The position numbers were made by a program, and so were the translations under genes. From contig NZ_REGA01000006.1 of the NCBI RefSeq assembly GCF_003841505.1, positions 62,001 to 126,000 of the forward strand: 64,000 bases of DNA, written 5' to 3'. Below are positions 1 through 64,000 of the stretch, piece by piece (the first letter of the stretch is position 1; each line of letters begins with the position of its first letter). The notes beneath the pieces are model-generated. The model saw nothing but the letters and a program-made list of their open reading frames with translations, was not told the DNA's origin and made no database searches. The DNA comes from Natrarchaeobius chitinivorans. GTDB taxonomy: Archaea > Halobacteriota > Halobacteria > Halobacteriales > Natrialbaceae.

Positions 1-1059
1 GTGGGCGTGGACGCCCTCGAGGTTGAAACTGACGAGGCCGCCGCGGTCGGGGCCGGGCTCTGGACCGTAGATCTCGACGTCGCCCTCGGCTGCGAGTCGT
101 TCGTAGGCGTATCGGGCGATCTCCTCCTCGTGGGCCTGGATGCGCTCCATGCCGATCTCCTCGAGCCAGTCGATGGCGGCGACGAGGCCGACGGCTTCGG
201 CGATCTGGGGCGTTCCGGGCTCGAACTTCCAGGGGAGGTCGCCCCACGTGGTTTCCTCGAAGGTAACCTTCCGGATCATCCCGCCGCCGTAGAGGAAGGG
301 GTCCATCTCCTCGAGCAACTCCCGTTTCCCGTAGAGGACGCCGATGCCGGTCGGGCCGGCCATCTTGTGTCCCGAGAAGGCGTAGAAGTCGGCGTCGATC
401 TCGTCTACGTCGACCGGGCGGTTGGGAACGGCCTGTGCCCCGTCGATAAAGGACAGCGCGCCGTGTTCGTGGGCGAGGTCGGTGAGTTCGGAGACAGGAT
501 TGACCGTTCCCAGCGTGTTCGAGACGTGAACCGCCGAGACGATGGCGGCGTCGTCGTCGATCAGTTCGCGGGCGTGGTCCATGTCGAGCCGTCCATCGTC
601 GTCGACCCGGACGAACTCCACGTCGGCTCCCGTGCGCTCGCCGATCTGCTGCCAGGTGACCAGCGAGGCGTGGTGTTCCATCTCCGTGAGGACGACTCTG
701 TCGCCGGGCTCGAGTTCGTTCAGCCCCCAGGCGTAGGCGACCAGGTTCTCGCTTTCGGTCGTGTTCTTGGTGAAGATGACCTCTTCGCGACCCGCTGCAC
801 CGATGAACTCCGCGACCCGGTCGTGGGCCTCCTCGTAGGCGATCGACGCCTCCTGGCTCAGGTGGTGGATGCCCCGGTGGATGTTCGCGTTGTACTCGCG
901 GTAGTAGTCGCTCATCGCGTCGACGACCGGATCGGGGGTCTGGGTCGTCGCCGCGTTGTCGAGGTAGACGACCTGCTGGCCGTCGAACTCCCGTTCGAGG
1001 ATGGGAAACTCCTCGCGGATGGCCTCGACGTCGAGCGACTCGAGATTCCGTTGACTCAT
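1..1059 (-). CDS. sufS: cysteine desulfurase SufS (C-terminus cut by window edge)
   Basis: PLP-dependent class V aminotransferase fold that releases sulfur from cysteine for Fe-S cluster assembly by the SUF system in the cytoplasm. The 353 visible residues hold the N-terminal segment YLDNAATTQTP, the cofactor-contacting histidine in TEMEHHAS, the aspartate in FIDGAQAVPN and the PLP lysine K232 in FSGHKMAGPTG. The C-terminal segment with the sulfur-accepting cysteine loop lies beyond base 1, so the gene is incomplete here only because of the window. The ATG at 1059 gives the usual N-terminus for this family. SufS rather than NifS/IscS is favoured by the overall motif pattern. Confidence 0.95.
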   Translation of the reverse strand, partial: MSQRNLESLDVEAIREEFPILEREFDGQQVVYLDNAATTQTPDPVVDAMSDYYREYNANIHRGIHHLSQEASIAYEEAHDRVAEFIGAAGREEVIFTKNTTESENLVAYAWGLNELEPGDRVVLTEMEHHASLVTWQQIGERTGADVEFVRVDDDGRLDMDHARELIDDDAAIVSAVHVSNTLGTVNPVSELTDLAHEHGALSFIDGAQAVPNRPVDVDEIDADFYAFSGHKMAGPTGIGVLYGKRELLEEMDPFLYGGGMIRKVTFEETTWGDLPWKFEPGTPQIAEAVGLVAAIDWLEEIGMERIQAHEEEIARYAYERLAAEGDVEIYGPEPGPDRGGLVSFNLEGVHAH

Positions 1060-1146
1060 TAGCGACTAGCAGGGGCCCCACACAAAACACTCCTTCGATC
1101 CGTCCGCTCGAGACACCCTCTCCCGTGGAAATCGGCCGACGATCGT

Positions 1147-2058
1147 CTACCGAGGGACTTCGATCAGTCGCGCGTCACAGCCGTCACAGGAGATCACGTA
1201 CACCGCGCGGGATCGACAGCAGGATTCGACCCGCTCTTCGCCGAGCGTTACGGTTTCCCCGCAGGTCGGACACCGATCGAGAAACGTCCGGAGCCCGTTT
1301 ACCAGTTGGCTACGACGCTCCACCCGAAGTCGGTCCCACCCGGGCAATCTGTCCTCGAGGGCGGCCGCCCCGGCGAGGTCGGCCACCAGCGCCGCGTCGG
1401 ACTCCCAGCGTCCCGTCAGTTCGCCGTCGATCCGAATCTCGACACTACCGGGATCACCAGCCCGCTCGCTCGTCACCAGTTCCGGCTCGACCTCGAGGAA
1501 CGCGCCCACCTGCGTCTCTCGGTCGCCGCCGCGTCGTGCGTCCATCTCGCGTCGCCACGCGGTGCGAAACGGCTCGGTCAGACAGAGGTCGTCCTCGGGC
1601 CGGTCGTCGCCCGGCGACGAGACGTCTCCACAGGGGGCGATCACGCCGTGGTCGAGAAACGTCGTCTCGGGATCGAGCGGATCGATCGCCGGTTCGCCGT
1701 CGTGATCCTCTTTCGCCCGGTCGTCGGTGGGTCCAGCAGTTCTCGAGGGATCGCCCGCGTCGCCCTCGAGCGCACCGCCGCCTGGATCGGGAGTCTTGTC
1801 GAACGTCGCGAGCAGCCAGTCTGGGAAATACCGCTTCGTCAGGGTTGGCGTCCCCGGAACCAGGTAGCCTCTGAGGTAGATCGCGACGACCGAGACCGCG
1901 AGAACGACCAGCCCAGCCGGAAAATACAGGAAACCGACGGCTCCCGCGATGACGACCGCGATCACGACGTTGACGGCGGTACACGGCACACACCGGTTCT
2001 CTCCGGTGTACTCCGGTTGTCGAAATCGATCGAGACCCGACCGCTGTCCGGATTCCAT
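1147..2058 (-). CDS. haloarchaeal membrane protein with C-terminal zinc ribbon
   Basis: No named family recognised. From the ATG at 2058 (an alternative start lies at 2073) the protein has about 303 residues. It begins with a CxxC pair (C23, C26) followed by a long hydrophobic stretch able to form two membrane helices (residues about 27-62). A cytoplasmic acidic middle region follows. The C-terminus has CPTCGE, then CC, then CDGC, a plausible zinc ribbon. The layout suggests a membrane-anchored protein with a zinc-binding tail. The function is unknown. It stands alone, divergent from none of its neighbours and on the same strand as sufS. Confidence 0.7.
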   Translation of the reverse strand: MESGQRSGLDRFRQPEYTGENRCVPCTAVNVVIAVVIAGAVGFLYFPAGLVVLAVSVVAIYLRGYLVPGTPTLTKRYFPDWLLATFDKTPDPGGGALEGDAGDPSRTAGPTDDRAKEDHDGEPAIDPLDPETTFLDHGVIAPCGDVSSPGDDRPEDDLCLTEPFRTAWRREMDARRGGDRETQVGAFLEVEPELVTSERAGDPGSVEIRIDGELTGRWESDAALVADLAGAAALEDRLPGWDRLRVERRSQLVNGLRTFLDRCPTCGETVTLGEERVESCCRSRAVYVISCDGCDARLIEVPR

Positions 2059-2152
2059 AGCTATATGCCACATCCAGGATGTAAAAAAGATTGCGCGCCG
2101 ATCGACCGTACTCGCGACGGTTCGGAGCCGGAGATTTCGTCGGAGCAGCGTG

Positions 2153-2443
2153 CTACATCCGAAGTAACTGGGCGTGATGGGTCCCGTCGACCTCGAGGAC
2201 GTTCCCGGCGTCGATAAAGCCCTCGTCGATAGCCAGTTCGACCGCGCGGGTGCCGACGATGTTCGCGACGTCGGCTCTCGCCAGGCTGTCTATCACCGCG
2301 CTCTCGTCGACTTCCTCGCCGCCGTAGAACTCCTCGGTGACGGTCAGGGAAACCGCTCCTTCCTCGAACGTTTCGCCGAGAACGTCGTCGTCACAGACCG
2401 CTACCAACAGCCCCTCGGGCGTGTCGCGTTCGGTGAGCCGCAT
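2153..2443 (-). CDS. DUF424 family protein
   Basis: Small archaeal protein of 96 residues, recognised by the run GLLVAVCDDDVLGETFEEG near the N-terminus and the IVGTRAVELAIDEGFI segment, both typical of DUF424. The family is widespread in archaea and has no firmly established function. An in-frame start at 2461 is possible, but the ATG at 2443 lies two bases after the TGA of the upstream TPR gene (2446-2448) and gives a family-like N-terminus, so it is preferred. The tight spacing indicates co-transcription with that TPR gene. Confidence 0.8.
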   Translation of the reverse strand: MRLTERDTPEGLLVAVCDDDVLGETFEEGAVSLTVTEEFYGGEEVDESAVIDSLARADVANIVGTRAVELAIDEGFIDAGNVLEVDGTHHAQLLRM

Positions 2444-2445
2444 CG

Positions 2446-3252
2446 TCACTCGAGTTCCCATTCGCGGTCGGCCTCTCCACCGGCGGTCGTTCCCGACTGA
2501 CCGTGCATCTCCTGGCGTTGTTCCATCAGCCGCTGTTCGGCTCGCTCGCGCATCTCGTTTGCTTCGTCGGCGATCTCTTCGGCTTCGTCGTACTCTCCGA
2601 GGTCTTCGAGGATGCGGGCTTTCTCCTCTAAGACCTTCGCGTTGTGCATGCCGAGACGGACGGCGTTGTCGATACAGTGCAGCGCTTCCTCGTTCAGACC
2701 GCGCTCCGAGAGGAAAAAGGCCCGGTTGAACCAGCCCTGCGCGAAGCGTTCATCGATCTCGACGGCGCGCTCTGCGTGCTCGAGCGCCTGTGCCGTCTCG
2801 CCGAACTCCCAGAGTGCGTACGCGAGATTCGTCTCCGCCGTCGCCGCGTGTTCGCTCTCGTCGTCGATCGACAGCGCCTCCCGATGGGCACCGATTGCCT
2901 CGTCCCACTCCTCGAGTTCGGCGTGGGCGACCCCCTTGTTCACCCAGGCCTCCTGCTCGAGTCGATCGTCGTCCGCGAACTGTGCAGTCCGCTCGAAGGC
3001 GTCCGTCGCCTGTTCGTAGCGGTTGATCCGCATGTAGTTCAACCCGACGTCGAGCAGTTCCCCGGCGTCGACCTCGTCGCTCGCGATGTTGTGCGTATCG
3101 AGCGTGTCGGTGACGACGCGGGAGTCGACGGGATCGACCTTCGAGGGATCGACGTCCAGTTCCGGCGGATCCAGATCGAACTCGTCGTAGGAGTCGTCGA
3201 ACCCCTCTCCTTCGGAGAATCGGTGGTCGCGGTCGCCCTCTCGGTCGGTCAT
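2446..3252 (-). CDS. tetratricopeptide repeat protein
   Basis: Cytoplasmic protein of 268 residues. The first 55 residues are very acidic and probably disordered. Then several TPR-like helical hairpins follow (for example NYMRINRYEQATDAFERTA, NKGVAHAELEEWDEAIGAH, FNRAFFLSERGLNEEALHC, LEDLGEYDEAEEIADEA), ending in a charged coiled segment. TPR arrays serve as protein-interaction scaffolds; the partner is unknown. The ATG at 3252 is chosen because the open frame upstream of it runs through a direct repeat (3280-3325) and has no acidic haloarchaeal composition. It forms a two-gene unit with the DUF424 gene downstream. Confidence 0.85.
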   Translation of the reverse strand: MTDREGDRDHRFSEGEGFDDSYDEFDLDPPELDVDPSKVDPVDSRVVTDTLDTHNIASDEVDAGELLDVGLNYMRINRYEQATDAFERTAQFADDDRLEQEAWVNKGVAHAELEEWDEAIGAHREALSIDDESEHAATAETNLAYALWEFGETAQALEHAERAVEIDERFAQGWFNRAFFLSERGLNEEALHCIDNAVRLGMHNAKVLEEKARILEDLGEYDEAEEIADEANEMRERAEQRLMEQRQEMHGQSGTTAGGEADREWELE

Positions 3253-3279
3253 GACTGGATAGTGGCGACCACGACTGTT

Positions 3280-3325
3280 AAGGGCTGCGACCCGCCACGC
3301 GTTCAAGGGCTGCGACCCGCCACGC
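3280..3325. repeat. 25-bp direct repeat, nearly two copies
   Basis: The 21-base block AAGGGCTGCGACCCGCCACG plus C occurs at 3280-3300 and again at 3305-3325. It lies upstream of the TPR gene and just beyond the stop of the Cas4-like gene. It does not extend either frame sensibly. Confidence 0.85.
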
Positions 3326-3346
3326 ATTCGGGCCACTCGGGTGCTC

Positions 3347-4042
3347 TCACCCGCCTCCTCCGAACCCGAGTAGCGATCGCAACGTGCGGGTCCGGACGCC
3401 ACACGTGCCGGCGTACTCACAGGAGTTGCATTTCGATTGGTTGTTGATCCGGGGCGGTGGACCGTCCAGTTCGCGGACAGTGCGTAGCGCCCGCCGATAC
3501 CGTGCCTTCCGACGCGTCGTGAGCTTGACGCTCCTGATCACACCGTAGGCCGGATACTCGAGCCAGGCTCGTTCGATCGCCGTCCGATGCTCCCACGCGA
3601 GCGCCTTCGCGGCTGCGACCGCGTGGACCGACTGACTCTCCCAGACGCCCCGTTCGGGAGGTTTCCCGGTCGAAACGAGGACCGGCTCGAGCGGATCGGC
3701 GAGCACTTTGTGGACGATCCCACGACAGTCCCGACCCGTCGCGAGCACGTCCCGATCCCGTGGGTTCCGAAGACGTTCCCAACAGCCCGCGTCCTCGAGT
3801 CGTCGCTTGGTTCCGGAAAGCGCCTCGCGGTAGCAGACGGGGGACACCTCGATCGGTTCGGCGGCGAGCGCACCCGGCGGTGCCTCGAGTAACTTCTCGT
3901 ACCGGGTCTCGAGGTTTCGAACGGCGTCGACGCGCGGCGGCGGCTCGCGGTCGTCCTCCTCGGCGGTTCGGCGATAGTAACACTTCCGCGGACAGTAGGC
4001 GGCCGTCCGAAGGTCGCTAAACGAGACGTGCGTCCGTGTCAC
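3347..4042 (-). CDS. Cas4/Dna2-like Fe-S protein, solitary
   Basis: 231 residues, GTG start. It resembles the Cas4 (DUF83) branch of the RecB-like nucleases: N-terminal FSDLRTAAYCPRKCYYRR with C17 and C21, and a C-terminal CNSCEYAGTC with C205, C208 and C214, arranged like the Cas4 4Fe-4S ligands. The middle region that should hold the metal-binding Asp and the E-x-K motif reads GIVHKVLADPLEPVLVSTGK, in which the usual acidic residue and EVK are not evident. It may therefore be nuclease-inactive or diverged. No cas genes or repeat array are nearby, so a CRISPR role is not supported by context. Confidence 0.7.
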   Translation of the reverse strand: MTRTHVSFSDLRTAAYCPRKCYYRRTAEEDDREPPPRVDAVRNLETRYEKLLEAPPGALAAEPIEVSPVCYREALSGTKRRLEDAGCWERLRNPRDRDVLATGRDCRGIVHKVLADPLEPVLVSTGKPPERGVWESQSVHAVAAAKALAWEHRTAIERAWLEYPAYGVIRSVKLTTRRKARYRRALRTVRELDGPPPRINNQSKCNSCEYAGTCGVRTRTLRSLLGFGGGG

Positions 4043-4197
4043 GGACTGTCTGGCCGCGCCTTCCTACAAAAAGGTCGGCACACCGCGCCGCGCCGTGCTC
4101 GTTCGTGAGGTACTGTGCCTCCTCGCGCCACAACCCGTGCGTAACTTCGTCGTGTCGCGCAACTGTCGACGTCCTCGGGCCCGTCTGCTGGCAGCGA

Positions 4198-4788
4198 TCA
4201 GAAGTCGACGTCGGTTTCCATGCCCTCCGTCGCGTCCTCGAGTCCGTCCTCGCGGACGTCGGTGGTCATTCGCGCGGAGAGGTCCGCGTCGGCGAGGATG
4301 CTGTCGAACTCGTCGCGATAGCGATCGTTGGCCGTTCGCGACTCGTCTTCGGCCGCGGCAACGCGGCGATACCGTCGGATCCGCTCTTCGGTAACGTCGT
4401 ACTCCTCGGCCAGCGTCGCGTCGTCTTCCTCGCGGTTGCGGATCGCCGCGAGATCGATCTCGTCGGCGTCGTGGTCGTCGATGAGGTGAAGTGACATTCG
4501 CGCCTCGAAGACGACGTCGGGTTCGGTTTCGAGACGCTGGGCGATCGTCTCGTCGCTTTCTCCGTCGTAAAACCGGACGGCGACCTCGTGGAGTTCGTCG
4601 TCCGACAGCGGCGTTTCGAACTCGTATCGCTCTCGCAACTGGGTGATGACGCTCTCGATGCGCTGTTCGTCCGTCTGTTCGTCCTTCTCGAGAGAGCCAC
4701 GGGTGTCCTCCTGTGATTCGGTGACGGTCGCCTCTCCGTCGGTGACGTCCGTGAAGATATTTTTGAGTTCCTCGGTTTTTTCGTTCAT
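4198..4788 (-). CDS. cmi4: conditioned medium-induced protein 4-like (Cmi4)
   Basis: Very acidic 196-residue soluble protein starting MNEKTEELKNIFTDVT. I recognise it as the haloarchaeal family annotated 'conditioned medium-induced protein 4', whose biochemical role is not established. Residues about 50-150 look helical and may contain a helix-turn-helix-like segment (DATLAEEYDVTEERIRRYRR), so a DNA-binding role is possible but unproven. The ATG at 4788 begins at the natural family N-terminus. The gene is monocistronic, with a long AT-richer gap upstream. Confidence 0.6.
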   Translation of the reverse strand: MNEKTEELKNIFTDVTDGEATVTESQEDTRGSLEKDEQTDEQRIESVITQLRERYEFETPLSDDELHEVAVRFYDGESDETIAQRLETEPDVVFEARMSLHLIDDHDADEIDLAAIRNREEDDATLAEEYDVTEERIRRYRRVAAAEDESRTANDRYRDEFDSILADADLSARMTTDVREDGLEDATEGMETDVDF

Positions 4789-4927
4789 GGGTGGACACTC
4801 CCGACGGGTGGCTATTTAAGCCTGTTGCCAGATAGCGTAGAGCGGAAAAGCTGTGAGTCACGGTAATCTTTGACACGGTTTACTCACCGCTCGCACGCAA
4901 ACGACCAGCACCACCAGTGTTGGCAGC

Positions 4928-5011
4928 TATAGTAGCCACTGGAAGTCAATGCACACCTGATCGCACGACAGCTGTGCGATCAGTGTGTAAATAGTTCCAG
5001 TTGTTACTATA
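4928..5011. repeat. 84-bp TATAGTA-ended palindromic element (MITE-like)
   Basis: Long imperfect inverted repeat: the left end starts TATAGTAGCCACTGGAA and the right end, read on the other strand, starts TATAGTAACAACTGGAA. The centre is a perfect stem CTGATCGCAC / GTGCGATCAG (4957-4966, 4974-4983) with a 7-base loop. A diverged left half lies at 61526-61562, which argues for a dispersed family. No open frame is inside, so if mobile it would be non-autonomous. No clear target-site duplication is visible. Confidence 0.65.
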
Positions 5012-5130
5012 ATACGCGAGTGGGAGTGCAATGAGTTTCAGCGACTACTATAAAAAATCACTATGAACTGAAAATACGTTTCACATTTTCACGTGACGGC
5101 GACGGGTCGGGATTGCGAACACGTGACAAG

Positions 5131-5137
5131 AATTAAG
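5131..5137 (+). promoter_or_regulatory. TATA-like box of the Fe-S oxidoreductase gene
   Basis: AATTAAG lies about 27 bases before the ATG at 5162, the spacing expected for a leaderless archaeal transcript. This supports 5162 rather than the upstream in-frame start at 5093. Confidence 0.5.
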
Positions 5138-5161
5138 TTCCGTCCCCCCACGTGGTTGGAC

Positions 5162-7327
5162 ATGAACGTCTTTGCCCAGACAGAGGTGACGAGAGAAACC
5201 TACTGGGGAATCAGCAACACCGAGTTCGCGGTGTTCTATCTCCTCGCGGCGATAACGATACTCGTCTTCCTCTACGGCGTCTACCAGCGGTTTTCGCGGT
5301 ACGCCGCCGGTGACGACGATCCGTTCGATCGCCTCGACGAGTTACCGAACCGGATCGCCACCGCGGCCAGAATTGCCCTCTCGAACGAGAAACAGTTCAA
5401 CCGCGATCTCTACGGCGGGCTGATGCACTCGTTTATTCTCTGGGGATTCCTGACGCTGTTCATCGCGACCTCGATCCTCGCGATCGACGGCTACGTGTAC
5501 GAACCGATCGCACAGGGCTCGTTCTGGATCGACGACTTCTATCTCGCCTACCAGTTCATGGTCGACGCGATGGGACTTCTATTCGTCGTCGGGATCGGAA
5601 TGGCCATGTACCGACGCTACTGGGTCGGCAACGAGCGCCTCTTGGACCGCCATACCAGTAACGAGGACGACATCTTTATCTGGACGCTGTTCGGCCTCGG
5701 CGTCGGCGGCTTCCTCCTCGAGGGACTGCGTATCTACGCGACCGGTATGCCCGACCACGAAGTGGTCAGTTTCGTCGGCTACGGTCTCGCGATGGTCTTC
5801 CAGGCGGTCGGACTGTCGACGATCGCGGGGACGGCGACCGATCCGAACTACACCGCCGTCTCCGTGCTGGGGTTCAACGCCGAGACGTTCCACTGGCTCA
5901 TCTGGTGGAAGCACTCGTTGCTCGCCTTTTTCTTCATCGCGTGGATCCCCTACGCCAAGCCGTTCCACATGATCTCCTCGTTCGCGAACGTCGTCACCCG
6001 CGACGAGCGGGCCGGAAAACGCCTCCCCAACGTCCCGTCGGATCTCGACGCCACGAACGCCGAATCCATCGACGACTTCACCTGGAAGGAGATCCTCGAT
6101 CAGGACGCCTGCACCAAGTGCGGCCGGTGTTCGGCCGTCTGTCCGGCCAAAGCCTCCGACCGACCGCTCGATCCGCGAAACGTCATTCTCGACCTGAAAG
6201 CCTACCGCGAAGGCCTCGAGACCGGCGGCGAGGAGAAACCTATCATCGCCGACGGCGGCGCGTCGGTGATCGACACGGAGACGATGGAGTCCTGTATGGC
6301 CTGTATGGCCTGTATGGACGCCTGCCCGGTCGAGATCGAACACCTCCAGTCGTTCACCCGGCTCAACCGCCAGATGACCGACCAGGGCGACGTTTCCTCG
6401 TCGATGCAGGACGTCTTCCAGAACGTCATGCAAAACGGCAACACGTTCGGCGATCCGCCGCGAAACCGCGGCGACTGGGCCGACGACCTCGAGTTCGACG
6501 TCACCGACGCCCGCGAGGAAGAAGTCGACTACCTCTGGTACGTCGGCGACTACCCGAGTTACGACGACCGCAACAAGCAGGTCGCCCGTTCGCTGGCGAC
6601 GATCTTACAGGAGGCCGACGTCAGCTTCGGCATCCTCTTCGACGACGAGAAGTACGACGGCAACGACATTCGCCGGGTCGGCGAGGAGTTCCTCTACGTC
6701 GAACTCGCCGGCCACCACGTCGAGACGTGGGACGACTGCGAGTTCGACACGATCGTCTGTACCGATCCCCACTCCTACAACACCTTCGAGAACGAGTATC
6801 CCGAGGTCGACTTCGAGGAGTTCGCCGACGATCCGATGATGCCCTTCGAGTACGACGAACAGTGGAACGCCGACGGCGACATCGACGTCCTCCACTGGAC
6901 CCAGGCCGTCGAAGAACTCGTCACCGAGGGCGCACTCGGCCTGAACGGCGACGAACTCGACTACACCGTCACCTACCACGATCCGTGTCACCTCGGGCGG
7001 TACAACGACGAGTACGAGGCTCCGCGCGACCTCATCGAGGCCACCGGTTGTGACCTCTTCGAGATGCCGCGCAACCGCGCCAACTCGTTTTGCTGTGGCG
7101 GCGGCGGTGGCGGCCTCTGGATGGAGTTCGACGAGGAACCCAAACCCAGCGAGGAACGGCTCCGGGAGGCCCTCGAGGACACCGACGCCGGCGCTGCAGT
7201 GGAAAAATTCGTCGTCGCCTGTCCGATGTGCATGACGATGTACGAAGACGGCCGCAAGACCGGCGGCTTCGAGGACGACCTCGAGGTCGTCGATATCGCC
7301 GAACTGATCGTCGAGGCGATCGAGTAA
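5162..7327 (+). CDS. membrane-bound heterodisulfide reductase-like Fe-S oxidoreductase
   Basis: 721 residues from the ATG at 5162. The N-terminal third has about six membrane helices resembling the cytochrome b subunit NarI/HdrE. Next come two 4Fe-4S motifs, CTKCGRCSAVCP (about residue 317) and SCMACMACMDACP (about 377). The C-terminal part is an HdrD/GlpC-like CCG region: DPCHLGRY (about 608), SFCCGGGGGG (about 642) and ACPMCMTMYEDG (about 685); the first CCG half is degenerate. Such fusions pass electrons between a soluble donor, often ETF from fatty-acid oxidation, and membrane quinone. That donor is an inference here since no ETF or acyl-CoA dehydrogenase gene is in the window. Confidence 0.85.
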   Translation: MNVFAQTEVTRETYWGISNTEFAVFYLLAAITILVFLYGVYQRFSRYAAGDDDPFDRLDELPNRIATAARIALSNEKQFNRDLYGGLMHSFILWGFLTLFIATSILAIDGYVYEPIAQGSFWIDDFYLAYQFMVDAMGLLFVVGIGMAMYRRYWVGNERLLDRHTSNEDDIFIWTLFGLGVGGFLLEGLRIYATGMPDHEVVSFVGYGLAMVFQAVGLSTIAGTATDPNYTAVSVLGFNAETFHWLIWWKHSLLAFFFIAWIPYAKPFHMISSFANVVTRDERAGKRLPNVPSDLDATNAESIDDFTWKEILDQDACTKCGRCSAVCPAKASDRPLDPRNVILDLKAYREGLETGGEEKPIIADGGASVIDTETMESCMACMACMDACPVEIEHLQSFTRLNRQMTDQGDVSSSMQDVFQNVMQNGNTFGDPPRNRGDWADDLEFDVTDAREEEVDYLWYVGDYPSYDDRNKQVARSLATILQEADVSFGILFDDEKYDGNDIRRVGEEFLYVELAGHHVETWDDCEFDTIVCTDPHSYNTFENEYPEVDFEEFADDPMMPFEYDEQWNADGDIDVLHWTQAVEELVTEGALGLNGDELDYTVTYHDPCHLGRYNDEYEAPRDLIEATGCDLFEMPRNRANSFCCGGGGGGLWMEFDEEPKPSEERLREALEDTDAGAAVEKFVVACPMCMTMYEDGRKTGGFEDDLEVVDIAELIVEAIE

Positions 7328-7428
7328 TACCGAAGCAGTCGTTGGCGATATTTGTAAAAACCGTACTGTTAGTGAGGAGAATAGGTAGTGAAAAGAATTA
7401 ATCTAATGAGTGTTATGATCGAATTTAG

Positions 7429-7809
7429 ATGGCACGAATGGATACGTATAACTGTCCTTCGACCTTCCGGAAAAGCTACAAATTCTTTGGCGTGATTTCG
7501 GTAAGTATACTATTGATAATAACGCTTCTTCTGAGCTATCAGTCGTATTCCCGTGGAAACATCACACAATCTGTTGTCAGTTTGTTTTTAGCATACACTT
7601 TTTTAACGGCAATGGGTGTGTATCACCCCGAAGTAAGTAGACGCACGTATCTCTTTGTCTACTGTACTGGATCTCTTATCATGATTTCGCTCGGATATTA
7701 TTTGACGGCCTCGTGGCCGCTGCTTTTTATTGGCACTCTCGTCGGAGTCCTGTCCGTACTCTCAGTCATGTACTGGACGTATCATAAACTCGTATATCAC
7801 ACGCGTTGA
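7429..7809 (+). CDS. small AT-rich membrane protein of unknown function
   Basis: 126 residues, no family recognised. About four hydrophobic segments (residues about 20-36, 46-62, 74-90, 93-113) with a basic N-terminus suggest a multi-spanning membrane protein. Unlike its neighbours, the DNA is AT-rich and the protein is not acidic (many Ile, Leu, Ser, Tyr), which points to recent acquisition. The ATG at 7429 follows an AT-rich stretch that could hold a promoter. Next to it lie a decayed stretch and a toxin-antitoxin module, consistent with an accessory patch. Confidence 0.6.
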   Translation: MARMDTYNCPSTFRKSYKFFGVISVSILLIITLLLSYQSYSRGNITQSVVSLFLAYTFLTAMGVYHPEVSRRTYLFVYCTGSLIMISLGYYLTASWPLLFIGTLVGVLSVLSVMYWTYHKLVYHTR

Positions 7810-8031
7810 TGAACGACTCGCTGATCCCGACAGGAACTGATCGAACGCCGTCGAACGGCTCCACTCGGACCCGATGGTCGTCATTTCGAGGTACCACCAA
7901 ACCTGTCCGTTCGTCTCGAAGCGGACGTCACCTCGAGCAAAGGCTTTGATACTCGACACGGTTTCGTGCTCGAGCACGACATTCCGTACACGGACCGACT
8001 GCCGGGCGACGGCCGGGGACCGCGCCGTCAC
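7762..8031 (-). pseudogene. possible remnant or small ORF
   Basis: An 89-codon frame whose middle part (VSSIKAFARGDVRFETNGQVWWYLEMTTIG) reads like real protein, with conserved-looking aromatic residues, but whose ends do not. It overlaps the end of the AT-rich membrane gene. It may be a broken gene between two accessory genes, or chance. Weak call. Confidence 0.2.
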
Positions 8032-8074
8032 CGTCTCTTCGGTCCGTAATCAACGATGCTCGAGTACCGCGGAT

Positions 8075-8512
8075 CTACCCCCCAATTATTGCCGGATCGA
8101 TTCGTTCGACGACCCCGTCGAAATCGTCGTCGAAACTGAGAACGGCATCGAGATCGTTCCGTTCGACGGCGGCGATCGTACTCGCGTCGGTGAAACTCAG
8201 CGAGTGATCGTCGTACGTTTCGAACGTATCGAGTGTATCCTCGAACAGGTCCGGTGTTAGTACTAACAGTTCGATCCGATCCGGATATCGACCGCGGCCG
8301 AGAATTCGCCGCCCGATTTCCCACGCATCCTCGTAGTTACCGGTTCGTTTCCGAGTGAGCGTTATCGCCTCGTCGACGACGTAGTCGCTCGTGTAAGGTT
8401 CTCCGAACTTTCCCTCGAGAACGGCTTGCATCGCGGTCGACGCCGCCTCGTATCTCGCCGCCGCTTGATCGTGGTGGGCAAAGAAGACGCCGGTATCGAT
8501 GAATACGCTCAT
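8075..8512 (-). CDS. PIN-domain toxin, VapC type
   Basis: 145-residue PIN nuclease, probably an RNA-cleaving toxin. The acidic metal-binding residues are visible: D6 in MSVFIDTGVFFA, the Asp/Glu of SDYVVDEAITL, and the C-terminal SFTDASTIAAVE plus LSFDDDFDG. Length fits the VapC family. Its ATG overlaps the stop of the upstream antitoxin gene by four bases (8509-8512), the usual translational coupling of antitoxin and toxin. The gene is on the strand opposite to the AT-rich membrane gene. Confidence 0.88.
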   Translation of the reverse strand: MSVFIDTGVFFAHHDQAAARYEAASTAMQAVLEGKFGEPYTSDYVVDEAITLTRKRTGNYEDAWEIGRRILGRGRYPDRIELLVLTPDLFEDTLDTFETYDDHSLSFTDASTIAAVERNDLDAVLSFDDDFDGVVERIDPAIIGG

Positions 8513-8787
8513 TCGCCGTAGAGAACGTCGTCGATGTCTTCTTCCTTCGTCTCGACTCCGGAATCAATGGTGCCCGAGAGCCACCGGTCGATTTCCTCCT
8601 CCGAGAGCGGCTCGAACTCGTCGCGAAACGAGTCGATCAACTCGTCTTTCGACTCGTAGCTGCTCGTGACGATCCGCTCGAGCAGTTCCTGTTGCGTTAC
8701 GTTTCGCCCCGTCTCGAGACGAATCTCCGCCTGGAGTTCCTCGAGGCGGGATTTCGTGGTGTCCGTTACTTTGACCGACGTGCTCAT
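8509..8787 (-). CDS. VapB-type antitoxin
   Basis: 92-residue acidic protein. The N-terminus, MSTSVKVTDTTKSRLEELQ, looks like a ribbon-helix-helix DNA-binding domain that would autoregulate the pair. The acidic C-terminus (EEDIDDVLYGE) would wrap the toxin. The ATG at 8787 is chosen because the open frame upstream has no coding character and this start gives the compact RHH N-terminus. It directly precedes and overlaps the PIN toxin gene, so a functional VapBC pair is likely. Confidence 0.8.
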   Translation of the reverse strand: MSTSVKVTDTTKSRLEELQAEIRLETGRNVTQQELLERIVTSSYESKDELIDSFRDEFEPLSEEEIDRWLSGTIDSGVETKEEDIDDVLYGE

Positions 8788-8950
8788 AACAGTAGTAGAG
8801 TTTTCTACTCGGAAAATAGTTCCGCCAGCGACGGTCAACTCGTGACCAACGGATCGTGAGGGGGCGGAAAATCCCGCTCGAGCGGTGGCTTCCACCATGC
8901 GCCACGCATCCACGATCGGCTCGCCCCGTCCTGTCGTAGTGGCCACAGCT

Positions 8951-9706
8951 TCACGTCCGTTCCCACTGCATCGGACACGGCTCGAAGTCGTACGCCCAGA
9001 TCAACGGCTCGATCGAAATTTCGTCGGCAGTGATTCCGACGGTGAGACCGTCGACTCCTTCGCTTTTCGGTGCAAAGAGTTCCCACGTATCCGTCTCCCG
9101 CCTGCCGTCCTCGAGTTCGATTTCGACGTCGTAGGTGCCAAAGCGGCTCGCGGCGTCGACCCGTTCGCGCTCGTCTCCCTCGACGGCGAACGTCGTGTCG
9201 ACGACGGCCTCGTCGTCTTCGTCGGTGATCGTCACCGTCGCAGTGACCGACTCGTCAGTATCGTTCCAGAGCTCGAGGGTTCGAGGCGAGGCGTACTCGG
9301 TTTGTGCCTCGAACGAGAGTCGCCGCGTTTCGCCGTCCGTTTCGACGCGGTGGTCGTACGGCCGATCCTTCCACAGGGGCGTTCCGTCACCGATCGCCTG
9401 CTCGTACAGCAACTCGCCATCGGTGACGTACTCGCCGTCGTCGAACGCGACGTCCACTTCGGCGGCGATTTCGTCGGGCAACTGATCGTGGGTGACGTAC
9501 GGAGCGTTACACTCGTCGTAGGTTCTCTCACCGGTTCGTGGATCGTCGTCGGATTCGGCGTCACCGTCCGTTTGCGATCCGTCGTCGGATCCGGACTCGT
9601 CGGTCGTCGAGTCGGACGATCGCGTCTCGCGCTCGCTGGTTCCCCCGTCCAGACAGCCCGAGAAGCCAGCGGTTCCGATCGCTCCGAGGAGGGCTCGGCG
9701 GCGCAT
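8951..9706 (-). CDS. haloarchaeal lipoprotein
   Basis: 251 residues. The signal peptide starts MRRRALLGAIGTAGFSGC: an arginine-rich Tat-like N-region, a short hydrophobic core and a lipobox ending at C18, so the mature protein is probably lipid-anchored on the outer face of the membrane. An acidic Ser/Thr/Asp linker (residues about 22-60) is followed by a beta-rich domain of about 170 residues with no recognised family. A TATA-like stretch lies upstream near 9738. Function unknown. Confidence 0.75.
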   Translation of the reverse strand: MRRRALLGAIGTAGFSGCLDGGTSERETRSSDSTTDESGSDDGSQTDGDAESDDDPRTGERTYDECNAPYVTHDQLPDEIAAEVDVAFDDGEYVTDGELLYEQAIGDGTPLWKDRPYDHRVETDGETRRLSFEAQTEYASPRTLELWNDTDESVTATVTITDEDDEAVVDTTFAVEGDERERVDAASRFGTYDVEIELEDGRRETDTWELFAPKSEGVDGLTVGITADEISIEPLIWAYDFEPCPMQWERT

Positions 9707-9971
9707 ACCTGTCGATTAACAGTCCCGGGTAAATACTTTGAGGCGACGACCGTCGTGGTTGCAGGTGACCGGTGAACGATACTCCGTCGCCGCCGACCAC
9801 GACTCCTCTCGTTGCCGTGTGGGCAACCCATCCCCATTCCCACCGGGACACCGTCACCGGCGACCGTTTCGAGCGGCCGTGTGACCTCCTCGGTGGCCTT
9901 TCGCACTCGAGTTCGACGCTCTGGTTGCGGACGACTCGAGGAAGACGGCTACGCCAGCCCGGTCAGTACGG

Positions 9972-11867
9972 TCATCGCGCGTTTTCGTCCGGAAGCGTGA
10001 ACGAAAACGTCGACCCCTCGCCGGGTTCCGAGTCGACCCAGATCTGGCCGCCGTGGCGTTCGACGATTCGCTGACACAGCGCGAGTCCGATGCCGGTTCC
10101 GCCGTGGCCCTGGTGAGCGCTCGAGCGCTGGAACACCCGGAAGATGCGCTCTTCGTCGTCTGGATCGATTCCGACGCCGGCGTCGGCGACGTCGATTCGC
10201 CACATTCGCCCCGTCCGTTCGGCAGCGATCTCGACGGTCGGCGGCTCGTCGCCGCTGTACCCGATTGCGTTGGAAAGCAGGTTCTGGAAGACCTGACGCA
10301 GTTGGCTCCGATCGCCAGCGACCCGGGGCAACTCGCCGACGTCGATCTCCGCGCCTGACTCCTCGATTTTCAGCTGGAGGTCCGCACGCACGTCCTCGAG
10401 GACGTCTTCGAGGGCGACCGACTCGAGCGGATCCCCGCGTGTATCGACTCGCGAGTACTCGAGGAGGCCGTCGATCATCCCGCGCATCCGCTCGGCGCCG
10501 TCGACGGCGAACTCGACGAACTCCTCGCCGTCGTCGCCGAGTTCGTCGCCGTACCGCTGGTCGACGAGCTGGAGGTAGCTCGTGACCATTCGAAGCGGCT
10601 CCTGGAGGTCGTGGGAGGCGGCGTAGGCGAACTGCTCTAAGCGTTCGTTCGACTCCTCGAGTTTGCGCCGCTGTTTCCTCTGCGTGGTGATGTCCCGTCC
10701 GATCCCCGTGAGAACTGGGTCCCCGTCGGGGTCTTCTAGCGCAGCTGCCACGAACTCGTAGGGGATTCGATCGCCGTCTTTCGTCAGGACCTCCGCTTCG
10801 ACGCGAACGTGTCCCGCATCGAACCCCTCTTCGATTGCGCCAGCGATCTGCTCGCGGTCGTCCGCTCCGAAGAACTCCAGTGCGTGCATCGACTCGATCT
10901 CTTCGTCCGTGTATCCGACGACCTGGCGGAGACGTCGATTCCACCGCTGGAGCGTCCCCTTCTGATCGACGACGTAGAAGACGTCGTCGATCGCGTTCAG
11001 GATGTCGTCGGTGTACTCTTTGTACTGATCGAGCTGTCGTTCGCGCTCGCGCAGGGCCTGTTCGACCTCTTTCCGGGGCGAGATGTCCCGAAAGAGACCG
11101 ACGAAGTACCGGTCGCCGTCGAAGAAGAAGTCGTTGAGCGAGATCCCGAGTGGCACCTCGTGGCCATCTTCGTGCTGACCCGGAAGCTCGACGTACTCCC
11201 AGTCGATGTTTCGCTCTCCCGTCTCGAGGTAGCGATTCAGCGCGTTCAGGTGGGTTTCCCGGAGGCGTTCCGGGATGACGTCGAGTTTGCTTCCGCCGAC
11301 GAGTTCCCGAGGGGGATACCCGAGAATACGCTCGACTGCGGGATTCGCGTACTGGATCTCGCTTGCCGTATCGAGGACGATGATCCCGTCGGACAGGGCG
11401 TCGGCGAGGGCGACGAACGCTCTCGCGGGTGCCGTTCCTCCGTTCCGATTCGGTTCCCGTTCGGACGAGCCGCCAGCGGACGACGGCTGTGATCTGTGAT
11501 GCAGCGTTCCGACGATCACGTCTTCGGTCTCAGTACGCTGGTTACGCTCGAACTGGGCGTCGAACGCGACCGAATCGCCAGTTGCGGTTTCCACCGTGAG
11601 CGTAACGGGGCCCGTACTCGAGACGTCGTCCGCCAGAATGTCGTCGACCGGTTCGGGGACGCTCTCCAGCACCGATTCGAAACTCCGTCCCTGAAGGTCG
11701 GCGAGAGGGTGGCCCGTCCGCTCGGCGAGTGCCTGCGTCGTCGCGACGATTTCGCCGCCCGGGGAGAGTTCGACGATCGCGACGTCGGCTCCCGTTAGCA
11801 TCGATATCGTGTCCTGAGGGCCCACCGATCCCCCGTCGGCGGACTGTCGATCGCCGAAATGAGTCAC
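9972..11867 (-). CDS. multi-PAS sensor histidine kinase
   Basis: Soluble kinase of about 631 residues. In order: a weak PAS domain (ADVAIVELSPGGEIVATT), a PAS domain with PAC (DALSDGIIVLDTASEIQYAN), a third PAS (AIDDVFYVVDQKGTLQRWN), a HisKA dimerisation helix with phospho-acceptor His in AYAASHDLQEPLR, and a HATPase with NLLSNAIGYSG (N box), DAGVGIDPDD (G1) and GGTGIGLAL (G2). There is no membrane helix, so it senses an internal signal. The GTG at 11867 is chosen because a TATA-like box lies 24-28 bases upstream; the longer open frame to 11987 runs through a palindromic repeat. The partner regulator is unknown. Confidence 0.88.
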   Translation of the reverse strand: MTHFGDRQSADGGSVGPQDTISMLTGADVAIVELSPGGEIVATTQALAERTGHPLADLQGRSFESVLESVPEPVDDILADDVSSTGPVTLTVETATGDSVAFDAQFERNQRTETEDVIVGTLHHRSQPSSAGGSSEREPNRNGGTAPARAFVALADALSDGIIVLDTASEIQYANPAVERILGYPPRELVGGSKLDVIPERLRETHLNALNRYLETGERNIDWEYVELPGQHEDGHEVPLGISLNDFFFDGDRYFVGLFRDISPRKEVEQALRERERQLDQYKEYTDDILNAIDDVFYVVDQKGTLQRWNRRLRQVVGYTDEEIESMHALEFFGADDREQIAGAIEEGFDAGHVRVEAEVLTKDGDRIPYEFVAAALEDPDGDPVLTGIGRDITTQRKQRRKLEESNERLEQFAYAASHDLQEPLRMVTSYLQLVDQRYGDELGDDGEEFVEFAVDGAERMRGMIDGLLEYSRVDTRGDPLESVALEDVLEDVRADLQLKIEESGAEIDVGELPRVAGDRSQLRQVFQNLLSNAIGYSGDEPPTVEIAAERTGRMWRIDVADAGVGIDPDDEERIFRVFQRSSAHQGHGGTGIGLALCQRIVERHGGQIWVDSEPGEGSTFSFTLPDENAR

Positions 11868-11890
11868 GACCGTAGTAATAGACAGACCGG

Positions 11891-11895
11891 TATAA
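11891..11895 (-). promoter_or_regulatory. TATA-like box of the PAS kinase gene
   Basis: On the minus strand TTATA centred about 26 bases before the GTG at 11867, as for a leaderless transcript. Confidence 0.45.
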
Positions 11896-11956
11896 GTTCC
11901 GGCGTAGCACCCGCGTGTTTCCACGCCGGTCCAGGCCGCCGGGCCGATTCCGTTCG

Positions 11957-12035
11957 TACGGATTCCTGTACCGATGTACCGCCGCACCCACCGCCGGGTC
12001 GTGGGTGCGCCGAAGATGACGTACAGCAGTCCGTA
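11957..12035. repeat. TACGG...CCGTA palindromic element, copy 1 (at leuS stop)
   Basis: 79 bp, starts TACGGATTCCTGTA and ends GTACAGCAGTCCGTA. The inner stem is CGCACCCAC / GTGGGTGCG. The right flank TCA (12036-12038) is the complement of the leuS stop codon TGA; the left flank is TCG, one mismatch from a TCA direct repeat. Confidence 0.85.
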
Positions 12036-14696
12036 TCAGTCTTCGATTTCGATCGCCGGCCGTCCCGGTTCGGCGTTTTTCAACACGCTCTCGTCGACCG
12101 CTTCGGCGCGGACGACCGACACCGGCGCGTCGAACTCGCGCTCGATCAGCCACGCGGCGGACTCGAGTGCCGCGAACTCCTCGTCGGGTCCCAGCGTCAT
12201 CGAGAGCGCTTCGCGTTCGGCCTGCAGGTCCTGTCCATAGCTGGCGGCGGCGTCGCCCTGCTCGCGAATGTGGGAGTTTTGCATCAGTTCGCCGATCAGG
12301 TTGTCGGCGTCGCTCTCGATCGCGAGCTCGAGGGCGTCGTACTTCCACTCGGGGGCGACGACGACGTCGATCGCTTTCGGATCTTCGATGCCCGCGACCT
12401 CGACGATGTCGCGGACGTCTTCTCGAGTGTTCTCGACGAGTCGGCGGCGTTTGGTGACGTAATCGCGGTCGACCTCCGCAGTGGGCCACGGCGCGTCGAC
12501 GACGAAACCGTCGTTGCCCAGCGCCTCGTACAGCTCTTCTGCGAGGTGCGGCGCGACCGGGGCGAGCAGGCGAACGACGGCCGAGAGGCCGCGCTCGTAG
12601 GTCTCGGCGTGGGGTTCGGTATAGTCGGCGTAGCTCCGCAACGTTCCCACCAGATCCTGCGTCTCGCGGAGCGCGCGGTTGAACGTCAGGTCGTCGTACT
12701 CGCTGCCGGCGATGGCGATCGTCGCGTCGATCTCGCTTTCGACGTAGCTCGCGACGGCGTCGTCCGCGCCGTCGGGTTCGTTCGCGGTGTAGGATTCGAC
12801 CATCTCCTTGAGCCGCGAGAGGAAGGCGTTCGTCGATCGGACTCCTTCCTCGCTCCAGTCGAAATCACGCTCGGGCTGGGCGGCCTGCATCATGAACAGC
12901 CGCGCGGTGTCCGCGCCGTACTCCTCGACGATCCGCTGGGGGGAGACGACGTTGCCCTTCGACTTCGACATCTTCTCGCCCTCGAGTTGAACCATGCCCT
13001 GGGCGAGCAGGTTCGTAAACGGCTCGCGGTGTTCGAGCCCCTCGTTGTCGGCGAGCACCTTCGTGAAAAAGCGCGAATAGAGCAGGTGCATCACGGCGTG
13101 TTCGATGCCGCCGACGTACTGGTCGACGGGCATCCAGTCGTTCGCCCGTTCTGCGTCGAAGGGGGCGTCCTCGAGGTCGGGCGAGACGTACCGCAGGAAG
13201 TACCACGAAGAGTCGACGAACGTATCCATCGTGTCGGTCTCGCGGGTGGCCGTCCCGCCACACTCCGGACACCTGGTCTCTTTCCACTCTTCGGCGGCAT
13301 CCAGCGGATTGCCGGTGGTGTTGATGAACTCCGGCAGTTCGACCGGCAACTCCTCGTCGGGGACCACGACCGAACCACAGTCGTCGTGACAGTGGACGAC
13401 GGGGATCGGCGTCCCCCAGTAGCGCTGGCGGGAGATTCCCCAGTCACGAAGCTGATACTGTGCCGCATGGGCGGCGCTCTCGACGTCCTCTGTCAGTCGT
13501 TCGCGGGCGCTCTCGCTCTCGAGGCCGGAGTACTCATCGGAGTTTACCAGCACGCCGTCGTCGGTGAACGCTTGCTCGCTGACGTCCGGCGCGTCGGGGA
13601 CCGTCTCGCCGTCCCAGTCGTCGGGTTCGGGTGCGATCACGGGGACGATATCCTCGTCCATCTTCGTCGCGAACGCGTGGTCGCGCTCGTCGTGGCCGGG
13701 GACGGCCATCAGCGCGCCCGTTCCGACGTCCGAGAGGACGAAGTCGGCGACGTACACCGGAATCTCCTCGCCCGTTACGGGGTTCGTGGCGGTCAGATCC
13801 GTCTCGACACCGTTTGGCTCGTCGCCGTCGGGATCGGCTTCGTGCTCGATGAAGTGACGAACGTCGTCGTCGGCGGCGGCGAGTTCCTCGCTGATCGGGT
13901 GGTCCGGCGCGAGCGCGAAGAACGTCGCGCCGAAGATGGTGTCGACGCGAGTGGTAAACGCCGTGACGGCCCCGTGACCGTCGATCTCGAAGTCGAGTTC
14001 GGTGCCGTACTGGCGGCCGATCCAGTTGCGCTGCATCTGGCGCACCGAGTTCGGCCACCCCTCGAGGTCGTCGATCGCCTCCAGCAACTCGTCTGCGTAC
14101 TCGGTGATCTTCAGGAACCACTGCTCGAGTTCGCGCTGTTCGACCGGCGTCTCACAGCGCCAGCAGAGTTCGGCCTCTCCCTCGACTTGTTCGTCCGCGA
14201 GGACGGTCTCACACTCGGGACACCAGTTGACGTCGGCGTCTCGGCGTTCGACGAGCCCCTCGTCGTGAAATCGGGAGAAGAGCCACTGGTTCCACTGGTA
14301 GTACTCCGGCGTACAGGTCGCGATTTCGCGATCCCAGTCGTAGCCAAAGCCCATCGCGTGCATCTGCTCGCGCATCGTCTCGATGCAGTCGAACGTCCAG
14401 TCTCGCGGGTTCGTATCCCGATCTTTGGCCGCGTTTTCGGCGGGCAGGCCGAACGCGTCCCACCCCATCGGATGGAGGACCTCGTCGCCGCACATCCGCC
14501 GGTACCGGGCGTACGCGTCCGTTATCGTGTAGTTTCGGACGTGGCCCATGTGGAGTTTCCCCGACGGATACGGGTACATTCCCAGCACGTACGTCGGCTC
14601 GTCGACGTCGTCGGACGTCCGGTAGGCGTCCGCATCGTCCCACGCCTCTTGCCAGCGCCGTTCGACCGGCTCGTGGTCGTATCCCGCGTCGCTCAT
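12036..14696 (-). CDS. leuS: leucyl-tRNA synthetase (bacterial type)
   Basis: 886-residue class I synthetase that charges tRNA-Leu. The HIGH-type motif is HMGH at residues 49-52; KMSKS lies near residue 575 in GEKMSKSKGN. Between them are two zinc-ribbon-like CxxC pairs (CPECE and CWRCE) and the CP1 editing domain with TTRVDTIFGATF and VPGHDERD. The editing-domain position and the length match the bacterial-type LeuRS that haloarchaea are known to use instead of the longer archaeal form. The stop codon is the flanking triplet of a palindromic element. Monocistronic. Confidence 0.96.
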   Translation of the reverse strand: MSDAGYDHEPVERRWQEAWDDADAYRTSDDVDEPTYVLGMYPYPSGKLHMGHVRNYTITDAYARYRRMCGDEVLHPMGWDAFGLPAENAAKDRDTNPRDWTFDCIETMREQMHAMGFGYDWDREIATCTPEYYQWNQWLFSRFHDEGLVERRDADVNWCPECETVLADEQVEGEAELCWRCETPVEQRELEQWFLKITEYADELLEAIDDLEGWPNSVRQMQRNWIGRQYGTELDFEIDGHGAVTAFTTRVDTIFGATFFALAPDHPISEELAAADDDVRHFIEHEADPDGDEPNGVETDLTATNPVTGEEIPVYVADFVLSDVGTGALMAVPGHDERDHAFATKMDEDIVPVIAPEPDDWDGETVPDAPDVSEQAFTDDGVLVNSDEYSGLESESARERLTEDVESAAHAAQYQLRDWGISRQRYWGTPIPVVHCHDDCGSVVVPDEELPVELPEFINTTGNPLDAAEEWKETRCPECGGTATRETDTMDTFVDSSWYFLRYVSPDLEDAPFDAERANDWMPVDQYVGGIEHAVMHLLYSRFFTKVLADNEGLEHREPFTNLLAQGMVQLEGEKMSKSKGNVVSPQRIVEEYGADTARLFMMQAAQPERDFDWSEEGVRSTNAFLSRLKEMVESYTANEPDGADDAVASYVESEIDATIAIAGSEYDDLTFNRALRETQDLVGTLRSYADYTEPHAETYERGLSAVVRLLAPVAPHLAEELYEALGNDGFVVDAPWPTAEVDRDYVTKRRRLVENTREDVRDIVEVAGIEDPKAIDVVVAPEWKYDALELAIESDADNLIGELMQNSHIREQGDAAASYGQDLQAEREALSMTLGPDEEFAALESAAWLIEREFDAPVSVVRAEAVDESVLKNAEPGRPAIEIED

Positions 14697-14837
14697 TTGT
14701 GTAGACGTGGACGCGACGCCGCCCTATAGCTTTCCATCCACCCGCCGACCCGTTCCAACTGCTCGAGAACCGTCATCCGCTCGCGGTGATCGCACTCGTC
14801 GCGCGTCCTATCGTGCGAACTGTTACTGCCAATCTGA

Positions 14838-14914
14838 TACAGTCGAAATGTGTCCGTACCGGCCGATCGCACGAGGGTGGGCGATCGGCCGATAATCAGT
14901 CGTCCCAAACCGTA
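14838..14914. repeat. TACGG...CCGTA palindromic element, diverged copy 2 (at hsp20 stop)
   Basis: 77 bp; left end TACAG, right end CCGTA. Inner stem CGGCCGATCGC / GCGATCGGCCG. The right flank TTA (14915-14917) is the complement of the hsp20 stop TAA; the left flank is TGA, so the direct repeat is not exact in this copy. Confidence 0.7.
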
Positions 14915-15334
14915 TTACTCGATGTCGATCTCTCGAGACTCCTCGCCGCCGCCGACTTTCGGCAGTCGAACCGTCAACACGCCGTTTTCGTACCCCGCAG
15001 AGACCGAGTTCTCTTCGACCGGGTCTGGCAGTCGGATTCGTCGACTCGCCGTCTTTCGCGTCCGTTCGCGCCGGATGTACTGCCCTTCGGTGTACTCCAT
15101 CTCGTGTTCGCGATTCGCCTCGAGACGAAGCGTTCCCTCCGAGAGGGTCAGCGAAATGTCGTCGGTCTCGTAGCCCGGGAGATCCGCGGTGACGACGTAC
15201 TCCTCGCCGGTGTCGGCGACGTCGACCGGAACCGAGCCCGGTACCTGGAGACCGCCGCTGGTCATTCCGCCTTCGACCTGCCGGCTGATGCGGTCGAGCA
15301 TCTCCTCGATATCGTTGAACGGGTTTCCTCGCAT
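14915..15334 (-). CDS. Hsp20/alpha-crystallin small heat-shock protein
   Basis: 139-residue ATP-independent holdase chaperone. After an N-terminal helix (NPFNDIEEMLDRISRQ) and a Gly/Met linker, the alpha-crystallin beta-sandwich spans about residues 45-135, with YVVTADLPGYETDDISL and the conserved NGVLTVRLPK. The ATG at 15334 gives the normal Hsp20 start; an in-frame ATG at 15376 would add a segment without similarity. Its stop codon abuts a palindromic element. Probably soluble and stress-induced by family knowledge; no heat-shock operator was identified. Confidence 0.92.
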   Translation of the reverse strand: MRGNPFNDIEEMLDRISRQVEGGMTSGGLQVPGSVPVDVADTGEEYVVTADLPGYETDDISLTLSEGTLRLEANREHEMEYTEGQYIRRERTRKTASRRIRLPDPVEENSVSAGYENGVLTVRLPKVGGGEESREIDIE

Positions 15335-15448
15335 GGACGGAGCTACGACCTCGAGTGGGATAAATTCTGCCCGCACTCGAACGACAGAACGGACTGTCCC
15401 GTTCGTGGACGGGTTCGATCGATCGGGTGCGGGACGGATCCGCCGGAT

Positions 15449-15907
15449 CTACCGTTCAGGTAACGTAGCGAGTCCGTCCTCGAGCGCGTCGCGCAGGACC
15501 TCGCGGGCGTGTCCGTCCGGATCGACGCTCTCGTAGACCGACTGCACGTTGCCGTCGGTGAGGACGAACGTCGTCCGTTCGGCCGCACCGGAGCTGGCGT
15601 CGACGTCGAACGCCTCGGCGACCTCCCCGTCCGGATCGGCGAGCAGGTCGAACGCGAGGCCCTCGGCGTCACAGAACGCTCGATGGGAGTCGACGTCGTC
15701 GGTCGAGACGCCGTAGACCGACACCCCCGCTTCGCGGTAGGTTTCGAGTTCGCGATCGAACTGGCGCGCTTCGATCGTACAGCCGGGCGTCTCGTCTCTC
15801 GGGTAAAAGTACAGCACTGTTGGCTCCTCGAACTCGAGGGTCACGTCCTCGCCGTTCTGGTTCGGCGCAGTCACGGTCGGCGCGTCGCTGCCTTCGTCGA
15901 GTGTCAT
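15449..15907 (-). CDS. bcp: peroxiredoxin, BCP/PrxQ type
   Basis: 152-residue thiol peroxidase reducing hydrogen peroxide and organic hydroperoxides. The active-site segment FYPRDETPGCTIEARQF carries peroxidatic C43. The second cysteine five residues later found in many PrxQ proteins is absent (an arginine-region residue instead); another Cys sits near residue 79 (FCDAEG), so the resolving partner is uncertain. The ATG at 15907 starts the thioredoxin-like fold at the usual place. Adjacent to hsp20 on the same strand, both plausibly stress genes. Confidence 0.9.
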   Translation of the reverse strand: MTLDEGSDAPTVTAPNQNGEDVTLEFEEPTVLYFYPRDETPGCTIEARQFDRELETYREAGVSVYGVSTDDVDSHRAFCDAEGLAFDLLADPDGEVAEAFDVDASSGAAERTTFVLTDGNVQSVYESVDPDGHAREVLRDALEDGLATLPER

Positions 15908-16008
15908 ATCCCACCCTCGGCGGGACGCGAAAAACCGTTTGGGGTGGGCGGTGTGGGCCGGCCGATCGGTCACCGGGACGGTACTCGGTCGTCCGGATAC
16001 GATGTCGG

Positions 16009-16821
16009 CTACTCGACGACGTGTTCGGTATCGTAGGAACCGAGCCGGCGCACCCAGCCGTTTTCCGCGAGAGCTTCGATCTCTTCGAGCGCCTCCTTCG
16101 TGCGAGCCTCGTACAGCCCCGCCTCGATGTCGATGTGGAAGACGTAATCGCCCAGTCGCTGACCGCTCGGGCGTGATTCGAGGCGAACCAGATTGATGTC
16201 TCGATTCGCGAACGGCTCGAGCAGTTCCAACAGGAGACCGGGGTAGTCCGCGTCCGGGTAGACGACGAGCGAGGTCTTGCCGCCGCCTTTCGTCCGCTCC
16301 TCGGCGGGTGCAAGCGCCAGAAAACGCGTCGCGTTCGAATCCCGATCCTGAATATCCTCGCCGAGCACCTCGAGGCTGGTGCCGTTTTCGGCGTTTGCGG
16401 GGTGGCCGATGCCCGCGACGGAGGGGTCGTTGCGGGCGAACTCGACGCCCTGTGCGGTGCTGGCGACCGCCTCGAGGGTAGCGTCGGGGTACTCACGCTC
16501 GAGGAAGGAGCGACACTGTGCGATCGCCTGGGAGTGACTGGCGATCGTGTCGAACTCCTCGCCCTGTGCGAGCAGCGCGTGTCGGATGGGAGTGACGATC
16601 TCGCGAACGACGGCGACGTCGTACTCCGCGAGCGCGTCGAGACTCTCGGTAACGCTGCCTTCGATGCTGTTCTCGATCGGAACGACGCCGCGGTCGTACT
16701 CGCCGGCCGCGACGGCGTCGACGATGGCCGTCACCGACTGGCGAAAGTCGATCTCGTCGTCGATCGCACGGGTAGCTCGGTGCGAATACGTCCCTTCGGG
16801 GCCCAGCGTAACTGCAGCCAT
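16009..16821 (-). CDS. pheA: prephenate dehydratase
   Basis: 270-residue enzyme converting prephenate to phenylpyruvate in phenylalanine biosynthesis. It starts with the typical LGPEGTYSHRA and has IENSIEGSV, SHSQAIAQC and the catalytic NATRF motif (SNATRFLALA). The C-terminal ACT domain (about residues 185-265) has ESRPSGQRLGDYVFHID, the region that binds Phe for feedback inhibition. No chorismate mutase domain is fused, as usual in archaea. Pathway partners are not adjacent. Confidence 0.95.
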   Translation of the reverse strand: MAAVTLGPEGTYSHRATRAIDDEIDFRQSVTAIVDAVAAGEYDRGVVPIENSIEGSVTESLDALAEYDVAVVREIVTPIRHALLAQGEEFDTIASHSQAIAQCRSFLEREYPDATLEAVASTAQGVEFARNDPSVAGIGHPANAENGTSLEVLGEDIQDRDSNATRFLALAPAEERTKGGGKTSLVVYPDADYPGLLLELLEPFANRDINLVRLESRPSGQRLGDYVFHIDIEAGLYEARTKEALEEIEALAENGWVRRLGSYDTEHVVE

Positions 16822-17036
16822 CGCTCGTCAGTTACGCGGAGAGCATCAAAAGACCGTCGCCTCTGTGGCGAGCGCCGGCGGTCAGGGTCGTCGTCGGATC
16901 GATAGCAAACTTTCTCGAGGATGAACAGATCGGTCTCTCTCGAGGGTGCACAGATCGGTAGGACGTTCGACGCGGTAGAACAACGTGGGATTCGGACCGT
17001 CAGTTACGACTCACTGTGTGGAAACCACTGGATCAC

Positions 17037-17345
17037 TCACTCGTCCAGGTGTTCGATCCCCTTTTTCGACACGTTCGCCTCGGTGATTTCGCCCGGCATC
17101 CAGTCCGGCTTGTCGTCTGGTGCGGTCTCTTCCCACGCCCAGCCGTCGTAGATGTGGACTTTGTCCGTCCCCTTCTCGCGAAGCCGAAGTTCGACGCGTT
17201 CGGCCGCGTCCTCACTCGATCCCGGCTCGAGTCGCCGGGCGGCTTTGAGCGCAGCCTGTCGCGGGGTGTTCCCCGAGAAGACGCTCGACTCGTCGCCGCT
17301 CGATTCTCGCAGTGCGAAGTTCCGCTTACCGTCTTCACGTACCAT
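17037..17345 (-). CDS. MC1 family chromosomal protein
   Basis: 102-residue small DNA-bending protein of the archaeal MC1 family. Diagnostic parts are NFALRESSGDESSVFSGNTP, RQAALKAARRL, LRLREKGTDKVHIYDGW and PDWMPGEITEANVSKKGIE. MC1 proteins bind double-stranded DNA non-specifically and bend it strongly. This copy is acidic overall, as in halophiles. The start at 17345 is supported by a strong Shine-Dalgarno sequence GGAGG seven bases upstream. Confidence 0.92.
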   Translation of the reverse strand: MVREDGKRNFALRESSGDESSVFSGNTPRQAALKAARRLEPGSSEDAAERVELRLREKGTDKVHIYDGWAWEETAPDDKPDWMPGEITEANVSKKGIEHLDE

Positions 17346-17352
17346 GGTTTTA

Positions 17353-17357
17353 CCTCC
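17353..17357 (-). promoter_or_regulatory. Shine-Dalgarno of the MC1 gene
   Basis: GGAGG followed by TAAAACC and the ATG at 17345. One of few clear ribosome binding sites in a window where many genes look leaderless. It implies a transcript with a 5' leader, matching the TATA-like stretches farther upstream (about 17380-17425). Confidence 0.6.
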
Positions 17358-17541
17358 GTGTCAATTCAGCGCACGGTCTGACATAAAGATATCCCCGAAA
17401 ACCGACCGACAGCGTCGGTATCTTTAAGTAAGTCGGGTTCGCTACTTTTCCGCACCAACCCTCGTTCGTGTTTCTTCGTCGGTCTCTGTTCGTTTACGTA
17501 CTGTTCATCTGGTACGGTCGTCGGTCCTGTCGTAGAAAACA

Positions 17542-17552
17542 CTTAAGTATAT
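17542..17552 (+). promoter_or_regulatory. TATA-like box upstream of the AbrB-like gene
   Basis: CTTAAGTATAT lies 32-42 bases before the ATG at 17584, placing the transcription start about ten bases before the gene. Confidence 0.45.
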
Positions 17553-17583
17553 CCTACGGCGAAGTTCGTCATAGAATCCCGCG

Positions 17584-17781
17584 ATGGTACGGAAAAAGAA
17601 GCTGAGTCCAAGCGGTGCGAAAGACGAAGATGGAAACTACCACAACGTCCACCTCAACCTCCACGAGGACGAACTCGCAGTCGCGGGGATGGATATCGGT
17701 GACGAAGTCTTCGTCCGGGTTCGAGACGGCAAGATCATCATCCAGAAAGCCGACGAGGAAGACGTCGAACACGAATTCTAG
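17584..17781 (+). CDS. small AbrB-like (swapped-hairpin) protein
   Basis: 65-residue protein with a basic start (MVRKKKLSPSGAKDEDG) and a beta-rich C-terminal half. The pattern DELAVAGMDIGDEVFVRVRDGKI resembles the swapped-hairpin AbrB/SpoVT fold (loop GMDIGDEV, strands around VFVRV and KIIIQKA). Such proteins bind DNA as dimers or act as antitoxins; no toxin gene is adjacent, so a small regulator is more likely. It appears to be conserved among haloarchaea (from memory), function not established. Confidence 0.7.
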   Translation: MVRKKKLSPSGAKDEDGNYHNVHLNLHEDELAVAGMDIGDEVFVRVRDGKIIIQKADEEDVEHEF

Positions 17782-24945: not shown

Positions 24946-26469
24946 TCAGCCGTCCGAAACGCGCGTCGTCTCGAGCGATCCCGACCCCATCCAGACGAAG
25001 CCGGACTCCTCGGCGGTCGCTTTCGCCTCCGGCAGCGCCGTCGGATCGAACTCCTCTCGAAATTCGATACGGGTCCGTTCCGGCTCGACCGCGGGAAGCT
25101 CCGGCAGGAACTCGTCGTCATCGAGAACCCCCTCGACGGAGACGGCTCCGCCCGCACCCAGCGCCATTCCGAGCGCCCGGTACCGATCGTCCTCGGTCTC
25201 CCACTCGACGTCCGACCCGAAGGAATCGTTCGAGACGCGAGCGGTCTTCGTCGTTCCCGAAAGCGTCCCGAACCCCGCCGACTCCTCTTCGGAATCGGAC
25301 GGTCCGTCTTCACACGCCTCGTCGGTTTTCTCCCCTGTGGCTTCCCTCGAGCGTGACCCACCGTCGTCCATCCGCCTCGAGCGTGATCCACCGTCGTCCG
25401 TCTGCCTCGAGTCGCCGGCGGCGATCCCCACCGACGAGCCAGCCGCGGCGTCCATCGCGCTCGAGCGCCCGCCCGTCGGGGACGCCGACTGCGACTCGTC
25501 CGCGCCGCTCACCCGTGACACCGTCGGTGAGCCACTGAGTTCGAACCCGTCAGTGTCGCCATCTCCGCTGGCGTCCGACGACGCGGTCCACGCCGGTTCC
25601 GACGTGGGTTCTCGGTGTGACCGGTCTCGTTCCCCGCCACGATTCTCGGGCTCGCTCTCCGCCGGCGACCGGCCCTCCGATCCGGGATCCGATTCGGCCT
25701 CCTCGATGAACGACGCGACGTCGTCGAGCGTCGCCTGCGAACTCCCGGTCGACGCCCGCCGGTCGCTCGTGGGGACGCTCGTTCCGTCCCGTTCGCGGTC
25801 GCTCGCCCACGCCGGCCACGGGCCGTTGCGCTCGTCGCCGCTCGCGGCCGGTTCTCCCCCTTCGTCGGGCACGTACGCCTCGAGCCCGTCTTCGGGTACC
25901 AGTGGTCGACCGACCGCGTCGATTCGTGGCCCGTACCGATCGCGCAGATCCGCGAGTTCGTCGCCGTCGACCAGCACCCCACGCCACCGGTCGACGCCCG
26001 AGGAGAGCAACACGAAGCGGGCCCCGGTTCCCGCCAGTAGCGTCTCCTCGATCTTCGCGAGGATCGCCGGCAAATTGTCGGTTCCGAGCGGACTCTCCGG
26101 ATACTCGAGGGTTGCCTCGCGCCGCCGGCCGTTGTGGTCGACGACGCTCACCGACAGTCGGTCGCGCGCAACCGACCTCGCGCAGTCGAACGACCAGCCG
26201 ACGGCTTCGAAGACACCCGAGAGTTCCCGCTCGAGGCTCTCCTGTGTGTATCGCGCCGAACAGGAGATACCGCGGTTGCTCCGGGCGATCATCCGCCGAA
26301 GGATCGACGTTCGGTCCCGTCCGTCCTCGAGCGCGCCGGCGAGGACCTCCTCGAGCGGGCCGTCGATTTCGCTCTCCCGCTTGATCTCCGTCGACGTGAC
26401 GCCGAACGCGCCGAGGACGTCGACGGAGATCAGGAGTCCCTCGTCGCTGTTGGGGGGCTCGGGGACCAT
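24946..26469 (-). CDS. haloarchaeal protein with long disordered linker
   Basis: 507 residues, no family recognised. An N-terminal domain (about 1-200: LLISVDVLGAFGVTSTEIKRE, RYTQESLERELSGVFEAVGW, LPAILAKIEETLLAG) and a small C-terminal domain (about 430-507: DRYRALGMALGAGGAVSVEG) flank some 230 residues rich in Ser, Asp, Glu, Gly and Arg, including a short repeat of DDGGSRSR. The linker is encoded by locally repeated DNA (25340-25420). Its stop codon is the flanking triplet of palindromic element 4a. Cytoplasmic; role unknown. ATG at 26469 chosen as the first in a coding-like frame. Confidence 0.6.
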   Translation of the reverse strand: MVPEPPNSDEGLLISVDVLGAFGVTSTEIKRESEIDGPLEEVLAGALEDGRDRTSILRRMIARSNRGISCSARYTQESLERELSGVFEAVGWSFDCARSVARDRLSVSVVDHNGRRREATLEYPESPLGTDNLPAILAKIEETLLAGTGARFVLLSSGVDRWRGVLVDGDELADLRDRYGPRIDAVGRPLVPEDGLEAYVPDEGGEPAASGDERNGPWPAWASDRERDGTSVPTSDRRASTGSSQATLDDVASFIEEAESDPGSEGRSPAESEPENRGGERDRSHREPTSEPAWTASSDASGDGDTDGFELSGSPTVSRVSGADESQSASPTGGRSSAMDAAAGSSVGIAAGDSRQTDDGGSRSRRMDDGGSRSREATGEKTDEACEDGPSDSEEESAGFGTLSGTTKTARVSNDSFGSDVEWETEDDRYRALGMALGAGGAVSVEGVLDDDEFLPELPAVEPERTRIEFREEFDPTALPEAKATAEESGFVWMGSGSLETTRVSDG

Positions 26470-26604
26470 CCTGAGAGGACGGTTTTACGAACAGCCGTAT
26501 ATATCTACGTCAGACGCTGTAAGATATCGTCACTAGGGGATGAAAATTACGGGCCGACGTCGCCGACTTCGCCGCCGAAGCGACGGCTTGCGTTTCCTCC
26601 GTTC

Positions 26605-28185
26605 CTATCGCCGTCTCGGCGACTCGAGTTCGATATCCGCCGCCTCGAGCAGGTCCGCGACCTCCTCGCGTTTCTCCTGGTGGTCGGCGAGAAACTCCTT
26701 CATGAGCTGGGCGGCCTGTTCCTTGCAGTCGCCACAGAGGCGCTCGCCGCCGACGCACTCGTCGTAGACGAGCTTTGCGAACTCGTCGTCGTCACCCGCG
26801 AGCAGGTAGGCGTACAGTTCGTAGACCGGACACTCGTCGGCCCGACCCCCCTTCTCGCGCTGTTCTTCGGCCGTCTCTCGCCCGCCGGTCGTCGCCGACT
26901 TTACCTTGTCGTAGCCCGTCTCGGGATCGTCGAGCAAGGAGATGTGGCTGGCTGGGATCGACGAGGACATCTTTCCACCCGTGAGGCCGGTCATAAAGCG
27001 GTGGTAGATCGACGACGGCGGGCGGAAGCCGTAGCCGCCGTTGTCGACTTCGACCTCGCGGGCGAGTTCCTCGGCCTCTGCGAGGTCGATCTCGAAGGCG
27101 TCGACGTGGCTCTCGTAGACTCGCTTCTCGCCGTCGATCGCGTCGATCAGCGCCTCGAACGCCTCGTCGGTCGCCCGTCGGTCGAAAAACCGCGTCCGGG
27201 GCCGGATCGGTTCCATCCCCGCCTCGTTCAGCTTCCGCAGGGTCGACTCGAGCGTGCCCGCGTCGACGTCGAGTTCCGACAGCGGCGTCTCCTCGAGCGT
27301 CTCGGCGACGTGGACACAGCGAAGCTGGTCGTCGTCGAACGCCTCCGGATCGAGCTGATCGTACCGTTCGGCGACCAGAGCGCGTTCGTTGGGCTCGAGT
27401 TCGAAGCTGGCGTAGGCGTCGCTCACCTTGAAAAAGCGCATCCGCTCGGCCAGGTCCCGCGCCAGTCGAACGTGGGGATCCTGGTCGGGACCGACGGGGA
27501 TGACCGTCGGTTTCGGTTCCTCGAGTTGCGGGTAGAGGATATCGGCCATCTGCGTGACGACCGACTGCATGTGCGAGACGTCGGTCTCGCCGTCGAAGCC
27601 GTAGATCGCCTGAAACTCCGAGAAGTTGGCCTCGGCACCGAGTTCGAACGCGAGATCCTGGACCTCGCGGTTGGTCGACTGGCGGTAGAGCGTGCCTTCC
27701 TCGGGATCGAAGCCGAGTGCGAGCAACGAGAGGAGGTAACTCCGCGCGTGTTCGTCGATCTCGGCCCAGCTCATCCCGCGGGCGGCGTTGGCCTCGAGGT
27801 CGGCGATTAGCGCGTACGCGTCCGCGCCCCGTTGCTGGTGCCAGACGATCTCGTCGAAGACAAGTTTGTGTCCGATGTGCGGATCGCCGGTCGGCATGAA
27901 TCCCGAGAGGACGGCCGCGGGCTCGTCGTTTCGCATCGCGTCGGCGACCGGCTCGTACCCCCGGTGGCCGAAGATCACGCCGCGGCGCATCAGGTAGTGT
28001 GGGTGGGGTACGTCCTCGAGTATCTCGTCGAACTCTTCGATGCCGAACTCCTCGAACAGCTTGCGGTAGTCGGAGACGCTCGAGGAACCCCACGGGTCGA
28101 GCGCGACATCGTCTGCTCCTGCTGCCCCACCGTCGGGTAACGTGGTCCCTGACTCGGACTCCTCGAGTTCGTCGTCTCCGGTCAT
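26605..28185 (-). CDS. trpS: tryptophanyl-tRNA synthetase
   Basis: 526 residues from the ATG at 28185 (an in-frame GTG lies two codons upstream). Class I synthetase that charges tRNA-Trp: HIGH at residues 101-104 in TGDPHIGHK, PVGPDQDPHVRLARD in the Rossmann core, KMSSS near residue 404 in GGKMSSSIP. The C-terminal part carries CGDCKEQA, as in archaeal/eukaryotic-type TrpRS. An acidic N-terminal extension of about 40 residues precedes the core. Monocistronic between the linker protein and the CetZ-like gene. Confidence 0.95.
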   Translation of the reverse strand: MTGDDELEESESGTTLPDGGAAGADDVALDPWGSSSVSDYRKLFEEFGIEEFDEILEDVPHPHYLMRRGVIFGHRGYEPVADAMRNDEPAAVLSGFMPTGDPHIGHKLVFDEIVWHQQRGADAYALIADLEANAARGMSWAEIDEHARSYLLSLLALGFDPEEGTLYRQSTNREVQDLAFELGAEANFSEFQAIYGFDGETDVSHMQSVVTQMADILYPQLEEPKPTVIPVGPDQDPHVRLARDLAERMRFFKVSDAYASFELEPNERALVAERYDQLDPEAFDDDQLRCVHVAETLEETPLSELDVDAGTLESTLRKLNEAGMEPIRPRTRFFDRRATDEAFEALIDAIDGEKRVYESHVDAFEIDLAEAEELAREVEVDNGGYGFRPPSSIYHRFMTGLTGGKMSSSIPASHISLLDDPETGYDKVKSATTGGRETAEEQREKGGRADECPVYELYAYLLAGDDDEFAKLVYDECVGGERLCGDCKEQAAQLMKEFLADHQEKREEVADLLEAADIELESPRRR

Positions 28186-28243
28186 TACCACCGCCTTGGC
28201 GCTCCGGCGCGCAAAAACCTTCGCTTCTGGGTCGCCGCCGGCT

Positions 28244-28300
28244 TAACGAACCACCGTCGACGTAACGAATCGCCATCGACCTGAGGAATCACCGTTACGC
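28244..28300. repeat. three diverged 19-bp tandem units
   Basis: Units begin TAACGAACCACCGTCGACG, TAACGAATCGCCATCGACC and TGAGGAATCACCGTTACGC. They lie between trpS and the end of the CetZ-like gene. The unit length equals that of the array at 35705-35856 but the sequence differs. Confidence 0.6.
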
Positions 28301-28328
28301 ATCGATCGGACGAACGGTTCCGGTCAGT

Positions 28329-28333
28329 CCGTA
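28329..28333. repeat. right-end remnant of a TACGG palindromic element
   Basis: CCGTA directly beside TCA (28334-28336), the complement of the stop codon of the CetZ-like gene, preceded by GGTCAGT like other right arms. No matching left arm was found, so this is at best a decayed copy. Confidence 0.35.
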
Positions 28334-29674
28334 TCAGGCTTCGTTTCGTCGCTCCTCGAGGCGTTCGACCGGTTCGATGCCGGCGAGCACGACGACGGCG
28401 TAGACGAGGTCCGTGCCGGGCCGTGGTGCGTCGCCGCCGAGGATCTCCACCGACCCCGTCGCCGACTCGATCGTCTTTCGGCCGTCCGTGATCGCCCGTC
28501 GGTTGAGCCACTCCGGCGGCCCGCCGACGACGAGCATTCCGCGGTCGGCGTGCTCGCGGTCGCACTCGAGGGTGAGTTTGCCGCGCAAGGCCTTGCCGAC
28601 CGTGGTCTCGATCGCGCTCACCGCCGCGGCGGTGTCGACCGACGGCTCCGTCGCGAACAGCCCGAGGCCGAACCGCGATCCGCTTTCGGCCTCGACCCGC
28701 TGTTCGCCGTAGCCGAGCGTCACCAGATCCGTTCCGTCGCCGAGAATCCGGCCGACGTCGTTCGCGTCGATGACGGTCTCGGCGTCGGGACCAGTCCCCC
28801 CGTCGCTGGCGTCCGCAGTTGCACCGAAGAACGCCGCCACCCGCGCCGCGAGTTCCCGGTTGAGCCGATCGCGTCCCTCGAGGAGGCCTTCGGCGGATTT
28901 CAGCCAGCGCTCGTTGTCGAAACAGACGATCGCGTTCGCGAGCCCCTCGAGGCGCTCGAGCGTCCGGGTCGCGTTCTCCTCGGCGAGCGGACGGGTCGTG
29001 GGTTCCGGCTCGAGTTCTTCGGTGGGATCGTCGTCCGGTGGCCTCGTGCTCTCACCGGGTCCCACACCGACCGTGCCGGCGGCTTCCACGCGCTCATCAC
29101 CGGTATCGTTGGTTTCCACGCGCTCATCATCGATACCGTGGGTTTCCGCGCGTCCGTCACCGGCAGGCGGAACGCGTTCTCCGTCGACACCCCCTTCCCC
29201 GGAACCGCTGGCGTTCGGTGCTCGCGGATCGCCGTCGTCCGACTCCGGGGCCTCGAGTTCGCGTTCGGCCGGCAACGTGGCGAGGACGTACACCGGCGCG
29301 TCGTACATCGTCTGGAGGGTCGCGACGAGGTGTGGCACCGTTCCGCCACCTGTCGCCCCGCCGAGGCCGACGGCGATCAGAAACGCGTCGGCGATCGACG
29401 GCTGCCCTCGGTCTAACTGTCGCTCGAGTTCGTCGACCGATTCCTCGCCGACCGAATCCCCTCGCTGGAGGTTTCCGTTGAGCCCGTTCTCGACGGTTCC
29501 ACCGTACCGATGTCGGTGGTCGTCGGGAATCGCGGAGAGCGCTCGCAGGCTTCTCGCGTCCGTATCGAACGCGAACGCGTCGCCGACGAACGAGTGCTCG
29601 GCCGGATCCGCATCCAGAATCGAATCGGCGATCCGACACCCCGCGCCGCCGACGCCGATCACCTCGAGTTGCAT
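28334..29674 (-). CDS. CetZ/FtsZ-like tubulin-family GTPase with an inserted linker
   Basis: 446 residues. The N-terminal GTP-binding motif is GVGGAGCRIAD (residues 7-17). The tubulin signature loop reads AVGLGGATGGGTVPHLVATL near residue 105, and VYVLATLPAE follows. Around residues 140-225 there is a low-complexity acidic insertion with repeated units such as DDERVETNDTGDERVE; the C-terminal domain resumes at NATRTLERLEGLANAIVCFDNERW. In haloarchaea CetZ proteins shape cells and FtsZ divides them; which subgroup this is cannot be settled here. The stop codon abuts a palindrome remnant. Confidence 0.75.
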   Translation of the reverse strand: MQLEVIGVGGAGCRIADSILDADPAEHSFVGDAFAFDTDARSLRALSAIPDDHRHRYGGTVENGLNGNLQRGDSVGEESVDELERQLDRGQPSIADAFLIAVGLGGATGGGTVPHLVATLQTMYDAPVYVLATLPAERELEAPESDDGDPRAPNASGSGEGGVDGERVPPAGDGRAETHGIDDERVETNDTGDERVEAAGTVGVGPGESTRPPDDDPTEELEPEPTTRPLAEENATRTLERLEGLANAIVCFDNERWLKSAEGLLEGRDRLNRELAARVAAFFGATADASDGGTGPDAETVIDANDVGRILGDGTDLVTLGYGEQRVEAESGSRFGLGLFATEPSVDTAAAVSAIETTVGKALRGKLTLECDREHADRGMLVVGGPPEWLNRRAITDGRKTIESATGSVEILGGDAPRPGTDLVYAVVVLAGIEPVERLEERRNEA

Positions 29675-29750
29675 ACCTCGACGTATCGTTCGGCGGGGAT
29701 TTCACGTTTCCGGGCACGACCTCGTCTCCCGAATCGCCGCTTAACTCTCA

Positions 29751-29827
29751 TACGGATTCCTGTACCTGTGTACCGGAGACCGCGGGACGGTGCCCGGTAC
29801 TCCGGACATGACGGACAGTAACCCGTA
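29751..29827. repeat. TACGG...CCGTA palindromic element, copy 5 (at endA stop)
   Basis: 77 bp, starts TACGGATTCCTGTACCTG and ends GGACAGTAACCCGTA. Stem around CCGGAG...CTCCGG. Exact TCA flanks at 29748-29750 and 29828-29830; the latter is the complement of the endA stop TGA. Confidence 0.9.
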
Positions 29828-30880
29828 TCACGGCGTCAACCGCTCGAGCGACCACCACTCGATCCCGCCGCCCTCGCCGACGAGCGCGAACACCATCGTC
29901 TTGCGGACGCCGTGGGCGAGTCGGACGTCGAGCGCGAGATCTCGCGGCTCGAAGACGTACGTCGACGGGTGGACGCGGACCAGGAGTTCGGAGTGGCCCA
30001 GTTCGTCGACCGACTCGACGTTCGCGTACGTCCGAAAGTCCGCGCCGAACTTGTAGCCGGTCTTGGGGACGACACCCCGATCGCGAAGTTCCGCGTAGAC
30101 GCGCAATCGTCGCTCGAATCGCTCACCCTCGACCTCCCGACCGCGCTCTCGAACCGTCTCGGGCGCGAGGTCGATCGCGCCCTCCTCGGCGAGGTAGGTC
30201 GCCTCGAGCAACGAACACTGGAGCGTCGGCCGATCGTACTCCCGCCCCTCGAGCGGTTGGCCGTAAAACGCCTCCTCGTACAGCGCCAGCGGAGGGTCCC
30301 AGACGACGACGCGATCGGCCAGCAGGTCGGCCCCACAGCCGTCGGGGAGCGCGGACTCGGAAGTGCCCTGAGGATCCACCGGGTTCACGTCGAAGTATGT
30401 GATCTCGCTCTCCTCGTCGACGACCGCCAGCACGCCGTCGGCGAGGTCGTCCGCCGCGACGTCCGTCCGCTCGCCGATGATCCGCAGGGCGTAGGCGATC
30501 TCGTCGTCACCGGGGCCTTTCCCGCGGGGGAAGACCGCGAAATCGCTCGCGGGCGGGTCGGCGACCCACGGCTCTGCGGCCGGCGACAGGTAGAACCCGC
30601 GGGATCGCAGGTCGGCGTAGACGAGAAACCTGACGCCGAAGCTCTCGCCCGGTTCGCGGGCGATGAACGTTCGAAAATCGAGTCGCTCGTCACTCTCTTC
30701 GTCGACGACCGCCTCGAGGTCGCCGCGAAAGAGCAAGTGTGCCGCCTCCACCGGGGCCAGCGCGATCTCGTTTCCGGACAGCGGATAGCCGTACCCCCGC
30801 GAGTCGTGATACCGCTGGCGGGCGTCGCCGCCCACGCGGACGACGTTCGACGCGACGTCGTAGCTCCCCTCGAGTGACAT
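29828..30880 (-). CDS. endA: tRNA-splicing endonuclease EndA
   Basis: 350-residue two-repeat form of the archaeal splicing endonuclease, which cuts bulge-helix-bulge motifs in precursor tRNAs and rRNAs. Two homologous halves are visible (FLVYADLRSRGFYLS and LRVYAELRDRGVVPKTGYKF). The C-terminal half keeps the catalytic triad: Tyr in GYKFGADFRTY, His in GHSELLVRVHP and Lys in HGVRKTMVFA (about K327). The first half lacks the triad and is structural, as expected for a homodimer of fused repeats. Monocistronic; start ATG at 30880. Confidence 0.94.
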   Translation of the reverse strand: MSLEGSYDVASNVVRVGGDARQRYHDSRGYGYPLSGNEIALAPVEAAHLLFRGDLEAVVDEESDERLDFRTFIAREPGESFGVRFLVYADLRSRGFYLSPAAEPWVADPPASDFAVFPRGKGPGDDEIAYALRIIGERTDVAADDLADGVLAVVDEESEITYFDVNPVDPQGTSESALPDGCGADLLADRVVVWDPPLALYEEAFYGQPLEGREYDRPTLQCSLLEATYLAEEGAIDLAPETVRERGREVEGERFERRLRVYAELRDRGVVPKTGYKFGADFRTYANVESVDELGHSELLVRVHPSTYVFEPRDLALDVRLAHGVRKTMVFALVGEGGGIEWWSLERLTP

Positions 30881-30970
30881 AACCGTGGGTTAGCCGGGGG
30901 CCACTAAGTGGCTGTGGATCGGTCGGCTGGGGTGACTCACCAGTAGGGACACTCGTCCGGACTGTTGTTA

Positions 30971-31061
30971 GACGGATTGTTGCAAGGCACTCTCGGTGGG
31001 ACCGCGAAACGCCTGCGTTTGCACCCCACGTCGGGACGGCAGTCGGCCATCACAATCCGAA
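30971..31061. repeat. degenerate TACGG-type palindrome at the stop of the NucS-N gene
   Basis: The left arm GACGGATTGTTGCAAGGC resembles TACGGATTGCTGTAACTG of copy 7. The right arm ends CACAATCCGAA before TCA (31062-31064), the complement of the stop codon. About 90 bp, arms only partly complementary. Low-certainty member of the family. Confidence 0.4.
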
Positions 31062-31838
31062 TCAGTCGTCGCTCGCCGGTTCGGCCTCGAGCGTCCGCTC
31101 TCCCGGCCGATCGCAGGTGGCGTCGAGACAGCGGATTCCGGTCTGCGTCTCGAACGTCGGCAGCCCGCAGGCGCACTCGCCGCTGACGACTCCCGCCGGG
31201 AGGGCGAACCCGGTGTCACACTCGGGGTACCGTTCGCAGCCGGCGATGAGGCCGCCGCGTCGAAGGATCCGGAGGTCGCCGTCGCAATCCGCCTCGGGAC
31301 ATCCCCACTCGCGGTCGAACGCCTCCGTGACCGCGTCGTCGAGGGACTCGCAGTTCCGGTCGAGACAGAGGTTAAAGGCGAGGCCGCGCTCGATACGCAT
31401 CCGGGGGAGACCACAGTCGCAGTTGCTCTGATCGGTGCGGACCGTCGCGTCGGCGGGAACGCCGTAGCGGGTCCCGCAGTCGACGCAGTTGACCCCCGAC
31501 GAGCGCACGAGTGCGCCGTCGCAGTCCGGACAGGTTCCGACCGGCCTCCCGGCCGCGGAGGACGGATAGTGGGCGAACCCGTCCTGGTCGTGGGCGGCGA
31601 TGCGAAGCGTCCGGTCGTCTTTCTTCGCGACGAGCGAGAAGCCGTCGGCGCGCTCGCTCGAGACGCTGTCGGCGCGGGTGAGCCAGGCGACCGGCTGGTA
31701 GCCGTCGACGTCGTGGACGAGGACGGTGTTGTCGGGCTTGACCATCGTCGTCACTCTCCCGCGGTACTCCTCGCGGTCGCCGGCCTCCGAGATCACGGTG
31801 CAATCGCCCGCGAGCACGCGAATCGCGTCGTCGATCAT
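31062..31838 (-). CDS. NucS N-domain-like protein with four zinc ribbons
   Basis: About 258 residues from the ATG at 31838. Residues 1-75 resemble the DNA-binding N-terminal domain of NucS/EndoMS (DUF91): VLAGDCTVISEAG, RGRVTTMVKPDNTVLVHDVDG. No RecB-like nuclease domain follows. Instead there are four topoisomerase-type C4 zinc modules (CPDC...CVDC, CDC...CLDRNC, CPEADC...CERYPEC, CAC...CLDATC). It therefore looks like a nucleic-acid-binding protein, perhaps in repair, without visible catalytic residues. A TATA-like GTATAAG at 31863-31869 supports the 31838 start over the longer frame. Confidence 0.75.
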   Translation of the reverse strand: MIDDAIRVLAGDCTVISEAGDREEYRGRVTTMVKPDNTVLVHDVDGYQPVAWLTRADSVSSERADGFSLVAKKDDRTLRIAAHDQDGFAHYPSSAAGRPVGTCPDCDGALVRSSGVNCVDCGTRYGVPADATVRTDQSNCDCGLPRMRIERGLAFNLCLDRNCESLDDAVTEAFDREWGCPEADCDGDLRILRRGGLIAGCERYPECDTGFALPAGVVSGECACGLPTFETQTGIRCLDATCDRPGERTLEAEPASDD

Positions 31839-31862
31839 GCCGACGTTGGCCGCGGCTTCGTA

Positions 31863-31869
31863 CTTATAC
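31863..31869 (-). promoter_or_regulatory. TATA-like box of the NucS-N gene
   Basis: GTATAAG on the minus strand, centred 28 bases before the ATG at 31838. Confidence 0.45.
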
Positions 31870-32072
31870 TGTGGGGCAGAAGTCAGTGAGACGTCAGTCG
31901 CGAATTCGCGGCCGTCGCCATCGGAGACGGCCACAGGAGAGCGACCGATCGCCGAATAGTTCTGTCCGCCAGTATTGGACCCGGGATCGATCACGAACTC
32001 GCTCGCGGACAGCAGTCGAGCCGATTCGCCCGGATCAGCCGTTCCGGTCGGACCAAAAAACCGACGCTCGAG

Positions 32073-32957
32073 TTACTTGAGTGCGGATTCGGCCATCCGC
32101 TGTGGGAAGCCGACGAGGAGCTGGATCAGGCCACCGGCTTCCTTGTCCTCGCGGAGGTACGAGCGGATCCGCTGGCTGACCATCTCGACGGCGATGATCA
32201 GGACGAGCACGACCACGATGCCGGCCATCATGTTGGGGAAGTTGCGAAGCCCCTGCTGGACCTGAATGATCTCGCCGATGCCGCCGCCGCCGAGCAGACC
32301 AAGCGTGACGGCGACCCGGACGTTCACCTCGAAGATGTACAGCGTCCAGGCGACGAAGGAGGTTTTGACCTGACTCAACATTCCGAAGATGACGGTCTGA
32401 CTCTTCGACGCGCCGGTCGTCTGCATGGCCTCGATCGGCCCGTCGCTTACCTCCTCGAGTTCGTCGGTGAACAGCCTGCCGAGGTTCCCGATCGTACTGA
32501 CCGCGACGGCGATCGTCGCGGAAAGCGGCGAGAGTCCCGCCAGCGGGAGGAAGATCAGGAACCAGACGAGCGCCGGGATCGCCCGGGAGACGCCCATGAT
32601 TCCCCGGAAGATGAAGTTAAACGGGAAGGGAGTGACGCGGCCGCTTCCGAGGACGCCGAGAAGTAACGCGAGCGGAATCCCGAAGACGGTTCCGGCGAAG
32701 CCGATCGCGAGGGTGATTCCCGACTCCCTGAAGAGGTTCCGTTCGACGATGAACCACCAGTCGGGCACGTAGTTTCGCAACGCGTCGACGAAGATCGGCC
32801 ACTGCTGATAGAGGTCAGAAGCCGAGAACTCGACCGCTATCAGCGACCGATAGAGCAAAGCCCCGAACAGGACCACTCCGAGGGCGTACAGTACCCACCG
32901 AACCCGTCGAGTCAGCCGGATCTCCGCGAGTCGTTGCTCGATCGGGGAGGAACTCAT
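32073..32957 (-). CDS. phnE: phosphonate ABC transporter permease PhnE
   Basis: 294-residue inner-membrane permease. After a cytoplasmic N-terminus and one helix (VLYALGVVLFGALLYRSL) come the binding-protein-dependent transport core helices. The ABC-contact loop is the EAMQTTGASKSQTVIFG segment, matching the EAA motif, near residue 185. It is the last gene of phnD-phnC-phnE; its ATG overlaps the phnC stop by four bases (32954-32957). Substrate is inferred as phosphonate or phosphate-like from the family. Confidence 0.88.
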   Translation of the reverse strand: MSSSPIEQRLAEIRLTRRVRWVLYALGVVLFGALLYRSLIAVEFSASDLYQQWPIFVDALRNYVPDWWFIVERNLFRESGITLAIGFAGTVFGIPLALLLGVLGSGRVTPFPFNFIFRGIMGVSRAIPALVWFLIFLPLAGLSPLSATIAVAVSTIGNLGRLFTDELEEVSDGPIEAMQTTGASKSQTVIFGMLSQVKTSFVAWTLYIFEVNVRVAVTLGLLGGGGIGEIIQVQQGLRNFPNMMAGIVVVLVLIIAVEMVSQRIRSYLREDKEAGGLIQLLVGFPQRMAESALK

Positions 32958-33721
32958 CCGGTCACCTCGGAGTGGCCGTTCTCACCGGCGAGGAACTCCT
33001 CCATGTCGATCCCGCCGTACAGGCGATCGATGACGTCGAACGTGAGTTCGTCGCTGTAGCCGTCGAACACGACCTCTCCGTCGGCGAGTCCGATGAACCG
33101 CTCGCCGAACTGCCGGGCCAGATTCACCTGGTGGAGGCTGATCATCGCCGTCAGTCCACGCTCTTCGGCCGCACCCCGGAGATATCGCATCACCGTCTGT
33201 GAACTGCCAGGATCGAGACTCGCGACCGGTTCGTCCGCGAGGAGGATGTCGGGTTCCTGGACGAGCGCGCGGGCGATCCCCACGCGCTGTTGCTGGCCGC
33301 CGCTCATGCGGCCCGCACGCTGTTCGGCCTCCCCGAGCAGACCGACCGTATCGAGCGCCTCGAGCGCTCGCACCTTGTCCGAGCGCTTGTTGAGTCGGAG
33401 GACGCTCCGGAGCAGGTCGGTTCGGCCGAGCGCGCCGGTGAGTGCGTTCGAGTACGCGCTCATCCCGCCGATGATGTTGTGTTGCTGGAAAACCATCGCG
33501 ACGTCGTCCCGGTGTGAGGTAACCGGGTCGCCCTGGACGAACACCTGCCCGTCTGTCGGGTGTGTGAGCCCGTTGATACACCGGAGGAGCGTCGACTTTC
33601 CGGACCCCGAGACGCCGAGGACGATTGCGAACTCCCCTTCCGGAACCTCGAAGCTGACGTCGTCGAGCGCGACGGTTTCGCCGAATCGTTTCGTGAGATT
33701 TTCGACGCGAATCGCGGACAT
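32954..33721 (-). CDS. phnC: phosphonate ABC transporter ATPase PhnC
   Basis: 255-residue ABC ATPase energising uptake. Walker A is GVSGSGKSTLLR (about residues 33-44), the signature MSGGQQQRVGIARAL (about 140) and Walker B ILLADEPVASLDP, followed by the H-loop histidine in MISLHQVN. The ASLDPGSSQTVM context is typical of PhnC. The gene lies between phnD (36-base gap) and phnE (overlap), so the three are co-transcribed. Confidence 0.92.
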   Translation of the reverse strand: MSAIRVENLTKRFGETVALDDVSFEVPEGEFAIVLGVSGSGKSTLLRCINGLTHPTDGQVFVQGDPVTSHRDDVAMVFQQHNIIGGMSAYSNALTGALGRTDLLRSVLRLNKRSDKVRALEALDTVGLLGEAEQRAGRMSGGQQQRVGIARALVQEPDILLADEPVASLDPGSSQTVMRYLRGAAEERGLTAMISLHQVNLARQFGERFIGLADGEVVFDGYSDELTFDVIDRLYGGIDMEEFLAGENGHSEVTG

Positions 33722-33757
33722 TGTAACTAGTGTGGTCGTCTGGCTCTCGATCGAGCG

Positions 33758-34831
33758 TTACGAGAAGTCCTCGAACTCGAGGCCGAGTTCGTCGAGTACG
33801 TCTTCGACGGGTTCGTAGTCGCTCCGGTCGGCTTCTTCGATGCCGGTAAACCAGAGTTCGTAGTCCTCGTCGACGTCTTCGGGGATCAGGTCTTCCTCGT
33901 CGGCGGCGACCAACGCCGCTTCGATGTCTTCACGGACCGGATCGTCCCAGTCGCTTCGGGCCATGATCGGTGCACGCGGAAGCGGATCCGAGACGGCGAG
34001 AAGCTGGAGTTCGGGGTTGTCGTCGTCGATATCGGAGCCAGCGCCGTCGTACTCCGCGGAGTGTTCGACGAACTCCGGATAGTCGTCGAACTGCTCCTGG
34101 GGGATCTGTGGCGCGGAGGCGAACGCACCCGTCCCCGCGGCCGCCACGCCCGGGTCGTTGATCATCTGTTCGCGTGACGTGTCGTGATCGCCGGCGGTCT
34201 GCAGTTCCAGATCGACCGCGTTCCCGTCCGGGAAGTCCCCGACGTCGAGACCGGCATCGCTCAGCATCAGCGTCGGGGCCAGCGTTCCGCTCAGCGAGAG
34301 CGCGGAGCCGACCGTCACCGTCTCTCCCTCGAGGTCAGCGAGTTCCTCGATGTCGCTGTCCGGCGTGGTCACGATCGTCGAGAAGTAAAGCGGTCCGCCG
34401 AACGCCGTTCGCATTCCGATCACGTCTGCAAACCCTGCGCCGCCGGGCACAGCCGTCGGCGAGGTGTCGGCGATGTCCGCCTGATCCGTCTCGAGGGCGG
34501 TGAGCGTCTCGACGTAGCTGCCGGCACGAATCAGGTCGATTTCCGCACCCGTTTCGGCCTCTAAGTACTCCGCCATCGGCGTGTACTCTTCGATGATGTC
34601 CGTCTGCTCTTCGGCCGGATTGAGGACGAACCGAACGGGATCGGCGTCGGCGGCTCCGTTGCCGTTTCCATCGTCGGTATCTCCGTCCCCGTTGCCGTCG
34701 TCTACACCGTTTCCATCACCGTTTCCGTTCTCACCGAGACAGCCGGCGACCGCGCTGGTAATCGCAATCCCACCGGTTGCCTTCAGGAACGTTCGCCGAT
34801 TGCTGCCACCACAGCGTGATTTCCGGACCAT
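33758..34831 (-). CDS. phnD: phosphonate ABC transporter substrate-binding lipoprotein PhnD
   Basis: 357 residues. The N-terminus has a twin-arginine motif NRRTFLK followed by a hydrophobic core and a lipobox AVAGC, so it is exported folded and lipid-anchored outside. A Gly/Asn/Asp linker (GNGDGNGVDDGNGDGDTDD) is typical of halophile lipoproteins. The ligand-binding domain has VRFVLNPAEEQTDIIEEYTPM and the PhnD-like DIADTSPTAVPGGAGFADVIG. First gene of the transporter operon; a TATAAA box lies at 34855-34860, about 26 bases upstream, suggesting a leaderless message. Confidence 0.9.
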   Translation of the reverse strand: MVRKSRCGGSNRRTFLKATGGIAITSAVAGCLGENGNGDGNGVDDGNGDGDTDDGNGNGAADADPVRFVLNPAEEQTDIIEEYTPMAEYLEAETGAEIDLIRAGSYVETLTALETDQADIADTSPTAVPGGAGFADVIGMRTAFGGPLYFSTIVTTPDSDIEELADLEGETVTVGSALSLSGTLAPTLMLSDAGLDVGDFPDGNAVDLELQTAGDHDTSREQMINDPGVAAAGTGAFASAPQIPQEQFDDYPEFVEHSAEYDGAGSDIDDDNPELQLLAVSDPLPRAPIMARSDWDDPVREDIEAALVAADEEDLIPEDVDEDYELWFTGIEEADRSDYEPVEDVLDELGLEFEDFS

Positions 34832-34854
34832 GTCTAGAAGGACAATCGAATCAC

Positions 34855-34860
34855 TATAAA
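34855..34860 (-). promoter_or_regulatory. TATA box of the phnDCE operon
   Basis: TTTATA on the minus strand in the context GACTTTATAGTG, centred 26-27 bases before the phnD ATG. Confidence 0.55.
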
Positions 34861-35026
34861 GTCAATGATGATCCGAACTACCGGATTGTCCGCTCTTTCA
34901 GAACGAACGGTGAAAATCGTGTATCCGTCCGTTGGTTCCGATACGGATCGTTAGAGATCATCACCGACGTGGCCGCAAACGGGCTGTGTCCCTCCCGGCA
35001 ACCAGAGAGCACAGGCCACCGACTGA

Positions 35027-35104
35027 TACGGTTTACTGTACGTCAGTACCGGAGCGACCGGCCAGTCCCGCGGTCGATCCGGTACACAGTGACAGCAATC
35101 CGTA
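35027..35104. repeat. TACGG...CCGTA palindromic element, copy 6
   Basis: 78 bp, starts TACGGTTTACTGTACGTC and ends GACAGCAATCCGTA, inner stem GGAGCGACCG / CGGTCGATCC. Exact direct repeats TGA at 35024-35026 and 35105-35107, so the target is TGA in this orientation. Confidence 0.9.
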
Positions 35105-35157
35105 TGAACGACGGCGATACCGGTCCGATTTAGTAGGTGCATTCCAGAACGTGTGCC

Positions 35158-35658
35158 GTGGAACGCCCTACGTTGACCGTCTACTGCGGGCTGCCAGGGG
35201 TGGGAAAATCCGCAGCGTCAGCCTACACTGCCGCGAACACGTCGGCCGAACGCTACCGAAGCGACGAGATCCGAAAGGAGCTGTTTCCCGATCCGAGGTA
35301 CACGACCGAGGAGACGCTCGCGACCTACGAGGAACTGCTCGAGCGCGCCCGAACGGACCTCGAGACCGGATCGAGCGTCGTCCTCGATGCGACGTTTCGA
35401 ACGCGGGGCCTTCGCGACCGCGCGGACGAACTCGCCCGGGAAGCGGGAGCTCACTCGCTTTTCGTGCAGGTCTCCTGTGAAGAAACCGTCGTCAAACAGC
35501 GTCTGGCCGCCCGCGAGGGTGACGTCAGCGACGCCGACGTCGAGGTGTACGAACACGTCCGTGACTCCTTCGAATCGCTCGAGCGGGATCACGTCGTCGT
35601 CGACAACTCCGACTCGCTCGAGGAAACCTACCGCCAGATCGATCGGCGGATCCTGTGA
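35158..35658 (+). CDS. P-loop kinase-like ATPase
   Basis: 166 residues from the GTG at 35158 (an upstream GTG at 35137 is possible). Walker A is CGLPGVGKSAAS near residue 10. The pattern of DEIRKELFP, SVVLDATFRTRGLRDRA and a late arginine-rich stretch (KQRLAAREGDVSDAD) matches the zeta-toxin/gluconate-kinase-like group of small-molecule or nucleic-acid 5'-kinases. Substrate cannot be told. A weak T-rich box lies 26-30 bases before the chosen start. Confidence 0.75.
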   Translation: MERPTLTVYCGLPGVGKSAASAYTAANTSAERYRSDEIRKELFPDPRYTTEETLATYEELLERARTDLETGSSVVLDATFRTRGLRDRADELAREAGAHSLFVQVSCEETVVKQRLAAREGDVSDADVEVYEHVRDSFESLERDHVVVDNSDSLEETYRQIDRRIL

Positions 35659-35704
35659 TCGTCGGGTCTCGCCGCTCGTCTCCCGGGGACGGCCGCCGGA
35701 GTAG

Positions 35705-35856
35705 TTCGAGAATGCTGGAGCTGTTCGAGACCACCGGGATCGTTCGAGACCGTCGGTGCTGTTCGAGACCGTCGGTGCTGTTCGAGACCGTCGGTGCTGT
35801 TCGAGACCGTCGGTGCTGTTCGAGACCACCGGGATCGTTCGAGACCACCGGGGCTA
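35705..35856. repeat. 19-bp tandem array, eight units
   Basis: Eight contiguous 19-base units with no spacers. The outer units are TTCGAGACCACCGGGATCG-like, and four identical central units read TTCGAGACCGTCGGTGCTG (35743-35818). The first unit is more diverged. The array fills the gap between the P-loop kinase gene and the HD hydrolase gene and ends 25 bases before the latter's ATG, so it may carry or disturb its promoter. Confidence 0.95.
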
Positions 35857-35881
35857 AGGTCCCGACTCCCGATGTTCGACC

Positions 35882-37057
35882 ATGACTACGGTCAAGGATA
35901 GCGTTCACGACTACATCGAACTCCGTCCGATGGCGGAGGCGCTTCTCGACACCGCCGCGATGCAACGACTCCGCTACGTTCGCCAGTTGAGCACGGTCCA
36001 GCTCGTCTATCCCTCGGCCAACCACACTCGATTCGAGCACAGTCTCGGGGTCTACCACCTCGCCTCGCGTGCCGTCGAGCAACTGGGCCTCGAGGCGGAC
36101 CTGGCCGACCGGCTTCGGGCCGCCGCGCTGGTCCACGACGCCGGACACGGTCCGTTCGGCCACCAGACCGAAGCAGCGATCGAGCGCCACCTCGGCCGCC
36201 ACCACGACGAGATCGAGTGGCTGCTCGCCGACACCGATCTGGGCCGGGTCCTCACCGAGTACGGCCTCGAGCCGCAAGCGGTCGCCGCGACGGTCGACGG
36301 TCGCGGCCCGCTCGGCGAACTCGTCTCCGGCGCGCTCGACGTCGACCGGATGGATTACCTCGTGCGCGACGCCCACCACACCGGCGTTCCCTACGGGACG
36401 ATCGACCACGCCCGCCTTCTGTACGCGCTCCGGGTCGTCGACGGCGAACTCGCCCTCGAGGACGGCACCGTCGCGACGGCCGAGAGCGCGCTGATCGCCC
36501 GGACGCTGATGAACGCGACCGTCTACCGCCACCACGTCTCCCGAATCGCCGGTGCGATGCTCGACCGAGCGAGCGAACGCCTGCTGGCCGACGGCGTCCT
36601 CAAGCCCGAGCGGTTCGCCCGGCTGACCGACGCGGAACTACTCGCGGCGTTCGAGGAGTACGAGCGAACGGCCGAGTTCGCGACCCGAATCAGAGAACGC
36701 GACCTGTACAAGCGGGCGATATGGGCTCGCCGAGGAGCAGTTCCGGAGGACGTCGCCGGTATCGGGTACGATCGGACGCGTGCCCTCGAGCGCGAAATCG
36801 CCGACGTCGCGGGCGTCGATCCGGCCGCCGTCGTCGTCGACAGTCCCACGGTGCCGAGTTCGCCCGAGTCCCGTGCGAAAGTCGTCGTCGACGGCGAGGT
36901 CCGCCGGCTCGAGGAGCTGTCGTCGCTCGTCGCGGGCCTCGATGCCTGTGCGCGGGAGATATGGCGACTCGGCGTCTACGCGCCGGAGGACCGACTCGAG
37001 GACGTCCGCGAGGCGGCGGCGACCGTCCTCGAGGTGGACACCGACGCGGGTCCGTGA
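35882..37057 (+). CDS. HD-domain phosphohydrolase (dGTPase/SAMHD1-like)
   Basis: 391 residues, cytoplasmic. The HD metal-binding set is complete: His in TRFEHSLGVYHLA, HD in AALVHDAGHGPFGHQ, and the distal Asp in ALDVDRMDYLVRDAHHTG. These match the SAMHD1/dGTPase group, which hydrolyses dNTPs to deoxynucleosides. The C-terminal 130 residues are an archaeal extension. ATG at 35882 gives MTTVKDSVHDYIEL, the usual family start. It lies head-on to the MazG-like gene, another potential nucleotide-pool enzyme. Confidence 0.88.
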   Translation: MTTVKDSVHDYIELRPMAEALLDTAAMQRLRYVRQLSTVQLVYPSANHTRFEHSLGVYHLASRAVEQLGLEADLADRLRAAALVHDAGHGPFGHQTEAAIERHLGRHHDEIEWLLADTDLGRVLTEYGLEPQAVAATVDGRGPLGELVSGALDVDRMDYLVRDAHHTGVPYGTIDHARLLYALRVVDGELALEDGTVATAESALIARTLMNATVYRHHVSRIAGAMLDRASERLLADGVLKPERFARLTDAELLAAFEEYERTAEFATRIRERDLYKRAIWARRGAVPEDVAGIGYDRTRALEREIADVAGVDPAAVVVDSPTVPSSPESRAKVVVDGEVRRLEELSSLVAGLDACAREIWRLGVYAPEDRLEDVREAAATVLEVDTDAGP

Positions 37058-37067
37058 GTTCTTTGCC

Positions 37068-37373
37068 TTACGCTCCCGACCCCGGCGTCTCGCTGTCTTC
37101 GATCCGCCGTTCGTACTTCTCGAGGGCCTCCTCGAGGGCCTCGCCCGCGTCGATTTCCAGCGAGTCGGCCAGCGCCAGCGCCGCGAACAGAACGTCGCCG
37201 ATCTCGTCCGACGCGATCTCGAGGTCGTCGGGCGACGCGCCGTAGTCGGTCGACTCGTTCGCGTCCTTGCCCAGTTCGCCCACTTCCGAGACGAGATCGA
37301 GCAGCCTGAACGCGGGTGGCGTCTCGAGGTCGTGCGTCTCGACGAAGTCGGCGACCGCCTGTTGTCCGTCCAT
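37068..37373 (-). CDS. MazG-like nucleotide pyrophosphohydrolase
   Basis: 101-residue all-alpha NTP-PPase. The metal-binding pattern ExxE...ExxD is visible as LVSEVGELGKDAN and SDEIGDVLFAALALAD. Such proteins hydrolyse (d)NTPs to monophosphates and may clean non-canonical nucleotides. The ATG at 37373 yields the natural domain length; longer frames upstream lie antisense to the next gene. Its 3' end is 11 bases from the end of the HD hydrolase gene, convergent. Confidence 0.82.
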   Translation of the reverse strand: MDGQQAVADFVETHDLETPPAFRLLDLVSEVGELGKDANESTDYGASPDDLEIASDEIGDVLFAALALADSLEIDAGEALEEALEKYERRIEDSETPGSGA

Positions 37374-37472
37374 ACGCGATTGTTTCGGTCGTCGGACAAG
37401 AATCGTCCGACTGGAGACGACGGCCGACCCGAATCGAAATTCCCATCTGGCCACGTACGAACCAGTAGTGTC

Positions 37473-38291
37473 ATGGCCCCGCCACTCTCGGAACTCGAGG
37501 CGACCGCGATCGAGGCCTGCACCGCCGGCGGAAACTATCTGCGCGAAGCCTACCGCTCGGGGGAGACCGACGCCGAGCGCCTCGACCACGACGTGAAATC
37601 GAGCGCGGACACGGCGTCCGAGCGTCGACTCCTCGAGGTCGTTCGATCTCGCTTTCCGGACCACCGGATCGACGCCGAGGAATCCGGTATCCACGACGGT
37701 GACGGCGGAGCCTACGAGTGGATCGTCGATCCCCTCGACGGCACGAACAACTTCGAGTCCGGCCTCCCGTCGTTCGCGACGGCGGTTACGGTTCTCGAGG
37801 CCGGTGAACCGGTTCTCGGGGTCGCGTACGTTCCGATGCTCGACGACCTCTACGTCGGAACGCGCGGCGAGGGCGTCCGCTACAACGGTCGACCCGTTAG
37901 CGGTGGTGACGAGCGTAGCGGTCACGACGAGCGGAACGTGAACCCGTCGACGGCCACCGTCGTCTCCGTCATCGGCCACGACGTCAAACGCCGTCCGGAG
38001 CACGCAGCGATTTCGGAATCGATCAACCGCGCACTCGAGTCCCGGTGCAAGCGCCGCCTCGAGAGTTGGTCGCCGACGGTCCACTGGGGGCTGCTCGCCC
38101 GCGGTCGGCTGGACGGAATCGTCTGTTACCGTCCGGATCGGGAAGAACAGTTGCTGGGCGAACTGTTCGCAGCGGAGAGCGGACTCGAGACGGACGCCGG
38201 CGAGGACTGGTTCGTCGGTGCCTGCTCCCGCGAGTTGCTCGCGGGGCTTCGAACGGACGTCACAGAGGCCATCGACGCGGGCGGCCAGTAG
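37473..38291 (+). CDS. inositol monophosphatase family protein, diverged
   Basis: 272 residues. Metal site I is intact: DAEESG and WIVDPLDGTNNF. The later part, where family members carry a W-D motif before the last metal ligand, instead reads ESWSPTVHWGLLARGRLDGIVCY then DREEQLLGELFAAESG, so the third motif is altered. It may act on inositol phosphate, fructose bisphosphate or another sugar phosphate. The start ATG at 37473 is followed by a normal helical N-terminus. Monocistronic. Confidence 0.8.
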   Translation: MAPPLSELEATAIEACTAGGNYLREAYRSGETDAERLDHDVKSSADTASERRLLEVVRSRFPDHRIDAEESGIHDGDGGAYEWIVDPLDGTNNFESGLPSFATAVTVLEAGEPVLGVAYVPMLDDLYVGTRGEGVRYNGRPVSGGDERSGHDERNVNPSTATVVSVIGHDVKRRPEHAAISESINRALESRCKRRLESWSPTVHWGLLARGRLDGIVCYRPDREEQLLGELFAAESGLETDAGEDWFVGACSRELLAGLRTDVTEAIDAGGQ

Positions 38292-38344
38292 TACGAGTCG
38301 GACGGCGGTCGGCGAGAAGTCGATCCAGAGTTAGTGGGCACCAA

Positions 38345-38422
38345 CACCGGACTGCATCGGTAGTCGACAGCGCCGGACTGCATCGGCAGTCGACAGCGCC
38401 GGACCGCGTTGGTGGTGGGTTG
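38345..38422. repeat. 26-bp tandem repeat, nearly three units
   Basis: Units CACCGGACTGCATCGGTAGT+CGACAG (38345-38370) and CGCCGGACTGCATCGGCAGT+CGACAG (38371-38396), followed by a third partial unit starting CGCCGGACCGCGTTGGTGGT. In the gap between the IMPase-like and DJ-1-like genes. Confidence 0.85.
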
Positions 38423-38522
38423 GTCCCTCGAGTCCGTTTCGTGGGCAGCCCTCACGCGCACGACGTTTCGCGGCAGTTTCCCCAGGCACAACGCGTATCC
38501 CTCCCAGCGTCGAACTCCGGTT

Positions 38523-39119
38523 ATGGTCGATATCTCCGCCGAAATCGTCCTCTTCGAGAGGTTCGACGAACTCGACGCGATCGGTCCGTACGAAGTGCTC
38601 GCAAACGGCGCGCAGGCCGGGGCGTCGATCGAGACGAATCTCGTGACGCTCGAGGAGACCGACGTCGTGACGGCGAGTCACGGCCTCCGCGTCGAGCCCC
38701 ACGGGACGCTCGGCGAGCCGGATCTGCTGGTCGTCCCCGGCGGCGGCTGGACGACGGCGAACGAGGGGGTCCGTGCCGTCGTCGAGGACGGCGTCCTCCC
38801 AAAGGCGGTCGACGAGCGATTCGCCGCGGGTGCCACGGTCGCGTCGGTCTGTACCGGCGCGATGATCCTCGCCGAAGCGGGGCTGCTCGAGGGCCGCCCC
38901 GCGACGACCCATCACGTCGCCACGGCGGACCTCGCGGCCACGGACGCGAACGTAGTCGACGAACGAGTCGTCGACGACGGCGACGTCCTCACCGCCGGCG
39001 GCGTCACCTCCGGTATCGACCTGGCGCTGTGGCTACTCGAACGCGAGTTCGGCGACGACGTCGCGGCCGACTTCGCTCGAGAGATGGCACACGAGCGGCG
39101 GGGCGAGGTTTTCGGGTGA
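38523..39119 (+). CDS. DJ-1/PfpI family protein
   Basis: 198 residues, GATase-1-like fold. The nucleophile-elbow cysteine is in ASVCTGAMILAEAGLL (about C107), with LLVVPGGGW before it and THHVATADLA after. The arrangement is of the AraC-type ThiJ/PfpI subfamily without the DNA-binding part, often isonitrile hydratase or glyoxalase-like; the substrate is not determinable. ATG at 38523. Confidence 0.85.
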   Translation: MVDISAEIVLFERFDELDAIGPYEVLANGAQAGASIETNLVTLEETDVVTASHGLRVEPHGTLGEPDLLVVPGGGWTTANEGVRAVVEDGVLPKAVDERFAAGATVASVCTGAMILAEAGLLEGRPATTHHVATADLAATDANVVDERVVDDGDVLTAGGVTSGIDLALWLLEREFGDDVAADFAREMAHERRGEVFG

Positions 39120-39147
39120 ATCGCCTCGGCCGCGCGCCCGTCTCCCG

Positions 39148-40677
39148 TCAGGATCGCCAGAACGCCGGCAACAGGAGGACGAGGACGGGAACGATTTCGA
39201 TGCGGCCGATCCACATCATGACGACCATAACCGCTCGAGAGCTGGCGGGAAAGCCGGCGTAGTTGTCCATCGGACCGGCCATCCCGAAGGCGGGACCGAT
39301 GTTCAGGAAGATCGATGCGGCGGCACCGAGGGCTTCGAACTCGGTGACGAACTCGCCGGCTCGAGCCGCGTCGACGACGAGGACGATCGTGAGCAGGAAG
39401 AAGATGACGATCGCGAGCATGACGTAGCCGAAGACGTCGTTGATCGTCTCCTCGTCGATGACGTCACGTCCGAGGCGGATCGGGCGGACTGCAGCGGGAT
39501 GAGCGGAGGTGAAGAGGTTCCGGCGAAACGCCTTGAGGACGATCAGCCACCGCAGCGATTTGATCGAACAGGTCGTGCTGCCGGCCATCCCGCCGATGAA
39601 CATACAGAGAAAGAGCACGTGCTTCGCGCCGGGGGTCCAGAGGTCGAAGTCCGTCGAGGCGTAGCCGGTCGTCGTCACCAGCGAGACCACGTTGAACAGG
39701 CCGTGACGAATCGTCGGCTCGAGGCCCATCTCGATTTCGGGGTCGAACGCGAGGATGGCGACGACGACCGCACTAAAGCAGACGAGCGCCCCTAGATAGA
39801 ACCGAAACTCTTCGGACTCGAAGGGCCGTTCGAACTCTCCGCGCGTGACGTAGTAAAGCAGGACGAAGTTGGTCGAGCCGACGATCATGAATGGCATGAT
39901 CGACCACTGGACGATCGGCTCGAACGCGGCGATGCTCTGGGATTCCGGCGAGAATCCAGCCGTCGCGACGCTCGTGAGCGCGTGGGAGACGGCGTTGAAA
40001 AGCGTCATGTTCGGCGCGAGTCCGATCAGGTGGAGTCCGTAGAAGACGGCGACCGCGAGCACCGTAATTCCGACGTAGATGCCCCAGATGAGCCGGGCCG
40101 TCTCGGAGATGTGCGGTCGGAGCTTTCGGACGCTTCTGGTCTGCGTTTCGGTTTCCATGAGCTGGGCACCGCCGACCATCAGATGCGAGAGCAAGCCGAT
40201 CGTGACGATCAGGATTCCCAGGCCGCCGAGCCACTGGATGAGCTGTCGCCAGAGCAAGATCGCACGCGACTGGTTCTCGAAGTCCCACCCGTTCATGATC
40301 GTCGCGCCGGTCGTCGTTAGCCCGCTCATACTTTCGAAGAGGGCGTTTATCGGCCCGTCGACGATCCCGGAAAACGAGGAGTTTCCGTCGGCTCCGAGTC
40401 CGGCGAGGAAAAACGGCACGGCTCCGACGACGGCGATGCCGAGCCACGTGAGCGCGACCATCAGAAACGCCTCTCGCTGGTGGAGTTCGCGGTCGTCGCT
40501 CAACCGCTCGAGAGCGACTCCGGCGACGACGGTGAGCGCGATCGCGACCAGAAACGGAACCGGGTCGTCGCCGTCGATGACCGCGAGCATCGCGGGGGCT
40601 ACGAGCGGCACTGAAAGCCACTTCAGCACCGCCCCCGTGAGACTACAACTCGAGCGCCAGTCGACGCGGACTCTCAT
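39148..40677 (-). CDS. trkH: TrkH family potassium transporter
   Basis: 509-residue polytopic membrane protein with about ten helices in four pore repeats. Selectivity-filter-like loops are seen at ESMSGLTTTGATIM, ALTSVATAGFSPES, NVVSLVTTTGYAST and LNIGPAFGMAGP. Works as the K+ translocating subunit, usually with TrkA-type NAD-binding regulators, none of which is adjacent here. Potassium uptake is central to the salt-in strategy of haloarchaea. Start GTG/ATG at 40677 gives MRVRVDWRSS. Confidence 0.93.
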   Translation of the reverse strand: MRVRVDWRSSCSLTGAVLKWLSVPLVAPAMLAVIDGDDPVPFLVAIALTVVAGVALERLSDDRELHQREAFLMVALTWLGIAVVGAVPFFLAGLGADGNSSFSGIVDGPINALFESMSGLTTTGATIMNGWDFENQSRAILLWRQLIQWLGGLGILIVTIGLLSHLMVGGAQLMETETQTRSVRKLRPHISETARLIWGIYVGITVLAVAVFYGLHLIGLAPNMTLFNAVSHALTSVATAGFSPESQSIAAFEPIVQWSIMPFMIVGSTNFVLLYYVTRGEFERPFESEEFRFYLGALVCFSAVVVAILAFDPEIEMGLEPTIRHGLFNVVSLVTTTGYASTDFDLWTPGAKHVLFLCMFIGGMAGSTTCSIKSLRWLIVLKAFRRNLFTSAHPAAVRPIRLGRDVIDEETINDVFGYVMLAIVIFFLLTIVLVVDAARAGEFVTEFEALGAAASIFLNIGPAFGMAGPMDNYAGFPASSRAVMVVMMWIGRIEIVPVLVLLLPAFWRS

Positions 40678-40840
40678 CGGTTACTGGCCGTTTTGCGCGG
40701 GAGAAAATAATGTGTTCGGAGACCGAATGGGTTCGGAGACTGGTTCGAACGGTACCGATTTGGAGACTGGTCCGGATGGTCTGTGCCTGTCACAGCGCGG
40801 TGGTTCGCTGGCGTTCCCCTCGAATCTCTATCATCCGGTT

Positions 40841-41107
40841 TCACTCCTGATTGTAGCCGTGGCCGACGTACAGGGCGAGGACGTTGATCGCCAGAAGGGC
40901 GAAGAACGCGGTCGTGACGCCGATATCGCCGAGGCCCTGTGCGAGCAGCGGGAGATGGACGAACGGGAGTGCAATCGCGACCCAGAACGACAGGAACTGT
41001 GCGGGGCCTTTGAGCGAGCGGACGAGACGACTGGTCCCGGATCGTCGATCCGATTCCGGACCTGACGGACCGATAGATTCGTTCGGGAGTGGAGAGTGAT
41101 TTGACAT
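40841..41107 (-). CDS. small two-helix membrane protein
   Basis: 88 residues from the ATG at 41107. A Ser/Pro/Asn-rich N-terminal tail is followed by two hydrophobic helices (about 32-52 FLSFWVAIALPFVHLPLLAQ and about 60-80 TAFFALLAINVLALYVGHGY). No function recognised; appears to be a conserved haloarchaeal small membrane protein. Separate from trkH by a short gap; possibly co-regulated but not clearly in one operon. Confidence 0.6.
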   Translation of the reverse strand: MSNHSPLPNESIGPSGPESDRRSGTSRLVRSLKGPAQFLSFWVAIALPFVHLPLLAQGLGDIGVTTAFFALLAINVLALYVGHGYNQE

Positions 41108-41392
41108 CGAGTCGGGGCACCTCTTCGTACGAACGACATTCGCTCCTCCGATCATATAATGGAGTGAATATTGTCTTGGTTTCGGTCCGTTTTAGTATCG
41201 TAACCTGTGTCAACCACGTTTCTCGACGCTTTTAGAACGCCGCAGACGTTTTATAACCTGTTCTTAGCGGCCCCAGTAAAATTCGCACTCGAGTTCGTCT
41301 CGCGATGGGGCGGCTCGGATCAAACCCCGGCCGAAACGGGTCCTCCCACCGCGAGCGCAATCCCCTTGTACTGGTAGTGCGATCGCTTCGAC

Positions 41393-41980
41393 ATGAGCGA
41401 GCGAACCGCGACCGTAACGCGCGAGACGGCGGAGACGGCGATCGAGTGTACGATCGCGATCGACGGGGACGGGACTGCGGCGGTCGAGACGGGGATCGGG
41501 TTCTTCGATCACATGCTCGAGGCGTTCGCGAAACACGGCCTCTTCGACCTCGAGATCGACTGCGACGGCGACCTCGAGATCGACGACCACCACACGGTCG
41601 AGGACGTCGCGATCGTCATCGGGACGGCATTCGACGAGGCCCTCGGCGATCGATCGGCGATCGTCCGCTACGCCGATCGGCGCGTCCCGCTCGACGAAGC
41701 GGTCGCCGGTGCGGTCGTCGACGTGAGCGGTCGGCCGCGATATTACTTCGACGGGTCGTTCTCCCAGGACACCGTTGGGGAGTTTACGAGCGACATGGCG
41801 AGACACTTCGGCGAGTCCCTTGCCACCCACGCCGGCGTGACGCTCCACCTCGAGGTCGACGGCGAGAACGCCCACCACGAGGTCGAGGCGCTGTTCAAGT
41901 GTCTGGCCCGATCGCTCGACGACGCGACGCGGATCGACGACCGTCGGGACGGAACGCCGAGCACGAAAGGGACGTTGTAG
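41393..41980 (+). CDS. hisB: imidazoleglycerol-phosphate dehydratase
   Basis: 195-residue monofunctional HisB of histidine biosynthesis. The Mn-binding histidine clusters are complete: [36 protein letters not shown] with HAGVTLH, and [11 protein letters not shown]. No fused phosphatase domain, as usual outside enterobacteria. Standalone; no other his gene in the window. Confidence 0.96.
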
Positions 41981-41995
41981 CCCGCTCGGCGTCGG

Positions 41996-43033
41996 CTACG
42001 ACCGGTGGAGTTTCCCGCCGCGTTCGACGAACTCGTCGGTCTCGAGTGCGTGATCGACGATCGCCTCGGTTTCGTGGGACTCGAGGTCGTACGCGCCGGC
42101 GATCAACGACTCGACGGCCCCGCGTTCCATCGGAAACTCCCGATTTTGCAGCAGTCGGACCGCTTTGGCGTATCTTCGCGGCCTCGTCTGCTTGCTCGCG
42201 TTCCTCGAGTCGGTTGCTGTCGTCGTCTGCTTGCTCGCGTTCCTCGAGTCGGTTGCTGTCGTCGTTTCCCGTCGAGAACCGGCGTTCGAGTCGACCGATT
42301 CGGAACGGTGGGTCGATCCGTTTTGTTCTCCTTCGGAGCGTCGGGCCGATGCGCCTTCGTCCCCTTCGGAGCGACGGGTCGATCCGCCTTCGCCCTCTTC
42401 GGGTGGTCGCTCTGACTCCGACACGGAGTCGTCTTGTTCGACTGTTTCCCTCGAGTTCGAACTGGGCTCGTCGCGTTCACCAGCGCCATTGGACTCGTCG
42501 CGTTCACCAGTTCCCTCCGGTTCCGGACTCGGCTCGCCTTGCTCGAGTGTAATTCCCGTTTTCGCGTTCGGTTCGGGTTCGCCCTCGGAGACGGTCGCGT
42601 TCGGGCTCGCCGTTCGGTCTCGTTTCCGCGTCGTCTCGTTTGCGGAGGCGACGACGGTTCCCGACTCGCTTTCAGGTGCGTCCGGGTCGTCTTTCGGTTT
42701 CGGTTCTGGACCGTTTCGGTCTTCCGCCGTCGAGCTGTTTCGGTCTTCCGCCGTCGAACTGCGTCGGTCTTCCGCCGTCGAACTGCGTCGGTCTTCCGTG
42801 GCCGACCCGCCCAGGTTTTCTGGCGTCGATCGGCCTCCGCTCGTGGACGGATCGCCCGTCGCGCCGGCCCGGGCGAGCAACGGCTCGAGCAGCGCCTCGA
42901 GTTGGTCTTTGCACTCGCGACAGAGGACGACGCGGCGTTGTTCGTCCTCCGTCGGCTCGAGTTCCGCCGGGAGGACCTCGAACGTCCCGGCGGCGTCGTC
43001 CTCACAGAAGTCACAGCTGCGAAGTGCTCGCAT
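41996..43033 (-). CDS. zinc-ribbon / repeat-linker / winged-helix-like protein
   Basis: 345 residues, no family recognised. The N-terminus (MRALRSCDFCEDDAAG ... LCRECKDQLEALLEPL) has two CxxC pairs, a likely zinc site. Residues about 60-285 are an acidic, low-complexity tract built from DNA repeats: 8-residue RRSSTAED units and a tandem TTTATDSRNASKQ duplication (13 residues, 39 bp at 42188-42265). The last 60 residues (AKAVRLLQNREFPMERGAVE ... DHALETDEFVERGGKLHRS) look like a winged helix. Possibly a regulator. It is convergent with hisB (15-base gap). Confidence 0.6.
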   Translation of the reverse strand: MRALRSCDFCEDDAAGTFEVLPAELEPTEDEQRRVVLCRECKDQLEALLEPLLARAGATGDPSTSGGRSTPENLGGSATEDRRSSTAEDRRSSTAEDRNSSTAEDRNGPEPKPKDDPDAPESESGTVVASANETTRKRDRTASPNATVSEGEPEPNAKTGITLEQGEPSPEPEGTGERDESNGAGERDEPSSNSRETVEQDDSVSESERPPEEGEGGSTRRSEGDEGASARRSEGEQNGSTHRSESVDSNAGSRRETTTATDSRNASKQTTTATDSRNASKQTRPRRYAKAVRLLQNREFPMERGAVESLIAGAYDLESHETEAIVDHALETDEFVERGGKLHRS

Positions 43034-43127
43034 GAGCGGGGGTAGTACTCGCCACCCTAAAAACGTCAGTCAGACGGTTCCGTCTCAACCACCGACCATT
43101 ATACGGACGGGGCCGTAGATCCGGCAA

Positions 43128-43631
43128 ATGTTCGACGAGATCATGGAGAAGTTCGAGGGGTCGCCGAGCCAGCAGGCGGTCATCCGCCTGTTACTCGAGC
43201 GCGGCTTCTCCGTCAACGACGAGGGTCGAGTCGTCTCGGGCGGCATCGAGATTCCGAACACGGGAATCGCACGCGAAATCGACGTGGATCGGCGGGTCGT
43301 CGACTCGACGACCGACACCATTCTCGAGGATCCCGAACTCCGGCGGATCTTCCAGAACATCTCGCAAGTGCCGAGTCTGATGGATCTCGCGCCCGTTCTC
43401 GACCTCACCGTGTTGTCGATCGCGGTGGCGGATCCGGAGTCCAAGGGTATCGTCGCCGGCGTCACCGGCACGCTCGCGGACAACGACGTCTCGATCCGCC
43501 AGACGATCAGCGAGGATCCGGAGTTCACCGACGAACCCCGGCTCTACCTCATCACCGACCAGGAACTGTCGGGCGAAGCCATCACGGCGTTGCGAAACCT
43601 CGAGTTCGTGCGCAAGATCGAAATTCAGTGA
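43128..43631 (+). CDS. ACT-domain amino-acid metabolism regulator
   Basis: 167 residues of the COG2150-type archaeal regulators. The N-terminal helix-turn-helix-like part (SQQAVIRLLLERGFSVNDEGRV, TGIAREIDVDRRVVDSTTDTIL) is followed by a C-terminal ACT domain (about 90-167: LSIAVADPESKGIVAGVTGT, DNDVSIRQTISEDPE), the usual amino-acid-binding module. Likely a ligand-sensing transcription or enzyme regulator; target unknown. TATTATACG-like box about 30 bases upstream. Confidence 0.8.
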   Translation: MFDEIMEKFEGSPSQQAVIRLLLERGFSVNDEGRVVSGGIEIPNTGIAREIDVDRRVVDSTTDTILEDPELRRIFQNISQVPSLMDLAPVLDLTVLSIAVADPESKGIVAGVTGTLADNDVSIRQTISEDPEFTDEPRLYLITDQELSGEAITALRNLEFVRKIEIQ

Positions 43632-43676
43632 CCGGGAAGCGGGTGGTCGGCCGCCGTCGCCCGGCTATTTCCTCCG

Positions 43677-44072
43677 TCAGCCGCCGTTGCCCGGATCCGC
43701 GTCGCCGAGGATCGCCGCGAGTGCGCTCGTGAGCTCCTCGAACCGTTCGATCGAGAGTTCGTCCGTGGTGACCCAGGTGCCGTGGTCGCCCCGGATCACC
43801 CGCGTCAGGTAGCCGTTCTCGAACATGCGAATCGTCGCCTCGTACTCGCCGAGTTCGGTGTTGCGGTAAGCCGACTGCGACCGGAATCCGAACCGCTCGT
43901 GGTCCGCGAAGCCGACCAAATCGGCCGTCTGCTCGAGGTCGGCACGAAGGTACAGCTGGTCGACCCGGTCTTCGGTGAAGTAGGCGATACTCCGGAGTTC
44001 GTCGCCGACGGTCGTCCGACAGGCGCTGATCAGTTCGTCCGCAATCGGGGGCTCGCTCGAGTCCGGCGTCAT
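43677..44072 (-). CDS. conserved haloarchaeal protein
   Basis: 131 residues from the ATG at 44072. Soluble alpha/beta protein: ADELISACRTTVGDELRSIA, YFTEDRVDQLYLRADLEQTA, VIRGDHGTWVTTDELSIERF. It resembles a haloarchaeal family currently known only as a DUF (possibly DUF7522; not certain). No catalytic motif. Convergent with the ACT regulator. Confidence 0.6.
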   Translation of the reverse strand: MTPDSSEPPIADELISACRTTVGDELRSIAYFTEDRVDQLYLRADLEQTADLVGFADHERFGFRSQSAYRNTELGEYEATIRMFENGYLTRVIRGDHGTWVTTDELSIERFEELTSALAAILGDADPGNGG

Positions 44073-44100
44073 GGGACGGAACACCACGCCCAGGCCAATA

Positions 44101-44225
44101 GCTTCGGGGGAGGGCGTGACGGCTTCGGGGGAAGGCGTGACGGCTTCGGGGAAAGATGTGACAGCCTCGAGTTGGGTGTGACGGCCCCGGAGAAGGACGT
44201 AACGACTTCGAGGGAAACGGCGACG
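44101..44225. repeat. about 21-bp tandem array, six diverged units
   Basis: Units of 20-21 bases: GCTTCGGGGGAGGGCGTGAC, GCTTCGGGGGAAGGCGTGAC, GCTTCGGGGAAAGATGTGAC, then three more diverged. Between the start of the 44072 gene and the YigZ-type gene, so it separates two divergent starts. Confidence 0.8.
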
Positions 44226-44341
44226 GTTCCGCGTGGATCGGACCGATGCGCTCTTTTCGGCGGCGAAACTACCGCCGCTATGGTCGACGACCCGGACACG
44301 CGCGGTGACGGCGGGACGCGATCCGAACGCGGTGACCGGCC

Positions 44342-44950
44342 GTGAGCCGCTCGTTTCGAACGCTCGAGGAGCCCGCGACGGCCGAGTTCGTCGTCCAGGG
44401 GTCCGAATTCATCGGTCACGCCCGGCCGGTCGACTCCGTCGACGCCGCCGAGGCGTTCGTCGACGCGATCGAGTCCGAGTACGACGACGCCACGCACAAC
44501 GTCCCCGCCTACCGGGTGCGGGCCGACGCCGACGGCGACCTCCTGCGGGAGTACTCGAGCGACGACGGCGAGCCGTCGGGGTCGGCCGGAAAGCCGGCGC
44601 TGAACGTCCTCACGCAGCAGGATATCGAGAACTGTGCGGTCGTCGTCACCCGCTACTACGGCGGCACCAACCTGGGCGTCGGCGGCCTCGTACGGGCGTA
44701 CTCACGGGCGGTCAAAGACGCGGTCGACGCGGCTGGGATCGTCGAACGCCGGCCCCACGAAACCCTCTCGATCACCGTCGAGTACGACGACTCGGGGACG
44801 GTTCGGAGCATCCTCGAGAGCGAGGGCCACGAGTTCGACGCCGATTACGGAGCCGACGTCTCGTTTTCGGTTCGGGTTCCCCTCGCAGAGAGCGCGGCCC
44901 TGCGGGATCGGCTCAACAGCGCCACCAGCGGCCGGGTCGACCTCGAGTGA
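44342..44950 (+). CDS. YigZ/IMPACT family protein
   Basis: 202 residues, GTG start. The N-terminal UPF0029/IMPACT domain has SEFIGHARPVDSVDAAEAFV, ATHNVPAYRV, DDGEPSGSAGKPALNVL and VVTRYYGGTNLGVGGLVRAY, strongly conserved; a short C-terminal DUF1949-like ferredoxin fold follows. Bacterial YigZ and eukaryotic IMPACT proteins relate to translation control, but the archaeal role is unproven. Preceded by the 21-bp repeat array. Confidence 0.88.
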   Translation: MSRSFRTLEEPATAEFVVQGSEFIGHARPVDSVDAAEAFVDAIESEYDDATHNVPAYRVRADADGDLLREYSSDDGEPSGSAGKPALNVLTQQDIENCAVVVTRYYGGTNLGVGGLVRAYSRAVKDAVDAAGIVERRPHETLSITVEYDDSGTVRSILESEGHEFDADYGADVSFSVRVPLAESAALRDRLNSATSGRVDLE

Positions 44951-45217
44951 GTGGGTGGGTTCCGGGTGCTCGAGCAAGTGATAGGGGGTAGCGTCGATTC
45001 TCATACGTTTCGGTGTGGAAGATCACGGATACGTGTAATCCGGTGTGATGAATATCGAGGATGGATGCAGCAAACGGACTCCGTTTGTTCCAATATAATC
45101 ACGCTGAAGCAGCCGATCAGTGGATCTGCGTAATGACCATCGATGGTTCTGCCAATCACAGTAGATAAGTTCTACAACATTCAACGCACGTAGACACAGG
45201 AGGGTTCGTAGGAGAGA
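44951..45217. other. non-coding gap
   Basis: 267 bases with lower GC. Contains one perfect palindrome, CAAACGGA-C-TCCGTTTG at 45071-45087. No gene seen. Confidence 0.5.
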
Positions 45218-45562
45218 TTATTCGTCAAGTTCTTCCTCGAACCACACAACCTGTTTGTCACCTTCCACCCATGCATCGTGTCCAGGTGGAAGCAAGGCGA
45301 CATCGCCTTTCTCGATTGTTTTCCGGGTCCCGTTTTCCATTTCAACAGTCATCTGTCCAGAGAGCATGTACAGGCGGTGTGGAGACGGGCACCACTCCGT
45401 TCCCATATCGGGACCGTTATCTCTGGAGAACTTCCATCCCGGTTCTGCCGTTGCCAACCAGAACTTCCGCTCTCCCAATTGTACACATTCACCTTTCGCA
45501 TTCTCGAGAGTCATTGTCTCATCAGGTGACTCGAACGATTTAACCACTAATTCATCTATCAT
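45218..45562 (-). CDS. cupin-domain protein
   Basis: 114 residues from the ATG at 45562. Single beta-barrel cupin: the pattern WCPSPHRLYMLSGQMTVEM and KTIEKGDVALLPPGHDAWVEG gives the two conserved motifs, with one His in motif 1 and one in motif 2. The base composition is poorer in GC than the surroundings, and gaps on both sides are long, so it may be acquired. Ligand unknown. Confidence 0.75.
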   Translation of the reverse strand: MIDELVVKSFESPDETMTLENAKGECVQLGERKFWLATAEPGWKFSRDNGPDMGTEWCPSPHRLYMLSGQMTVEMENGTRKTIEKGDVALLPPGHDAWVEGDKQVVWFEEELDE

Positions 45563-45899
45563 GGCAATTTGTAGCACGCTGGAAGAGGAGATAATTGTTT
45601 CACTGGACAGGACGCGCAATCGCTGTCTTCAGCGCGTCGGTTCTGGCAGATGGCAGGAAGATTGAATCTACGGCGTGACATCTACGACCTCCACTGATCA
45701 ACCACACCTCTCAAAGATCGCCCTCAATCTGTGCCACATTCGCGCTGTGTATTCATCACCGCATATCTATCAGTCTGTAGAGAGAACTGAAGTAAAACTA
45801 TGAATTGCCCTGCTAATCCCTATGAATAGTCGACTGCTCGAGTACCGCTGCCAGTCGGCACTCCCAGCGCCGGCCGTCGGAAAAACCGACAGTGGTCCG
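45563..45899. other. non-coding gap, possibly remnant DNA
   Basis: 337 bases without a convincing frame. The 45600-45810 part has lower GC and resembles degenerate intergenic DNA found near insertion sequences in haloarchaea, but no transposase fragment or terminal repeat could be identified. Confidence 0.35.
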
Positions 45900-46100
45900 C
45901 TACGTTCCGTCGCCGTCGCGCTCGAGGACGTCGCCGGGGACCCGACAGCCACAGGGAGTGGCGACGTGGGTCGTCGGGCCGATGCTCGAGACCATGGCGA
46001 TCGGCGTGTTACAGCGCGGACACCGCGTCGGGCCGTCTTCGTCGGGCCCGCCAGGATCGACGGATTCGAAGGGGTCGTCCGCCCAGAAACAGCCCGTCAT
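45900..46100 (-). CDS. small zinc-finger protein
   Basis: 66 residues from the ATG at 46100. CPRC in DGPTRCPRCNTPIAM and a second pair CGC in VATPCGCRVPGD would bind one zinc. The acidic N-terminal part (FWADDPFESVDPGG) is typical of the many tiny CPxCG-type zinc proteins of haloarchaea, several of which affect growth or biofilm by unknown means. No operon partner. Longer frames upstream are not supported. Confidence 0.65.
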   Translation of the reverse strand: MTGCFWADDPFESVDPGGPDEDGPTRCPRCNTPIAMVSSIGPTTHVATPCGCRVPGDVLERDGDGT

Positions 46101-46272
46101 CGGGACCTCCGATCGGCCGTTCGATTCGTCCGCGATCGACGGGGTTCCGGCGGCTCGAGCGGGACCCGGGTCCACGTGAGCGCGGGCGCTCGAGACGGCG
46201 GTTCGGCCGGCTGGCGGTCGCTTTTCGGTCGTGAACGGTACGCTCGTCGTGCGAGACGTTTATATCTCGCGA

Positions 46273-46365
46273 GCAGGAATGCAAACATGGCTTTCGAAGC
46301 CGGATGAGCTTGGAAGCCAGCTTCGGGTGTTCCTGCACCCGGGGCGTTTCAGCGCACGCCCCCGC
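46273..46365 (+). ncRNA. possible structured RNA
   Basis: A TATA-like TTTATAT lies at 46259-46265, and the DNA after it folds into successive hairpins: GGCTT-TCG-AAGCC (46289-46301), CGGGTG-TTCCTG-CACCCG, and GGGGCG...CGCCCC. The loop TTCCTGC can pair with upstream GCAGGAA (46273-46279), a possible pseudoknot. If transcription starts 26 bases after the box, it begins near 46287 at an ATG that reads only six codons before TGA, which argues for RNA or a tiny leader peptide rather than a gene. I do not recognise the family. Confidence 0.35.
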
Positions 46366-46563
46366 GGCTCGTTGGAACTGACTTCCATCGTAGAATTCTG
46401 CGTAATGGCTATTATAATTTCCGATGGCAGCTTGAATAATTGTTGGTGATGTCGGACTGAAGACTCGAGTTCTCGATCACGGCCGGCGGGTTTTCCGAGG
46501 ACTCGAAGATACTCGAGTGGGGATTTCTCGAGAAAGATCGGCTGTAGAAGCGCTAGTCTCCAT

Positions 46564-46582
46564 TACTTCGAAAGTCGAAGTA
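46564..46582. promoter_or_regulatory. palindrome TACTTCGA-N3-TCGAAGTA
   Basis: Perfect 8-base half sites TACTTCGA / TCGAAGTA with a 3-base spacer, followed by TTGGCTCGAG. Looks like a dimeric regulator site; a related copy lies 114 bases on. Confidence 0.4.
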
Positions 46583-46677
46583 TTGGCTCGAGAGGCTCAG
46601 TTGTGGCTTCACGCATCCGTCGTCTTATGAAATCGCACGAACCAGATAGCGAGGGGCCGAGAGAGACGCTTCTACGT

Positions 46678-46696
46678 TACTTTGAAATTCGAAGTA
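46678..46696. promoter_or_regulatory. palindrome TACTTTGA-N3-TCGAAGTA
   Basis: Second copy with one mismatch in the left half, also followed by TTGGCTCGAG. Preceded by a similar GACGCTTCTACGT context, so the whole block appears duplicated. Confidence 0.4.
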
Positions 46697-46959
46697 TTGG
46701 CTCGAGGCGTCGAGACGTCGTTCGCTCGAGCGCTCTGCTCGCACGAAACACGGGGAGTAGCCTCGTCCTCCCCAGCCGGGTCGCTCCCTGCGGTCGCTCC
46801 CCCCTCGCGCGGCGTCGACTCGCGCCTCGCGATCGCTCGGCGCGAGCCAGCACGCGCCGGGGGTACGGACGAGCGGGCGCTGACGGTTGTCGCGGCGTCG
46901 CACCGTTGGAACGTTCGGGCATTCGATCACGGATATTTTCTCACGAGACGACCGGCGCG

Positions 46960-48849
46960 TCACAGCCTCGAGTGGATCGTCTCGGCGGTTTTCTCCCCGA
47001 CGCCGGGGACGCTCGTGAGGTCCTCGACGGTCGCCTCGCGGACGTTCTCGACGCTGCCGAAGCGTCCGAGCAGTCGCTTTCGCGTCTCGGGGCCGATGCC
47101 TGGCACGTCGTCGAGGACCGTCTTCACCTCGTCGCGGACCGTCCGGTGGTACTGCACCGCAAAGCGGTGGGCCTCGTCGCGAACGCGCTGGAGGAGGTGC
47201 AGGTGGGGGGCGTCGTCGGGCCAGTCGAACTCGCGTCGGGGGGTGATCACGCGCTCTTCGGCCTTCGCGAGCGCGACCGCCGGCACGTCCCAGCCGACGT
47301 CCGCGAGCGCGTCCCTGGCGGCCTCGAGCTGGCCCTCACCGCCGTCGATCACCAGCAGGTCCGGGTCCGGCCGGTCGTCGCGCCCCTCGACGGCGCGGCG
47401 AGCGCGCCACTCGAGTAGCGCCCGCATGTTGTCGTAATCGTCGTTCTGTTCGGTCAGTTTCTTCCGGCGGTAGTCGGCGGTCTCGGCGCTGCCGTCGACG
47501 AACGTCACGTTGCTGCCGACCGCCGACTTCCCCTGTGCGTGGCTCACGTCGAAGCCCTCGAGCCGGTGGGCGGCGTCGATCTCGAGGGCGTCGGCGAGCA
47601 TGCCGCACTCGTCGCGGCCGCCGACGTTCCGCCGGGCGTTTTTCAGGGCGAGTTCGACCAGCTTCGCCTCCCGGCCCGCGCCGGGCACCCTGACGGAGAC
47701 GCCTTCGGCCTCGAGCCAGGCCGCGACCTCCTCGTCGCCGTGGCGCTCCGGCAGGAGCAACGCGTCCGGAAGCTCGCGCTCGGCGTAGTACTGGACGAGA
47801 AACGCCGCGAGGACCCCGGGAACGCCGCCGCGTTCGCCGTCGCCTCCCCCCGCTGGCTGCGAGCCGGGTGCGTCTGCAGTCCCCGATTCGCGTCCCTCTG
47901 CTGCCTGCGAGCCGGGCGCGTCTGCAGCCCCCGAACCGGGTGTCCCTACCGACCCAGAACCCGGTGCCTCGAGCGCGTGTCGCTCCCTGTCGACCAGTTT
48001 GCCGTCCTCCGATCGGAGCCGGGCGACCGTCGCCGCCTCGCCCTCGATGGTGACGCCCAGGACGTCGACGGCCCGCTCGCCACCGACCGACTGAACGGCT
48101 TCGCCGCCCTCGCCGTGGAAGGCCTCGACCGTCTCCAGCCGATCCCGCAGGTTCGCCGCTCGTTCGAAGTTCTGACGCTGCGCGGCGGCCTCCATCTCCC
48201 GTCGCAGCGGGTCGGCCAGGATCCCCGTCTCCCCCTCGAGGAAGCGCTCGACCGCGGTGACGTCCTCCCCGTAGCTCTCGAGGTCGATCTCGCCGGTACA
48301 GGGGGCGGTACAGAGCCCCATCTCGTAATCGAGGCAGGGTCGATCCCGGTTCGCGTACTTGTGATCGGAACAGCCCCGCACGCCGTAGGTCTCCCGCAGG
48401 GCTTTCACGACCGTCTCGACTCGCCCCTTGTTCGTGTACGGCCCGAAGACGGTGGCTGCGCCGGAGCCACCGCCTGCCCCCTTCCCACTCTCGCCGTCGG
48501 GATCGCGAGTCACCTCGATCCGGGGGGCCTCGTGGCCGGTCAGCTGGACCATCGGGTAGGACTTGTCGTCTTTGAGCCGGACGTTGTACCGGGGCTGGTG
48601 GCGCTTGATCAGGTTCGCCTCGAGCAACAGCGCCTGCGTCTCCGTGTCGGTGACGGCGATCTCGAGGTCGTCGGCCCGGTCGACCATCCGGCCGATTCGC
48701 GCGCTTCGCGGATCGGCGTACGACCGAACTCTGCTCCGGATGTCGACGGCCTTTCCGACGTAGAGGGTCGTGTCGCCGTCAAGAAACTGGTAGACGCCGG
48801 GCTCGCGCGGCAGCGATCGCGCACGGTCGCGGACCCCGTCTGCGTTCAT
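46960..48849 (-). CDS. uvrC: excinuclease ABC subunit C
   Basis: 629-residue dual-incision nuclease of bacterial-type nucleotide excision repair. In order: GIY-YIG nuclease ([17 protein letters not shown]), Cys-rich segment ([20 protein letters not shown]), UVR helix ([20 protein letters not shown]), RNase H-like second nuclease ([30 protein letters not shown]), and tandem helix-hairpin-helix ([29 protein letters not shown]). A low-complexity Gly/Ser/Ala insertion (about residues 300-345) separates the halves. uvrA and uvrB are not in the window. Confidence 0.95.
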
Positions 48850-48875
48850 CGGCGGCCCTAGGGCGTCGGCGGGTT

Positions 48876-49655
48876 TCAGGTTGACTCCTCGCGGTCGCCC
48901 TCGAACCGGGCGTCCGCAGGCTCCGAGTCGAGTCGATCGGCGTCGCCCTCGTCGTCGACCCGATCGCTGTCGAACCCGCCGATCGACTCGTCCTCACCGA
49001 CGCCGCTCCCCGAGTCGATACTCTCATCGGGTCCGAGACCACCACCGCCGGTCCCGATCCCACCGGGCGACGGTCCGAGGTGAGGGGCCTCCTCGAGTGC
49101 AAGGACGGCCGATCCGGCGTCGTCGCCCTCCGAGACGGCCAGTTCGATGTCGTCCTGTCCGCGGATCTCGAGTACCAGTCGACGTGAACGCGACCGAAGG
49201 TAGAGCAGGGCGAACGCCACGCCGATCCCGATCGAGAGGGTTCCGACGGCGAGCACCGCGAGGTCGACGAGGGCGAGCGCCGTCTCGACGGTGCCGACGA
49301 CGTCGCTGGCGGCGTCTCCGGCCGGGTTCGCCGCAGGTTGTGCCCCGTCGGGCTCGAGGTCGGGAAGCGCGACCAGATCGACGAAGCTGACGGCCGCGCT
49401 CGTCGCGAGCAGGCCAGTCCCGAGGACCATCGAGACGACCGAAAACAGGAGCGGGCGGAGCCGCCCGCCGGTCTCGAGGGAGACGTCGCCGACGTTCGGC
49501 AGATCCGCGTGGCGATAGGACGGGCCGCCGCCGCGAGGGGTGAACGCGAGCACCCGATGTGTCGTGACGACGAACTCGCCGTTTCCCAGTTCGACGCGAC
49601 ACTCGACCCGTTCGCCGTCGTACAGCAACCGGTCGACGCGGTCGCCCCAGTTCAT
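48876..49655 (-). CDS. haloarchaeal membrane protein with PH-like N-terminus
   Basis: 259 residues from the ATG at 49655. The first 70 residues ([31 protein letters not shown]) resemble a small PH-like/bPH domain. Two hydrophobic segments follow ([20 protein letters not shown] and [20 protein letters not shown]). The C-terminal 90 residues are an acidic Gly/Asp/Ser tail. Function unknown. The upstream frame extension to 49688 reads through a 36-bp repeat, so 49655 is preferred. Confidence 0.65.
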
Positions 49656-49670
49656 GGATTCGGTACTGGA

Positions 49671-49757
49671 TCGATCGCCGACGGACAAGTACGTACGGGC
49701 CAGTTATCGATCGCCGACGGACAAGTACGTACGGGCCAGTTACCGATCGCCGACGGA
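49671..49757. repeat. 36-bp tandem repeat including a stop codon
   Basis: Unit TCGATCGCCGACGGACAAGT+ACGTACGGGCCAGTTA occurs at 49671-49706 and 49707-49742; a third partial unit at 49743-49757 forms the last five codons of the histidine kinase gene, whose TAA stop is the end of the second unit. The gene end has thus been copied twice downstream. Confidence 0.9.
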
Positions 49758-50984
49758 GATCCCGCGAATCGCAAATCTCGCACCGCCGGTCCGTCCCTCG
49801 TCGACGTCGATCGCCCACCCGTGGGCGTCCACGATCGCCTCGACGATCGCGAGGCCGAACCCGGTTCCCTCCGCCGAGGTCGTGTACCCGTGATCGAAGA
49901 CCTCCTCTCGTTTGTCCGGCGGAATACCGGGACCGTCGTCCTCGACGAACAGGACGCCTTCCTCCCATTCGACCCGAACGGTGACGTCGGCGGGTTCGCC
50001 CGCCGGAGCGTCGGCGCGTCCGTGTTCGATCGCGTTCCGAAACAGGTTCTCGAACAGTTGACAGAGCCGTTCGCCGTCGGCCTGAATCCGCAACCCGTCG
50101 GGAACGTCCACCTCGAGTTCCGCGGCCGACGTTTCGACGTACTGCCAGCTCCTCGAGACGACGGCCTCGAGTCGGACTGGACAGGGGTCGTCGACGATCT
50201 TCCCCTGGCTGGCCAGCGTCAGCAGATCGTCGATGAGAGTCCCCATCCGTTCCTGTGCGGCGATGACGCCCTCGAGGCGCTCGCCGACCTCCGGATCCGA
50301 ACTGAGTTCGGCGGCGAGTTCGGCGTTTCCCTGGGCGACGGTCAGAGGGTTTCGAAGGTCGTGTGAAACGACGCTGACGAATCGCTCGAGCTGTTCGTTC
50401 TGGCGCTCGAGTGTCCGTTCGCGGCGCTTGCGCTCGGTGATGTCCGTGTAGATTCCATAGCCCTCGATCTCGCCGTCGAAACTCGAGACGACGACCGACT
50501 GGAAGATGAACGTCCGCCGTTCGCCGTCCGCGGTTAGTCGATCGATCTCCGTTCCGTTCTCGTCCGATCGGAACCAGAGATCGATCGGATCGGCTCGCGC
50601 CCGTTCGGGCACGATCAACTCCGGTAGCGACTCCCCGATCACCTCCGTTCCGTAGCCGAACGTCTCCTCGAACGCCGGATTGATCGCGGTGACGACCGGC
50701 GACGATTGGTTAAACGACACCGTCACCACGGGGTCGGAGATCTCCTCGAGCAGGGCGTCGAACCGGCGCTGGGCTTTCTCGCGCACCCGTATCTCGCTCG
50801 CGACGATCTCGAGGTAGCCGTCGGTGTTCCGACGGATCGTCTCGCAGATGTCGGCGACCTCGTGACTCGAGTACGTCTCCGCCCGATCGATCCCGAGGTC
50901 CTCGAGGGCATCGTCGACCAGCGAGCGCGCTTTTTCGACGCCGACCGTCTGGCCGAACGTCGAGACGAGTTCGTCGTGATCCAT
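49740..50984 (-). CDS. PAS sensor histidine kinase paired with FIST protein
   Basis: 414 residues from the ATG at 50984. An N-terminal helical region (about 1-70: VGVEKARSLVDDALEDLGID) is followed by a PAS domain (EISDPVVTVSFNQSSPVVTA, PELIVPERARAD), a HisKA with phospho-acceptor His in VVSHDLRNPLTVAQGN, and a HATPase with ENLFRNAIEHG, DDGPGIPPDK and GTGFGLAIV. No membrane helix. Its start overlaps the stop of the FIST gene by one base, so it probably receives its signal from that protein. No receiver protein directly follows. Confidence 0.9.
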   Translation of the reverse strand: MDHDELVSTFGQTVGVEKARSLVDDALEDLGIDRAETYSSHEVADICETIRRNTDGYLEIVASEIRVREKAQRRFDALLEEISDPVVTVSFNQSSPVVTAINPAFEETFGYGTEVIGESLPELIVPERARADPIDLWFRSDENGTEIDRLTADGERRTFIFQSVVVSSFDGEIEGYGIYTDITERKRRERTLERQNEQLERFVSVVSHDLRNPLTVAQGNAELAAELSSDPEVGERLEGVIAAQERMGTLIDDLLTLASQGKIVDDPCPVRLEAVVSRSWQYVETSAAELEVDVPDGLRIQADGERLCQLFENLFRNAIEHGRADAPAGEPADVTVRVEWEEGVLFVEDDGPGIPPDKREEVFDHGYTTSAEGTGFGLAIVEAIVDAHGWAIDVDEGRTGGARFAIRGISVGDR

Positions 50985-52177
50985 CACTCGGGGAGCAGGA
51001 GGGCGACGGTCGTCGTGTTGTGATAGCCGCTGAACTGTCCCGGACCCATACAGACTTCGCCGTACGTTTCGAATCCGACGAACGGCCCGGAGAGTTCACC
51101 CGCCATCTCTTCGACCGCGGTTTCGAACTCGTCTCCGAGCACGATTCCGCGACACGCACAGTCGTAAATGAAGCCGCCGGCCATGGGAACGTCGCCCGCG
51201 TCCTCGAGCGCTCGCCGGATCGTCTCGCCGGCGGATTCGATCTGGTCGTCGGGCCGTCCGTGCATCACCCGCAGGAACGTTCCCTCCGGAATGTCGACGG
51301 TAAACTGCATCGCCCCCGCCTCGTCTTCGATCCAGGGCCAGCGCATCTTGTACTGATCGCCCTGGTTGATACCGAACTCGAACTCACAGAGGATCTCCTG
51401 GAGGAGCGTCGAATTCGCGTCGAGTTCGTCGATGTCGACGTCGAACTCCTCGCGGACGGTTTCGCGAACGGCGTCCTTCCAGACCTCGAACGCCGGCTCG
51501 CCGTCGAGTTCGTAGACGGTCGGTCCGTCCGCACGCGTCACCTCGACCGGCTCCGAGAGCGGCTCGTGACCGTGTGCGACCGAGACGACCGGGCGGTTCT
51601 CCGCTCCGATCAACGCCAAGACGATGCCGTCTTCGACGACGTCGCCGTCGTGAAAGACGTACGTCGCCTCGAGGCGGTGATCGTCGGCCGCGGAGCCGCC
51701 CGCGATGGACACTTCGGGCCCGAGTTTCTGCTGGCAGATCAGGGCCAGTTTCTCCCCGACGCCGCTGAGCCCGTCGTGTAAGGTGATCGCCGCCGCGTAG
51801 GGGTGTTCGTCGACTCGCTCGGGCAGATCGCCGACGGCCTCCCGGACCGCTCGAGCGGCGTTCTCCCGAAGGCCGGTCCCCAGACCGGTGTAAAACGAGA
51901 GCGTCTCGCTCGAGACGAGTCCGACCGCGACGCCGTTTCCGACGGCATCCTCCGTAAACGAGCCGTTCGCCGAGCAGCCGATCACTTTCGTGTCGGGGCC
52001 GACGACGCGCCGGACCCCCGACAGAACCCGATCGAAGTCGTATTCGACGGGACAGAAGACCTGGCAGAAGTCCACCCGTTCCCCCGAAAGTTGTGCCAGT
52101 GCCTCCGTCGCTGCCCGTTCACCCGGATTCTCCTCCGAGCTTTCGGTTATCAGTGCTGTACCAACGGAAGTGGACAT
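50984..52177 (-). CDS. FIST-domain sensor protein
   Basis: 397 residues from the ATG at 52177. FIST_N (about 10-220: VIGCSANGSFTEDAVGNGVA, SIAGGSAADDHRLEATYVF) and FIST_C (about 230-385: PTVYELDGEPAFEVWKDAV, GGFIYDCACRGIVLGDEF, FVGFETYGEVCMGPG) are both complete. FIST domains are proposed to bind small ligands, probably amino acids. The FIST gene and the histidine kinase downstream overlap by one base and likely form one sensing unit. Confidence 0.88.
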   Translation of the reverse strand: MSTSVGTALITESSEENPGERAATEALAQLSGERVDFCQVFCPVEYDFDRVLSGVRRVVGPDTKVIGCSANGSFTEDAVGNGVAVGLVSSETLSFYTGLGTGLRENAARAVREAVGDLPERVDEHPYAAAITLHDGLSGVGEKLALICQQKLGPEVSIAGGSAADDHRLEATYVFHDGDVVEDGIVLALIGAENRPVVSVAHGHEPLSEPVEVTRADGPTVYELDGEPAFEVWKDAVRETVREEFDVDIDELDANSTLLQEILCEFEFGINQGDQYKMRWPWIEDEAGAMQFTVDIPEGTFLRVMHGRPDDQIESAGETIRRALEDAGDVPMAGGFIYDCACRGIVLGDEFETAVEEMAGELSGPFVGFETYGEVCMGPGQFSGYHNTTTVALLLPE

Positions 52178-52320
52178 AGCACACAGTGAGTCGTCTCGGT
52201 AATTGAATGTTTGGTTCACATATTCTCGGACAGTTCGTGTGTGGTCACCCATCTCCGCGTGACGCTTTCGAACTCGGAACGAGCGTGACATTCTCGGGGC
52301 CAGCCCTCCTACACCCGGCC

Positions 52321-52605
52321 ATGAACGATAGCAGTTCGTCCGGATCGACGGAACAGTGCTGGCTCGTCGAACGCGAGTTCGGCGATCGAAACGTCGTGAC
52401 GATCGTCTACGCGACCGCCGACGGATCGCGGTATCTCCACCGGGAACGATCGACGGCGTCGCTTCGAAACGGCTCGCCGGTTACCGCGGCCGTCGAGGTT
52501 CCCGAGGACGACCTCGAGGCGGTTCGAGACGAGGACCGTCGGGAGCGGTATGCCACCGAGGCGAATCGAACCGAAACCCAGTTCGATCCGGACGATCCGA
52601 TCTAG
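52321..52605 (+). CDS. small conserved haloarchaeal protein
   Basis: 94-residue acidic protein: CWLVEREFGDRNVVTIVYAT, ADGSRYLHRERSTASLRNGS, TAAVEVPEDDLEAVRDEDRR. Mixed beta-alpha; no catalytic motif. Probably a haloarchaea-specific small protein of unknown role. Divergent from the FIST gene, with a 28-bp repeat array directly after its stop. Confidence 0.6.
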   Translation: MNDSSSSGSTEQCWLVEREFGDRNVVTIVYATADGSRYLHRERSTASLRNGSPVTAAVEVPEDDLEAVRDEDRRERYATEANRTETQFDPDDPI

Positions 52606-52611
52606 ACGACC

Positions 52612-52767
52612 CGTTCTTTCCTCCCAGTTCCCCCCACACCGTTCTTTCCTCCCAGTTCCCCCCACACCGTTCTTTCCTCCCGGTTCCCCCGCACATCGTC
52701 CTGCCCCCGCACATCGTCCCTGCCCCCGTTTCACTCCGCACGTCGTTCTTTCCTCCCATTTCTCTCC
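52612..52767. repeat. 28-bp tandem repeat and degenerate tail
   Basis: Two identical units CGTTCTTTCCTCCCAGTTCC+CCCCACAC (52612-52639, 52640-52667), a third with small changes from 52668, then shorter C-rich relatives up to about 52767. Strand-asymmetric, pyrimidine-rich on the plus strand. Between the small acidic protein gene and the ABC ATPase gene. Confidence 0.85.
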
Positions 52768-52824
52768 GTATATTATCGATCGCGAGTGACAAACCTTATC
52801 GGGAAACGGCGTGTGCTCACAGCC

Positions 52825-53751
52825 ATGCCCGCTATCACAGTCGACAGCCTGACCAAATCGTACGGTCAGACCCTCGCGCTCTCGGAGCTCTCTTTCGAGG
52901 TCCAGGAGGGCGAAGTGTTCGGATTCCTCGGTCCGAACGGGGCCGGGAAGTCGACGACGATCAACCTGCTCCTCGATTTCATCCGGCCGACGGCCGGCCA
53001 CGTCGAGGTATTGGGAATGGACGCCCAGACGCACAGCCGCGACATTCGCGCCCGGACCGGCGTCCTCCCGGAAGGCGTCGAACCCTACGATCGGCTCACC
53101 GCTCGCGAGCACCTCGAGTTCGCGATCGAGTCGAAAAATACCAGGGACGATCCGGAAGCGCTCCTCAAGCGCGTCGGCCTGCTCGACGCCATCGATACGA
53201 AGGCCGGCGGCTACTCCAAAGGGATGTCCCAGCGGTTGATGCTCGCGATGGCGCTCGTGGGCGAACCCGACCTGCTGATTCTGGACGAGCCATCGACGGG
53301 TCTCGATCCGAACGGCGCACGCGAAATGCGCCGGATCGTCACGCAGGAAAACGAGCGAGGAGCGACCGTCTTCTTTTCGAGTCACATCATGGAGCAAGTC
53401 GAGGCGGTCTGTGACCGCGTCGGCATTCTCCGCGACGGCGAGATGGTCGCAATCGACTCCGTAGAGGGACTTCGCGACTCCGTCACGGACGGAGAGAGCC
53501 TCCGGATCACCGTCGATCGGATCGAGGACGACGCCCTCCACGCGGTCCGTTCGCTCCCCGACGTCTCCGACGCCGTCGTCGAGGGCGAGAACCCGCCCCG
53601 GATAGTCGTCCAGGTCGACGGCTCGAAGACGGCCGTGCTGGGCGAACTGGAAGAACGGGGTATCGAGGTCGAGGACTTCTCGACGACCGAAGCCTCGCTC
53701 GACGACGTCTTCCAGTCGTACACGGCGGATCGGGAGGTGACGGCCCGATGA
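52825..53751 (+). CDS. ABC transporter ATP-binding protein (ABC-2 type)
   Basis: 308 residues from the ATG at 52825. Walker A GPNGAGKSTT, signature YSKGMSQRLMLAMALV (Q-loop before it at GVLPEGVEPYD), Walker B LLILDEPSTGLDP and H-loop SSHIMEQVEAV. A C-terminal extension of about 90 residues is typical of exporters of the CcmA/NodI type. A TATA-like CTTATC lies about 29 bases before the start. The permease gene overlaps its end by four bases. Substrate not known. Confidence 0.9.
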   Translation: MPAITVDSLTKSYGQTLALSELSFEVQEGEVFGFLGPNGAGKSTTINLLLDFIRPTAGHVEVLGMDAQTHSRDIRARTGVLPEGVEPYDRLTAREHLEFAIESKNTRDDPEALLKRVGLLDAIDTKAGGYSKGMSQRLMLAMALVGEPDLLILDEPSTGLDPNGAREMRRIVTQENERGATVFFSSHIMEQVEAVCDRVGILRDGEMVAIDSVEGLRDSVTDGESLRITVDRIEDDALHAVRSLPDVSDAVVEGENPPRIVVQVDGSKTAVLGELEERGIEVEDFSTTEASLDDVFQSYTADREVTAR

Positions 53752-54668
53752 GCACCGAAACCGGAACGACCACCGCGTCGGGTTCGCCCTCGAGTTCGAT
53801 CAACCTCGAGAGCATCCGTGCGATCGCGAAAAAGGACTTTCAGGACTCGTTTCGCTCGTGGGTGTTCTGGGGGCTGAGCATCTTCTTTTTCACGCTTCTC
53901 GTCGCGTCCACGGGCATCATCTCTTATTTCGAGGGCGATCTCATCGCGGCGGAAGGCGCGACCACGGTCGTCCTCATCGATCAGGTAAGGGGTCTTACGC
54001 AACTCGTGATCCCGTTGATCGCGTTGATACTCGGCTGGAAGTCGGTCGCCGGCGAACGCGAATCCGGCAGCATCAAAATCCTGCTCTCCTTGCCTCACTC
54101 GCGAACGGACGTCCTCATCGGCAAGCTCATCGGCCGATCCGCCGTCCTCGCCGTCTCGCTGACCGTCGGCTTCGCGCTCGCGGCCGTCGTCGTCGCCGCG
54201 TTGATCGGGAGTTTCGACGTCGGCGATTACCTCGGCTTGCTCGTGGTGTCGATCCTCTATGGGGTCGCCTACACGAGCCTCGCGATCGCGGCGTCGTCGA
54301 TGACCCGGTCGACGACGATCGCCGGCGCGGCGATCTTCGGGATCTTCGTCCTGTTTTACATCATCTGGGATACCATCGTTACGGCGATCTATCTGCTGAT
54401 GATCTTCGACTATCTCCCGGACAACGAGACGATGGCCCAGGTCGTCCTCTTCTTCCAGAGTCTCGACCCCGGAACGGCCTACGCGACGGTCCTCTCGCTT
54501 GCAACGTCCGTTGCGGAGATGGACGACCAGACCGTCGCCGCCCTCGAGGCGATGTTCGACACCGTTCCGTTCTACCTGACCGACTGGTTCGCGCTCGTGG
54601 TGTTGCTGTTCTGGATCGTCGTCCCGATGGCGATCGCGATCATTCGGTTCGACCGGACGGACCTCTAA
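53748..54668 (+). CDS. ABC-2 type permease
   Basis: 306 residues with six membrane helices. The cytoplasmic N-terminus carries IAKKDFQDSFRSWVFWGL, usual for ABC-2 permeases; the EGESGSIKILLSLP-like loop (GERESGSIKILLSLPHSRTD) follows helix two. Forms an exporter with the ATPase whose gene overlaps by four bases. Substrate unknown; NosY-like and drug/ polysaccharide exporters share this layout. Confidence 0.88.
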   Translation: MSTETGTTTASGSPSSSINLESIRAIAKKDFQDSFRSWVFWGLSIFFFTLLVASTGIISYFEGDLIAAEGATTVVLIDQVRGLTQLVIPLIALILGWKSVAGERESGSIKILLSLPHSRTDVLIGKLIGRSAVLAVSLTVGFALAAVVVAALIGSFDVGDYLGLLVVSILYGVAYTSLAIAASSMTRSTTIAGAAIFGIFVLFYIIWDTIVTAIYLLMIFDYLPDNETMAQVVLFFQSLDPGTAYATVLSLATSVAEMDDQTVAALEAMFDTVPFYLTDWFALVVLLFWIVVPMAIAIIRFDRTDL

Positions 54669-54698
54669 AAGATCTCTGGCCACCGCGCTCGAGGCTGT

Positions 54699-55163
54699 TT
54701 ACCCGGTCGTCTCCGTCGGTGCCGGCGGATGTCGCGCCGACTCGATCCAGAAGTCTTCGATCGCCTGTGCCATCGAATCGAACTCCTCGGGGCTTTTGGG
54801 TTTGGTGAGGTAGGCGTTTGCGGCCTGTTCGTAACTCTCGACGATGTCGGACTCGCTCTCCGAACTCGAGAGGACGAGCACCGGCGGTGGCGGGTAGTCG
54901 AGTTCGTTTTTGAGCGTCTCGAGGAACGAGAAGCCGTCGACGCGGGGCAGGTTCAGATCCAGCAGGATGATGTCGATGTCGGTGCTCGACTCACTGTCCT
55001 GGTGGACGTGAACGCATTCCGTCGCCTTCGCCCCGTCGGTAACGGTGTGAAACTCGATCTCGCTGTCCGTCGATTTGAACGCTTCCTGCGTGAGGCGAAC
55101 ATCGCCCGGATTGTCTTCGACGAGCAGGATGTTCACCGGCTCGTCGAGTGTGTACTCGGTCAT
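54699..55163 (-). CDS. single-domain response regulator
   Basis: 154 residues from the ATG at 55163. Receiver domain: acidic pocket VEDNPGDVRL, phospho-acceptor Asp in IILLDLNLPRVDG, Ser/Thr in VLSSSESESD and Lys in AYLTKPKSPEEF. No output domain; such Rcp1-like receivers act by protein contact and are common in haloarchaea beside histidine kinases. Orphan here; the nearest kinases are those of the FIST pair and the 7TM one. Confidence 0.92.
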   Translation of the reverse strand: MTEYTLDEPVNILLVEDNPGDVRLTQEAFKSTDSEIEFHTVTDGAKATECVHVHQDSESSTDIDIILLDLNLPRVDGFSFLETLKNELDYPPPPVLVLSSSESESDIVESYEQAANAYLTKPKSPEEFDSMAQAIEDFWIESARHPPAPTETTG

Positions 55164-55433
55164 GGGGACTCGTCTAGCTGTTAGTAGGTCCGACGCGTAA
55201 GGCTGGTCCCTACACACGTTGTGGCTGCAGGCGTCTTCGCTGACGCCGTTTGGTAGCGATTCGCGTTCAAATCGGTGTCCCGATGGACCGGCCGGACCGC
55301 AACCGTCCCCCTCCCACGCCATCGACGGACAGAGGCCCATACCTCTGTCTCGCCACCTGTTCTGTTCGATTGGACCTAATCTTGGACGGGGAGCCGAACG
55401 TTTATGCGATTCGTCACCCAACGTACGAGTAGA

Positions 55434-55703
55434 ATGGCCAGTTCGGCGAGCGATGGAGCCAGTCACGAGGACGAGATCCATCTGTGGCGTGAGGGCGATT
55501 GGTGGATCGCGACGGACGTGGAAACGGGTGTCACGAGTCAGGGACCGACTCGAACGGCTGCACTAAAAAATCTCGATGACGCAGTCACACTCCACCGAGA
55601 CGGGAGCGGTAGAGCGCCGACCGACGAGGAACTCCGCGGACTGGAGATCGAACCCGCGGAGAACACGACCGGTGAAAGCGAACCGCCGGACGTCCTCGAG
55701 TAG
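55434..55703 (+). CDS. HicB-type antitoxin
   Basis: 89 residues from the ATG at 55434. The partial RNase H-like HicB fold is seen in EIHLWREGDWWIATDVETGVTS and SQGPTRTAALKNLDDAVTLH. An acidic tail follows. The HicA toxin gene starts one base after its stop, the usual order in haloarchaea. TATA-like GTTTATG about 32 bases upstream. It would bind and neutralise HicA. Confidence 0.85.
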   Translation: MASSASDGASHEDEIHLWREGDWWIATDVETGVTSQGPTRTAALKNLDDAVTLHRDGSGRAPTDEELRGLEIEPAENTTGESEPPDVLE

Positions 55704-55704
55704 G

Positions 55705-55956
55705 ATGGCTCGCCGATCGTTTTCCGGTCGCGAGGTTGTGAAGGTTCTGGTCAACGCTGGCGGGTTCGAGTGGCGTCGAACATCCGGAGATCACGCTCAG
55801 TTGTACTACGAACATCCGACCAACGATGACGACAGGAGGCGAGTTACAGTTCCGTTACACGACGAACTTCGAACGGGGACCCTCAGAAACATCGCCAAGA
55901 GCGCGGGTGCAAACGAGTTCGACGAATTCTGTACGTGGATCGACCACAATTCTTGA
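55705..55956 (+). CDS. HicA-type mRNA interferase toxin
   Basis: 83 residues. Double-stranded-RNA-binding-like fold with the conserved Gly and catalytic His in RTSGDHAQLYYEHP (about H32), preceded by SGREVVKVLVNAGGFEWRR. HicA cleaves mRNA; HicB, encoded just upstream, blocks it. One of three toxin-antitoxin pairs in the window. Confidence 0.87.
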   Translation: MARRSFSGREVVKVLVNAGGFEWRRTSGDHAQLYYEHPTNDDDRRRVTVPLHDELRTGTLRNIAKSAGANEFDEFCTWIDHNS

Positions 55957-56074
55957 TGTCGTCAAAACCCGGTCCCGATGGGACCACAGACGGCTTACTC
56001 TTACCGCCAACGACTCTCACTACAGTCCGCCTCACTCTGTCGGCAAGCGGGAGGAAACCGATCACAAGTCGTTA

Positions 56075-58258
<2,184 letters not shown>

Positions 58259-58271
58259 TTAACGTTACCGT

Positions 58272-58320
58272 CGTTCGCCGACGCGAGCACTGTCCCCGTT
58301 CGCCGACGCGAGCGCTACCC
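58272..58320. repeat. 25-bp direct repeat, two copies
   Basis: CGTTCGCCGACGCGAGCACT at 58272-58291 and CGTTCGCCGACGCGAGCGCT at 58297-58316, partly inside the end of the ferredoxin gene and upstream of ligA. Confidence 0.8.
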
Positions 58321-58689
58321 CCACGGACTGTCGCCGACTTCAGCGCGGATCATCGGCCCGACCGCGACCCGACAGTCGGCTCGAGGGACCGCGATACACA
58401 GAAGCACGTAGCCGTCCGCCCGTTCGGCGGCCGTGAGCGCCCGGGGCTGGCGACGGTAGTCGAACGCTTCGGCTGCGTCGACCGGTTCGTTCGCCTCGGG
58501 CTCGTCGGGAGCGTCCTCCTCGACTGCGACCACTCGACCCACGCACGTCGTACAGGTCCCCTTCCGGCAGTCGGCGGGCAACCGGATCCCCTCGCGCAGG
58601 GCCACGTCGAGGACCGTCTCCCGTGGGTCGACCGCGACGGAATCGGTTCGGCCGTCGGGCCACTCGAGGGTCACGTCGTAGCTCGTCAT
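58315..58689 (-). CDS. 2Fe-2S ferredoxin
   Basis: 124 residues from the ATG at 58689. Plant-type ferredoxin fold with the cluster ligands CRKGTCTTCVGR (C41, C46, C49) and a fourth Cys in VLLCIAVPRADC (C98 or C106). Longer than minimal ferredoxins by an acidic insertion (EEDAPDEPEANEPVDAAEA). Electron carrier; partner enzyme unknown. Short gap to ligA upstream of it on the same strand. Confidence 0.9.
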   Translation of the reverse strand: MTSYDVTLEWPDGRTDSVAVDPRETVLDVALREGIRLPADCRKGTCTTCVGRVVAVEEDAPDEPEANEPVDAAEAFDYRRQPRALTAAERADGYVLLCIAVPRADCRVAVGPMIRAEVGDSPWG

Positions 58690-58871
58690 CGCGACTCCCC
58701 CGCCGTCGACCGTCGGTCGTCCAGTCGGTCCATACGGATGGTACGACGGGCGGCGGCAAAAGTCCGTTCCGCTCGAGTGCGTACTCCGCTTGGACCGATC
58801 CCGACGCCTCGCCGGGGGCGAACCGGGCGATACCCAGTCTTTACCCGCACCCACCACGTAGCGACGAGTAG

Positions 58872-59741
58872 ATGGGACAGGAAGCCGAGTACGGGCTGGT
58901 CGATCTCGAGGAGGTCGAAACCCCGGGCGACGAGTGGGAGGAGATCGACGTCTCGGATACGGAAGCCGACCGGATCGCCCGCAAGCGCGACCGCGAGTTC
59001 GAGCAGTTCGAAGAGCGCATCAAAGACGCCGACCAGTTCAAAGTCGAGCAGTCGGTGTTCGACGACGCGACGTTCGCCGCGCTGTACAAACTGGTTCAGG
59101 ACGGCTACGTCGAGGCCTTCGGTGGCCCCCTCTCGACGGGCAAGGAGGCGAACGTCTACCACGCGCTCGGCGACGACCGCGAGGTCGCCGTCAAGGTCTA
59201 CCGGATCAACGCCTCGAACTTCCGGCAGATGCGTGACTACCTCGAGGGCGACCCCCGGTTCGAGGGGTTAGGCGGGAAGAAAAAAGACGTCGTGCTCGCC
59301 TGGACGAAAAAGGAACTGGCGAACCTCGATCGTGCGAGAAAGGCCGGCGTCCGCGTTCCGGAGCCGATCGCCGCCGAGCGCAACGTTCTCGTGATGGAGT
59401 ACATCGGCAACGAGGAGGGCCGCGCGCGACGGCTCGGCGAGGTCCACATCGAGAACCCCGAGACCGCCTACGGGGTCATGCGCGAGTACATGCGCCGGCT
59501 CTACGCCGCCGGAATCGTCCACGGCGACTTGAGCGAGTACAACGTCGTCTTCGACGAGGGCCAGCTCGTGATCATCGACGTCGGCCAGGCCGTTACCGTC
59601 CACCACCCTAACAGCCGGGACTTCCTCGAGCGAGACTGCGAGAACGTCGCGAGTTTCTTCGCCCGACAGGGACTTGACGCCGATCCCGACGAGCTACTCG
59701 AGTTCGTCACGAGTCCGGAGCCGGACCCGTCCCGCGACTGA
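58872..59741 (+). CDS. rio1: Rio1 family serine protein kinase
   Basis: 289-residue atypical kinase needed for maturation of the small ribosomal subunit. RIO motifs: STGKEANVYHALGDDREVAVKVYR (P-loop-like), the flexible segment with GKKKD, catalytic loop IVHGDLSEYNVVFD (about D219) and metal-binding IIDVGQAVTVHHP. An acidic N-terminal 80 residues precedes the kinase fold. The 3' end overlaps the 3' end of the convergent histidine kinase gene by 35 bases. Confidence 0.94.
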   Translation: MGQEAEYGLVDLEEVETPGDEWEEIDVSDTEADRIARKRDREFEQFEERIKDADQFKVEQSVFDDATFAALYKLVQDGYVEAFGGPLSTGKEANVYHALGDDREVAVKVYRINASNFRQMRDYLEGDPRFEGLGGKKKDVVLAWTKKELANLDRARKAGVRVPEPIAAERNVLVMEYIGNEEGRARRLGEVHIENPETAYGVMREYMRRLYAAGIVHGDLSEYNVVFDEGQLVIIDVGQAVTVHHPNSRDFLERDCENVASFFARQGLDADPDELLEFVTSPEPDPSRD

Positions 59742-61449
59742 CCGCACCTTCCGTCGGAAGCTCGATGCGAGTCCGCGTTCCGCCGAGGTCGGGGTCGTCG
59801 TCGATCGTCAGCGAACCGCCGGATTTCCGGACGATGAGGTCGACCATCCAGAGGCCGATTCCCGACCCGTGTTTGAGGTCGGTCTCCTCGCCGGCGTGAA
59901 GCGTTTCGATCTCGTACGGGTCTGTTCCGGGGCCGTTGTCCGCGACGACGAGTTCGACCGAACCGTTCGTCGATCGCGCCCGGATGACGACCCGGACCGA
60001 CTCCGCCCCGTTTTCGTGGTGGACGATCGCGTTCTGGACGAGTTCGTCGAGCGCTCTGCCGATACTCGGGTGGGCGACGGCCGTAAGCTCCGACGGGACG
60101 TCGGTGTCGATGTCGACGGATCGGTGGCCGGTAGCGTACGGCTGTGCGTGCCGGCGGACGAGCGACTCGATCCGGACGGACTCGAGGGTTCTGTCGACGT
60201 CGATTATCGCCTCGAGTTCTTTCGCTTTCTCGCTGTGTCGCAGGATACGATCGGTGTTCGCCACGATTTCGCCGACGTGGTCGTCGACGTCGCCGTCGTC
60301 CGCCTGGTGCTGGATCATCTCCGCGTGCCCGCGGAGGATCGTCAACTCGTTTCTGATGTTGTGACGAAACACCCGAGAGAGCACCTGCTTGAGCAAGTCG
60401 AGTTCCTGTTCTCGCTCTTTGAGTTCGGTGATGTCGCGCAACACCAGCAGCGACCCGGTGTCGGCCCCACCCTGCTCGATCGGCCGGACGTCCATCGAGA
60501 AGTGTCTCGTGCGCTCGTTCGCCCCGATTGCGATCTCCGTTCCGCTCGTGTGACCCCGTTCGTACTGCTCGAGAACCCTCGGATACTCGCTGCAGACCGA
60601 CTCGAGGTCGTCGCCGATCGGGTCGCCGTCGACGTCGAACAGCGTTCTGGCCGCCGGATTGACGTCGACGATGGTTCCCTCGGTGTCGACGGAGAGCAAC
60701 GCGTCGGGCATCGTCTCGACGGCTTTCCGCCGGCTGACCGGCGCGAGCGCGAACAGCTGGTAGCGAAACAGCGCGAGCCCCCAGAGGACGGTCGTGACGA
60801 GAAACAGCAGGGGCGTCAGGTCGACGTACGGCGGAATCGCCTCGACGTTTCTGAACAGGTGCGTGTTGAGCGCGCCCGGAAAGCCGATGGCCCACCCGCC
60901 GAGGAGCAACAATAGCTGGTTGCGGTGATCCCCGACGGCCGAGCGGAGGTCCTGTGCGAGGAGTCCGGCGGGGACCATCACCATCGCCACCGCGAACCCG
61001 ATGTGGACGATGTACCACGGCCCGAGGACGAGTTCGCTGATACCGGCCGGATTCGCCGGCGTCTCCGCTGTGAGCACCAGGTGGTGCCACGGGTTCGTCG
61101 CGGTCAGTACGACGGTCACAGCGGGGATGATCAACAGTGCGAGGATCGACGATCGCTTCAGCGATACCCGGTCCCGTCTGGTATATTCCCAGACGAGCAA
61201 CGGCCAGCCAAAGATGACGAGCAACTGGAACAGGTGTCGAATCGTCGTGTTCACGAACACCGGCATGACCTGTGTCGGCCACGTGATCAACGCCAGCTGG
61301 ATCGACCAGCCGGCCATTCCGAGTTCACACAGCGCGAACCCTCGAGCCCCCGGCTCCGCTCGCTTTCGAAACGCGTAAACCGCGACTCCGGCGATCGGCA
61401 CGGCACAGATCAGCATGAAAAACGTCATCGACTGTGCTGCGCTCGTCAT
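59707..61449 (-). CDS. 7TM sensor histidine kinase
   Basis: 580 residues. The first 235 residues form about seven hydrophobic helices (for example FFMLICAVPIAGVAVYAF, LLVIFGWPLLVWEY, PLLFLVTTVLWGLALFRYQ), a haloarchaeal 7TM sensory module. A PAS domain (DALLSVDTEGTIVDVNPAAR), a HisKA with phospho-acceptor His in VFRHNIRNELTILRGH and a HATPase (LVQNAIVHHENG, DNGPGTDPYE, HGSGIGLWMV) follow. Signal unknown. Convergent overlap with rio1. Confidence 0.9.
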   Translation of the reverse strand: MTSAAQSMTFFMLICAVPIAGVAVYAFRKRAEPGARGFALCELGMAGWSIQLALITWPTQVMPVFVNTTIRHLFQLLVIFGWPLLVWEYTRRDRVSLKRSSILALLIIPAVTVVLTATNPWHHLVLTAETPANPAGISELVLGPWYIVHIGFAVAMVMVPAGLLAQDLRSAVGDHRNQLLLLLGGWAIGFPGALNTHLFRNVEAIPPYVDLTPLLFLVTTVLWGLALFRYQLFALAPVSRRKAVETMPDALLSVDTEGTIVDVNPAARTLFDVDGDPIGDDLESVCSEYPRVLEQYERGHTSGTEIAIGANERTRHFSMDVRPIEQGGADTGSLLVLRDITELKEREQELDLLKQVLSRVFRHNIRNELTILRGHAEMIQHQADDGDVDDHVGEIVANTDRILRHSEKAKELEAIIDVDRTLESVRIESLVRRHAQPYATGHRSVDIDTDVPSELTAVAHPSIGRALDELVQNAIVHHENGAESVRVVIRARSTNGSVELVVADNGPGTDPYEIETLHAGEETDLKHGSGIGLWMVDLIVRKSGGSLTIDDDPDLGGTRTRIELPTEGAVSRGTGPAPDS

Positions 61450-61525
61450 TGACCGATCACTCAGACGAGTGGGTTCCTCATAATTATATGTGGGGGTCGT
61501 TTAGATCTTCACTCTCGGCACCGAT

Positions 61526-61562
61526 ATAGTAACAGCTGAAACGATTTACACTCCTGATCGCT
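61526..61562. repeat. half copy of the TATAGTA palindromic element
   Basis: TATAGTAACAGCTGAAACGA then TTTACACTCCTGATCGC matches one arm of the element at 4928-5011 (whose right arm, on the other strand, reads TATAGTAACAACTGGAACTA) with a few changes. The other arm is missing. Confidence 0.65.
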
Positions 61563-61588
61563 AGACGTAGCGACAATGGGTGATTCAT

Positions 61589-61668
61589 ACGGATTGCTGT
61601 AACTGTTCATCGGAGCGACCGCGGGACGGCGCCCGGTCGCTCCGGTAACGACGTACAGCAAACCGTAT
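61589..61668. repeat. TACGG...CCGTA palindromic element, copy 7
   Basis: 80 bp, starts TACGGATTGCTGTAACTG and ends GTACAGCAAACCGTA, inner stem GGAGCGACCG / CGGTCGCTCC. Exact TCA flanks at 61586-61588 and 61669-61671. Intergenic, not at a stop codon. Confidence 0.9.
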
Positions 61669-62007
61669 CACTCGGTGCAGTCGTCACTATCTGCCGTGAG
61701 TGAACCGCTGATCGATCGATTTCGACCGGTCACGAACGGCTGCGCTGGATCCGGAAACCAGATACGGACTGGCCCAGAGCGACCCAAATCCGTCCACCCG
61801 TTCGACGGCATCGACTATCTTCAATCGACGGCGAGTGCGACCAGTTCCGATCCGATTCGCTCCGCGATGCCGACCAGGGTCGAGACGAAATCGGGCTCAC
61901 GGTGTAATCATTTAGGTCCAAACGACATCAACCACTAATTCTTTAGTACGTCTAAGGAGTCGGAGCTATCAGGACGCCAGCACGGAGACGATCGATTCAC
62001 CGAACTC

Positions 62008-64000
62008 ATGTCACAACCGATCACTACCCTCGTCGTCGACAACGAACCCGGGTTCGCGGAACTCGCCGGCGAGATGCTCGAGCGCGAACACGACGCGATC
62101 GTCGCGGAGCCGGCGACGAGCGCCCCAGAGGCACTCGAGACGTTCGACGACCGGGAGATAGACTGCATCGTCAGCGACTACGAAATGCCCGAGCAAAGCG
62201 GGATCGAACTGCTCGAGCGGATTCGTTCGAAGGATCCGGAGTTACCGTTTATTCTCTTTACCGGGAGGGGGTCAGAAGAGGTCGCGAGCGAGGCGATCGC
62301 CGCCGGCGTGACCCAGTACCTCCAGAAGGGGACCGGAAACGAACAGTACGCGCTGCTCGCGAATCAGATTACGAACGCCGTCTCACAGTATCGGACGGAG
62401 GTCGCACTCCGGGAGAACAAGCGACGGTACGAGCGGACGCTCGCGACGTTACACGAGACGACCCGGAACCTGATGCGCGCCGGAACGAAAGCCGAAATCT
62501 ACCGGGAGACGGTCGACAACGCCGCGGACATTCTCGACGTGGCCGTCGCAACGACGTACGTCTTCGACCCCACTGACGGCGTACTCGAGCACGCGTCGTC
62601 GTCCGGCTCAGCGCGGAAACTCGTCGATTCGACGTCGACGTTCGAACGCGGAGAGGGCAACGTCTGGAACGCGTTCTCGGCCGGTGAAACCGTCTACTAC
62701 GACGATCTGACACACGCTGACGGCATCGCGACGGCCTCGCTCTGTCGGAGCGAGTTGATCGTGCCGCTTGGCTCACACGGCGTGTTGGTCGCCGGAACCG
62801 AAGACGGTGACGGGTTCGACGAGACGATGACGGAGCTGTTGCACATCCTGGCGGCGAACACCGAGGCCGCACTGGATCGCGCAGAGCGCGAAGAACTCGT
62901 TCGAGAACACGACAGAACGCTCGCCCAGCAAAACGAGGAACTGACTCGCCTGAACCACATCAACGAGATCATTCGCGAGATCAACCACGGCGTCACCCGG
63001 GCTTCGACCAGAGTCGAGATCGAACGAACGGTCTGTGACCGACTCGCCGATACGGAGCGGTACCGATTCGCCTGGGTCGCCACGACCGAGGACGAACCGC
63101 CCGAGCCGTCGGAGTGGGCCGGGGTCGACGCGACGTACGTCGATCAGATCCGGGCCGACGGTGAGCGGGCACCGGAGACGTCGCTGATCCGTGAGACGCT
63201 CGAGACCGAGGACGTACGGATCGTCCAGGACGTCCTGGAGGCCGACGGCTGGGATCGCCGGCGGACGGAGGCGCTGACCTACGGCTATCAGACGGTTCTG
63301 GCGGTCCCGCTCGTCGACGACGAACGGCGATACGGGGTGTTGCTCGTCCACGTCAGTGGCGTGGATTCGATCGGCGAGGGCGAACGCGAGGTGTTCGCCG
63401 AACTGGGAGAGACGATCGGCCACGCGATCGGCACCGTCGAACGGACGCGAGCGATGCTCACCGACAGCCGCCTCGAGATCGAACTCGAGTGTCGGGACTC
63501 GCGATTTCTGTTCAACCGACTCTCGACGGCCACCGGAGCGTCGATCACGCTCGAGGGACTGATCGACAGAGGCGATAACGTGGTGGCGTTCGTCGGCGCT
63601 CCGTCGTCGGCGGCGGTGACCGATCTCGAGGAGCAGGCGTCGATCGAGACGACGTCCGTCGTCTCCGACGGGGACGACGAGTGCCTGTACGAGGTGACGA
63701 TCGGGTCCTCGCCGTTTCTGGACGTGTTGCGCACGTACGACGTCCACGTTCGCGACGTGACCGCCGAGGACGGCGTCTCGACGGTCGTTCTCGAACTGCC
63801 ACAGCAGGTCGAGGCCCGGTCGCTGATCGAGTCCATCAGGGACGTCCACCCGGAGACGAAACTGGTCGCCCGCCGGGAGACGACCAGTACCGGGACCGTC
63901 GGCCGACTCGACGCGCGTCTCGAGGACCGAGTAACCGGCAAACAGTTCGAAGCGCTCCAGGCGGCACACTACAGCGGGTTCTTCGAGTGGCCCCGCGAGA
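62008..64000 (+). CDS. receiver-GAF bacterio-opsin activator (Bat)-like regulator, C-terminus cut
   Basis: 664 visible residues. Domain order: receiver (VVDNEPGFAELAGEMLEREH, phospho-acceptor in CIVSDYEMPEQSGIELL, LFTGRGSEEV), two GAF domains (about 150-290 and about 330-470), a Bat/HTH-10-associated domain (about 480-635: RDSRFLFNRLSTATGASITL) and the start of a C-terminal HTH_10 (LTDRQ-like VTGKQFEALQAAHYSGFFEW) that runs past the window. Such proteins regulate genes in response to light, oxygen or redox; targets are not visible. Confidence 0.88.
   Translation, partial: MSQPITTLVVDNEPGFAELAGEMLEREHDAIVAEPATSAPEALETFDDREIDCIVSDYEMPEQSGIELLERIRSKDPELPFILFTGRGSEEVASEAIAAGVTQYLQKGTGNEQYALLANQITNAVSQYRTEVALRENKRRYERTLATLHETTRNLMRAGTKAEIYRETVDNAADILDVAVATTYVFDPTDGVLEHASSSGSARKLVDSTSTFERGEGNVWNAFSAGETVYYDDLTHADGIATASLCRSELIVPLGSHGVLVAGTEDGDGFDETMTELLHILAANTEAALDRAEREELVREHDRTLAQQNEELTRLNHINEIIREINHGVTRASTRVEIERTVCDRLADTERYRFAWVATTEDEPPEPSEWAGVDATYVDQIRADGERAPETSLIRETLETEDVRIVQDVLEADGWDRRRTEALTYGYQTVLAVPLVDDERRYGVLLVHVSGVDSIGEGEREVFAELGETIGHAIGTVERTRAMLTDSRLEIELECRDSRFLFNRLSTATGASITLEGLIDRGDNVVAFVGAPSSAAVTDLEEQASIETTSVVSDGDDECLYEVTIGSSPFLDVLRTYDVHVRDVTAEDGVSTVVLELPQQVEARSLIESIRDVHPETKLVARRETTSTGTVGRLDARLEDRVTGKQFEALQAAHYSGFFEWPRE

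Follow-up and report, generated by a model that had tools for sequence, protein, structure and literature searches.

Short palindromes that recur at the ends of genes in a haloarchaeal contig raise the question of whether they are mobile DNA and, if so, whether stop codons are what they insert into, as a sequence-only reading of this locus had proposed. We analyzed a window of 64,000 nt from Natrarchaeobius chitinivorans (GCF_003841505.1, contig NZ_REGA01000006.1, positions 62,001-126,000), together with the rest of its genome and related genomes.

A family of short hairpin elements

The palindromic element is present in the window as eight full and two decayed copies (Table 1). All eight full copies previously listed are real, although the last occupies 61588-61667 and had been placed one base off (61589-61668). 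The ends TACGG...CCGTA, which had been assigned to every copy, are those of the family and close a hairpin-forming palindrome (77-80 bp in the full window copies), but the copy at 14838-14914 starts with TACAG and the outer element at 24785-24945 closes with CCGTC. The window copies fold as hairpins. Exact 3-bp direct repeats (TCA or TGA), as claimed for the clean copies, can be read directly from the coordinates around six of the eight full copies, the exceptions being those at 11957 and 14838. One flanking triplet had been taken for the stop codon of the adjoining gene in six cases, and this is so for leuS (identified by its Pfam leucyl-tRNA synthetase domains), the unassigned gene encoding 507 aa at 24946-26469 (stop at 24946-24948), the tRNA intron endonuclease gene endA and the genes starting at 28334 and 31062, the last of which (31062-31934) has weak matches to NucS and a zinc ribbon; hsp20, in contrast, ends in TAA rather than TGA.

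Table 1. Copies of the palindromic element in the window (positions in the window; flanking triplets on the forward strand)
Feature	Position	Strand	Flanks and context
Element copy	11957..12035	-	TCA 12036-12038 = leuS stop (TGA); far flank TCG
Diverged copy, other core subtype	14838..14914	-	Flanks TGA/TTA; adjoins hsp20 TAA stop (14915)
Intact element	17916..17995	no strand	TCA 17913-17915 and 17996-17998; single-TCA empty site in L248
Outer element, split by inner copy	24785..24945	-	TCA 24782-24784 and 24946-24948
Inner element	24847..24926	no strand	Inserted at TCA within outer element; flanks TCA/TCA
TGATACGG end remnant	28329..28336	-	Over stop codon of CetZ gene 28334-29674
Intact element	29751..29827	-	TCA 29748-29750 and 29828-29830; latter = endA stop
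Decayed copy	30971..31061	-	Adjoins TCA 31062, stop of gene 31062-31934
Intact element	35027..35104	+	TGA 35024-35026 and 35105-35107; no predicted stop codon there
Intact element	61588..61667	no strand	TCA 61585-61587 and 61668-61670

Element lengths are mostly 76-81 bp, which is too short for a transposase gene, and the terminal inverted repeats have TACGG(A/T)TT(A/G)CTGTA ends, so that the family combines inverted repeats with an absence of coding capacity, as MITEs do. Allowing at most one mismatch, TCATACGGWTTNCTGT has 462 matches in the 4.57 Mb window genome and the reversed pattern has none. At least 144 intact palindromes are present there, 113 of them with TCA or TGA on both sides, and 100% identical copies occur at separate places (L009, L017, L021). 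The own-genome copies counted below were collected with an nhmmer profile that is blind to two window copies of the other core subtype (14838, 24785). Among 61 related genomes, 17 carry the family, with a maximum of 121 intact copies. We found no long variants of one strict pattern form, and the 9 matches in the viral contigs scanned (GC 35-49%) all lack a hairpin partner. Searches of open PubMed Central papers turned up no description of the family. Within the hairpin, core-stem pairs vary in compensatory fashion and certain mismatches are conserved, features that a plain passenger of a DDE transposase would not need.

The flanking triplet is duplicated on insertion

Counting intact copies from the 61 related genomes, we observed the identical TCA or TGA triplet on both sides of 475, as compared with 6 inverted flank pairs. 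In a set of 196 copies, the flanks were TCA or TGA pairs in 166 and TAA/TAA pairs in 2. Retrieval affects some of these loci: L001-L030, the named loci and L182-L211 were retrieved with TCA-bearing patterns and so have one biased flank, L175-L181 were retrieved with a TGA-bearing pattern, and L031-L050 were picked around pattern matches. In an unbiased set of 36 copies (the window and 20 stretches chosen regardless of pattern matches), both triplets were identical in 15, one was present in 12, the pair was mixed in 1 and neither was present in 8. The wider target context is the near-palindromic GWC-TSA-G.C, with the triplet TSA (S = C or G) on either strand.

Two close empty sites have a single TCA. 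First, when the flanks of the window copy at 17916 are joined and compared with L248, from the same genus, the alignment is ungapped for the 53 bp surrounding the junction (92% identity there; 73% across the full 241 bp). Second, L177, an uninterrupted sibling of the element that hosts the copy at 24847, has one TCA at the site (96.9% identical over 97 bp). Less close empty sites read CGA (L247:17592, a TGA copy, against L244; 75% local identity), TCG (L171:16843, a TCA copy, against paralogous stretches; 66-72%) and TGA (L217:685, a TAA/TAA copy, against L214/L242). These comparisons come from junction-crossing alignments, 27 of 51 of which passed the display filter, many of them aligning element with element. 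Considering the two close empty sites and the 475 direct versus 6 inverted flank pairs, the sequences show that the TCA/TGA repeat is a true 3-bp target duplication. The proposal of a mobile palindromic family is borne out. The stop codon as the target, as originally worded, is not: the target is rather the trinucleotide TSA, on either strand, within GWC-TSA-G.C.

Stop codons as landing sites

Copies are intergenic (not one of the 85 from the window genome falls within a predicted gene), and by simple counts their density peaks at stop codons and immediately 3' of them. One of the flanking triplets doubles as the stop codon of a predicted gene for 29/85 own copies (one TAA), far above the 7.2% that TSA sites as a whole would give in the own-genome stretches (P = 6e-13), and for 51/105 copies of relatives, sampled from 60 loci selected by the name of the organism and 48 further loci or stretches; both fractions may be too low, as the simple codon-usage gene caller may miss genes. 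Relative to TSA sites 0-100 bp downstream, the unweighted stop excess is 3.6-fold in the window genome and 4.7-fold in the relatives. Such counts would suit a transposition machinery that recognizes stop codons as such, whether because it is coupled to the termination of translation or of transcription or because it reads a longer gene-end signal, and the ratios stay above 1 when sites are weighted by context. The weighted excess, however, is not significant, at 1.95-fold (P = 0.07) for own copies and 1.39-fold (P = 0.21) for relatives, in a test that omitted 39/85 own and 9/100 relatives' copies for having no clean triplet pair, lying at an edge or lying inside a gene. In addition, about half of the clean copies are away from stop codons (27/46 own, 45/91 relatives), the GWC-TSA-G.C context is likewise present where there is no stop codon and, at stop codons, on the side beyond the coding sequence, and copies insert inside other elements as well. 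We therefore regard recognition of the stop codon itself as improbable.

As the excess is mostly gone after context weighting against sites just downstream, stop codons are good landing sites but not a demonstrated target in themselves; they would be safe, well-matched TSA sites, and a residual preference of up to 2-fold may exist. The strong over-representation of stop codons holds by simple counts, and the context-weighted excess of 1.4- to 2-fold is not significant.

Search for a mobilizing enzyme

A search for a transposase with TACGG...CCGTA ends had been suggested. We searched the window genome for three transposase families and examined the flanks for matching ends and repeats. PF01609 gave 24 places (17 above the cut-off), PF13586 gave 2 weak places (none above the cut-off) and PF12762 gave 4 (2 above the cut-off). 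No autonomous transposon with TACGG...CCGTA ends was found at these places, where an outer end may have been missed because several transposase loci are cut by contig ends. L345 and L280 each have in their vicinity a normal short copy complete with its two ends, and at none of the places do such ends stand on both sides of the transposase. A scan of 2.6 Mb (partly unrelated bacterial contigs) for inverted repeats flanked by TSA and spaced 250-3500 bp also gave no carrier; it yielded 8 inverted-repeat pairs, as compared with 2 in shuffled sequence. We attributed four of the 8 to chance and four to the pairing of ends that belong to separate short copies or remnants. With no carrier transposon found among the three families or in the 2.6 Mb, the element behaves as a MITE-like passenger.

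The missing carrier, the hairpin folds and the conserved mismatches are also what might be seen if a tyrosine (HUH) transposase moved the element as a single strand, in the manner of IS200/IS605 or REP/RAYT, with TGA as a one-strand cleavage site. With such a mechanism, the strand that carries TGA would dictate which way the element points, but either orientation occurs with either triplet strand. In the window genome the two arrangements number 20 and 18 (8 of the 46 copies have other arm types). Among pairs of at least 90% identity, 272 are concordant and 296 discordant with query-biased loci excluded, and the own-genome pairs divide 81 to 100; at 97% identity the counts are 32 concordant and 18 discordant with the query-biased loci and 17 and 18 without them. 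Moreover, inverted repeats that bound an entire palindrome, together with a duplicated target, are the pattern of DDE transposition. We consider single-strand movement distinctly improbable, more so than recognition of stop codons.

That the hairpins are a selected 3' untranslated or terminator structure rather than mobile DNA is very improbable despite their gene-end location, compensatory core-stem changes and a terminator-like match (24942-24961) overlapping an element end, since the same gene ends are element-free in relatives (the site of the window copy at 17916 in L248; endA, with the stop TCA aligned in 21/29 relatives' loci and the element at the stop in 0/29), copies are nested within copies, 13/85 own copies lie between divergent genes, there is no Rfam match at gathering thresholds, and terminator-like consensus matches in 11500-31200 do not exceed shuffles (10 vs 12.2). 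Two weak one-ended element matches at relatives' endA loci (L233, L241) look like chance.

Comparison with known systems

Like MITEs, these elements are short, non-coding and high in copy number, with terminal inverted repeats, a target duplication and what would be mobilization in trans. In contrast to MITEs, no related autonomous transposon was found for them among the three transposase families of the window genome or in the 2.6 Mb scanned, their target is nearly strictly TCA/TGA, and the entire element forms a hairpin in which mismatches are conserved and the core changes in compensatory fashion. The small mobile repeats SMR-A and SMR-B of Haloquadratum walsbyi are described as 80-110 bp long, with terminal inverted repeats unlike those of known transposons and an "enigmatic" mobilization; they are reported there without target duplication, and SMR-A is reported to target near-terminal palindromes of IS605-type elements (PMC3119063). 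Our family fits them in length and has terminal inverted repeats, for which no match was found among three transposase families in one genome, and differs in its 3-bp TSA duplication and its gene-end location.

Members of the IS1031 subgroup of the IS5 family are reported to favor insertion at 5'-TNA-3', generating direct repeats of 3 bp (TGA in the example given), and the IS described in that account has ends beginning GAACCTG (PMC12016507). The 3-bp TNA duplication is shared by our family, given the triplet pairs above, but its ends are TACGG... and C or G almost invariably occupies the middle of its triplet; the PF01609 and PF13586 places of the window genome yielded no IS1031-group element with matching ends. 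REP elements, moved by RAYT transposases, are, as one account puts it, abundant imperfect palindromes between genes (PMC3733652), a description that fits here as well, whereas our copies show no GTAG/CGTC tag, have a direct target duplication and are not fixed in orientation to one strand.

A proposed mechanism and its meaning

The reading that best explains these observations, and that we consider probably correct, is that these hairpins form a MITE-like family in haloarchaeal genomes, about 80 bp long and non-coding, whose members duplicate TSA, would be moved in trans and would insert harmlessly at gene ends. A DDE-type transposase, acting as a symmetric complex, would cut double-stranded target DNA at GWC-TSA-G.C with a 3-bp stagger. 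Where TGA is duplicated on insertion, the gene would still be ended by its own stop, which would make gene-end insertion harmless, and insertion near gene 3' ends would be tolerated. Natural selection, together with the way an Asp codon followed by TGA (GAC TGA) fits the target motif, would then concentrate copies at stop codons. More speculatively, and in our judgment unlikely, a stand-alone enzyme might have its GWC-TSA-G.C target shaped so that gene ends, above all Asp-TGA, are docking sites, permitting near-costless spread to very high copy number, with the core hairpin serving the enzyme or the mRNA 3' end.

The family raises the question of which enzyme moves an element without a visible carrier transposon, and this gap is also noted for the Haloquadratum repeats (PMC3119063). 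With one third (own copies) to one half (relatives' copies) located at stop codons, it is a clear case of low-damage spread, in which the duplicated triplet can be the stop codon and the protein is unchanged by an exact insertion, and it could be useful as a marker of insertions between species.

Target duplication

The exact triplet flanks that the sequence-only reading had claimed were found, reading base by base, around six of the eight full copies in the window (G000:C6:62001-126000, from a 4.57-Mb source assembly), as a TCA or TGA direct repeat, and not around the other two, which carry TCG/TCA and TGA/TTA. Of the 196 distinct copies, 166 lie between two identical TCA or TGA triplets and two between TAA triplets, though many loci in this set were picked by a TCA pattern, so one flank there is not independent.

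Empty sites with a single TCA, as the duplication had been expected to leave, were found for two window copies. The joined flanks of the copy at 17916 aligned to L248, from a same-genus genome, with one TCA and no gap over 53 bp at the junction (92% identity there, 73% over 241 bp), and those of the copy at 24847 aligned to L177, where a sibling of the outer element stands uninterrupted, again with one TCA. Less close alignments neither confirm nor exclude the rule, because the empty-site triplet is CGA for L247:17592 (against L244, 75% local identity), TCG for L171:16843 (against paralogous stretches, 66–72% identity) and TGA for the TAA/TAA copy L217:685. At endA (tRNA intron endonuclease), none of 29 relatives' loci has the element at the stop; the aligned stop reads TCA in 21, TTA in three and CTA in one, and four alignments fall short of it. 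Two weak one-ended matches near endA in relatives were considered chance. The TCA shared by the tandem pair at L015 is as expected if the flank of one element had been the target of the next.

Coordinates of window copies and variant elements (L, loci from the source genome and relatives)
Feature	Position	Remark
Outer window copy	24785-24945	split by inner copy
Inner window copy	24847-24926	splits outer copy
Last window copy	61588-61667	one base left of the sequence-only position, which was wrong
Tandem elements	L015:1504-1664	single TCA common to both
Longer variant	L036:19803, L039:19080, L158:19426, L048:6165-6322	arms go on ...CTATAGTAGCCACTG... or similar
137-bp elements	L193:1378-1514, L135:6115-6251	added inner stretch in core hairpin (GGTGAGTCGAAC... 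on one strand)
Interrupted TACGG element	L173:13348-13527	a second short element with inverted repeats sits inside it (ends TAGGGATTATCGTAG / CTACGATAATCCCTA, ACT repeat flanks)
108–109 bp relatives	L056:7553-7660, L094:425-533	Halobacteriales MAG; ends TACTGG or TACGG, repeats TGA or TCA

Hairpin structure and spread

Pairing was assessed on 87 distinct oriented sequences, from the 91 of 118 80-base copies that show A/T arm asymmetry. Watson-Crick pairing along the element was 73%, against 22–30% when slid by one or two positions and 68% with partners shuffled within columns, and compensatory change affecting 5% of copies or more was seen at 13 pairs (2–3 when slid). Positions 6/75, 16/65 and 19/62 are nearly always mismatched, the first as a consequence of row selection. 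Folding seven window copies as single-stranded DNA gave z-scores of -1.7 to -7.2; no Rfam family matched in the window at gathering thresholds. The longer variant is apparently a further subfamily or a nested copy, the 137-bp elements suggest core exchange between subfamilies, and the element interrupting the TACGG copy at L173 belongs to a second small mobile family.

In the source genome, TCATACGGWTTNCTGT occurs at 462 places with at most one mismatch, against none for the backwards-read pattern. At least 144 palindromes are intact (142 forward and 144 reverse places, mostly one element counted on both strands), of which 113 read TCA at both flanks on one strand or the other. Scanning 61 related genomes gave 475 places in 17 genomes for the TCA...TCA form and 10 places (six elements, four genomes) for the TCA...TGA form with inverted flanks. 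The exact element end occurs in 16 of 146 genomes of the order, 13 of them from the family of the source organism. A matching right end lies 77–143 bases away, and therefore a hairpin is present, at 28 of 30 loci from this order-wide scan (two of the 30 from the source genome); at L185 and L188 none was found at the stringency used. Among the matches listed for named genomes, two members of the Natrialbaceae, Natronorubrum halalkaliphilum and Salinadaptatus halalkaliphilus, show the end repeatedly; listed matches in unrelated bacteria were put down to chance. From the 108–109 bp relatives, the family is broader than its 80-bp form.

Mode of insertion

When their flanks are oriented to read TGA, the 46 clean copies divide into 20 with an A-type left arm, 18 with a T-type one and eight of other types. 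Pairs with at least 90% identity, leaving out query-biased loci, were concordant in orientation in 272 cases and discordant in 296 (81 and 100 within the source genome; two and seven among identical pairs). Insertion therefore occurs both ways round, which a symmetric double-strand process would predict; from this symmetry, a DDE-type transposase would be the probable enzyme. The search for a transposase with TACGG...CCGTA ends came back empty at 24 PF01609, two weak PF13586 and four PF12762 places of the source genome, several cut by contig ends; some have clear ends of other kinds; L266, for example, shows an 8-bp duplication. No carrier turned up when 2.6 Mb were scanned for inverted repeats with TSA flanks (S = C or G).

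In its behaviour the element is MITE-like. Its size and missing enzyme match the small mobile repeats of Haloquadratum, and it is kept apart from them because they are reported to cause no target duplication (PMC3119063). The target step is most closely modelled by the IS1031 elements of the IS5 family, which reportedly favour TNA and leave a 3-bp repeat (TGA in the example given; PMC12016507); no IS1031-type element with TACGG ends was found at the PF01609 and PF13586 places.

Stop codons and target context

Plain counts bear out the proposed excess at stop codons. Across 859 kb of the source genome, 29 of 85 copies adjoin a predicted stop (28 TGA, one TAA), against 7.2% expected from TSA-site counts (P = 6e-13); the element follows the stop in all 29, and none of the 85 lies inside a predicted gene. 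In relatives, 51/105 copies adjoin a stop, with one doubtful copy within a gene.

The target context is wider than TSA and near-palindromic. Non-stop sites have G, A or T, and C on each side, read towards the TSA; stop sites have GAC on the coding side and G-A-C, read away, on the non-coding side. Because the latter resembles the element's own end, some stop sites may be older decayed element ends. Downstream of the second triplet, stop-codon copies frequently show GACGG, the element end with its first base altered, possibly old decayed copies at sites used repeatedly.

Each TSA was then weighted by its context, as learnt in the other set from copies away from stops. In the source genome, occupancy per weight was 0.0172 at stops and 0.0095, 0.0156 and 0.0035 at 0–25, 25–50 and 50–100 bp downstream; in relatives it was 0.0174, 0.0193, 0.0128 and 0.0071, respectively. 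At greater distances the values were 0.002–0.006. Weighting lowered the ratio of stops to the 0–100 bp downstream from 3.6 to 1.95 (P = 0.07) in the source genome and from 4.7 to 1.39 (P = 0.21) in relatives. Our conclusion is that most of the stop-codon excess comes from the target context and from tolerance close to gene ends, with a residual of at most two-fold possible.
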